The notes beneath the pieces are model-generated. The model saw nothing but the letters and a program-made list of their open reading frames with translations. It did not search any database and was not told the DNA's origin. This document shows positions 1-33,282 of a DNA stretch of 33,282 nucleotides, piece by piece; position 1 is the first letter of the stretch, and the number at the start of each line of letters is the position of its first letter. The translations under genes were made by a program, and so were the position numbers. The DNA is from Haliea sp. GTDB lineage: Bacteria > Pseudomonadota > Gammaproteobacteria > Pseudomonadales > Halieaceae. The stretch lies in assembly GCA_009937575.1 (NCBI GenBank), contig JAACFI010000008.1, positions 1 through 33,282 of the forward strand. Reading direction: 5' to 3'.

Positions 1-1604
1 ATGTCGGCGCCGTTGGACACGATGGGAACGGAATTCACTGAAGAGACCTCGCCGTTGACCCAGGCTTCCCTGAGGGCTTTCTCAGCGGGGTCCCACTCGA
101 ATTTCTGTACCCCGTGAGGCGTGTAGTCCGGGTGATGCCCCGCCAGGCCCACGTAAGCGCCATCGGGAGCTCGCTTGATAGGCTTGCTGGCGGGAGCATT
201 GTTGACCACGAAGGCGCCGTAGCCTCCCACCACCACAGATTGCTCCGTTTGCACCGCCTCGGCGTCGTCAAAGCCGATGTCGGCCCGCAACATGCCGGCG
301 ATACGGCGGCTGGGCGCGTTTGGCAGTTGCTGCCAGCCCTCGGGAATCTCGTCGCGCCAGAACAGCACCATGTTCATTACCTCGTCGCCGTCCGTAATTA
401 CCACGAACCTGTCCTCTTCATCGAAGCCCATGAGACTGGCGGTGGAACCGGAGCCCACGTTGACATTCTCGAAGGTGAAGGGTTTACCGGTGGACGGGTC
501 GATGATGTCGTCGAAGGTCACCGTGATAGGGCCCTTGTTGCTGTAGGGCTCCACCCAGGCGCCGTCAGCGGGATCCTTTGACAGCCTCTCGCCGTCCCAC
601 AGGATCTTGTGCATGTGCTGCAGGGAGGGAACCCAGATATTGCCCTTTTCATCGATCGCGGGGCCGTTGCGTACCCAGGTGGCGGCGCCCTGGCTGCGAC
701 CCTGGTCAAGCATGTACTGGTTCCAGGCCGGGGCCACCTCTGCGCCGGTCAACTGCAGGGTGTGGTATTCAGAGAAATCTTGCTTGATCAACACGACCCA
801 GCCGTCGTCGGTGATGGAGATGATCCAGCCGTCATAGGTCATGTTCATGGAATTGAAACCCCCGGTCACCTCCGGCGGTTTTTTCCACTCGGCCTTCAGT
901 ATGATGTCCGATGAGGGATCGTCCGGATCGGCGTCGGCATAAGCCAGGATAGACTCCTTGCCACCGACATACAGAATATTGTCAGAGCTCAGCAGGTAGT
1001 AGACGCCAGCGAGCCCGCCGCCGTAGTACTCCTTGGCCATTGGGATGGTGGTCATGACCGTGGCCAGGCCGGAGTATTTGAAAGTGGGCAGGAAATCCAG
1101 TTTGGAGAATACCTTGTCCGCCTGTTCGGAAGAGATCGGCCCGCCGTTGCTCAGGTATACCGGTGAATGTTCCAGGTGATACTCGGATAGCACATCGAGA
1201 GAATCGTAATCGAGCTTGGAGATGCGCTCTGCACCGTTGCTCCAGATGACCCGCTCGCCGTTGGGGTAGGGCGGGGAGATGGCCGCGCCGAAGTGTCCCG
1301 GACCGAGATGGGTGTAGGTGAGGCCGCCGTTTTCCTCGGACAGGGCCTCGGAAGGTCCGGCGGGACCCGCGTGGTCCACCCCGGTGGTCTGCGCGGAGTT
1401 GATATGGCCGATGGGCAGCACTGAATCTGCCAGGTAGGGATTAGGCGGGGCGTAGTTCGGGCGTGGGCCGGGCGTGGAGGCTCTCTTCGCCGTGGCCGCA
1501 GGCGTCTGGGGACCGCTCGTCGCCGGATCCTCGGCATTGCAGCCAGCGAGTAGCGCCAGCGATATTACCGGGGCCAGTAGTGTTGTTCCAAATTTAGTCA
1601 GCAT
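1..1604 (-). CDS. Beta-propeller-like lipoprotein, partial (C-terminus beyond window)
   Basis: The reading frame is open from an ATG at 1604 to the window edge, giving 534 codons with no stop in view. The start is preceded by AGGGAG. The N-terminus is a lipoprotein signal: a hydrophobic stretch ending in the lipobox L-A-G-C with Cys22, followed by a Pro/Ala/Thr-rich linker to about residue 50. The protein is therefore predicted to be anchored in the envelope. The body has repeated short blocks such as MTYDGWIISITDDG and SGSTASLMGF. These align by eye with the secreted protein encoded at 9337-10971, for example D-G-A-W followed later by FWRDEIP in both. The pattern suggests a beta-propeller, but I do not recognise a named family and assign no reaction. 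It is the last visible gene of the minus-strand operon, 80 nt after the SDR gene. Confidence 0.85.
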   Translation of the reverse strand, partial: MLTKFGTTLLAPVISLALLAGCNAEDPATSGPQTPAATAKRASTPGPRPNYAPPNPYLADSVLPIGHINSAQTTGVDHAGPAGPSEALSEENGGLTYTHLGPGHFGAAISPPYPNGERVIWSNGAERISKLDYDSLDVLSEYHLEHSPVYLSNGGPISSEQADKVFSKLDFLPTFKYSGLATVMTTIPMAKEYYGGGLAGVYYLLSSDNILYVGGKESILAYADADPDDPSSDIILKAEWKKPPEVTGGFNSMNMTYDGWIISITDDGWVVLIKQDFSEYHTLQLTGAEVAPAWNQYMLDQGRSQGAATWVRNGPAIDEKGNIWVPSLQHMHKILWDGERLSKDPADGAWVEPYSNKGPITVTFDDIIDPSTGKPFTFENVNVGSGSTASLMGFDEEDRFVVITDGDEVMNMVLFWRDEIPEGWQQLPNAPSRRIAGMLRADIGFDDAEAVQTEQSVVVGGYGAFVVNNAPASKPIKRAPDGAYVGLAGHHPDYTPHGVQKFEWDPAEKALREAWVNGEVSSVNSVPIVSNGAD

Positions 1605-1684
1605 GATGGGATCTCCCTCTTCTGCCGTCCGCTAATGCGGGGTAGTTTACTGTTTGATGGGCGCGCTCACGGAGTTGGAGACGC

Positions 1685-2449
1685 CTAGAATCGGTCGGGC
1701 CGTATGGCTGCGTCGGTGCCGCCGTCCACCCACATCATCATGCCATGAACGTAGGAGGCATCCTCGCTGAGCATGAAGGTAATCACACCCGCCATTTCCG
1801 CCGCGGTGCCGCGGCGCCCAAGGGGAATGGGGAGCATGTCGAGCATGGGGCCTACCTCCGGATCTTCCTTAAGGGACGCGACCATCGGGGTCTCAGTCAT
1901 CCCGGGTACTATGGCGTTGATCCGCACTCCCAGCGGCCCCCACTCTGAGGCCCGGCGTCGAATGGCGCGGGCCAGCGCGTGTTTTGCGTAGCGGTAGCCG
2001 GCGCCGCGATCCAGTTCCACGATCATCTCCCGGCACTTGTCCTCGTCGCCCTCAAGCAGGGCCAGGACCATCGGGTCCTCGTAGTCGATGTCGAACTGGG
2101 AGGAGTTGGAGACCAGGCCGATGGCGCAGGCGTTGGGCCGCCCTTCCATGGCCGGACGCAGGCCGTCGAACAGGTCGACGGAGCCGAAGTAGTTGAGTGA
2201 TACGGTAAAGTCACCGGGGTGCTGCATGCCGCTGACGCCGGCGGACAGTATGAGTCCGTCGACGGCATTGTCCGTCTTCTCAAGCACCTGGGCGATTGCC
2301 TGCTGACGGCCGTCCCGGGTGGCCAGGTCGGCAATGATCTGCGCGTCCCGGATATCAATGCCGATGACGCGATCACCCATCGTCTCGAATTTTTCCCTGC
2401 AGGCCTGGCCGATGCCGGAGGCGCTGCCGCTGATAATGATATTTCTCAT
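1685..2449 (-). CDS. SDR oxidoreductase resembling 3-alpha-hydroxysteroid dehydrogenase/carbonyl reductase
   Basis: This is a 254-residue classical short-chain dehydrogenase/reductase. The NAD(P)-binding motif GSASGIG lies at residues 8-14, candidate catalytic Ser114 or Ser116 follows, and the YxxxK pair is Tyr152/Lys156. The Asp in GIDIRDA after beta-strand 2 suggests preference for NAD(H). The N-terminal block GIDIRDAQIIADL and the C-terminal block DGGTDAAIRP closely resemble, from memory, the Comamonas testosteroni 3-alpha-hydroxysteroid dehydrogenase/carbonyl reductase (HsdA). That enzyme oxidises or reduces hydroxyl/keto groups on steroids and other carbonyls. The substrate here is inferred only. 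The gene lies 63 nt after the TIM-barrel gene and 80 nt before the lipoprotein gene, inside the minus-strand operon that starts at the OYE gene. Confidence 0.93.
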   Translation of the reverse strand: MRNIIISGSASGIGQACREKFETMGDRVIGIDIRDAQIIADLATRDGRQQAIAQVLEKTDNAVDGLILSAGVSGMQHPGDFTVSLNYFGSVDLFDGLRPAMEGRPNACAIGLVSNSSQFDIDYEDPMVLALLEGDEDKCREMIVELDRGAGYRYAKHALARAIRRRASEWGPLGVRINAIVPGMTETPMVASLKEDPEVGPMLDMLPIPLGRRGTAAEMAGVITFMLSEDASYVHGMMMWVDGGTDAAIRPDRF

Positions 2450-2512
2450 GAGGAATTCTCCTGGAATATGATGTGTCGGTAATCCTGTTTTGTTTGTCGG
2501 TTTCGTAAAAAC

Positions 2513-3361
2513 TCAGGCGGCCCGCTGAATGACCGAGCGCATACTGTCCGCCAACCGCCGGGCCGCCTCTGGCGCCGGTAGTGTCATCAGCTCTGCTGAA
2601 AACACTTCAACGTTAAGCGGCGCGGAGACCCCTGCTTCGTGCAGGGCGCGATAAACCGCGACGGAATCGCTGGCACCCTCGCCGGGCGGCAGGCGCCCCA
2701 TCGCCGTTTCTTCAAGTGGATTGTCCCAGGCCTCGGCCTCCACGTCGTTGAACTGGATGGCGGCAACGCGGGAGGCATCCAGAGTGGCCAGTTGTTCCAC
2801 CGTGCCGCCACTGCGGAAATGGTGCCAGGTATCGATGTTCAAGCCGATGTTCGGGTGGTCCACTGCTTTCACCAGGTCAAGCGCCTGCTGCAGGCTGCCG
2901 ATAGTGGACCAGGGCAGGAACTCCACGGAAACCAGTAGTCCGTGTCCGGCGGCACGATCGCACAGGTCGTGGATCAGGTCCCGGCGCTCGGTGTCGGAGG
3001 CTCTCGTCTTTCCCTGCTGGATGATATTCAGGGTGCGGGCTCCCAGCGTGTCGGCGATTCGGTAGAAATCATCCTCGCCAAAGGCGTGGAAGGCCGCGGC
3101 CATATCATTGGGCTCCATGTCTACCGGCAGCCAGCTGCTGAAGGGATCCAGCTCGGTGACGCGCAGGCCGTTATCGACCAGGATGGCGCGCATATCCGCT
3201 TCACTCAATCCCGCTTCGAGGGCACCCTGGAACAGGGTGGGCCACAGGGAGATGGAGGTGAATCCGGCGCCGGAGGCGGCCTCCGCCAGGCCGCGGAAAT
3301 CTGCCTGGATCAGGCTGCCGCAGCACAGGCCCAGCAGTGTTTGACTATTCATGGTCGACAT
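2513..3361 (-). CDS. TIM-barrel sugar phosphate isomerase/epimerase-like protein
   Basis: The predicted protein is 282 residues of the xylose isomerase-like TIM-barrel / AP endonuclease 2 superfamily. Likely metal ligands sit in the usual strand-end positions: Glu147 (VEFLP), Asp177 with His180/His181 (NIDTWHH) and Glu252 (NVEVFS). The frame stays open upstream to 3589, but that part lies inside the SRPBCC gene and is unlike the family. The ATG at 3361 (or the second one at 3352) fits the family start, and the gene then overlaps the SRPBCC stop by 17 nt, implying translational coupling. Members isomerise or epimerise sugars, inositols and related polyols, and many have been recruited to other catabolic pathways. 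The substrate is not readable here. Confidence 0.88.
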   Translation of the reverse strand: MSTMNSQTLLGLCCGSLIQADFRGLAEAASGAGFTSISLWPTLFQGALEAGLSEADMRAILVDNGLRVTELDPFSSWLPVDMEPNDMAAAFHAFGEDDFYRIADTLGARTLNIIQQGKTRASDTERRDLIHDLCDRAAGHGLLVSVEFLPWSTIGSLQQALDLVKAVDHPNIGLNIDTWHHFRSGGTVEQLATLDASRVAAIQFNDVEAEAWDNPLEETAMGRLPPGEGASDSVAVYRALHEAGVSAPLNVEVFSAELMTLPAPEAARRLADSMRSVIQRAA

Positions 3362-3791
3362 CTGAATTATTGTTGAATTGGGCCGCAAACAGGCCGGAAA
3401 TGCCTTCCGCCAGCGCCTGTACCATCGGCTGCATGGCCTCCACGGCATCGTCCTGGGCGTCGGCGCGGCATTCCCAGTGAATGATGCAGCCCTGATCGGC
3501 GGGTTCGGCACGTACATGGGCGCTGTAATTGCTGAAGCCCGGCATGCCGTCACCCTCGATGGCGTAGCTGAAGGTCCTTGAGGCGTCATCCCGCGCGGTG
3601 AGGCGTTCCAGAATCCACTCCCCGGCTCCGCTGAGCCGCACCTTTCTCAGCATGCCCACACCTTCGCCCTCGACGACGACTTCTTCGATGCCTTCTGTCC
3701 AGGAAAGGTCACCGTAGTTGCGCATGGCCTGCCACACGTCGTCGGCACTGGCTTTAACGGTTAAGTGGTGTTGGCCATGAATGGGAGTCAT
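3345..3791 (-). CDS. SRPBCC (START/polyketide cyclase-like) family protein
   Basis: This 148-residue protein has the SRPBCC layout. An N-terminal strand ([14 protein letters not shown]) leads to the helix-turn typical of 'polyketide cyclase/dehydrase and lipid transport' members. Alternating strands follow, and a long C-terminal helix begins at about residue 113. Such proteins form a deep hydrophobic cavity that binds or acts on lipids, polyketides, steroids or aromatic ligands. There is no signal peptide, so it should be cytoplasmic. Its ATG overlaps the stop of the DUF3604 gene by 4 nt (ATGA) and its 3' end overlaps the TIM-barrel gene, so the three are tightly coupled. A ligand-binding or cyclase/hydratase role is inference. 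Confidence 0.85.
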
Positions 3792-6022
3792 TGTTGGAGT
3801 TCCTCTGTCAGGGTTGCTGATTGATTGGTACTTGGCGGCTGGTCCAAAAAAATAGGCGAGGACCAGGCCCGCTCCTGGGCCGGCGCCAGGCAGTCGTCGT
3901 CAAAATCCGTGCGGTAGTCGCCGTAGCAGGGATCAAGTGATTCGACCTTGCCCTGGTTGTCCAGCGAAGGTCTCAGGTTGTCCGCGTTGATTGCCGGCGT
4001 GGGCGCCTGCAGGGCGCGTACGTAGTACACCGTATCCCGGCCATTCGCGGCGTAGTCCGGGTCTTCGAACTGAATCACGCACCCTGCCGGATCCCCGTGG
4101 CATTCGAATCGACGCCAGGGGTCCTCAATCAATTCTTCGATCGGTTCCCCGGGATAGGCCTGGGGCCGGATGCGCACCACCTCGAGGGCACTGATCAGTT
4201 CGCGCTCGTCGGAGGGGTTAAAGCACTCCCCGGCGCATAGGTATTCCAGCCTCTCGCTACCCAGGTTCGCCACGTCTGCGGGGCAGCCCGGCTTCTGTTG
4301 CCAGGCGCCCACGGCACGCACCTCGAATCGAGGGTTCTCGGCCAATTCGGTACCCGATCCCATGGGCAGCCTGCCATCGGGGCCGTTGACCAGGTCGAAC
4401 CACAGCAACATGCGTGGTCCGGAGGTGCCGTAGACCTCCTTGCGGGCCAGGGCGTCCCAGATGTCACGGCGATCGCGGCTGTCAGCATGGACGGCCACGA
4501 TGCCGCCAGGGTAGAGAAAGCTGTTCATGCGCGCCAGGTCCGGAATGGGCGTGGTAGTCTGGATTCGCTTGGGCATCTGGGGGTCTTCCACCTCACCTAC
4601 CAGGCCCTGCATCAGCCCGCCGTAAAAATCGCTGCGCACCCCGCTGGCCTGGGTCATCATACGCCGCTGGTATTGCTTGTAGCCGGTGCCGGGCCGGGAG
4701 GTGTGATCATCGGTCGAGGCAATGAAACCCCAGCGGAAGCGCAGCGGACGACCCTGCTCGTCGGTTTCGTCGAAGTTGGTCAGGGCCATGGCGTACTGGG
4801 AACTCTCCGCGAACACCTGGTTGAAGGCGGGCTTGAAGCAGTCCGGGCACTGGTTGCACTGGCCCCAGTCTGTTGCGGTCGAATCCGGGAATACACCCAT
4901 GTAGCGGTTGCCCGCTTCCACCGCGTACTGGCGGGACAGTTCAACCCGTGACGCGCATTCTGCCTCACTGAGGCCGTCACAGCGCCGGCGCATGATCTCC
5001 CCCGCCTGCCAGCAGCACGGTACGAAATCCCCCTGGGGCTCGGGGCAGCTCAGGCTGCCATCGGCGTTCTCGATGGCCTGTTGGAAGGGGCGGTATTCCT
5101 CGCTGTTGCCGTGCCCTGACATCACCTCCAGAAGCGGTTGTCTCTGGTCCGAGTGATAGCGGATCGCCAGGGCCTTGTCCCAGGTTGCCGTGGGCGGCGT
5201 GTAGGCGCCCCAGGTATTGCCGTGGGGAATGATCATGTGCTCGAAGCCCCACTCGTCCAGCTTGCGGTAGAGGATGTCGGGTGTAGGAGCGTTTTCGTGA
5301 CAGTCGGCGGGCAGGTTCCGGCTGTTGACATCTGTGGGGCAGCCCGGCACCTCGGCGATATCGTCCAGCAACCGGATCAGGTTGGCGTAGGCCCTCCAGT
5401 TCAGTGGGTCGATCAGGCGACCGCGGCCGCTGTTGCGCGACATGGCAAACACGCCCAGGTCGTCCGGTGTGATGCGGGCACTGATGGGACGGTCCGGCAG
5501 TTCATCGTCCGCGGTACCCGGGAAAATTACGTTCTTATGCCCGAAGTGCGCGTTGGCGTCCGTGCGCATCTGGGTCCACTCCCAGCCGGCGAAGGCCACC
5601 AGATCCGGATTGACGGAGGCAGAGGTGGCGTTGCAGGCGCGCACGGTGTCCTTGGTGTCCTGCCAGAATTTGGGTGTCAGCCCCTCGGCGTGGTCGTTGT
5701 AGCTGAAGAAGTCCAGCTTGCCGCAGTAACGGGCAAAGTCGCAGGCGTCGGCCACGGTGTGGATACCCTGCAGGCCCATCATAGGCAATTCCAGGGTAAA
5801 GGCATCGACCGAGTAGGTGCTGTGCACGTGCAGGTCGCCGAACAGGATATGTTTGTCGGTATTCGCTTGCAGGTCGCGGGCCGCTGTATTTCGCCCCTCG
5901 TCGCGAATGGTCACCGCCTCCGGTGACAGGGCTTCACCCTCTACGGTGCCGGCGGGGTGGGGATCACCTCCACAGGCAGGCAACAGGGCTGCGGCGGCGG
6001 CAAGTAGCAGCAGGTGTTTCAT
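3788..6022 (-). CDS. DUF3604 (PHP-like) lipoprotein
   Basis: This 744-residue protein starts with a short lipoprotein signal and the lipobox L-P-A-C, with Cys17 the predicted lipidated residue. The mature part begins a DUF3604 domain, marked by the PHP-type metal-binding motif GDLHVHS at residues 62-68 and the later YNDHAEG with Asp110/His111. A long mixed region follows, rich in Cys pairs (for example CNQCPDC), which suggests a secreted, disulfide- or metal-stabilised fold. PHP-superfamily proteins are metal-dependent hydrolases or phosphoesterases, but the reaction of DUF3604 members is not established. GGAG lies 11 nt before the ATG at 6022. The gene is 69 nt after the VOC gene and overlaps the SRPBCC start. 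The predicted envelope location sets it apart from the cytoplasmic enzymes around it. Confidence 0.9.
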
Positions 6023-6091
6023 ACTATTGTGCTCCGTCTCGCGGATTTGGCTGTATCAGCGGGGCTGTTCGTCTAATCTATGCGGCTGGCG

Positions 6092-6757
6092 CTAGGCTGC
6101 TTCCGCGATTCGCCGGGTCGGCTTCACCTGGCCAAATAATTTTTTGATGGCGAATTTGGTGAGCTGGGCGAAAACCGCAACCTTGGGTGTGATATCGTCG
6201 AGCTTGAACTCGTAGACGAGTTGGTTTTTGTCGGCCGATTTCACCAGCTTCTCGATTCCCTCGAAGTAGGGCCTGGTGAGGCCGTTCCACTCTATGACCT
6301 CGAGAATCAGGCCCTTATCCGGGTCTTCCATGTAGGACATTCGGGCGAGGCCGTCCACCCCGGAATCGATTACCGCGTCGAAGCCGTGGTCCAGTGCCCA
6401 GTTGTAGGCCTCGGGGAAGTCATCCACCAGTACCGCGTAGTGGTGGACGCCGTAGTTCTGCCGGTCCAGGGCTTCCTTGTACAACCCTGGCGTGTCGCCG
6501 ATCAACTCGATCAGCTCCAGTTGCATATCACCCACATAGGCAAAGGCGATGTTCACCCGGGTGGTGCGGGCTTTCTCCCCCCGGTAATAGGCGTTGTTCA
6601 GGGGTGCGGCGTTGCGGGTGACCAGGAAGGGGCCCACGCCGTATTCCTCGTGCCAGTGTTTAACGGCCGCATCGATATCGTTCACCATATAGGCGATCTG
6701 CTTTGCCGGCCCCATGATCTCGGGGAGTCCGGGGATGTTGCTGAAGTCAGAGATCAT
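6092..6757 (-). CDS. VOC (glyoxalase/extradiol dioxygenase fold) family protein
   Basis: The protein is 221 residues with the vicinal-oxygen-chelate fold. The first module starts at QIAYMVNDIDAAVKHW (residues 20-35). The second starts at YGVHHYAVLVDD (residues 102-113) and ends in the metal-ligand-type LEVIEWN (residues 152-158). Candidate metal ligands are His105 or His106, Glu153, and a Glu near residue 81-84. Family members include glyoxalases, methylmalonyl-CoA epimerases, isomerases and ring-cleaving dioxygenases, so the reaction is open. It lacks a signal peptide. Its ATG overlaps the stop of the OYE gene by 4 nt, so the two are co-translated and may act on consecutive intermediates. 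A helical, Lys/Arg-rich tail extends past the second module. Confidence 0.88.
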   Translation of the reverse strand: MISDFSNIPGLPEIMGPAKQIAYMVNDIDAAVKHWHEEYGVGPFLVTRNAAPLNNAYYRGEKARTTRVNIAFAYVGDMQLELIELIGDTPGLYKEALDRQNYGVHHYAVLVDDFPEAYNWALDHGFDAVIDSGVDGLARMSYMEDPDKGLILEVIEWNGLTRPYFEGIEKLVKSADKNQLVYEFKLDDITPKVAVFAQLTKFAIKKLFGQVKPTRRIAEAA

Positions 6758-7986
6758 GATGCCTTCACCTCCAGGGTCTGCTCGTCGCGATTCAGGGGGC
6801 AGTACACGCCGCCGGGCGCCTCGATCAGGGTAGCGCAGCGGTTGCAGTGGATACAGCCGTTCTTGTAATCGCGATTTGCCATGGCGTTGTTCACGAAGGC
6901 CGGGTCCTTTATCAGGGGGCGACCCATCTGGATGAAGTCGAACCCCTCGGACATGATCTTTTCTACCGAATCGAGTTCCGTGCAGCCGCCGATGTAAACC
7001 ATCTGGCAGTTCACGCGATCGCGGATCTTCCTGGCATCCTCAAGGAAGTACAGTTCCTCGTAGGGGTAGTAGCGAAACATCTTCGAACCGATGAGCCTGA
7101 GGCCGAGGCGCGTGATGGGATTCTTCTCCACTTCGATCAGGCCCTTGTCCAGGGTGTCGCCCCGGAAGTAGACCATGGGATTGAAACTGCTGGTGCCGCC
7201 GGAGCATATGAGGGCATCGATACCCGCCTGGTTCAACATTACAGCGGCCTCCAGGGCATCGTCGAATTTCAGGCCATCCTTTATGCCGTCAGTCATACCG
7301 ATCTTGCCGAGAATGGGGAAATCATCTCCCACGGCCCTGCGTACTGCTTCGAGTACCCGCAGGGGCAATCGCATGCGATTGGCCAGGCTGCCACCGTATT
7401 CATCGGTGCGACGGTTGGTTTTGGGACTGATGAACTGGCTCAGGCCATACCCGTGGCTGAAGTGAATTTCCGCTGCGTCAAAGCCTGTTTCTTTCATTAA
7501 CTTTGCCGCGTCATGATAGGACTGCACCAGGTAATCGATATCCTGGATTGTCATTGCGCCCGCAAAGGGCAGGCCAGCGGGTGCGCCGAGCATGTTGAAC
7601 TGCCGCGACGGTCCCAACGGACGCTTCAGGCGCTGAAGTTTGCGGTTCTTGGAGAAGTTGCCACAGTGGGTCATCTGTCCCGAGATCTTTGCATCGGGTG
7701 CGGCTTTCTTCAGTTCGTTGTTCATGTGGGTAAGGTGGTCGCGAATGCCCTCGTGCATCCACATCATCTGGTCGTTGATGCGACCGTCAGCCTCCGAGGT
7801 ACAGTAACCGATGGTGGTCATGGCGGTGCCACCCTCGACGACCTCCCTGTGAAAATCCAGCAGCAGGTCACCGGGGATACCGTCCGGCGTTTTACCCTCG
7901 TATGTGGCTGCCTTGATAATCCGGTTTTTCAGTCCGAGTTTACCCAGCATGGCGGGTGAAAACGCTTTATCGATGTATTCGCTCAC
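6754..7986 (-). CDS. NADH:flavin oxidoreductase, Old Yellow Enzyme type
   Basis: The 410-residue protein has the OYE TIM barrel. The conserved block SHGYGLSQFISP...NRRTDEYGGSL..NR includes the active-site and FMN-binding residues of the family. Near the C-terminus, Cys378, Cys381, Cys384 and Cys396 make a CxxCxxC-x11-C pattern. It resembles the 4Fe-4S site of 2,4-dienoyl-CoA reductase-type members, but one residue is missing between the second and third Cys of the classic motif, and no C-terminal NAD(P) domain follows. The usual role is reduction of activated C=C bonds. The frame is open to a GTG at 8013, but I choose the GTG at 7986: TGAGG lies 6 nt upstream, and the predicted transcript starts at about 8012. 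It is the first gene of the minus-strand operon and sits behind the shared operator. Confidence 0.92.
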   Translation of the reverse strand: MSEYIDKAFSPAMLGKLGLKNRIIKAATYEGKTPDGIPGDLLLDFHREVVEGGTAMTTIGYCTSEADGRINDQMMWMHEGIRDHLTHMNNELKKAAPDAKISGQMTHCGNFSKNRKLQRLKRPLGPSRQFNMLGAPAGLPFAGAMTIQDIDYLVQSYHDAAKLMKETGFDAAEIHFSHGYGLSQFISPKTNRRTDEYGGSLANRMRLPLRVLEAVRRAVGDDFPILGKIGMTDGIKDGLKFDDALEAAVMLNQAGIDALICSGGTSSFNPMVYFRGDTLDKGLIEVEKNPITRLGLRLIGSKMFRYYPYEELYFLEDARKIRDRVNCQMVYIGGCTELDSVEKIMSEGFDFIQMGRPLIKDPAFVNNAMANRDYKNGCIHCNRCATLIEAPGGVYCPLNRDEQTLEVKAS

Positions 7987-7999
7987 TGCATACCTCAAT

Positions 8000-8042
8000 T
8001 TATGTAGTTGCACTATCTATAATATGTAGTATAATTACATAT
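8000..8042. promoter_or_regulatory. Tandem operator pair A (shared TetR-type palindrome)
   Basis: The strong copy at 8022-8042 reads ATATGTA, 7 nt, TACATAT, with both arms matching. A weaker copy at 8000-8020 reads TTATGTA, 7 nt, TATCTAT, and is offset by exactly 22 bp. The pair sits in the divergent gap between the OYE and acyl-CoA dehydrogenase genes and overlaps promoter elements of both. The same motif recurs at 11549, 17769, 24754 and 30261. Confidence 0.8.
8008..8035 (+). promoter_or_regulatory. Possible promoter for the acyl-CoA dehydrogenase gene
   Basis: A perfect -10 TATAAT lies at 8030-8035, inside the strong operator copy. A weak -35 TTGCAC lies 16 nt upstream. It would give a leader of roughly 73 nt to the ATG at 8115. 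The -35 match is only partial, so this is less sure than the minus-strand promoter. Confidence 0.45.
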
Positions 8043-8047
8043 GTCAA
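8019..8047 (-). promoter_or_regulatory. Sigma70 promoter for the OYE operon
   Basis: On the minus strand a perfect -35 TTGACA (8047-8042) is followed by a 17-nt spacer and -10 TATTAT (8024-8019). Operator copy 8022-8042 fills the spacer and touches both boxes, so a bound repressor would block RNA polymerase. The expected start near 8012 gives a leader of about 26 nt before the GTG at 7986. Confidence 0.75.
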
Positions 8048-8114
8048 GGGGGAGGGGCGGTTTTTGATCCGCGTTGACATCGGCGTAATGAATATTCAGT
8101 CAGGAGTATGGCAC

Positions 8115-9314
8115 ATGGGTAACCCCGAGACTTTCTATAAGGAGGCTCTGGCCTGGCTGGAGGCGAACTGCCCTCAATCCCAGCGCACCCCGGCCAGCCG
8201 GGAGGAACTGGTATATGGCGGCAATAAATGTGTCTTTCCCTCGGATGATGCGAAAACCTGGCTCGAACTCATGGCCGCCCGGGGCTGGACCGTGCCCACC
8301 TGGCCGAAAGAATATGGCGGTGCCGGGCTCTCGTCCGAGGAGGCCGGGCTTCTGCAAAAGGCCATGCGCAAGCTGGGCTGCCGCAGCCCATTGATCGGTC
8401 ATGGATTGTGGATGCTGGGCCCGGCGCTACTGGAGTACGGAACCCGCGAGCAGAAATTGCAGCACCTTCCTGGAATCGCCCGGGGAGAGATACGGTGGTG
8501 CCAGGGGTACAGTGAACCGGGCGCCGGCTCAGACCTGGCCAGTCTTCGCTGCCGCTGTGAAGACAAGGGCGACCACTTTCTGGTTAACGGGCAGAAGAGT
8601 TGGACCACTGACGGTAATCACGCTGACTGGATATTTGTGCTGGTGCGCACCGACTTCGACAATCCCGCCAAGCAGGCGGGAATCAGCTTTCTGCTGATTG
8701 ACCTGGAATCCGCGGGGGTAGAGGTGAAGCCCTGCACCCTGCTGGACGGCAACGAGGATTTCTGTGACACATTTTTTGACAATGTTGTGGTGCCCAGGGA
8801 AAACCTGGTAGGTGATATCAATGAGGGCTGGGCCATCGCCAAATCGCTACTGGTGCATGAGCGGACCATGATGTCGCAAATACAGGAATATATACCCAGG
8901 CTGCCCCATAGCGTGGTGGAGTACGCCAGGAACTACGTGGGCCTCGACGAAAATGGACAACTGGCCGACGATGCCCTGCGCGGCCAGTTGACCAGCCACC
9001 TGATGAATGCCCATGCGATGCAGCTGGCGCAACAGCGGGCCTTCGAAGAGAGACGTGCGGGGGTGCTGGACAAGCGATCCACGCTCTACTTCAAAGCCTG
9101 GGCGACTGAAGAAGACCAGCGAAAGGACGAATTGTTACTGGCCATGTTGGGGAGTGCCGCGTTGGGCTGGGAAGGAGATGGTTTCAGTGACGACGAGTTG
9201 CAGGTGACCCGTCAGTTCCTGACCAACAAGGCGCTTACCATCGGTGGCGGTACCACCGAGGTGCAATTGAATCTGATGGCCAGGGCGCTCGGTTTGCCCG
9301 GCCGGGAAGTGTAA
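8115..9314 (+). CDS. Acyl-CoA dehydrogenase
   Basis: The 399-residue protein has the acyl-CoA dehydrogenase layout: an N-terminal helical domain, the middle beta-domain signature YSEPGAGSD at residues 132-140 followed by QKSWTT, and a C-terminal helical domain ending in IGGGTTEVQ at residues 376-384. These flavoenzymes introduce a C2-C3 double bond into acyl-CoA thioesters. The position of the medium-chain enzyme's catalytic Glu in the C-terminal loop reads Gly here, as in many FadE-type enzymes that act on branched or polycyclic substrates, where the base is placed elsewhere. The frame is open to 7956, but AGGAG 8 nt before the ATG at 8115 fits the family start. The gene is divergent from the OYE operon and 22 nt before the secreted propeller-like gene. 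Confidence 0.93.
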   Translation: MGNPETFYKEALAWLEANCPQSQRTPASREELVYGGNKCVFPSDDAKTWLELMAARGWTVPTWPKEYGGAGLSSEEAGLLQKAMRKLGCRSPLIGHGLWMLGPALLEYGTREQKLQHLPGIARGEIRWCQGYSEPGAGSDLASLRCRCEDKGDHFLVNGQKSWTTDGNHADWIFVLVRTDFDNPAKQAGISFLLIDLESAGVEVKPCTLLDGNEDFCDTFFDNVVVPRENLVGDINEGWAIAKSLLVHERTMMSQIQEYIPRLPHSVVEYARNYVGLDENGQLADDALRGQLTSHLMNAHAMQLAQQRAFEERRAGVLDKRSTLYFKAWATEEDQRKDELLLAMLGSAALGWEGDGFSDDELQVTRQFLTNKALTIGGGTTEVQLNLMARALGLPGREV

Positions 9315-9336
9315 TAGAAGAGAAGGAATCGAATCG

Positions 9337-10971
9337 ATGAATATACAGAACATTTCTTGCGGCCTGGCCGCCACGGCCACCCTGGCCCTGGCGCTGCCCG
9401 CGCTGGCTGCCGGGGTTCCCGTGAACCACTGGCTGGCCGACAGTGCCTATCCGGTGTCTCACCACAATGCGGGCCAAACGGACTCCACCCCGGTAGACGG
9501 TCCCGATGTGGGCAAGCGCCTGTCCGTGGATGAGGTCCAGTCTGTGCCTCTGCTTTGGTCCTCGGCGCCTACCTTCAAGAACGTCAACGGTGAGCGTATC
9601 GTTATTGCCTCCAATCCCGCGGGCATTATCAAGGTTAAGGCTACCGGCGAGGACTTCACCCTGGTCTCTAATGTGCCCTACCCGGGGCGTGAAGACGTCC
9701 ACGCGAAAATTACTGACGAAAAGCTGCGCGAGACCATGCGCAGCATCGACGAAAAACGCCGTGGCAAGCAGGATCTCAGGCTGCTTATTAATTCCCTGTG
9801 GATGTTTGTCAAATTCGAAATCAATTTCCGCACTTTCCCCTCCGGGGCTTATTCGGTGATCGATAGTGACGGCTATCACTACACCAATTTCGATCGTCAG
9901 TTTCTGGTGAAGTCTTTCGACGGCAACGACGCTGACGCGCCTCTCGTGCCAGTGAAGCACGTCAATATTGTTGACCAATTGCCACCCGAGGACGCGGAGG
10001 AGGTGAGTTACCTGCTGGGTATCACCATGACCTACGACGGTCATATCGTGGCGGCCGCAGGCGGCGCGGTGATCCTGGTGAATCGCCAGCTGGAGGTAGT
10101 GGATTACGCGATGTTTCCGGGTGAAAAGGTGGAAAACTCCATTGCTGTCGATGAGGACAACGGCATCTACGTGGTGACTTCGAAAAACATGCACAAGCTG
10201 GTTTGGACGGGCTCCAGTCTCTCCAGGGAGGCGGCCGATGGCGCATGGTCATCACCCTATGAGGTGATGGCGGAGGGGGAGGCCCTGAAGATGGGTGCCG
10301 CGTCCCACGGTTCAGGTACAACGCCTTCCCTGTTGGGCTTCGGTGCCGATGAGGACCGCTTGGTGGTCATTTCCGACGGCAGTCCGGATGGCGCAAACCT
10401 GGTGGCATTCTGGCGCGACGAGATCCCCGCAGACTTCAAGCAGAAGCCAGGGACGCTGTCTCGCCGTATCGCTGACCAGATTCCCATGGGCATCAGTGCC
10501 ACCACCATCGAGGCCTCGCCGGTGACCCATGACAACGGTGTGATGGTTATCAATACGACCTATCCGGAGCCGGGACCCATTCCCGGCGACCTGATCAGTA
10601 ATGCCTTCCTGGCGGGAACAACCCGTCCGGCGCCTCTGGGACTCAAGAAATTCGACTGGCTGCCGGATGAGGATCGCTTTGTGGAGGCCTGGGGCATGCC
10701 GGATATCGACAATACCGACTGGATGCCACCGGCCGTCTCCACCAGCAACGGCCTGGTGTACATTGCCAACCGTCGCAGCGATAACTATGAGTACCTGGCG
10801 GCGGACTGGGAGACAGGCGAGGTGAAGGCGGTGTGGCCATTCCCGGATGACAGTGTGCTTTACAACAACTGGGGCGGTATTACCGTATTCCTGGAAGATG
10901 GAGACCTGCTGCTGGGCGGTTTCTTCGCTATTAAACGATACGATATAGGTGGATTACGCAGTAGGGAGTAA
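9337..10971 (+). CDS. Secreted beta-propeller-like protein, paralogue of the 1-1604 lipoprotein
   Basis: This 544-residue protein starts with a Sec signal peptide: a hydrophobic core at about residues 8-24 and an A-L-A|A-type cleavage near residue 25, with no lipobox. The ATG at 9337 is preceded by AAGGA. It should be exported to the periplasm. The body shares spaced blocks with the partial lipoprotein at 1-1604: TYDGHIV, KNMHKLVW, ADGAW, SGTTPSLLGFG and FWRDEIP. These look like propeller blades or repeats. I do not recognise a characterised family and assign no activity; sensor, lactonase-like or binding roles are all possible. Its last 18 nt overlap the 3' end of TetR1, which is convergent. 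It follows the acyl-CoA dehydrogenase by 22 nt and probably shares its transcript. Confidence 0.9.
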   Translation: MNIQNISCGLAATATLALALPALAAGVPVNHWLADSAYPVSHHNAGQTDSTPVDGPDVGKRLSVDEVQSVPLLWSSAPTFKNVNGERIVIASNPAGIIKVKATGEDFTLVSNVPYPGREDVHAKITDEKLRETMRSIDEKRRGKQDLRLLINSLWMFVKFEINFRTFPSGAYSVIDSDGYHYTNFDRQFLVKSFDGNDADAPLVPVKHVNIVDQLPPEDAEEVSYLLGITMTYDGHIVAAAGGAVILVNRQLEVVDYAMFPGEKVENSIAVDEDNGIYVVTSKNMHKLVWTGSSLSREAADGAWSSPYEVMAEGEALKMGAASHGSGTTPSLLGFGADEDRLVVISDGSPDGANLVAFWRDEIPADFKQKPGTLSRRIADQIPMGISATTIEASPVTHDNGVMVINTTYPEPGPIPGDLISNAFLAGTTRPAPLGLKKFDWLPDEDRFVEAWGMPDIDNTDWMPPAVSTSNGLVYIANRRSDNYEYLAADWETGEVKAVWPFPDDSVLYNNWGGITVFLEDGDLLLGGFFAIKRYDIGGLRSRE

Positions 10972-11520
10972 TCTTGAAATAAGCCCAGCGGCCTCACAGT
11001 GCGCGCAGATGTCGTGTTCGTGCTCTATTACGGCGATTGCTGCTTCGGTGATTGCTGCCCGTGCAATCCGGTCACACATCTCAGTCTGCTCGTGACCTGC
11101 TGCTTGCAGTCCGGGGTCGTTTCTCGCCAGCGCGCCGGACCAGGGAAAGTGTTGTGAACTGGACCAGTGCGCCCTGCCGAGTATGTTGGGGCCATCCTCC
11201 AGAGTGATGCGGCGGAAAGCCTGGTCTTCGCACAATTTCAGGAACGCTTCCCATGCGAGGACAGATGACCCGGAATTCAGGGCCTCCAGCGCCTGAAGCT
11301 CCATCAACCCATGTACCGCGGTAAATAACCCGAGTTTGCTCCCGAAATGGTAGTAAATGGGCCTGATGGTCATGTCGCAGGACTCTGCGATCTCCTCCAG
11401 TGAAGTCGACGCATATCCCTGTTGCCCGAACAGGTGGCAGGCGGCGGCCAACAGCGTCTCGCGAGTTTCCTCCCGACGCTCGGCCTGGGTGCGTTTTCCA
11501 TCTTTTTTCCGCTCACTCAT
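10954..11520 (-). CDS. TetR-family regulator 1 (candidate regulon repressor)
   Basis: The protein has 188 residues. A basic N-terminal arm (KRTQAERR) leads into a TetR helix-turn-helix at about residues 39-60, with recognition segment TIRPIYYHFGSK. The C-terminal ligand-binding domain carries FRRITLEDGPNILGR, a block also found in TetR2 as FRRVVLIDGPNILGR. The ATG at 11520 has only a weak purine-rich site upstream. The gene is divergent from the WES/DGAT operon, and two operator copies lie in the gap, so it probably represses itself and that operon. The ligand-binding part departs from TetR2 after the shared block, and the inducer may therefore differ. Its 3' end overlaps the preceding convergent gene by 18 nt. 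Confidence 0.92.
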   Translation of the reverse strand: MSERKKDGKRTQAERREETRETLLAAACHLFGQQGYASTSLEEIAESCDMTIRPIYYHFGSKLGLFTAVHGLMELQALEALNSGSSVLAWEAFLKLCEDQAFRRITLEDGPNILGRAHWSSSQHFPWSGALARNDPGLQAAGHEQTEMCDRIARAAITEAAIAVIEHEHDICAHCEAAGLISRLLPTA

Positions 11521-11543
11521 ATCATTTTCTTTGTTGCATCATG

Positions 11544-11572
11544 TTGACATATGTAATTATGCTGCATATCAT
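11544..11572 (+). promoter_or_regulatory. Sigma70 promoter for the WES/acyl-CoA synthetase operon
   Basis: A perfect -35 TTGACA (11544-11549), a 17-nt spacer and -10 TATCAT (11567-11572) are seen. The first operator copy occupies the spacer. The expected start near 11579 gives a leader of about 66 nt before the TTG at 11645. Confidence 0.75.
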
Positions 11573-11591
11573 ATGTAATGTCACTACAAAA
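11549..11591. promoter_or_regulatory. Tandem operator pair B
   Basis: Copy one at 11549-11569 reads ATATGTA, 7 nt, TGCATAT. Copy two at 11571-11591 reads ATATGTA, 7 nt, TACAAAA. They are offset by 22 bp. The pair lies between divergent TetR1 and the WES/DGAT operon and overlaps both predicted promoters. Confidence 0.82.
11556..11584 (-). promoter_or_regulatory. Sigma70 promoter for TetR1
   Basis: On the minus strand, -35 GTGACA (11584-11579), a 17-nt spacer and -10 CATAAT (11561-11556) are seen, each box one base from consensus. It overlaps the opposing WES promoter and both operator copies. The leader to the ATG at 11520 would be about 29 nt. Confidence 0.6.
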
Positions 11592-11644
11592 TATGCAGCG
11601 GCCGGTAAATGGTTCCGGCCGGGTCAGCGACAGGAGGAGATACC

Positions 11645-13180
11645 TTGATCAAAGCACTGAGCCCCGCGGATGCGATTTTCTTCTTTACCGAGTCACCGAC
11701 GCAGCACCAGCACACCTTAGGCGTCATCGTGCTGGACCCCAGTACGGCACCCGGTGTGTGTGACGTCGGTACCCTGATTGACCTGTCGGAGAGCCTCGTG
11801 GACGAGGCGCCCGGCTATCGCCTGAAATTCGTCGATTCGCCGGCGACCATGGGCGTTCCCATGCTGGCGGAAGATCCGGATTTCAATATTCACAACCATA
11901 TACGCCATGTCGCCCTGCCGCAGCCCGGGGACATGGATCAGCTACAGGACCTGGTGGCGGATATTGCCAGCCGGCCCCTGAACCACGAGATTCCCCTGTG
12001 GGAAAACTGGTTCGTGTCCGGCCTGGAAGGTGGCTTGATCGCCATCGTCAGCAAGTCGCACCACAGCCTGTCGGACGGGGTGAACGGCGCCGAAACCATG
12101 GCAAAAATGTTCGACCTGGAGCCCGATCCGCCGAAGCGTGAAGAAAAAAAGGTGCAGAATAGTGTGAAGCACGCCAGGACGCCCTCGACCCTGGAAATCG
12201 TGCGCGAGGCTATCGAGGCGCGCCGCAAGAGCCCAAGTGCGGCTGAAATGGCCACCAAGGCGGTAAAGGGGTTGATGCGCCGCAGGGAGGTAAGCAACCA
12301 GTGTGATAACGCTGAACTGCTGCCGGGCAACACATTGAGGGCGCCGAAGGTTTTCTTCAATGGTCAAATCACGTCCCGGCGCAGTGTGGCCCTTGGGGCG
12401 CTGCCGCTGAATGATGTCAAGACAGTGAAGAACGCCTTCGGTGTGTCAGTGAACGACGCGATACTGGCAGTGGCAGCGATAGCGGTGAGGCGGTACCTGG
12501 AGCTGCATGATGATCTCCCCCAGGAAGCCCTGAGTTGCATGGTGCCTCTGAGTCTCGACCTGAATAAGGTGGGAGAAGGCGCAGACAATGGGGACGCCGC
12601 CAACCAGGTCCAGGTCATGAATGTAAAGTTCCCGGTCCAGATCGAAGACCCGGTAGAACTGATCGAGACATTGCACAAGTGTTCCAGCGCGGCGAAACAG
12701 CGCTTTAATGACACCTTCGACAATATGATGCTGACGGTAGTGGATACCCTTTCCCCCCACCTTGCGGGGCCGGCAATGTCCTTCATGACCGGGGATTTCT
12801 CTGCCCGTTTTCCAGCCAGCAACCTGGGGGTGTCCACCATTCCCGGACCGTCCTTCCCGCTCTATATGCGGGGTGCGAAAGTCGTGGGCAACTATCCCAT
12901 GGGGCCGATCCCCAACGGCATTGGCCTGGGTATTACCATGATGAGTTACATGGATGACCTGTATTTCACAGTGCAGGGTTGCCGGGAGAAGACCCCCGAT
13001 ATCGATCGACTGGCGGAATTTATGGACGAGGCCCTCCAGGTATTGCTGAAAGCGGCGCATCGTGTTGCCGCGCCTGAGAAAAAAGCGAAAAGACCCGCCC
13101 GCAAAATCTCGGCGAAACCCCGGGCGAAATCGAAAGCCAAAACCCGGGCCAAGACCCGCAAGACCGCCGCCAGGCGTTGA
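11645..13180 (+). CDS. Wax ester synthase/diacylglycerol acyltransferase (WES/DGAT) 1
   Basis: The protein has 511 residues. The family active site HHSLSDG (HHxxxDG) is at residues 139-145, preceded by the PLW motif (IPLWENW) and followed by the ND motif in SVNDAILAV. WES/DGAT enzymes transfer an acyl group from acyl-CoA to a fatty alcohol or diacylglycerol, and some accept other alcohols; they usually act at the inner membrane or on lipid droplets. The start is a TTG with a strong AGGAGGAG site 5-7 nt upstream; an ORF from 11609 would start before that site. The last roughly 35 residues form an unusual Lys/Arg/Ala-rich tail with AKxK-like repeats, absent from the two paralogues here. It is the first gene of a four-gene operon. 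Confidence 0.93.
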   Translation: MIKALSPADAIFFFTESPTQHQHTLGVIVLDPSTAPGVCDVGTLIDLSESLVDEAPGYRLKFVDSPATMGVPMLAEDPDFNIHNHIRHVALPQPGDMDQLQDLVADIASRPLNHEIPLWENWFVSGLEGGLIAIVSKSHHSLSDGVNGAETMAKMFDLEPDPPKREEKKVQNSVKHARTPSTLEIVREAIEARRKSPSAAEMATKAVKGLMRRREVSNQCDNAELLPGNTLRAPKVFFNGQITSRRSVALGALPLNDVKTVKNAFGVSVNDAILAVAAIAVRRYLELHDDLPQEALSCMVPLSLDLNKVGEGADNGDAANQVQVMNVKFPVQIEDPVELIETLHKCSSAAKQRFNDTFDNMMLTVVDTLSPHLAGPAMSFMTGDFSARFPASNLGVSTIPGPSFPLYMRGAKVVGNYPMGPIPNGIGLGITMMSYMDDLYFTVQGCREKTPDIDRLAEFMDEALQVLLKAAHRVAAPEKKAKRPARKISAKPRAKSKAKTRAKTRKTAARR

Positions 13181-13224
13181 TAATTCAGCCCGATACAGTG
13201 GCGCAGGAAAACAGGAAAACCGAT

Positions 13225-14844
13225 ATGACGACTTACAATCTGGCTGATCTCTTCGAACAGGTGGTAGACAAGGTTCCCGCCTGGGAGGCCATTGTCACCG
13301 AGAATACGCGCCTCAACTATGCGGAACTGGAAGCCCGCGCAAATCAACTGGCGCACTTCCTGCAAAGCCGGGGAGTCGGCCAGGGAGACCACATCGGCCT
13401 GCATCTCAAGAACGACAACGAGTACATAGAGGGTATGCTGGCGGCTTTCAAATTACGCGCGGTGCCAGTCAATATCAATTACAACTACGTGGAAGGCGAG
13501 CTGAATTATGTCTACAACGACGCTGACCTGGTGGCCCTGCTGGTTCATCGTTCCTACATAGGACGGTCGGCCTCGGTAGTGTCGGATGTTCCCAGCCTGC
13601 ACACCCAGATTGTGGTCAATGACGCCAGCGAGGAAGCTACACCGGAGGGTTGGTTCGAATACGAGGACGCTTTATCGAGTGCTTCCAGTGATCGGGATTT
13701 CGGGCCGCGCAGTTCGGACGACGTCTACATCATCTATACCGGTGGCACCACGGGTATGCCCAAGGGCGTCATGTGGCGTCACGAGGATATCTTTTTTGCC
13801 TCCCTGGGCGGCGGGGATCCGGATCGTACCCAGGGCCCCATCAGCAGGCCGGAACAATTGAGTGAACGTATCGGTGAATTCCAGATGGCTACCCTGGGAG
13901 CACCGCCCTTCATGCACGCGGCAGCCCAGTGGACAGCCCTGTCGCAGATGTATTCCGGCGGCAAACTGGTAATACCGGCCCACGGCAACTTTGACGTGAA
14001 GGCTATTCTGGACGCTTGCGCTGAGGAAAAAGTGATAGCCCTGACATTGGTGGGCGACGCCATGGCGACACCGATCGCGGATGCCCTGGAAGCCTCCCCC
14101 GATAGCTGGGACCTGTCCGGCCTCTTTGTCATCGCATCCGGTGGGGCGGTGTTGTCCCCGGCGGTGAAAGACCGCCTGTTGGAACTGTTGCCCGGGAAAA
14201 TGATCGTCGACGGCCTGGGTTCCTCCGAAACCGGCGTTATGGGTAACAAGACCAGCGGTCTGGGTGGAGAAGAGAGCGCAGAGCCGCGTTTCACAGTCGG
14301 TGAGTTTGTCCAGGTACTGGACGACAATATGCAACCGGTAGCGGCGGGTTCAGGTATCGTGGGCAAACTCGCTCGCGGCGGCCACGTGCCGCTGGGCTAC
14401 TACAACGCGCCGGAAAAATCCGCGGAAACTTTCGTCGAAGTGGATGGCAAGCGCTGGTCCTTGCCTGGCGACCTGGCCATGGTGGAGGCGGACAATACCG
14501 TGCTGTTGCTGGGTCGCGGTTCCACCAGTATCAACAGCGGTGGCGAGAAAATCTTCCCCGAGGAAGTCGAATCCGCCCTCAAGGCGCACCCTGTCGTCTA
14601 CGACGCTGTCGTGGTCGGTGTTCCAGACGAGCGCTGGGGCCAGGCGGTGACCGCCGTTTGCCAGTTTCGCGAAGGACAGGCGGTGTCCTACGAAGACCTC
14701 AAGGAATTCTGCCGCACACAGGTGGCGGCCTACAAGATTCCGCGGCTGCTGTTGCACTGCGAACAGATCAAACGTTCACCGGCGGGCAAGGCCGATTACC
14801 CCTGGGCCAGGAACTTCGCCCTGGAATCCCTGGGACTGAATTAG
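13225..14844 (+). CDS. Acyl-CoA synthetase (AMP-forming, FadD-like)
   Basis: This 539-residue adenylate-forming enzyme shows the family motifs in order: the phosphate-binding loop YTGGTTGMPKG at residues 171-181, SSETG at 333-337, a GD pair at 415-416, and GEKIFPEEVE at 440-449. The adenylation Lys522 is in SPAGK near the C-terminus. It activates a carboxylic acid to acyl-CoA with ATP. The sequence YTGGTTGMPKGVMWRHED recalls, from memory, mycobacterial FadD17/FadD19-type synthetases linked to steroid side chains and long-chain acids. That points to a bulky or long-chain substrate but does not prove it. I choose the ATG at 13225, preceded by an AGGAAA stretch, rather than an upstream TTG at 13177. 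It lies between two WES/DGAT genes, with gaps of 44 and 20 nt. Confidence 0.94.
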   Translation: MTTYNLADLFEQVVDKVPAWEAIVTENTRLNYAELEARANQLAHFLQSRGVGQGDHIGLHLKNDNEYIEGMLAAFKLRAVPVNINYNYVEGELNYVYNDADLVALLVHRSYIGRSASVVSDVPSLHTQIVVNDASEEATPEGWFEYEDALSSASSDRDFGPRSSDDVYIIYTGGTTGMPKGVMWRHEDIFFASLGGGDPDRTQGPISRPEQLSERIGEFQMATLGAPPFMHAAAQWTALSQMYSGGKLVIPAHGNFDVKAILDACAEEKVIALTLVGDAMATPIADALEASPDSWDLSGLFVIASGGAVLSPAVKDRLLELLPGKMIVDGLGSSETGVMGNKTSGLGGEESAEPRFTVGEFVQVLDDNMQPVAAGSGIVGKLARGGHVPLGYYNAPEKSAETFVEVDGKRWSLPGDLAMVEADNTVLLLGRGSTSINSGGEKIFPEEVESALKAHPVVYDAVVVGVPDERWGQAVTAVCQFREGQAVSYEDLKEFCRTQVAAYKIPRLLLHCEQIKRSPAGKADYPWARNFALESLGLN

Positions 14845-14864
14845 CTTCGCGGCAGGATTTGACG

Positions 14865-16262
14865 ATGCAGCGTTTGAAAGGTGGCGATGCGGTATACCTC
14901 TACCAGGAAACACCCTCTGCACCGCAGCATACGCTGAAGGTCTCGATCATGCGGCCCCTGCACCCACACGCTGACAAAGAGCGGGCCAAGCAGTTCTTCC
15001 TGGCCACCATTCACCGGGTTCCCGCACTGCGCTGGCGTATTGTTCCAGTGCCATTCGGTTTGCATCACCCGTTGGCGATCGAGGATCCGGAGTTCGACCT
15101 GGACAACCACTTCAACCATGTTGCGCTGCCGGGAGCCGGCACCATGCGCGAACTCGACGAGATGGTGGCCCAGATCGCCAGCAATCCCCTGGACCGCAAT
15201 CGCCCTCTGTGGGAAATGTGGATGATAGAGGGCCTGGAGGATGGGCGGCTTGCATTCGTTCTCAAGGCACATCACGCCATCGCCGATGGCATGGCCTCGG
15301 TTAATCTCTTTACCCGGATGCTCAGCCCGATTTCTCCGGATGAGAGCGTGCCGGAATGGCGCCCACGGGGGTTGCCCGGTGCAAGACGCCTCGTACTGGG
15401 CGCAATCAGGGATCACCTGCGCTACGACGCTTTGAAATTTCCTGAATTCCTGCGCACGGTGCTGGCCCGGCAGAAGTCGGCTCGCATTCACCGCAAGGCT
15501 TCGCAGGTGCCCGTTTTCGATCCAATGGAGGATATTATTCCCCCCAGCCGCTTCAACGGTGCGCTTTCCCCGCGCCGCGGGTTTGCGACACGGAGCCTGC
15601 CCCTGGCGGACGTTCGTGCGCTGAAATCACAGTTGGAGGGAACGATCAACGACGTGATCCTGGCCCTGGTCGCCGGTGGGCTGCGGCGTTACCTGCAGGA
15701 CGCAGGAGCGCCAGCCGAACAGCCCCTGATCACCGTGATTCCTGTCTCGGCGGATGAGCCCGGTACTGAGCGCCTGTTCGGCAACAATATCGCCATCATG
15801 GGGAGCCGGCTTCACGCCGACATCGATGATCCCCTGGAGCGATTCCGGGCCACCAGGGAATCCACACTGGCAGCCAAGCAGTTCCTCGAGGTCTACGGCC
15901 GTAATACCCTGCCGTCCATCACCCACTACCTGCTCCCCGCCCTGGTGCGTATTCCCCGCCAGCGCGAGTACCGCCTGAAACTGGCCGACGAGCCCGGCTA
16001 CAAGTATCCCTGCCAGGTGGCGGTTTCCAATGTTCCCGGTCCGCGAGAGAGGCTGGAGACAGAACAGGCGGTGTTGGAGTCGTTGTATTCTGTGGGTCCA
16101 CTGCAGGAGGGCAATGGCCTGAACATCACGGTCTGGAGCTATTGCGACCAACTGAATTTCAGCGTGATCTGTTGTCGTAAGCGAGTGCCTGACCCGGATC
16201 GTATTGCCACCGCGGTGGAAACCGAACTGGAAGTGCTGAAGGAGTGTGTCGTTGCCCACTGA
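14865..16262 (+). CDS. Wax ester synthase/diacylglycerol acyltransferase (WES/DGAT) 2
   Basis: The protein has 465 residues. HHAIADG (HHxxxDG) is at residues 136-142, with the PLW motif at 114-116 and the ND motif in TINDVILAL. The N-terminus MQRLKGGDAVYLY is nearly the same as that of WES/DGAT 3 (MQRLNGSDAIFLY), which fixes the start at 14865, with AGGA 7 nt upstream; the frame itself is open from 14658 inside the synthetase gene. It catalyses acyl-CoA-dependent ester formation. The acyl-CoA could be supplied by the synthetase 20 nt upstream. The gene ends overlapping the start of the alpha/beta hydrolase gene. Confidence 0.94.
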   Translation: MQRLKGGDAVYLYQETPSAPQHTLKVSIMRPLHPHADKERAKQFFLATIHRVPALRWRIVPVPFGLHHPLAIEDPEFDLDNHFNHVALPGAGTMRELDEMVAQIASNPLDRNRPLWEMWMIEGLEDGRLAFVLKAHHAIADGMASVNLFTRMLSPISPDESVPEWRPRGLPGARRLVLGAIRDHLRYDALKFPEFLRTVLARQKSARIHRKASQVPVFDPMEDIIPPSRFNGALSPRRGFATRSLPLADVRALKSQLEGTINDVILALVAGGLRRYLQDAGAPAEQPLITVIPVSADEPGTERLFGNNIAIMGSRLHADIDDPLERFRATRESTLAAKQFLEVYGRNTLPSITHYLLPALVRIPRQREYRLKLADEPGYKYPCQVAVSNVPGPRERLETEQAVLESLYSVGPLQEGNGLNITVWSYCDQLNFSVICCRKRVPDPDRIATAVETELEVLKECVVAH

Positions 16263-17103
16263 ACCCCTGTATTCCGTCAACGATCGGAGTGACCAGGCAG
16301 AAAATCAGCGCATCCAGGTAGCTGGATGCTGCACGGCCGAGCTTGCCGCTGAGGTCATAGGCGAGGGCGTTTCCTATCTTTGGAGCCACGCATTACTGGG
16401 CAGCATGGCCCAGGACCTCGACGGAGGCGTATTGGCCTGGCGCGACCTGATCGATCTCTGCCGGGTGATACGCTTCGACGCTCGTGGTCACGGCCTCTCG
16501 GGGACTTCGGGTAAGCCGCAAGACTACCGCTGGGACAACCAGGCGCGTAGCCTGTGGGAAGTTGCCGACCATTTTACCGACGACAGGATTATCCTGGGAG
16601 GGGCCTCCATGGGCAGCGCCGTGTCATTGCACGCGGCCTGTCAACGGCCGGACCGCGTAAAAGGCCTGGTACTGGTGATACCGCCCCGGGCCTGGGAGTG
16701 GCGCGAGGGCAAGGCCGGCGGCTACCGAATCACCGCTAATGTGGTGAAGTATACCCGTGGACTGCCGTTCCGGCTGCTGGGCCGGGTGCCTTTCAGACAA
16801 AGCGAGAGCTTTCGAAGGAACGCCCGCGGGGTCATGGCGCGGGACCTGGCGCAGGTGAGGCCTGAGGGCGTGGTTGGAGCCATGCGCGGAGCGGCCCTGT
16901 CAGACTTCCCGGCCCGGGAGGCGCTGGCCAGGTTGGAAATACCGGCCCTGATTCTTGCGTGGCCGGATGATTCCACCCATCCCCTGGTGGTGGCCGAGGA
17001 GTTGAATCGCATTTTGCCGAATAGCCGGCTGGAAGTGGCCCGCCGGGAAAGTGATCCCTATGCGTGGTCAGGCAGGGTGCGGGATTTCATTCGTTCCCTG
17101 TAA
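16252..17103 (+). CDS. Alpha/beta hydrolase, possibly with an altered catalytic triad
   Basis: The protein has about 283 residues of the alpha/beta hydrolase fold. The oxyanion-loop strand (LWSHALLGS) comes first, then the FDARGHGLS turn, then the nucleophile elbow G-A-S-M-G with Ser119. Asp in WPDDS is a plausible acid residue. The C-terminal position where the catalytic His normally sits in a GHxxxxE-type motif reads RRESDPYAW, with no His. A His occurs earlier, in STHP. Either a different His serves or the enzyme is impaired. Start choice: AAGGAG at 16239-16244 is 7 nt from the TTG at 16252 but touches the GTG at 16246, so the TTG fits better. It is the last gene of the operon and overlaps the WES/DGAT 2 stop. 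Confidence 0.88.
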   Translation: MPTEPLYSVNDRSDQAENQRIQVAGCCTAELAAEVIGEGVSYLWSHALLGSMAQDLDGGVLAWRDLIDLCRVIRFDARGHGLSGTSGKPQDYRWDNQARSLWEVADHFTDDRIILGGASMGSAVSLHAACQRPDRVKGLVLVIPPRAWEWREGKAGGYRITANVVKYTRGLPFRLLGRVPFRQSESFRRNARGVMARDLAQVRPEGVVGAMRGAALSDFPAREALARLEIPALILAWPDDSTHPLVVAEELNRILPNSRLEVARRESDPYAWSGRVRDFIRSL

Positions 17104-17145
17104 GGAAACGGTGACGACTTAAGAATCTGTCGCCCCTAATCGGGT

Positions 17146-17748
17146 TCAGCCGGAGTAGTCCCCGAGGCGGGCGAACATCGTCATGATGAGCTGTTCCGCC
17201 TCACGCTTCGCCATCGGTATATCATCCGCTTCCGCCACCATCAGGGCTGCCTCGGCCATGGCGCCCATCATCACCCGGTTCATCAGGGCAAAACGGAACT
17301 TTTTCGCTGCTCCCCGCGTTGGCTGGGTCGCTCCGACCAGCTCGCTGGCCCGCAGGTAGATCGTGCTCTGCGCCCACTGCTGCCGGCCAAGGATGTTGGG
17401 GCCGTCTATCAGGACGACCCGGCGGAATCCGGGATCGTCGCAGAGATCGAGGAAGGCGCGCCAGCTGACCCTTAGAGCTTTTTCCGGGTCTTCACCCATG
17501 TCTGAGACAAAGGTATCCAGAATGCGCGCACTCATATGTTCGTTGACGGCGGCAAACAGGGACTTCTTGTTTCCGAAGTAGTGGTACACTGGACGGATGG
17601 TGAGGCCGCAATCCGCTGAAATCTCCTCGAGGGAGGTATCCGCGTAGCCCTTCTCTCCGAAAAGGCGGCAGGCGCTGTCGAGCACTGCCTGCCTGGATTG
17701 TGCCCGCCTCTCGGCCTGTGTCCTTCGGGGTTTTTCAGTTTTCCCCAC
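17146..17748 (-). CDS. TetR-family regulator 2 (paralogue of TetR1)
   Basis: This 200-residue TetR protein has the arm RRTQAERR and a helix-turn-helix with the segment TIRPVYHYFGNK, nearly the same as TetR1. The shared block FRRVVLIDGPNILGR in the ligand domain also supports a duplication. The frame is open upstream to 17820, but that would put the first 24 residues across the operator and promoter. The GTG at 17748 has AGGAG 7 nt upstream and leaves a leader of about 37 nt, so I take it as the start. An operator copy spans the predicted transcription start, indicating autoregulation or cross-regulation by TetR1. It is convergent with the WES/synthetase operon, with 42 nt between the stops. 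Confidence 0.93.
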   Translation of the reverse strand: MGKTEKPRRTQAERRAQSRQAVLDSACRLFGEKGYADTSLEEISADCGLTIRPVYHYFGNKKSLFAAVNEHMSARILDTFVSDMGEDPEKALRVSWRAFLDLCDDPGFRRVVLIDGPNILGRQQWAQSTIYLRASELVGATQPTRGAAKKFRFALMNRVMMGAMAEAALMVAEADDIPMAKREAEQLIMTMFARLGDYSG

Positions 17749-17768
17749 AATGTTACTCCTGTACAAAC

Positions 17769-17789
17769 ATATGTAATAGCACTGCATAT
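17769..17789. promoter_or_regulatory. Operator C upstream of TetR2
   Basis: ATATGTA, 7 nt, TGCATAT matches the shared palindrome with complete arms. It lies 20 nt before the TetR2 GTG, over the expected transcription start rather than in the promoter spacer. A clear second copy is not seen, unlike at the other four sites. Confidence 0.78.
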
Positions 17790-17791
17790 TT

Positions 17792-17820
17792 AGCATATGC
17801 CCGACCAGGGCGTATGTCAA
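17792..17820 (-). promoter_or_regulatory. Sigma70 promoter for TetR2
   Basis: On the minus strand, a perfect -35 TTGACA (17820-17815), a 17-nt spacer and -10 TATGCT (17797-17792) are seen. The spacer is GC-rich and does not hold the operator, which lies just downstream. Confidence 0.6.
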
Positions 17821-17860
17821 TCCTTGCTGCGTGGAATACCTGGTGCGCTAGAGCCTGTTC

Positions 17861-17880
17861 GGGGATAAAAGGGGATAAAA
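17861..17880. repeat. Tandem 10-bp direct repeat
   Basis: GGGGATAAAA occurs twice, head to tail. It lies between TetR2 and the end of the DUF1329 gene, next to the possible terminator. Function unknown. Confidence 0.6.
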
Positions 17881-17894
17881 AACGTGCCCGGGCA
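17877..17894 (-). terminator. Weak candidate terminator after the DUF1329 operon
   Basis: Reading on the minus strand, the perfect palindrome TGCCCGGGCA (17894-17885) is followed after 2 nt by six Ts. It sits 30 nt past the DUF1329 stop, as a terminator should. The palindrome leaves almost no loop, so the hairpin is poor. Confidence 0.25.
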
Positions 17895-17923
17895 ACAATC
17901 GCTGCCAAGGCACTCAGAACGAC

Positions 17924-19306
17924 TCAGCGCCTGGCCTGGCGACGGAGGTTGCTGGGCGTGAAGTACTCCGTCTTCTTCATTTCGCCGTCAACAATCGGCT
18001 GTGACGTGGTGTTGACGAGACGTGATGCCAGGTAGTGACCCGCCGGCAGGTCGAAGAAAAACTGGGTTCTGGCGAGATAGCCGTCAATCGCGTAGTGATA
18101 CACGATGTTCAACAGCCCCGTCCTGTATATTTCGCCACGATTATCGTAGCTGTCTATGGCGCTGATCAGCCAGGAATCTTCATCGATATAAAAGACCCGC
18201 TTGCCGTACAGGTGGCGTTCACCGGGCTTGAGGGTTGCCTCCACTACCCACACCCGGTGCAATTCGTAACGCATGTGGTCGGCGTTGGGATGCCCCGTTT
18301 GCAGCAGGTCGTCGAAAGCCAGTGACGTATCGTCGAAAGCGTAGCTGTTATAGGGGATGTAGAGTTCCCGCTTGCCCAGCAGTTTCCAATCATAGCGTTC
18401 AAATGCGCCATTGAAACCGTTGGTATCGTCAACGGTAACCAGGCCACCGGGACCGGTGGGCGTGTCGAAGCCCAGATTGGGTGCCTGCCGTACCCGCCGG
18501 GTGCCCGGTACGTAAGTCCAGGCCTTGCGCGCCTCACTGGTGTAATCGATGGGGTCGTGTACCAGGTTCATATTGCCTTTTTCCGCTGCAGGTACCGTAC
18601 GGTTGGCCATTGTCATAAACAGGGTGTTGCCGATTTCCGTCTCGGTTTTACCGACCGGGTTGCGCCGGTCCGCAAACAGGAAATTGGTCTGTATCGAGTT
18701 GCCGATCATATTCCGGGAACCATTAGCGAACACCGCAATTTCCCGGTATTCACCGTATTGGGTCGGGTTGGGGATACCGCCGGTCCGGGTATTCCACATG
18801 GCTTCGAACCCATCCCGGGGGATCGGGAAGGCCGTGCCCCCGGTCCAGTTCTGGATCGACTCGCCCTTGTTCGCCAACTCCGTGCGGGTGGCATTCCACT
18901 TCGCCCGGTCGATTTCGATCCGGGCGTAGGCGGCGTCGCGATGGGTCGGATAAATGTCCATGCGAAAGGTGTCAGGGCGCAGTTTGAACAATGCGAGTTG
19001 GCCCGCGGACAGCTTGTCCGCATATTGGTCGACATTTTCCGCGGTGATGCTGAACAGGGGTTTTTCTTCCGCATACGGATCGGGCAGGGCCGCGCCGTCG
19101 CCGCCGTAATTCAGGCCCTGGGGGGCGCCCTTCATGGAGCCGGTCCAGGCGGGAATGCTGCCTTCGGCATTGCCCGCGCGTTCCGCCCCCATTGGCGTAA
19201 GGTCCGCTCCCAGCCTGGCAGCTTCCTCTTCGGATACTTTGGCCTGGGCGCTGACTGCCATCAGCCCCGCCAGGGTAATTGCTCCAAACACTACAGTTCT
19301 TTTCAT
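17924..19306 (-). CDS. DUF1329 family exported protein
   Basis: The protein has 460 residues of the DUF1329 family. It has a Sec signal peptide ending at about residue 20 (AQA|K), followed by the conserved N-terminal region with GNAEGSIPAWTG. The family is predicted to be periplasmic or outer-membrane associated and is typically encoded with DUF1302, an MMPL/RND transporter and a YCF48-like protein, as here. Its biochemical role is unsettled; transport or folding of hydrophobic compounds at the outer membrane is the usual guess. The ATG at 19306 has GAGG 7 nt upstream; a TTG at 19312 is the only longer alternative. It lies 85 nt after DUF1302 and is the last gene of the operon. Confidence 0.94.
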   Translation of the reverse strand: MKRTVVFGAITLAGLMAVSAQAKVSEEEAARLGADLTPMGAERAGNAEGSIPAWTGSMKGAPQGLNYGGDGAALPDPYAEEKPLFSITAENVDQYADKLSAGQLALFKLRPDTFRMDIYPTHRDAAYARIEIDRAKWNATRTELANKGESIQNWTGGTAFPIPRDGFEAMWNTRTGGIPNPTQYGEYREIAVFANGSRNMIGNSIQTNFLFADRRNPVGKTETEIGNTLFMTMANRTVPAAEKGNMNLVHDPIDYTSEARKAWTYVPGTRRVRQAPNLGFDTPTGPGGLVTVDDTNGFNGAFERYDWKLLGKRELYIPYNSYAFDDTSLAFDDLLQTGHPNADHMRYELHRVWVVEATLKPGERHLYGKRVFYIDEDSWLISAIDSYDNRGEIYRTGLLNIVYHYAIDGYLARTQFFFDLPAGHYLASRLVNTTSQPIVDGEMKKTEYFTPSNLRRQARR

Positions 19307-19391
19307 ATTCAAGCCTCGTTTAACGATTTGGTGATTACAGTTTGTCTAGTCGGTTGCGTTGAAAATATCAGCCATTCAGGTTACGGCCCGG

Positions 19392-21077
19392 TCAGAAAGA
19401 GTAGGTGACCGAGAAGCTGATGTTGTCCCTGTCGTGGTTGCGATGTGTTTTCTTGGACCCCCAGAAAGTGGTGTACTTGAGGTCCGCCTTCCAGTTGTTG
19501 AGGTACTTGAATTTCGCACCGATGCTGGCGGACTTGGCGTCCTCCGTGAGAGACACTCCCTTCCAGGTGCCGTCGGCGGCGTGCTTGAAGGAGAAGGGAA
19601 TATCGATGTCCAGGCCCGATACAACGCTCCTGTAATTCAGGGCAGCGGTCACTGTATAACCCCAGGCGTCCCGGGTATTGATCATTGATACGCCTTCGGG
19701 GAGGTCCGAGGGCTTCCGGTTGGTGCGAATATAGACCGCTTCGCCGACCACCATCGCGCCATCAGCAAGGGGATTGGAGCCGAACAGGTAAGAGAATCCC
19801 ACGTTGCCCTGGGTCACCCGACCTGTCTTGAAGTCCGGCGTGACATAGCTTCCGGTGGCGCGGTCCAGGGTGGGTGCGGTCTGCTGTGTGGGCAGGGCGT
19901 CTTCATGATAGGAAATTTCGCCGTTGACCTGGAAATCTCCGACCATCGTGGTGAAACTGGCGCCCCACAGATCGATATCCTGCTGGTAATAATCCTGTAT
20001 GGCCTCCGGAAAGGCGGCGAGTTGGGGCAGAGCCGGTGACTCGTTGGTGATACTGCGTACCGACAGGAATTTGTCGTGGTAGCGGGTCCGGTAGAACCCG
20101 AGTTCGGTACCATCATCCATAAAATAGCGCAGCGCCAGGCCCCACTGGGCCTCTTCGCTGGAACCCTCCGGCTCGTCCTCGCCGATGACATCGAAGGGCA
20201 CGGCGATGGTCCCCAGGACAGGTACATCTTCCTGGACAATCAGGAACCGCTCGGCACCGTCTCCGGTTGTGTCGGCATTGCTCCAGTAGCTGCCCACGGC
20301 GGCCTGCTTGGTCTTTTTCCATTCGTACTGGTAGTAGGCCTCGACGCTGATTGAGGGGGTCACTTCGAAATTACCGTACAATTGGCCTATGGGCAGGAAT
20401 ATCTCCTTCAGTTCCGTGCCGGGCGCCTGCGCCACCGAGGCATCCACGTGGGTCTGGGTTCCACTGATTCCGGGAAAGAACTGTGATTCACCCCAACTGA
20501 TGACCTGCCGGCCCAGGCGGGCCGAGAGTAGCCTGTCTCCCAGGAGGAAATCCCCGTAGAAGAACGCATCCAGGAAAAATGCGTCCTTGCCGTGTGTATC
20601 CTTCGTATCCGGGTGGAAGTCCTCCTGCGCCACGTCACCCACGGAGCCGCCCACGGGAATGCCGAAAATATCCGTGGTCCAGTCTCCGTTGCCGTCACCG
20701 GAATTATCGGTGAAGTAGGTCCTGTTGTTCTGGTCAGTGTTCTGCTCTTCGTAACGGTAGTCATACAGTGCCTTGCCGCGCACGAAGAAGCCGTAATTGC
20801 CCCATTGGAAATCCGCTTCGGATACTACGGAAACCTTGTTCGACACGACGCCCGTGTCGAAGTTATTGGTGCCGTCATCGGTGTTGGCATTTACCGGATC
20901 GGGAGATTGCACGCGGTGCATCAGGCCGTAGCTGACACTCGAATCCCAGTCTATCCTCGCTCCCGGTTTCTCGAATTCGAATTCGAGTGCCTGGGTGCTC
21001 AGGCTGGTTGAGAGGAGTGCTGTGGCGACGCCCAGTGCAATACGGCTCTGGTTGAATCTGCTGTGAGGTTTCTGCAT
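19392..21077 (-). CDS. DUF1302 family outer-membrane protein
   Basis: The 561-residue protein has a signal peptide with cleavage near residue 29 (TQA|LEF) and a mature part of alternating amphipathic strands with many Tyr, Trp and Gly residues. It ends in SFSVTYSF. A terminal Phe after alternating hydrophobic residues is the usual outer-membrane insertion signal of beta-barrels. DUF1302 proteins are porin-like barrels found beside DUF1329. A channel for hydrophobic substrates is inferred from context. I choose the ATG at 21077, with AAGG about 8 nt upstream; the frame is open to a TTG at 21116, which would put a basic extension before a normal signal peptide. The gap to the MMPL gene is 72 nt. 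Confidence 0.93.
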   Translation of the reverse strand: MQKPHSRFNQSRIALGVATALLSTSLSTQALEFEFEKPGARIDWDSSVSYGLMHRVQSPDPVNANTDDGTNNFDTGVVSNKVSVVSEADFQWGNYGFFVRGKALYDYRYEEQNTDQNNRTYFTDNSGDGNGDWTTDIFGIPVGGSVGDVAQEDFHPDTKDTHGKDAFFLDAFFYGDFLLGDRLLSARLGRQVISWGESQFFPGISGTQTHVDASVAQAPGTELKEIFLPIGQLYGNFEVTPSISVEAYYQYEWKKTKQAAVGSYWSNADTTGDGAERFLIVQEDVPVLGTIAVPFDVIGEDEPEGSSEEAQWGLALRYFMDDGTELGFYRTRYHDKFLSVRSITNESPALPQLAAFPEAIQDYYQQDIDLWGASFTTMVGDFQVNGEISYHEDALPTQQTAPTLDRATGSYVTPDFKTGRVTQGNVGFSYLFGSNPLADGAMVVGEAVYIRTNRKPSDLPEGVSMINTRDAWGYTVTAALNYRSVVSGLDIDIPFSFKHAADGTWKGVSLTEDAKSASIGAKFKYLNNWKADLKYTTFWGSKKTHRNHDRDNISFSVTYSF

Positions 21078-21149
21078 TTTTCTTGCCTTGGTCTTAATCA
21101 ATAATCGGGGTTTCAATTGCTGTATCTGGTTTCTGTCTACCTGACCCGG

Positions 21150-23543
21150 TCAGGCTGCCTGTGCCACGGTCTGGGTAACCTTGTCAGTCTTGGCTTTCGA
21201 CCTGATCAGGAAATGCGACAGGGCGGGTAGCAGCCACAGGGCGCATAGCATGTTGACCAGGAACATGAAGGCCAGAAGCAGGCCCATGTCCGCCTGGAAC
21301 TTGATGGGTGACAGGACCCAGGTGCAGACGCCGATGGCCAGTGTGATACCGGTAAATGCGACTGCTTTGCCGGTTGCCTCGAGCGCGCGCCGATAGGCCT
21401 CCTGGGTGCTGACCCCTTCACGCACGTGCATGATCAGGTTGCTGAATATGTAGAACCCGTAGTCGACCCCCACCCCAACACCGAGCGCGACGACAGGCAG
21501 GGTCGCCACCTTGATGCCGATACCCAGGTGGGCCATCAGCGCCTGGCACAGGGCAGAGGTGAGCCCCAGCGGTATGACGATACACAGGATGGCGGTGACC
21601 GAGCGGAAGGTGAGACCGACCACCAGGATAACCACCGCGTAGACGTATACCAGAATCTTGGCCTGGGCGTCCTCGATCACCTGGTTGGTGGCGGCCTCGA
21701 TGCCCCCGTTTCCTGCTGCCAGGCGGAAGTGAATCTCGTGGCTGTCGTATTGGCCTGCGAATTCCTCGATAGCCGCTACTACACGCTCCAGGGTTTCCGC
21801 CTTGTGATCATCGAGGAACGCGACCACCGGTGCGAGGCTGCAGTCGCGGTTGGCGAGAACGGGTGGCAGGGCCCTTCTGGTATTGTTCAGGATCTGCTGG
21901 TTGTTGGATATATCCATCCATTTCAGGCTGCCCTCGTTCTGCGCCATGATGACGCGCTTGGCAATGGCCGAGAGGGAGGAAACAGACTGGACGCCGGGCA
22001 CGTTCTCCAGCATCCACGTGAAGCGATCGATCAACTCCACGTTGTCGTAAAGCAGGCATTCGCCATCGCCGGTTTCGACCAGGGTAATCAGCGTGTCGGT
22101 ACTGACTGTGAACTTGTCAGTGATATACAGCACATCCAGGTTGTAAGTGGAATCCGGGTGAAGTTCCGGCGCTCCGGGGTCGAGGTCACCGATTTTCAGG
22201 TTACCGGAACCCATGTAGCCCAGGGTGAACAGAGCGGCGGCAACCACAACCGAGACGGTCGCTACTTTCGGGTGCGCACTGTAGCTGAGCACGCGCCAGA
22301 TTTTTGAGCCACCGTATTCGTAGTCGTCATCCCGATGGCGGGCGGGTTTCATGCCCGTATAGGACAGCAATACCGGCAGGAGGACCAGGTTGGTCAGCAC
22401 GATGACAGCCACTCCGATGCCTGCCGCTGTGCCCAGGTCCCTGATAACCTCGATTTCGATAACCATCAGGGTGATGAAGCCAAAGGCGTCGGTGATAAGG
22501 GCAGTGACGCCGACGATGTACAGGGAACGGAAGGCCAGCCTTGCCGCCTTGAGTTTTGAATATCCATGGGACAGCTGGTTTGCCATCGCATTGACCATCT
22601 GCACGCCGTGGCTGACGCCGATGGCCAGTACCAGGAACGGAACAAGAATTGAGTAGGCGTTGAGGCCGTAGCCGAAAACCGTCAGCAGGCCCAGTTGCCA
22701 GACGACCGCGATCATGGAGCACAGCAGTGGGGCCACTGCGCCGCGTGGGCAGCGGCAGTATAACAACAACAGCAGGAAGGTAATTGCGATCGTGATAAGC
22801 GCGAATACCAGGATCGCGCCTATGCCCTCGAGCATTTCGCCGACCACCTTGCCGAATCCGATGATATGAATTCTTACATTCTCGTTCTCGTACTTCTGCC
22901 GTATCTCCTTTTCCAGTTTGCGTGAAAATTCCAGGTAGTTCATCGGTTCGCCGGTGGTGGGATCGCGGTCGACCAGGGACACCTGCACCATGGCTGCGCT
23001 GAAGTCATTGGATACCAGGCGGCCTACCTGTCCGGAACGCAGGATGTTGTTCTTCAGGGTTTCCAGGGTTGCCTCAGTACCGTTGTAGCCGGAGATAACC
23101 TGTCCCCCCTCGAAGCCCTTGGGAGTAACCTGCATCCATCTCACGCTGGGCGCCCAGATACTCTTGAGGCTGTTGCGGTTTACTCCCGGGAAATAGAATA
23201 TTTCGTCGTTGACCTGGCGCAGGGTTTCCAGGAAATCGACGGTGAGGATGTCGCCGTTTACCGCCTCTACCGCTATCTGTATGCTGCTGCCGCTGGCACC
23301 GAGGTCGGCGCGGTGCTCTTTCATCGACACGATAAACGGGTGATCAGCGGGTATCATTTTTTCAAAGCTGGCGTCGGGGCTGAGATTTGTCATCTGGTAG
23401 CCAAGGTAGGCAGTCACTGCAAGAAACAGCAGGATGACGATTCCTCTGTTCCTGAATATCAGGCGCTCGAGAAATCGCTCTTCCTGTTCCAGAGCGTAAT
23501 CGGTGACAACGCTTTCAGTGGTGGCATTCTGGTTATCGGACAT
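21150..23543 (-). CDS. MMPL/RND superfamily transporter
   Basis: This 797-residue inner-membrane protein has the two-half RND layout. A first membrane segment lies at about residues 33-52, then a large periplasmic loop, then a cluster of five helices from about residue 235 to 395 that includes GVSHGVQMVNAMA. A second lone helix, a second periplasmic loop, and a last cluster from about residue 640 to 785 with LGVGVGVDYGFYIFS follow. These proteins use the proton gradient to move lipids, hopanoids or other hydrophobic molecules out of or within the envelope. With no membrane-fusion or TolC-type partner nearby, and with DUF1302/DUF1329 beside it, an HpnN/MMPL-like lipid trafficking role is more likely than drug efflux. 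Transport direction is unknown. It starts 33 nt after the YCF48-like gene. Confidence 0.94.
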   Translation of the reverse strand: MSDNQNATTESVVTDYALEQEERFLERLIFRNRGIVILLFLAVTAYLGYQMTNLSPDASFEKMIPADHPFIVSMKEHRADLGASGSSIQIAVEAVNGDILTVDFLETLRQVNDEIFYFPGVNRNSLKSIWAPSVRWMQVTPKGFEGGQVISGYNGTEATLETLKNNILRSGQVGRLVSNDFSAAMVQVSLVDRDPTTGEPMNYLEFSRKLEKEIRQKYENENVRIHIIGFGKVVGEMLEGIGAILVFALITIAITFLLLLLYCRCPRGAVAPLLCSMIAVVWQLGLLTVFGYGLNAYSILVPFLVLAIGVSHGVQMVNAMANQLSHGYSKLKAARLAFRSLYIVGVTALITDAFGFITLMVIEIEVIRDLGTAAGIGVAVIVLTNLVLLPVLLSYTGMKPARHRDDDYEYGGSKIWRVLSYSAHPKVATVSVVVAAALFTLGYMGSGNLKIGDLDPGAPELHPDSTYNLDVLYITDKFTVSTDTLITLVETGDGECLLYDNVELIDRFTWMLENVPGVQSVSSLSAIAKRVIMAQNEGSLKWMDISNNQQILNNTRRALPPVLANRDCSLAPVVAFLDDHKAETLERVVAAIEEFAGQYDSHEIHFRLAAGNGGIEAATNQVIEDAQAKILVYVYAVVILVVGLTFRSVTAILCIVIPLGLTSALCQALMAHLGIGIKVATLPVVALGVGVGVDYGFYIFSNLIMHVREGVSTQEAYRRALEATGKAVAFTGITLAIGVCTWVLSPIKFQADMGLLLAFMFLVNMLCALWLLPALSHFLIRSKAKTDKVTQTVAQAA

Positions 23544-23576
23544 CAGCCGGCTCCAATGAATTACTTATAGTTCGGT

Positions 23577-24740
23577 TCAGTTCAGGTTTATCAGGCGCGC
23601 GCCGCCAAGCCCGACCGCAATGAAATTGTCGGATTCCAGGTGCAGCAGGGTACTGTGATTCATGCGGTTAGCCTGGGTCCGGGCCTGTATCGCCCCATCG
23701 GCGCTGTCGATCAGGAGAATTACGCCCGCCGGCCCGGCCAACGCGGTCCGGCCATCGGAGGTGACTGTCGCGCCCGCAAAGGTCGCCTCTATTGGGCTTT
23801 CGATCGAAGTCCAGGTGTCGCCGAGGTCTTGTGACTGGAACAGCGCGCTGCCGATGCCGTAGGCCGTTATCACCTGGTTGGTCTCGTCGTAGACGATGCC
23901 GAAAAACGTGTCAGGGTATCCGGATTCCAGTTGCTCCCAACTCTCGCCCTTGTCCAGTGACCGGAAAAGGATGCCCCCTTCACCCGCCAGGAAGACTTCC
24001 CCACGGCTTGATCCGGTAACCCCGTTGAGGTGGAAACCTTCAGGGGTCAGCACCAGGTGGGCCTTGTTCTCCCATGTCTTGCCGCCATCGCGGGTCTCCA
24101 CCAGGCGACCGAAGGCACCGACCGCCCAGCCGTTATCGCTGTCCATAAACCACACATCGTGCAGGTTGGTGGGAATCGTCGGTTCTTCCACCAGTATTTG
24201 CGCATCCTCAAAGGCAAACAGGGCATCCTCCAGTTCCAGGTCACGGTCCGGGTCCGGGTTGGCCTCCAACTCCGCTGACAGCGCCTCGTAAGCCGCCTCC
24301 GTGCTTACCAGGTTCTCTTGATTGGCCTGCTGCTGGAATTTCGTGCCATCCAGCTGGCGTATCCAGGTCTCGCCGCCATCGGTCGTATGAAAGACCATGC
24401 TCTGGTGGCCCACGGCCCAACCGAATTTGTCGTCCACGAAAGAAACCCCGGTGAGCATGCGGGTGAATGGCATTTTCCCCTGGTGCCAGTGAGTACCCTC
24501 ATCGTCCGAATAAAGCACGTGGCCCCTTTCGCCCACCGCGACAAGGCGGGAACCCGCCCTGTCAATGTCGACCAGGGTCGAGGTCGAAGCCCTGGGGGCG
24601 ATCGTGGCGTATTCGACGACATCACTGGAATCGGCCGTTGCGCTCACGGCACAGATTCCGGTCAAAAGGGGCAGGGCTAGAAGCGCGCAAAACCGTGCTA
24701 TTCGCGTAGCGGTCACTTCAGAAACAGAGGCGTAGGTCAC
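23577..24740 (-). CDS. YCF48-like/BNR-repeat exported protein
   Basis: The 387-residue protein has an N-terminal signal peptide (hydrophobic core about residues 17-33) and five Asp-box-type turns: DDEGTHW, TDGGETW, RDGGKTW, LDKGESW and QDLGDTW. They mark the blades of a YCF48/BNR-type beta-propeller. An acidic insert of about 60 residues lies between the second and third box. In photosynthetic organisms the related YCF48 (Hcf136) helps assemble photosystem II. In non-photosynthetic proteobacteria these proteins accompany MMPL/DUF1302/DUF1329 genes and probably act as periplasmic accessory factors. The GTG at 24740 has AGGA 6 nt upstream and a predicted leader of about 26 nt. It is the first gene of the operon behind operator pair E. 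Confidence 0.92.
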   Translation of the reverse strand: MTYASVSEVTATRIARFCALLALPLLTGICAVSATADSSDVVEYATIAPRASTSTLVDIDRAGSRLVAVGERGHVLYSDDEGTHWHQGKMPFTRMLTGVSFVDDKFGWAVGHQSMVFHTTDGGETWIRQLDGTKFQQQANQENLVSTEAAYEALSAELEANPDPDRDLELEDALFAFEDAQILVEEPTIPTNLHDVWFMDSDNGWAVGAFGRLVETRDGGKTWENKAHLVLTPEGFHLNGVTGSSRGEVFLAGEGGILFRSLDKGESWEQLESGYPDTFFGIVYDETNQVITAYGIGSALFQSQDLGDTWTSIESPIEATFAGATVTSDGRTALAGPAGVILLIDSADGAIQARTQANRMNHSTLLHLESDNFIAVGLGGARLINLN

Positions 24741-24753
24741 AGGAATTCCTAAG

Positions 24754-24796
24754 ATATGTAGTAACGATACAAATGATATGCAGTTACATTACATAA
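24754..24796. promoter_or_regulatory. Tandem operator pair E
   Basis: Copy one at 24754-24774 reads ATATGTA, 7 nt, TACAAAT. Copy two at 24776-24796 reads ATATGCA, 7 nt, TACATAA. They are offset by 22 bp, as at the other tandem sites. They lie directly before the YCF48-like gene and overlap its promoter. Confidence 0.8.
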
Positions 24797-24801
24797 GTCA
24801 A
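24773..24801 (-). promoter_or_regulatory. Sigma70 promoter for the YCF48-MMPL-DUF1302-DUF1329 operon
   Basis: On the minus strand, -35 TTGACT (24801-24796), a 17-nt spacer and -10 TATCAT (24778-24773) are seen. The second operator copy fills the spacer and the first covers the transcription start. Confidence 0.72.
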
Positions 24802-25017
24802 CAGTCAGTTGCTGGAATTTTTGCAGCTGGGGCTTTAACCGGTTCAAAAAGATTGTGTGTGCGGACCCTGGAGAAGGTGTAATGGCGGAAGACCGCGGCC
24901 CCGTTGGGTAATAATCACGTTTCAGATTTTCGAGATGTGCGCCGTATCTACCTGATAGACACAGGAAAAATATCCTGATAAGGCATCGGTGCGGGCGATG
25001 GAAGAATTGAAATTAGT
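24802..25017. other. Intergenic stretch without a recognised gene
   Basis: Together with the operator region and the uncertain small ORF that follows, this makes about 500 nt between the YCF48-like gene and WES/DGAT 3 with no firm gene. I see no tRNA, no clear terminator and no further operator copy here. Confidence 0.5.
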
Positions 25018-25233
25018 ATGTTTGCTCTAAAACCGACTGATCTAATGCGTGGCATTGGAAAGTGGGAGTACGAATTAGTGGCCTTCGAGATCTTTGTATT
25101 TATTCTGCTGGCAGCCGTGGTGTTTATATCGCTATATATTGCCTCGGTTGCAACTGTGGAGCCGCCACTGGAGTGGTACCAGCAACGGTCAGACACTTCG
25201 GGTGAGAGAGGAGAGGATTATCCTGGGAACTGA
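25018..25233 (+). CDS. Possible small single-pass membrane protein
   Basis: A 71-codon frame starts with ATG. Residues 20-45 form one strong hydrophobic segment, preceded by a basic/amphipathic N-terminus and followed by a polar tail of about 25 residues, so a single-pass inner-membrane protein is plausible. The ribosome-binding site is weak, with only a purine-rich GGAAGAA about 14 nt upstream. I recognise no family. It ends 4 nt before the convergent WES/DGAT 3 stop. The best case for it is the coherent membrane segment in a gap with no other gene. Confidence 0.4.
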   Translation: MFALKPTDLMRGIGKWEYELVAFEIFVFILLAAVVFISLYIASVATVEPPLEWYQQRSDTSGERGEDYPGN

Positions 25234-25237
25234 TAGA

Positions 25238-26632
25238 TCACACCTGCGCCGCTGCCTGCTGTAATTCTTCCAGCGCGACCGGTATGGCTGCGGTCAGCAT
25301 TTCGAGGTCAGGCATGGCCCTGTGGCAGGCCAGGGCACTCACGTTCAACTGATCTATGTAGCTCCACACGGTGATGTTGAGGCCCATGCCCTCGCCGAGA
25401 ACGCCCGCCGAGTAGAGGGCCTCCAGCGTGCCGTCATCGCTCTCCAATTTCTCCCGTGGCCCCGGGACGTTGGAAATGGCGATATTGGAATTGGGTCGGA
25501 AGTCGGGATCATTCGCCGGTTTCAGGCGGAACTTGCGCTGACATGACCAGGTCATCAGATTCGGAGGTACGTATTGCATCAGGTCGCCCCACTGGTGCTT
25601 GCCAAATATTGCCAGGTCGGCCTTGCCCTGTTCTGTGTCCTTGCGGATCGCGTAGGTTCGCTCGATTGGGTCCGCAATTTCCGTGTGCAACAGGGTAAAG
25701 AGGGTTGTTACGTTATTCCCCATGCGCCTGACCACGCCGGGGTCGTCTGCGCCAACGGGAACGGATACCGCCAGGGGCCCATCGGGCAGTTCATCGTGGG
25801 CCAGAAAGTAGTGCCGCAGTGCTCCTGCCATGACGGCGAGCACGACATCGTTCAATGTAACGCCGAGCCTGTTTTTCAGGTTCCTGACATCTTCCAGTGA
25901 AAGCTGGCAGGTGGAAAACCCTCGTCTTACACCCAGGGCGTAATTGAATCGGGTGCGCGGAAATTCCGCGGTAAGAGGATTGACCCGGGGCTCCGTTTCG
26001 GTGCGGGAGCGCTTGTAAAGCTCCCACAGGTTGCCGGTGAACGATTTGAGAATGGGCCAAAGGTGCCAGATATCGTATTTGAGGTGGGATACCAGGGCGT
26101 CCCACAGCAGGCGCCGGTTACTCGGAAGGGGCAGGGCGTTCGGGGCAGTTGTGCCCGTGTCCGTAACCTCTGACCATCCCTGGGTGAGGAATCCAAGGTA
26201 GGCCAGGCCGTCCGCCATGGCGTGGTGAATCTTGTGCACTGCCGCCACACGATCCCCCTCCAGACCCTCCACTATCCAGATCTCCCACAGGGGGCGCGAA
26301 CGGTCCAGTTGGGTGCTGCCGATCTGGGCGACGAGATCATCCAGTTGTTGCATCGATCCCGGGGAGGGCAGCGCCACATGGAAAATATGGCCGTCGATGT
26401 CGAAATCCGGGTCATCCACCAACACGGGGTGGTGGATGCCCAGGGGTACCGTGACGACCCGTTGGCGGACAATGGGGTTGGCATTGAGCTGCTGTTTCAA
26501 GCGTCCGTAGAGATAATCATAGCCCTTCGAACTGTCCGCCTTGCTCAGTATCAGGACTTTCAGGGTATGCATCAGTGACGTCGGGGTTTCCCGGTACAAA
26601 AAGATCGCGTCACTTCCATTCAGTCGTTGCAT
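25238..26632 (-). CDS. Wax ester synthase/diacylglycerol acyltransferase (WES/DGAT) 3
   Basis: The protein has 464 residues, with HHAMADG (HHxxxDG) at residues 136-142, the PLW motif at 114-116 and the ND motif in TLNDVVLAV. The motif positions match those of WES/DGAT 2, and both proteins end in a similar block with GLNITVWSY, so the two are close paralogues. The ATG at 26632 has AGGA 6 nt upstream and gives the shared N-terminus; an ATG two codons earlier lies against that site. It would use acyl-CoA to make wax esters, triacylglycerol or other esters. No copy of the shared operator is found before it, so it is probably outside the TetR1/TetR2 regulon. It is divergent from the serine hydrolase gene. 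Confidence 0.94.
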   Translation of the reverse strand: MQRLNGSDAIFLYRETPTSLMHTLKVLILSKADSSKGYDYLYGRLKQQLNANPIVRQRVVTVPLGIHHPVLVDDPDFDIDGHIFHVALPSPGSMQQLDDLVAQIGSTQLDRSRPLWEIWIVEGLEGDRVAAVHKIHHAMADGLAYLGFLTQGWSEVTDTGTTAPNALPLPSNRRLLWDALVSHLKYDIWHLWPILKSFTGNLWELYKRSRTETEPRVNPLTAEFPRTRFNYALGVRRGFSTCQLSLEDVRNLKNRLGVTLNDVVLAVMAGALRHYFLAHDELPDGPLAVSVPVGADDPGVVRRMGNNVTTLFTLLHTEIADPIERTYAIRKDTEQGKADLAIFGKHQWGDLMQYVPPNLMTWSCQRKFRLKPANDPDFRPNSNIAISNVPGPREKLESDDGTLEALYSAGVLGEGMGLNITVWSYIDQLNVSALACHRAMPDLEMLTAAIPVALEELQQAAAQV

Positions 26633-26761
26633 GTCCATTCCTGCACAATCATTGGCCAGGGTTGGCCGCGGTATTATTTTTCAGTATAGGAGAGGGAATA
26701 ACGCCCTCCCATTGCCGATCGGGCCAGATAATACTTGCCAGTTTATGTGTTGCGGCGGACG

Positions 26762-27958
26762 ATGCCTGAGTCCCAGCAACTGAAATGTCCCATGACGTCA
26801 ATAGATCAAAGTGACCTCTCCCCCGCCAATCGCGGGCTCGATCGCGAGCTTGTCGACGATCTCAGGGGGCGCGTAACGTATGCGATAGAAAAGGGGCCGC
26901 TGCGGTCAATACAGATTGCTGTTGCACGTGATGGGCAGCTCGCCCTTTTTGAGACATTTGGTGAAGCTGATAACGAGACCCGTTTCAATATCTATTCCTG
27001 TACCAAGCCCATCGTGGCCTCGGCTATCTGGAAACTTATGGGGCAGGGGGCGATCGAGGTCGACAGGCTCGTCAGCGATTACTTCCCGGAGTTTGCCGGT
27101 CAGGGAAAGGAGCGGGTCACGGTCGAGCAGGTCATGTGCCACACCGCCGGTTTCGCGCAGGCTCCGATGGGGCCGCCACAATGGTGGCGGCGTGATGACC
27201 GCATCGAACAGATGCGCAGGTGGCACCTGGATTGGGAGCCGGGCAGTCAGTATACCTACCACCCTACCTCTGCTCACTGGGTACTGGCAGAGTTGATCGA
27301 GCGTTGCAGTGCTTGTGATTACCGGCAATACATTAATAAACACATCCTCGACCCGTTGGGGCTCAAAGCGCTGCGCCTGGGTGTATCGCCCAAGGAGCAG
27401 GACGATATTGCCACGCTGGAACATGTGGGGGAGTCCCCCACGTCGGAGGAACTGGCGCAGGTGTTTGGCAGTACCGTGAATTGGCCTGATATGGTCGATG
27501 ACTCCCTGCTGATGTTTAACGATCCACAGGTGCGCGCCCTGGGTGTTCCCGGCGGGGGAGCGGTGTCCACTGCTGCCGACCTGGCCATGTTTTACCAGGC
27601 GCTGATACACAACCGGGAAGGCCTGTGGCAGCGAGATCTGCTGGCCGATGCAACCGGTCGCGTCCGGGTGGATTTCCCGGACCCAATGACCGGCGTACCG
27701 GCAAACAGGGGATTGGGTGTGGTGATCGCCGGCAGCGGTCCGAAGGCGCGCTATCGCGGGATGGGGCAATCGGTCTCTGCCGGGGCCTTCGGACACCAGG
27801 GTGTCGGTGGCCAGGTAGCCTGGGGTGACCCCGGGACGGGTCTCTCTTTCTGCCTCCTGACCAACGGGCTGGATATCAATCCCATCCGCTCCGCCCGTTT
27901 CAGCGCCGGGGTGAATAACCGCGCCGGTGCGTGCGCCCGGGTAGGCGAGGGGGAGTAG
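26762..27958 (+). CDS. Serine hydrolase, class C beta-lactamase family
   Basis: The protein has about 398 residues of the beta-lactamase-related serine hydrolase family. The nucleophile motif S-C-T-K has Ser79/Lys82. The second motif has Tyr166 (Y-H-P, in place of the usual Y-x-N), and an H-Q-G motif near the C-terminus stands in for the KTG-type triad. Enzymes of this group are esterases, lactonases, transesterases or peptidases more often than true beta-lactamases. No signal peptide is visible, which favours a cytoplasmic esterase. The start is uncertain: ATG at 26762 or 26792, or TTG at 26735, none with a good ribosome-binding site. Its 3' end lies 9 nt from the convergent 758-residue fusion gene. 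Confidence 0.9.
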   Translation: MPESQQLKCPMTSIDQSDLSPANRGLDRELVDDLRGRVTYAIEKGPLRSIQIAVARDGQLALFETFGEADNETRFNIYSCTKPIVASAIWKLMGQGAIEVDRLVSDYFPEFAGQGKERVTVEQVMCHTAGFAQAPMGPPQWWRRDDRIEQMRRWHLDWEPGSQYTYHPTSAHWVLAELIERCSACDYRQYINKHILDPLGLKALRLGVSPKEQDDIATLEHVGESPTSEELAQVFGSTVNWPDMVDDSLLMFNDPQVRALGVPGGGAVSTAADLAMFYQALIHNREGLWQRDLLADATGRVRVDFPDPMTGVPANRGLGVVIAGSGPKARYRGMGQSVSAGAFGHQGVGGQVAWGDPGTGLSFCLLTNGLDINPIRSARFSAGVNNRAGACARVGEGE

Positions 27959-27967
27959 CGCGGCACT

Positions 27968-30244
27968 CTACGCCGCTGCGCGCTTTCTTTGCTTACTTGT
28001 CTTCCCGCCGTGGGAGGCCATCCAGCGCCCCACACTGTCCAGGGAGTGGACCTGCCCCCTCCTTATTGCGTTGTACACTGTTTCGTTGACGAAACGGGTC
28101 ATGGCGGCCGTCACTTGCCGCGCCATGCTGTTGCCTTCGCCGGAGGTGGCCATGATCAACAGGTGTGGATTGAGAGGATCCATGGCCAGTTCCTCTCGTT
28201 GGCGCTTCAGCAGTACGAAACGCGCCGGCACTTCCAGATCCTGTTCCCGTGGGACGTTTTCTTTGGCCAGCCGCGTACGCAGAAGATAGTTGTGCTCCTG
28301 CCGGTGCCGGGTGGCGGATACCAGGAAATCGTCCTCGTGGATCAGGGTCATCGAGGGAATATCGTAGGCCAACAAAACATCCAGTGATTTCAGATGCCGC
28401 CGTTGGTACTCCACCGGGTCGTGCATCGACGCGTTGATTTCTTTTACCAGGCCGTAAAAAGACGCCACCCGAAGCAGTCGGCCGTTGACCAGGCGCAGGA
28501 TGTAGGGATTATCCGAGTTGAGCATACGCTGTTGCACCTTGCGGTTATTCAACAGGCGACGGATCCACTGGTTAAGCCCACCAATTAAAGGGCGTGCAAA
28601 CCAACGTGTGAGGAAACGGTCCAGCCCGGTCATGCTGCGTGCACCATGCTCCAGGTCAATGTCATCGACCACACGCAATGTATTGTCCGTTTCCTTTTGA
28701 TAGACGCGTGGGAACCCGGAAAAGTCCAGGGGGGTGTTGTGGCGGTAATGCGAGATGACAGCTCTGACGTTTTCGCCCGTATTCAGTCCATCGGAGGGTG
28801 CCCAGGTGGCGAGATTGATCATGCCGCTGGCTCTCAGTGCGTCAACGAGTTGCCTGTTTTGTGGGGTGAGATCCTCATAGGTACGTATGGGGGCATCATA
28901 GTCATCCAGCAGGGACAGCAGCAGATGATCGGAGATTACGCCGCCGATGGAATGGCTGGTTACCGGTGTGGGTCGGCCCTGGCGCCAGTTCTTCAGAATG
29001 GCTTTGCGCAGCGCACGGGCGTAGTGGGGAAATATCTCGTCACTCTCCAGGTTCTTGGCATGACCGCCGCGATGCATGGCCGAAACCGTCCAGGAACTGG
29101 GCAGGCGGATCAGCAGGTTGGTGAAGCTGAACAGGCCCATGAACCCGTGCATCAACAGGGCGTGAACGCCATTCAATTCATCTCCCGCCCGGGTCTCGGC
29201 CTTGTTACGTATGGTCTCGCCCTTCTCTCTGTATTCGAATACCGTTTCGTCGAAGTGCAGGGATTGCTCGTCCGCAAAGATGTACACCTTCTCGGCAATC
29301 TCCGGCGTCTCCCGCAGCATACGCAGAGGAGTCTCCATGACGGTCTGCTCAAAGTCAGCCGATTCTTCCATTTCAAACCGGCCCAGCGCCTTCAGTTTCA
29401 GACTGCCGGACACAATCAGTGAAACGCGTTCGGCATTCGTCAGCACACCCCGATTGAGCGCCACGCGGATTGCACCGGATTCCTGACGCAGCACGGCCAC
29501 GCCGGACGGCCTTGCCGTCAGCTCGGGCGTGTAGGGTGTAAATGCGCCCAGGGTGCCGTCCTTGCCGATCCCGCTGACCACCAGGTGGAAAGACATGGAG
29601 CCTCCGAGCCTCGCTTGAATGTCCTGTTGATAGCGTTTGCTTTCCGCGCGGGCCAGCTGCAGTGCGCGGGCATGCTGGTGGCGATCCAGCGCCTGTTTCA
29701 CTCCCGCCAGATTCAACGGGTGTACCATCCTGGCAATCATTTCTTCGATGATATCGTCCAGGGAAGCGGATAGTGCCAGGCTCAATGCGCGCGCCACAAC
29801 GTTCTTACCCTTTTGACGGATCAGCACGCCGGCCAGGGGGGCGATAAAGTTTACGACCAGGGAGTTTTCCGCGCTCTCCCAGCCCGGTTCACCGGAAGAT
29901 TCCTCCAGAAGAAAGAATCGAGTGTGGCGAATCCAGTCAATGTCGCTGTGGTGATCTGTGAGCCAGGCGCGGTAGACGCTCTTGATGGTATTGCCGCCGC
30001 CGACGGCAACGGTGAAGTAGTGGCGCTTATACTGGCCCCAGGCTGCCTGGCGATCCCTTTGCAGCCAGCGCTTGTACTGGGAGCGCATGACTTCGGCGCA
30101 GTGTCTGGCGGCGCTGTCTAGATTCCCCGATATGGCCACGTGGATGCCGGACTCTTCCTGGATGAGTTCGGGAGCCTGGGCCTTGCGTCGGCGGGAATTT
30201 CCGAGCGGACTGGCCGGGAATGCCCGACTCAGGCGGTCGCCCAT
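27968..30244 (-). CDS. Fusion protein: 6-phosphogluconolactonase-like domain plus alpha/beta hydrolase
   Basis: This 758-residue protein appears to join two enzymes. Residues 75-285 resemble the 6-phosphogluconolactonase/glucosamine-6-phosphate isomerase fold: VAVGGGNT (79-86) for the phosphate loop, WIRHTRFFLLEES where the family has its DER motif, and GIGKDGTLGAF (225-235) where the family has GxDGHTASLF. The catalytic His of that motif is replaced by Thr, and DER reads EES. Residues 355 onward look like an alpha/beta hydrolase, with HGFMG (366-370) and the elbow S-H-S-I-G, nucleophile Ser432. The tail is basic. There is no signal peptide. The ATG at 30244 has GGGAG about 8 nt upstream. It stands behind operator pair F, so it probably belongs to the regulon. 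Its reaction is unknown, and I know of no described protein with this layout. Confidence 0.88.
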   Translation of the reverse strand: MGDRLSRAFPASPLGNSRRRKAQAPELIQEESGIHVAISGNLDSAARHCAEVMRSQYKRWLQRDRQAAWGQYKRHYFTVAVGGGNTIKSVYRAWLTDHHSDIDWIRHTRFFLLEESSGEPGWESAENSLVVNFIAPLAGVLIRQKGKNVVARALSLALSASLDDIIEEMIARMVHPLNLAGVKQALDRHQHARALQLARAESKRYQQDIQARLGGSMSFHLVVSGIGKDGTLGAFTPYTPELTARPSGVAVLRQESGAIRVALNRGVLTNAERVSLIVSGSLKLKALGRFEMEESADFEQTVMETPLRMLRETPEIAEKVYIFADEQSLHFDETVFEYREKGETIRNKAETRAGDELNGVHALLMHGFMGLFSFTNLLIRLPSSWTVSAMHRGGHAKNLESDEIFPHYARALRKAILKNWRQGRPTPVTSHSIGGVISDHLLLSLLDDYDAPIRTYEDLTPQNRQLVDALRASGMINLATWAPSDGLNTGENVRAVISHYRHNTPLDFSGFPRVYQKETDNTLRVVDDIDLEHGARSMTGLDRFLTRWFARPLIGGLNQWIRRLLNNRKVQQRMLNSDNPYILRLVNGRLLRVASFYGLVKEINASMHDPVEYQRRHLKSLDVLLAYDIPSMTLIHEDDFLVSATRHRQEHNYLLRTRLAKENVPREQDLEVPARFVLLKRQREELAMDPLNPHLLIMATSGEGNSMARQVTAAMTRFVNETVYNAIRRGQVHSLDSVGRWMASHGGKTSKQRKRAAA

Positions 30245-30260
30245 GGTGTGCTCCCGTAAT

Positions 30261-30304
30261 TTGTGCAGTGATGATACATAATATTATGTAGCAAGACTGC
30301 ATAT
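30261..30304. promoter_or_regulatory. Tandem operator pair F
   Basis: The strong copy at 30284-30304 reads TTATGTA, 7 nt, TGCATAT. A weaker copy at 30261-30281 reads TTGTGCA, 7 nt, TACATAA, offset by 23 bp. The facing arms of the two copies form a perfect 16-bp palindrome at 30275-30290. Confidence 0.75.
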
Positions 30305-30309
30305 GTCAA
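30281..30309 (-). promoter_or_regulatory. Sigma70 promoter for the fusion hydrolase gene
   Basis: On the minus strand, a perfect -35 TTGACA (30309-30304), a 17-nt spacer and -10 TAATAT (30286-30281) are seen, with the strong operator copy in the spacer. The leader to the ATG at 30244 would be about 30 nt. Confidence 0.75.
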
Positions 30310-30412
30310 ATGAAAATTGGTTCAACCATTGAAACCGGACGTTTCTTGATTTATATAGGACAGTTGTCATAATAAAAGTGTCTGATATAAATGATTGAAA
30401 GTGAAGGAAGCC

Positions 30413-31600
30413 ATGTTCGGTGATAACCCCAACGATGCCGACCTGCTGGACGGCTGGAGCAACTTCTGCGATCAACTGAAGCAAGCCGGCGAGCTGGTGT
30501 TTCGGGATACGACTCCTTCGGCGGATATAGATCGGGCGAAGGGATTCCGCCTGTTGGCGCGCAATATCTCACTGGCGTTGCAATTCCACCTCGAGAACAC
30601 TGACCCACAGCACCCGGAGCTGTTGCACTATTTCGATCCCGTGAGAAAACAGGGCGGGGACAATACGGATGCTCTCTACGTGGGGGCACCGATCAACGGT
30701 GAGAATACCTATCGTATCTCCGGCCGGCGAGGCACTGCCCGCTATTTTGCGGTCACCGTGCTGGAGGATGGCGCCACACCCTGGGGCGGCGCGGTGGTCG
30801 GCAACCTGATCGACAGTGACATACAGGTGGAGGATGACGGCAGCTTCGAGATTATCCTCAGTCCCAGCGAACATGCCGGCAACTGGATCAGGACCACCCC
30901 GGGCGCCTGGCGGGTGACCTTCCGACAGTTCTTCGCGGACTGGGAGAATGAGGAGCCGATGGAGGCTCGGATCGATTGCCTCGACGGCGCGAAGCATGAT
31001 CCCCGGCTGACACCTGCACAGGTCCGGCAGGGCCTGGAGGGCGCCGCCCGTTGGGTCCGTGAGTCGACTTTCTACTGGGCCGATATGCTGGACAAGTGGA
31101 AAGTCCAGCCCAACCGCTTCCTGTCCTACCGCCAGCTTGACGACAATGCCATCGATGCCACGCCTGGCGGCGAACCCCTGATCTGCTACTGGCAGGTGCC
31201 CGAGGATGAGGTACTGGTAGTGCGGGTGACGCCACCGGTGGCGGACTACTGGGCGGTGGAGTTCGGAAATTACTGGTGGGAGACCATGGACTATCGCTAT
31301 CGGCTGTGTAGTACCAACTGCCATCACGCGGTGTTGGAGAACAATGGCGAACTGCTGCTGGTGGTGGCCCATGAGGATCCCGGGCTGCCCAACTGGCTGG
31401 ATCCCTCCGGGCACGAGCAGGGTTATATCACGGTGCGCTGGATAGGCGCCGGGTCCTACCCGACACCCCACTGCGAACAGATGAAGCGCGAGGACCTGGC
31501 TGCGCACCTGCCGCAAGACGTGAAAACCATAGGCGCGCGCGAGCGCAAAGCGCAACTGGTGGCCCGACGCCTTGGCGTCATCAGGCGCTTCGGTTACTGA
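30413..31600 (+). CDS. DUF1214 domain-containing protein
   Basis: The protein has 395 residues with no signal peptide. The C-terminal half carries the pattern of DUF1214 proteins: a tryptophan-rich strand block (YWAVEFGNYWWE), then LLVVAHEDPGLPNWLDP, then a final strand with YITVRWIGAG. The family often occurs with DUF1254 in one polypeptide, but here the N-terminal half is different. Function in the family is not established. The ATG at 30413 has AAGGA just upstream; the frame extends only to a TTG at 30395. It is divergent from the fusion hydrolase gene, but no good plus-strand promoter is seen over the operators. It ends 2 nt before the TetR3 start, so DUF1214, TetR3 and the sulfotransferase make one operon. 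Confidence 0.88.
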   Translation: MFGDNPNDADLLDGWSNFCDQLKQAGELVFRDTTPSADIDRAKGFRLLARNISLALQFHLENTDPQHPELLHYFDPVRKQGGDNTDALYVGAPINGENTYRISGRRGTARYFAVTVLEDGATPWGGAVVGNLIDSDIQVEDDGSFEIILSPSEHAGNWIRTTPGAWRVTFRQFFADWENEEPMEARIDCLDGAKHDPRLTPAQVRQGLEGAARWVRESTFYWADMLDKWKVQPNRFLSYRQLDDNAIDATPGGEPLICYWQVPEDEVLVVRVTPPVADYWAVEFGNYWWETMDYRYRLCSTNCHHAVLENNGELLLVVAHEDPGLPNWLDPSGHEQGYITVRWIGAGSYPTPHCEQMKREDLAAHLPQDVKTIGARERKAQLVARRLGVIRRFGY

Positions 31601-31602
31601 CG

Positions 31603-32235
31603 ATGCCCAAGATCGTCAATCACCAGGCCCGGCGCTGGGAGATCAGTGAGGTGGCCGCGAAGCTGATCGCCGGGGGTGGCCTGGAGGCGGCCACCATCCG
31701 CGAAATCGCCGAGGCGAGCAACTACTCCAAAGGCGTCGTGGAGCACTACTTCGATGGCAAGGACGAGCTGATCAGCGGTGCCCTGGACTGGGCCAACAAG
31801 TGTTACGAGCAGCGGGTGGGGAAAGCGACCGCTGGACTGATTGGCCTGCGGGCACTGAGGCGGCGGATCGAGGCGACTTTGCCGCTGAATAAAATCGTTC
31901 GCGACGAGTGGAAAGTGCGACTGGTGTTCTGGAGCATGGCCGCGATCCAGGAGGACCTGCGCGAACGCCAGGAAGTTCGTTTCCGGCGCTCGATCGAGCA
32001 TTTCGAGACGGATATCGCTGCGGCTATGCGGGAAGGGGATATCGATAGCCAGGACGAGCCCCGGGACCTGGCGCGCCGGCTGGTGAACATGATCTCCGGA
32101 CTCAGCGTCGCCGCCCTGCATAATCACTCACTGTACACCCGCCAGTTCCTGCTGGGAGAAATCGATCACCTGTTATACCAACTTGCGCGCCACTACACTC
32201 CCGTACCAGCCTTGAGGAGGGCAACCCATGAGTGA
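31603..32235 (+). CDS. TetR-family regulator 3 (BetI-like)
   Basis: The protein has 210 residues with a TetR helix-turn-helix at about residues 31-51 (TIREIAEASNYSKGVVEHYF). The recognition segment SKGVVEHYF is of the BetI-like subgroup and is unlike the TIRPxYxxFG of TetR1 and TetR2, so it should bind a different operator. A basic N-terminal arm and a helical C-terminal ligand domain follow. It sits between DUF1214 and the sulfotransferase gene, with a 2-nt gap before it and an 8-nt overlap after it, and probably controls this small operon. Confidence 0.93.
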   Translation: MPKIVNHQARRWEISEVAAKLIAGGGLEAATIREIAEASNYSKGVVEHYFDGKDELISGALDWANKCYEQRVGKATAGLIGLRALRRRIEATLPLNKIVRDEWKVRLVFWSMAAIQEDLRERQEVRFRRSIEHFETDIAAAMREGDIDSQDEPRDLARRLVNMISGLSVAALHNHSLYTRQFLLGEIDHLLYQLARHYTPVPALRRATHE

Positions 32236-33282
32236 GACCGACCAACCGCTGTGGGAGCCGCCGCCCCATCCCGAGTGGCTCAGCACCATGAACCGGGAGG
32301 GCAGCTATCTCAATCTGCCCGCCGTCGTGCCACTGGATGAGGCGTCTCTGCTGTCCCAGGTATGTCGTACCACAGGCCTTGACGACTTCGGCGACGACGG
32401 TTGGCGGGAGCCCTTCGCCGTGCTGGTGAAAGCGCTGGAAGAGGAGGCGCAGCTGACCCTGATGGGACGGCTGATGGCCCGCAACGATATTATTCTCTGG
32501 CTCAGCACCCGACTGCGGGTGACTGATACGCTGAAGCGCCACCCTGAGATCCTCGAAGAGGAGATCGTCGCGCCGATGTTTATCGTCGGCCTGCCCCGGT
32601 CCGGTACCTCGATCCTGTTCGAACTCCTGGCCCAGGATCCGGACGTGGGTGTGCCCCTGATGTGGGAAGCGCTGCAGCCCTGCCCGCCGCCGGAGACCGC
32701 CAGCTACCACAGCGACCCCCGTATCCAGGTGGCGGACAGACTGTTTACCCAGTGGGGGCGGGTGGCGCCGGAATTCAACAGCATGCACGAAATGCGTGGC
32801 GACATTCCCGCGGAGTGCGGCCTGCTGATTGCGGCCACCTTTATCAGTGACCACAACGCGTCACTGCACCAGACCCCGAGTTACAGCGCCTGGTGTGCCC
32901 AGGCGGATTTCCTGCCGGTGTACGAGTATCACCGGACCATCCTGAAGATCCTGCAGTGGAAGAACCCGCGCAAGCGCTGGTTGCTGAAGGCGCCGGAGCA
33001 CCAGGTGCACCTGGATACCCTGTTACAGGTCTACCCGGACGCGCGTATCGTGCAGACCCATCGCGATCCCATAAAGTGCATGGCCTCCACCACCAGCCTG
33101 ATGGGGACGCTGTATTACATGCGCAGTGACCAGGCTTTCAATGCGGAGATGTTCGAGAACATCATCATGGGCGAGGCGACGGCCAACAGGCTGGAGCATG
33201 TGATCGAGCAACGGGAGCAGGGCGTCGTGCCGGCGGCGAATATCGCCGATTCCCGTTACCAGGACCTGATGGATGATCCTAT
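32228..33282 (+). CDS. Sulfotransferase family protein, partial (C-terminus beyond window)
   Basis: The frame is open from the ATG at 32228 to the window edge, giving 351 codons. GAGGAGGG lies 7-8 nt before the start. GLPRSGTS at residues 121-128 is the 5'-phosphosulfate-binding loop of PAPS-dependent sulfotransferases. A later block, APEHQVHLDTL...YPDARIVQTHRDP, matches the 3'-phosphate-binding region. Such enzymes move a sulfuryl group from PAPS to a hydroxyl of a small molecule, lipid or sterol. The acceptor is unknown. It overlaps the TetR3 stop by 8 nt. Pairing of this family with DUF1214 and a TetR in one operon suggests a modification step for a hydrophobic alcohol, which is inference. 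Confidence 0.92.
   Translation, partial: MSETDQPLWEPPPHPEWLSTMNREGSYLNLPAVVPLDEASLLSQVCRTTGLDDFGDDGWREPFAVLVKALEEEAQLTLMGRLMARNDIILWLSTRLRVTDTLKRHPEILEEEIVAPMFIVGLPRSGTSILFELLAQDPDVGVPLMWEALQPCPPPETASYHSDPRIQVADRLFTQWGRVAPEFNSMHEMRGDIPAECGLLIAATFISDHNASLHQTPSYSAWCAQADFLPVYEYHRTILKILQWKNPRKRWLLKAPEHQVHLDTLLQVYPDARIVQTHRDPIKCMASTTSLMGTLYYMRSDQAFNAEMFENIIMGEATANRLEHVIEQREQGVVPAANIADSRYQDLMDDP

Follow-up and report, generated by a model that had tools for sequence, protein, structure and literature searches.

TetR repressors of the QacR, FadR and PsrA types bind palindromes at promoters, are often autoregulated, and act on lipid or efflux genes. EthR2 of M. tuberculosis (Rv0078; PDB 5wm9, 6c31) is the best PDB match, in both sequence (about 30% identity) and fold, of TetR2, one of the repressors described below. 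According to a previous study, the Rv0078 operator in the Rv0077c gap is a 21-bp palindrome that covers both start sites of the divergent gene pair, and two dimers bind it cooperatively (PMC6016246). The DNA contacts are made by Thr37, Thr47, Arg48, and Tyr52; Arg48 is the only base-contacting residue, it is needed for a guanine, and the R48M change abolishes binding, and a fatty-acid-like ligand was also suggested for Rv0078 (PMC6016246). A second described system is the monoterpene exporter AmeABCD of Castellaniella defragrans, which consists of a DUF1302 protein (AmeA), a DUF1329 protein (AmeB), a YCF48-like COG4447 protein (AmeC), and an RND pump of the HAE3 family (AmeD) (PMC6394551).

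The DNA analyzed here is contig JAACFI010000008.1, positions 1 to 33,282, of the Haliea sp. assembly GCA_009937575.1, and this whole stretch of 33,282 nucleotides is hereafter called the window. Its recurrent palindrome resembles the EthR2 operator in length (21 bp), symmetry, and association with a divergent tetR/enzyme gap, a likeness that concerns layout. Unlike in the EthR2 system, the partner is an OYE flavoenzyme, the sites form 22-bp tandem pairs, and five gaps are involved instead of one. We take the TetR proteins of the window to differ from QacR, FadR, and PsrA in both operator sequence and protein subfamily. The same four adjacent components as in AmeABCD are found at 17924-24740 of the window; this likeness concerns the list of components, in a different bacterium. 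The literature, in which subscription journals were thinly covered, yielded no description of a ATATGYARTNNNAYTRCATAT operator and none of an OYE/wax-ester TetR regulon.

Genes of the Window

The genes that the following sections refer to are arranged as follows.

6092..6757, minus strand, glyoxalase/VOC protein of the OYE run
6754..7986, minus strand, OYE (Oxidored_FMN), first gene of an OYE-VOC-DUF3604-TIM barrel-SDR run that reaches to about 1685, start from orthologues
8115..9314, plus strand, acyl-CoA dehydrogenase (ACAD), divergent from OYE across the sites at 8000 and 8022, start codon approximate
10954..11520, minus strand, TetR1 (TetR_N + TetR_C_41), helix T-I-R-P-I-Y-Y-H
11609..17103, plus strand, operon of WES1, acyl-CoA synthetase, WES2, and alpha/beta hydrolase
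17146..17748, minus strand, TetR2 (TetR_N + TetR_C_41), EthR2-like, recognition helix L49-T-I-R52-P-V-Y-H-Y
17924..24740, minus strand, AmeABCD-like efflux operon of YCF48, MMPL/RND pump, DUF1302, and DUF1329
27968..30244, minus strand, fusion protein ("fusion hydrolase") with a 6-phosphogluconolactonase-like domain

WES1 and WES2 are WES/DGAT enzymes, and the efflux pump was matched by the MMPL/Patched domain. Between ACAD and TetR1 (9337-10971) lies a gene whose 544-aa product has a signal-like N terminus and no match in Pfam, NCBIfam, or PDB. The fusion protein has a long remainder without Pfam match beyond its 6-phosphogluconolactonase-like part; a second copy (63%) is located on contig C105 and more relatives occur in genomes of the same genus, none of them with the operator. 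The region 30395-32235 carries DUF1214 and, after it, the gene of an unrelated TetR (TetR3, at 31603), which is of the TetR_C_6 type, unlike TetR1 and TetR2.

Putative Operator Sites

Nine copies of the 21-bp palindrome, whose fuller consensus is ATATGYARTNNNAYTRCATAT, are present in five intergenic gaps of the window, and the 7-bp spacer of the palindrome is non-random (GTARTNNNAYTRC).

8000..8020, O2 of the OYE gap (weak), 3 mismatches, 18.5 bits, kept in a second copy of the locus at L020:596
8022..8042, O1 of the OYE gap (perfect), 0 mismatches, 33.3 bits
11549..11569, O1 of the TetR1/WES1 gap, 0 mismatches, 29.8 bits
11571..11591, O2 of the TetR1/WES1 gap, 2 mismatches, 24.9 bits
17769..17789, single operator of the TetR2 gap, 0 mismatches, 28.8 bits
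24754..24774, O2 of the YCF48 promoter, 1 mismatch, 20.3 bits
24776..24796, O1 of the YCF48 promoter, 1 mismatch on the better strand, 31.4 bits
30261..30281, O2 of the fusion hydrolase promoter (weak), 3 mismatches, 23.4 bits
30284..30304, O1 of the fusion hydrolase promoter, 1 mismatch, 29.1 bits

An earlier note on this DNA had placed nine copies at these positions, all between genes; every one was recovered there with zero to three mismatches, and their intergenic placement was confirmed. The overlap of 8000-8020 with a listed OYE reading frame is an artefact of the start codon, since orthologues put the OYE start at GTG 7986. The same note had seen no site before WES/DGAT 3, the serine hydrolase, or DUF1214, which is correct for the first two; the DUF1214 gap, however, holds the pair at 30261 and 30284.

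Strand-wise matches numbered 17 in the window, against a mean of 1.26 and a largest value of 6 in shuffled windows. With a matrix derived from other genomes only, the nine sites are exactly the nine highest-scoring positions of the window (18.5-33.3 bits), and the best non-overlapping position after them reaches 0.3 bits; this matrix and one derived from the window only use separate sites, the external sites having first been located with the window consensus. Sites are paired in four gaps, with start-to-start distances of 22, 22, 22, and 23 bp, and the TetR2 gap contains one site.

Promoter Architecture

Promoters or promoter-like matches were found at the operators as follows.

8019..8047, minus strand, OYE promoter with O1 as spacer, TTGACA-17-TATTAT, 11/12 matches
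11544..11572, plus strand, WES1 promoter with O1 as spacer, TTGACA-17-TATCAT
11584-11556, minus strand, weaker TetR1 promoter-like match, overlapping both operators
17820-17792, minus strand, TetR2 promoter-like match TTGACA-17-TATGCT, operator just downstream of the -10 element
24773..24801, minus strand, YCF48 promoter with O1 as spacer, TTGACT-17-TATCAT
30281..30309, minus strand, fusion hydrolase promoter with O1 as spacer, TTGACA-17-TAATAT

Four of these promoters come close to the sigma-70 consensus and have an operator as their 17-bp spacer, in the arrangement TTGACW-[operator]-TATNAT or one like it; 22-23 bp downstream of the spacer operator comes the second one. The same register recurs in related loci, with TTGAC on the side facing OYE, and 18 of 25 successive-site spacings in these loci are exactly 22 bp; an embedded promoter with at least 9/12 matches is present in only 12 of 35 of them. 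The position of the operator inside the spacer suggests that repression is aimed at OYE, WES1-synthetase-WES2, the AmeABCD-like efflux operon, and the fusion hydrolase. Together with the pairs 22-23 bp apart, this geometry predicts that two repressor units would sit on the same face of the DNA and sterically exclude RNA polymerase.

For ACAD and DUF1214, no promoter match overlapping an operator was found in the gaps that they share with OYE and the fusion hydrolase, respectively; DUF1214 has a weak promoter-like match of its own, downstream of the 30261/30284 pair. Of the targets claimed before, OYE, WES1, YCF48, and the fusion hydrolase are thus the predicted primary ones by promoter geometry, while control of ACAD, like that of DUF1214, we infer only from gap sharing. 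The palindrome is also present at the promoters of both repressor genes (17769-17789 for TetR2; 11549 and 11571 for TetR1), suggesting that TetR2 would be autoregulated and TetR1 probably so.

Sites Elsewhere in the Genome

The 5.0-Mb draft genome (550 contigs) was searched for sites with at most three mismatches to the fuller consensus, with the reversed pattern as control. Eight sites were found in the window contig, one perfect site at C491:574, and five elsewhere; the reversed pattern also gave five matches in the genome. Since the number of other sites equals the control count, the motif is uncommon at unrelated promoters, and the idea of a local regulon survived this comparison, which the earlier note had named as one that could refute it: the sites are gathered at linked promoters and are rare elsewhere save on contig C491.

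C491 (L020, 1-8107) is an 8.1-kb contig with a second ACAD and OYE-VOC-DUF3604-TIM-SDR run, which shares 84.6% nucleotide identity with the left part of the window over 6.9 kb. It carries a double site (574 and 596) before the second OYE operon copy, and the putative regulon would thereby extend to this locus. The contig could be a true duplication, or it could belong to a co-binned related strain, the draft genome being fragmented.

Nine similar copies within 30 kb might also suggest that the palindromes are a repeat, a mobile element, or some structural feature rather than operators. However, the copies share only the palindrome and the promoter elements, a longer repeat being absent; they are registered with promoters and are conserved across the order; and a block of about 60 bp around the operators is nearly unchanged between C491 and the window, whereas the remainder of the gap has diverged and the whole locus is 84.6% identical. 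We give this explanation practically no credence, and the palindromes are treated as operators in what follows.

TetR2 Orthologues and the Motif in Related Genomes

TetR2 homologues were gathered from 394 related genomes and from named genomes (Halieaceae, Spongiibacteraceae, Cellvibrionaceae, Endozoicomonas, Zhongshania, Spongiibacter, and others). Of 36 gammaproteobacterial loci, including one whose record is titled Deltaproteobacteria, 34 have a site scoring above 14 by the window-only matrix within about 205 bp upstream of tetR, while 634 control segments reached at most 13.2. The TetR2 homologues at the motif-bearing loci are 38-70% identical. The two exceptions are L100, in which tetR and OYE have the same direction and the site stands before OYE, and L108, which has none. 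By the same matrix, the site is absent upstream of tetR in actinobacterial homologues. The motif usually lies between tetR and a divergent OYE gene; the TetR2 gene of the window, unlike most orthologues, is not adjacent to OYE. In G287, OYE and TetR are on different contigs, each with a 22-bp double site, which suggests control in trans.

Presence of the site before OYE also follows presence of the repressor. Among 29 usable OYE relatives, a site of at least 18 precedes OYE in 9 of 10 from genomes with a TetR2 orthologue and in 0 of 19 from genomes without one, although the genomes are related and the counts are not independent. The exception with TetR present, G121, has its site before a DUF3604-OYE run. 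Among the genomes that yielded no TetR2 orthologue, G064 keeps a 16.4-bit site before OYE, and G077, G073, and G007 retain 7-9-bit remnants at the usual distance (L279-L282, including G064).

The comparison of the same promoters across genomes, proposed in the earlier note, gave a divided result: the motif recurs at tetR/OYE, but not at relatives of the other targets. No site was found near the closest relatives of the efflux pump (0/29), WES1 (0/29), or the fusion hydrolase (0/15, including the second copy in the Haliea genome). In two genomes of the same genus, one of them only 71% complete, orthologues of TetR2 and OYE were not found. Hence, among the genomes compared, the wider regulon was seen only in the Haliea sp. 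lineage. From these comparisons, TetR, operator, and OYE appear to form an old unit that is widespread in the order, and the inclusion of wax-ester, efflux, and hydrolase genes would be particular, within this set of genomes, to the Haliea sp. lineage. A plasmid origin was considered and rejected, as no close TetR2 homologue was found on plasmids.

A pattern scan of 146 relatives also returned many A+T-rich palindromes without a window homologue beside them, and only loci with a TetR2 homologue were kept. Extra sites of the TTTGCAATNNNATTGCAAA type in G205, G263, G308, and G287 were left uncounted; they look like another regulon, and some are near acyl-CoA synthetases. Sites of the form TTTGCAATNNNATTGCAWAA are likewise located near acyl-CoA synthetase genes (L192:2950, L193:10457, L194:2992, L188:2989), possibly a separate lipid regulon.

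Such palindromes are common among bacterial regulators, and the similar TTTGCAATNNNATTGCAAA sites near acyl-CoA synthetase genes in other genomes might point to a global regulator outside the window as the reader of the motif, or to TetR3, with TetR1 and TetR2 as bystanders. However, the site is rare elsewhere in the Haliea genome, it tracks TetR2 orthologues and their recognition helix, it is missing or decayed in genomes that yielded no TetR2 orthologue, and TetR3 belongs to another type (TetR_C_6). This makes either alternative very improbable.

Recognition Helix and Probable Readers of the Operator

TetR1 and TetR2 pass the Pfam cut-offs for TetR_N and TetR_C_41 (57.3 and 31.5 bits for TetR1; 53.3 and 61.3 bits for TetR2). 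The structural model of TetR2 has a pLDDT of 81.7, and its top 16 Foldseek matches in PDB are all Rv0078/EthR2 chains (TM about 0.69-0.78). The equivalents of Rv0078 Thr47 and Tyr52 (T50 and Y55) are invariant, and the Thr37 position is Leu. R52 of TetR2 stands one residue later than Rv0078 Arg48, aligning with Gly49, and I51 occupies the Arg48 position. The analogy is therefore inexact, and R52 would be a putative base contact.

The recognition helix of the homologues begins T-x-[R/T]-P-[IV]-Y-H, and its residue 52 covaries with base 5 of the operator. In half-sites picked with a pattern blind to base 5, proteins with Arg52 have G5 in 87/88 and those with Thr52 have A5 in 22/22. Thr52 is found in a Luminiphilus-like and a Zhongshania-like clade, which are separate, and two changes must be placed on the tree, a number too small to support a phylogenetic sign test; L098 and L099 (T-V-T-P) group with Zhongshania. 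The Thr52 proteins with TATATA-type operators are those of L105, L107, L125-L127, L129, L131, L133, L098, and L099. Residue 51 and base 6 show a trend only (Fisher p 0.011, not phylogenetically independent). The complete match of residue 52 with base 5 is hard to explain unless a TetR2-type protein reads this base.

TetR2 is thus well supported as the putative reader of the motif. The suggestion that one or both local TetR proteins control the locus gained support, because the motif follows TetR2 orthologues, covaries with their helix, and is lost or degraded without TetR2. TetR1 has the same Ile51-Arg52 helix as TetR2 and is likely a reader as well. However, TetR1 is a fast-evolving paralogue (branch length 1.69) with no clear orthologue, and its helix reads Y-Y-H instead of Y-H-Y; the long branch and the changed order mean that it may not bind.

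TetR2 might accordingly be the sole reader, with TetR1 a degenerating or re-purposed paralogue that has other targets or none. The branch length, missing orthologue, and altered helix fit this, whereas the retained I51-R52 and the strong double operator in the TetR1 gap speak against it, and we regard it as possible but somewhat doubtful. Alternatively, TetR1 and TetR2 may act on the same operators, competing or integrating two ligands in a two-input regulon. The shared I51-R52 helix, the operators at both genes, and the widely different ligand domains are consistent with this arrangement, while TetR1 may be evolving fast simply because it is decaying; we hold this arrangement to be a real possibility, short of probable.

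Proposed Regulation and Significance

It is very probable, judging from the comparisons above, that the palindrome is the operator of a TetR_C_41-type repressor clade including TetR2 and probably TetR1, which would block embedded promoters until released by a ligand. The steps of binding and repression, the inducer, and the pathway we infer as follows. Ligand-free repressor dimers would occupy the spacer operator plus the second operator two helical turns downstream, and would block RNA polymerase at the OYE, WES1, YCF48, fusion hydrolase, and tetR promoters. The content of the regulon and the fatty-acid-like ligand suggested for Rv0078 favour as signal a hydrophobic acid, probably fatty-acid-like or terpenoid-like, or the CoA ester of such an acid, which would release the repressor. 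Release would jointly induce CoA activation, enoate reduction/oxidation, ester formation, and efflux. An ancestral unit of TetR, operator, and OYE may later have widened to wax-ester, efflux, and hydrolase genes. The full combination of a two-input switch on promoter-embedded operators, two independent Arg52 to Thr/G to A changes, and lineage capture of the wax-ester, efflux, and hydrolase operons, with the operator seen elsewhere only at tetR/OYE, is unlikely to hold in all its parts.

The analysis provides a testable operator and regulon for a widespread, apparently unstudied marine TetR clade that is related to the tuberculosis drug-target regulator EthR2. The paired changes of residue and base offer a natural test of how TetR proteins alter their DNA specificity. 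One signal would connect the OYE flavoenzymes with wax-ester synthases and an AmeABCD-like exporter, which would narrow the search for what these proteins do.

Follow-up and report, generated by a model that had tools for sequence, protein, structure and literature searches.

A single open reading frame in a 33,282-nucleotide stretch of Haliea sp. DNA, the whole of which we call the window, encodes a 758-residue protein that, judging from structure models, almost certainly joins a 6-phosphogluconolactonase (6PGL)/NagB fold to an alpha/beta hydrolase fold (Table 1). This fusion is a new domain architecture and also defines an unnamed hydrolase family, both built from known folds. The two folds are common, and in the open-access literature searched we found neither a description of their pairing in one chain nor an account of the layout as a characterised family.

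Table 1. Positions in the window of the fusion gene, its domains and motifs, the paired operators and the neighbouring genes.
Feature	Position	Strand	Basis or remark
6PGL-like domain/alpha-beta hydrolase fusion protein, 758 aa	27968..30244	(-)	ATG start, stop included
6PGL/NagB-fold domain, residues ~31-333	29246..30154	(-)	AlphaFold2 model and fold search, PF01182
Alpha/beta hydrolase domain, residues ~334-735	28040..29245	(-)	models and fold search
Invariant anion-binding loop GGGNTxK, residues 82-88	29981..30001	(-)	alignment, 26/26
E114-E115-S116 where D-E-R is expected	29897..29905	(-)	alignment
GIGKDGT, residues 225-231, where GxGxDGH is expected; catalytic His lost	29552..29572	(-)	alignment
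Near-invariant GRFEMExxxxFExTVxETPxRxLR, residues 288-311, domain boundary	29312..29383	(-)	conservation
Nucleophile elbow, residues 430-435; S432 the proposed nucleophile	28940..28957	(-)	alignment and model
D639, proposed catalytic acid, after strand 631-636	28328..28330	(-)	26/26
H694, proposed catalytic histidine, after strand 674-679	28163..28165	(-)	26/26
Paired operator, fusion gene/divergent DUF1214 gene	30264..30301		two 15-bp sites, 23 bp start to start
Paired operator upstream of AmeCDAB-like operon	24757..24793		22 bp start to start
Paired operator, TetR gene/wax-ester/TAG synthase gene	11552..11588		one perfect site, one with mismatch
TetR regulator (TetR_N + TetR_C_41)	10954..11520	(-)	candidate for shared operator
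Wax ester synthase/DGAT behind operator	11609..13180	(+)	
DUF1329 periplasmic protein, AmeB-like	17924..19312	(-)	
DUF1302 outer-membrane protein, AmeA-like	19392..21116	(-)	
MMPL/HAE3 RND transporter, AmeD-like	21150..23543	(-)	
YCF48/BNR protein, AmeC-like	23577..24740	(-)	
Second wax ester synthase/DGAT, downstream of fusion, same strand	25238..26638	(-)	
Beta-lactamase-fold serine hydrolase, convergent neighbour	26735..27958	(+)	nearest NCBIfam is lipase LipE, below cut-off

In a Pfam scan, PF01182 was the one family whose cut-off the protein exceeded (54.1 bits, E 2.6e-14, cut-off 27), and its score against the 6PGL equivalog model TIGR01198 (42.7 bits) falls far below the cut-off of 124.45. 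An AlphaFold2 model built from a 17-sequence input (mean pLDDT 81.7) was then used for fold searches, in which the N-terminal half gave a Z-score of 24.5 to the 6PGLs 3ico_A and 2j0e_A (rmsd 3.3 over 236 residues), and residues ~327-722 of the full model matched alpha/beta hydrolases, with 8ooh_B at Z 20.4 (rmsd 3.2 over 256 residues). In the model, a long helical insert, or lid, lies at residues ~480-626 within the hydrolase domain. A separate model of the C-terminal half, built from 26 sequences, gave hydrolase matches once more (Z 19.6), with 8ooh, bromoperoxidase, monoacylglycerol lipase and aryl esterase among those of Z 18-20. Since adjacent rows of the fold search are tied and Pfam abhydrolase models give no match in 17 members at E <= 5, the hydrolase subfamily cannot be named. 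The initial annotation had assigned these two folds from the letters alone, with the NagB/6PGL fold placed at residues 75-285; the model and fold searches bear this out, residues ~31-333 being predicted to adopt it.

The same annotation had proposed surveying the fusion across its family. The survey gathered 26 distinct full-length members from Halieaceae and one sister family, all with the identical architecture, and this shared layout rules out a frame or assembly artefact or the chance adjacency of two ORFs. Within the family, 23 of the 140 genomes searched carry the fusion. Across 293 genomes sampled from the order, the sole holder outside the family is a sister-family genome (G264), and a class-wide genome sample yielded, outside the family, short PF01182-type matches and nothing longer. 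PF01182 is matched by all 17 members tested, and contig C105 of the window's genome holds another copy with 63% identity. Searches of plasmids and phages gave no match and those of viral contigs no relative, which rules out a mobile or phage origin. The fusion family is long established in Halieaceae. A canonical 6PGL with the motifs SGGSTPK, DERW and GMGGDGHTASWFP is encoded elsewhere in the same genome, at C445, so that the fusion, with its low TIGR01198 score, is not the housekeeping enzyme. In a separate, 99%-complete relative (G032, locus L110), the fusion alone matched PF01182 and no canonical 6PGL was found.

The N-terminal half had been described as keeping the glycine-rich loop and GxGKDG framework of 6PGLs, with Thr in place of the catalytic His and EES in place of DER, and each point holds for the window's protein. 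In the loop that begins G82-G83-G84-N85-T86, residues G82-G84, N85, T86 and K88 are invariant across the 26 aligned members (the genome's canonical enzyme has SGGSTPK here), as is K283, the Lys of the G..K motif; we take the loop and K283 to have the phosphate-binding role that they have generally in the NagB/6PGL fold. Position 231, at the end of G225-IGKDG-T231, is His in none of the members (T12, G6, A4, S2, D1, Q1), and position 229, the Asp two residues before it, is also relaxed (D15, N8, E1, T1, K1), with the flanking G225, G227, G230 and G233 invariant. Column entropy accordingly reaches 2.06 bits at 231, the freest position in the motif, versus zero at G82-T86, K88 and K283. Where DER is expected, E114 is kept in 25 of 26 members and residue 116 is always Ser or Thr and never Arg (position sets E/Q114, E/D/A115 and S/T116), giving the family forms GGGNTxK, mostly E-(E/D)-(S/T), and GxG(K/R)xGx. 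R109 is invariant or nearly so across the members, and the near-invariant stretch at the domain boundary is poorly modelled over residues 288-304 (pLDDT < 50). Mean column entropy is similar in the N-terminal half (1.32) and the hydrolase (1.19), and because the former is conserved about as strongly as the latter, it has been retained for a function. We read the alignment as suggesting that the anion grip of the pocket is under selection and the old 6PGL chemistry is not.

In the C-terminal half, the S-H-S-I-G elbow that had been reported as intact is present as S430-H431-S432-I433-G434 and follows strand 428-431 of the model, with H431, S432 and G435 invariant in all 26 members and the residue preceding the elbow His variable (G/C/F/S/H). 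The HG pair of the oxyanion region (366-367), also invariant in 26/26, stands at the end of model strand 361-366, and D638, which adjoins the proposed catalytic acid, is kept in 25 of 26. In the model, HG, S432, D639 and H694 fall at strand ends in the usual alpha/beta hydrolase order, and a hydrolase triad S432-D639-H694 thus appears to be intact. A loss of the hydrolase His (EGN follows PHLLIM where GGH often stands) was considered and dropped, as the last strand of the model (674-679) precedes H694. A search with the hydrolase half alone, covering 369 genomes at class level and 349 at phylum level, turned up no relative beyond the fusion family at E <= 0.01, and a PDB sequence search gave no match better than E 1.3; these searches rule out stand-alone hydrolase relatives at the levels covered.

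The initial annotation had placed the fusion gene behind a shared operator, and this operator proved to be real. The window holds five matches to TGYAGNNANNNTRCA, against 0.09 expected, paired at three promoters; as the motif was derived from the sites at 24757-24793 and 30264-30301, the matches there are not independent, and the fifth match (11574-11588), together with its imperfect partner, supplies an independent confirmation. At the fusion gene, the two copies are separated by an 8-bp gap in a 38-bp palindromic region (30264-30301) ~20 bp upstream of the start codon. A whole-genome scan for pairs with a 7-bp gap and <= 3 mismatches, a pattern outside which this 8-bp-gap pair falls, found 24757-24793 and 11552-11588 alone, both in the window, and the reversed-motif control gave zero matches. 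The adjoining TetR protein (10954-11520) is likely the regulator of the operator, and the three paired sites probably constitute a local TetR regulon that takes in the fusion, the AmeABCD-like exporter and wax-ester synthesis. The relatives' fusion loci examined lack the exact motif, and co-regulation is therefore shown for the window's genome only. A second TetR_C_41 gene is found at 17146-17820.

The exporter genes occupy 17924-24740, where YCF48-type, HAE3 RND, DUF1302 and DUF1329 proteins are encoded consecutively on one strand, the composition of an AmeABCD-type cassette. According to the available part of the report on Castellaniella defragrans, AmeABCD (DUF1302, DUF1329, COG4447 and HAE3 RND) protects against monoterpenes, and the neighbours of the fusion resemble this monoterpene exporter; that part mentions no 6PGL/hydrolase fusion (PMC6394551).

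The genomic setting of the fusion varies among its relatives. An iron-containing alcohol dehydrogenase (Fe-ADH) and a DUF6524 gene follow it in 14 of 26 cases, and DUF6524 without Fe-ADH in three more (17/26 with DUF6524). At L012:10244-11905 and the equivalent loci, the Fe-ADH/DUF6524 pair is succeeded by an opposite-strand polysaccharide/nucleotide-sugar gene cluster. The three genomes G030, G658 and G659, which belong to a single other genus, differ: there AmeC-D-A-B-like genes come directly after the fusion on its own strand, and in G030 the ORFs overlap. In the tree, the window copy lies beside Fe-ADH-linked copies and far from those of the three genomes, a separation that requires the shift to the Ame setting to have happened twice or more. 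The window's genome has 15 DUF1329 matches versus 4-8 in five relatives, and this frequency weakens the Ame linkage of the window copy when taken alone; nevertheless, given the operon-like arrangement in the clade and a second, operator-shared association, chance is not easily the cause. Furthermore, an AMP-dependent ligase gene lies upstream of two other members and an enoyl-CoA hydratase-family gene after one. The common theme of these neighbours points to acyl/hydrophobe metabolism, not sugar metabolism.

We favour, at about an even chance, the reading of the protein as a serine hydrolase to which a non-catalytic module of 6PGL type is attached as a ligand binder. The hydrolase half would use S432-D639-H694 to cleave the ester or thioester formed by a hydrophobic acyl or alcohol compound, presumably in the cytoplasm, and the 6PGL-type half would no longer perform 6PGL chemistry, retaining instead a phosphate/anion pocket formed by the GGGNTxK loop and K283. 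This half would most likely bind a phosphorylated or otherwise anionic ligand, and may thereby gate the hydrolase as a sensor or hold the substrate head group. A TetR-type repressor would probably co-control the fusion with wax-ester/TAG synthesis and the AmeABCD-like hydrophobe exporter. We also put forward, as a tentative possibility, an allosterically gated lipid esterase, in which the catalytically dead domain senses the level of a sugar-phosphate, or else of a nucleotide/CoA-like phosphate, and switches the hydrolase. Two points weigh against the favoured reading: Ame-linked and Fe-ADH-linked copies may have different jobs, and the conserved stretch at residues 288-304 is modelled with low confidence.

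The initial annotation had left the choice between a ligand sensor and a new lactonase. On alignment evidence, the loss and variability of the His and Asp beside an invariant anion loop and Lys make a sensor the likelier of the two, and the lactonase survives in the broader proposal that the N-terminal half still works as an enzyme whose chemistry has changed. It would then use E114/E115 as a lactonase or isomerase for another compound, in a two-step protein of which one half opens a ring or isomerises and the other cuts the ester. The retention of E114 in 25 of 26 members, at the acidic position of DER/MDEY and in place of the DER Asp, counts against our favoured reading and, together with the invariant set R109, R265, R289, E291, E299, E304, R308 and R311, for other catalysis in this half; we nonetheless consider such an enzyme unlikely, given that the old catalytic positions are unconstrained (six residue types at 231 and five at 229) and that no sugar lactone suggests itself among the lipid-related neighbours. 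The loss of catalytic residues would equally suit an N-terminal half that is purely structural, serving without a ligand in dimerisation or in docking to a membrane or partner, but the strict invariance of GGGNTxK and K283, at the anion-binding positions of the fold, is not readily explained in that way, and we judge this no more probable than changed chemistry.

Degeneration of the hydrolase half as well, leaving the whole protein as a sensor or scaffold for lipid metabolism, would fit with the want of sequence relatives beyond the fusion family in the searches run, the 0/17 members with a Pfam abhydrolase match and the variable residue before the elbow His. We regard it as very improbable, since S432, D639, H694 and the oxyanion HG are invariant in 26/26 and, in the model, come after strands 428-431, 631-636 and 674-679, as the order of the fold requires.

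The fusion was compared with the closest known systems. It shares with 6PGL (Pgl/DevB; PF01182, TIGR01198) the fold, the glycine-rich loop, the GxGx(D/N)G frame, the G..K motif and the terminal D..A element, but differs in lacking the catalytic His, in having E(E/D)(S/T) for DER, in a longer helical insert and in the attached hydrolase. With glucosamine-6-phosphate deaminase (NagB) it has in common the fold (Z ~22) and an acidic residue at the MDEY position, whereas the His of GxGxDGH is missing and its sequence is nearer to 6PGL. Alpha/beta hydrolases such as monoacylglycerol lipase, aryl esterase and haloalkane dehalogenase-like proteins resemble the fusion in their fold (Z 18-20), in the order Ser-Asp-His and in the HG motif; the fusion, in contrast, has no detectable sequence relative and carries a long helical insert and the N-terminal 6PGL domain. 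In DeoR/SorC-type domains, a NagB-like fold acts as a non-catalytic sugar-phosphate sensor that controls DNA binding, whereas the partner here is a hydrolase. In the G6PD-6PGL fusions (Plasmodium GluPho, animal H6PD), the 6PGL is active and its partner is G6PD.

If the sensor reading is correct, a 6PGL domain long kept after the loss of its His would represent a metabolic enzyme turned sensor within the same chain as its effector, and a gated esterase would link central sugar metabolism with the way in which marine Halieaceae turn over the wax-ester-like lipids that they store or export. The hydrolase half, with no sequence relatives in Pfam, PDB or genome searches, adds an unnamed family tied to hydrophobe-export and wax-ester genes. 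The presence of two copies in one genome and a clear three-promoter operator makes these proposals directly testable.

Elsewhere in the window, a DUF3604 protein (744 aa) is encoded at 3788-6022, with genes for an FMN oxidoreductase and a glyoxalase-like protein close by; it does not belong to the genes linked by the operator. A 544-residue protein without a Pfam or NCBIfam match is encoded at 9337-10971 and has an N-terminal signal-like segment; a related ORF of ~534 residues (3-1604, (-) strand) lies at the left edge of the window.
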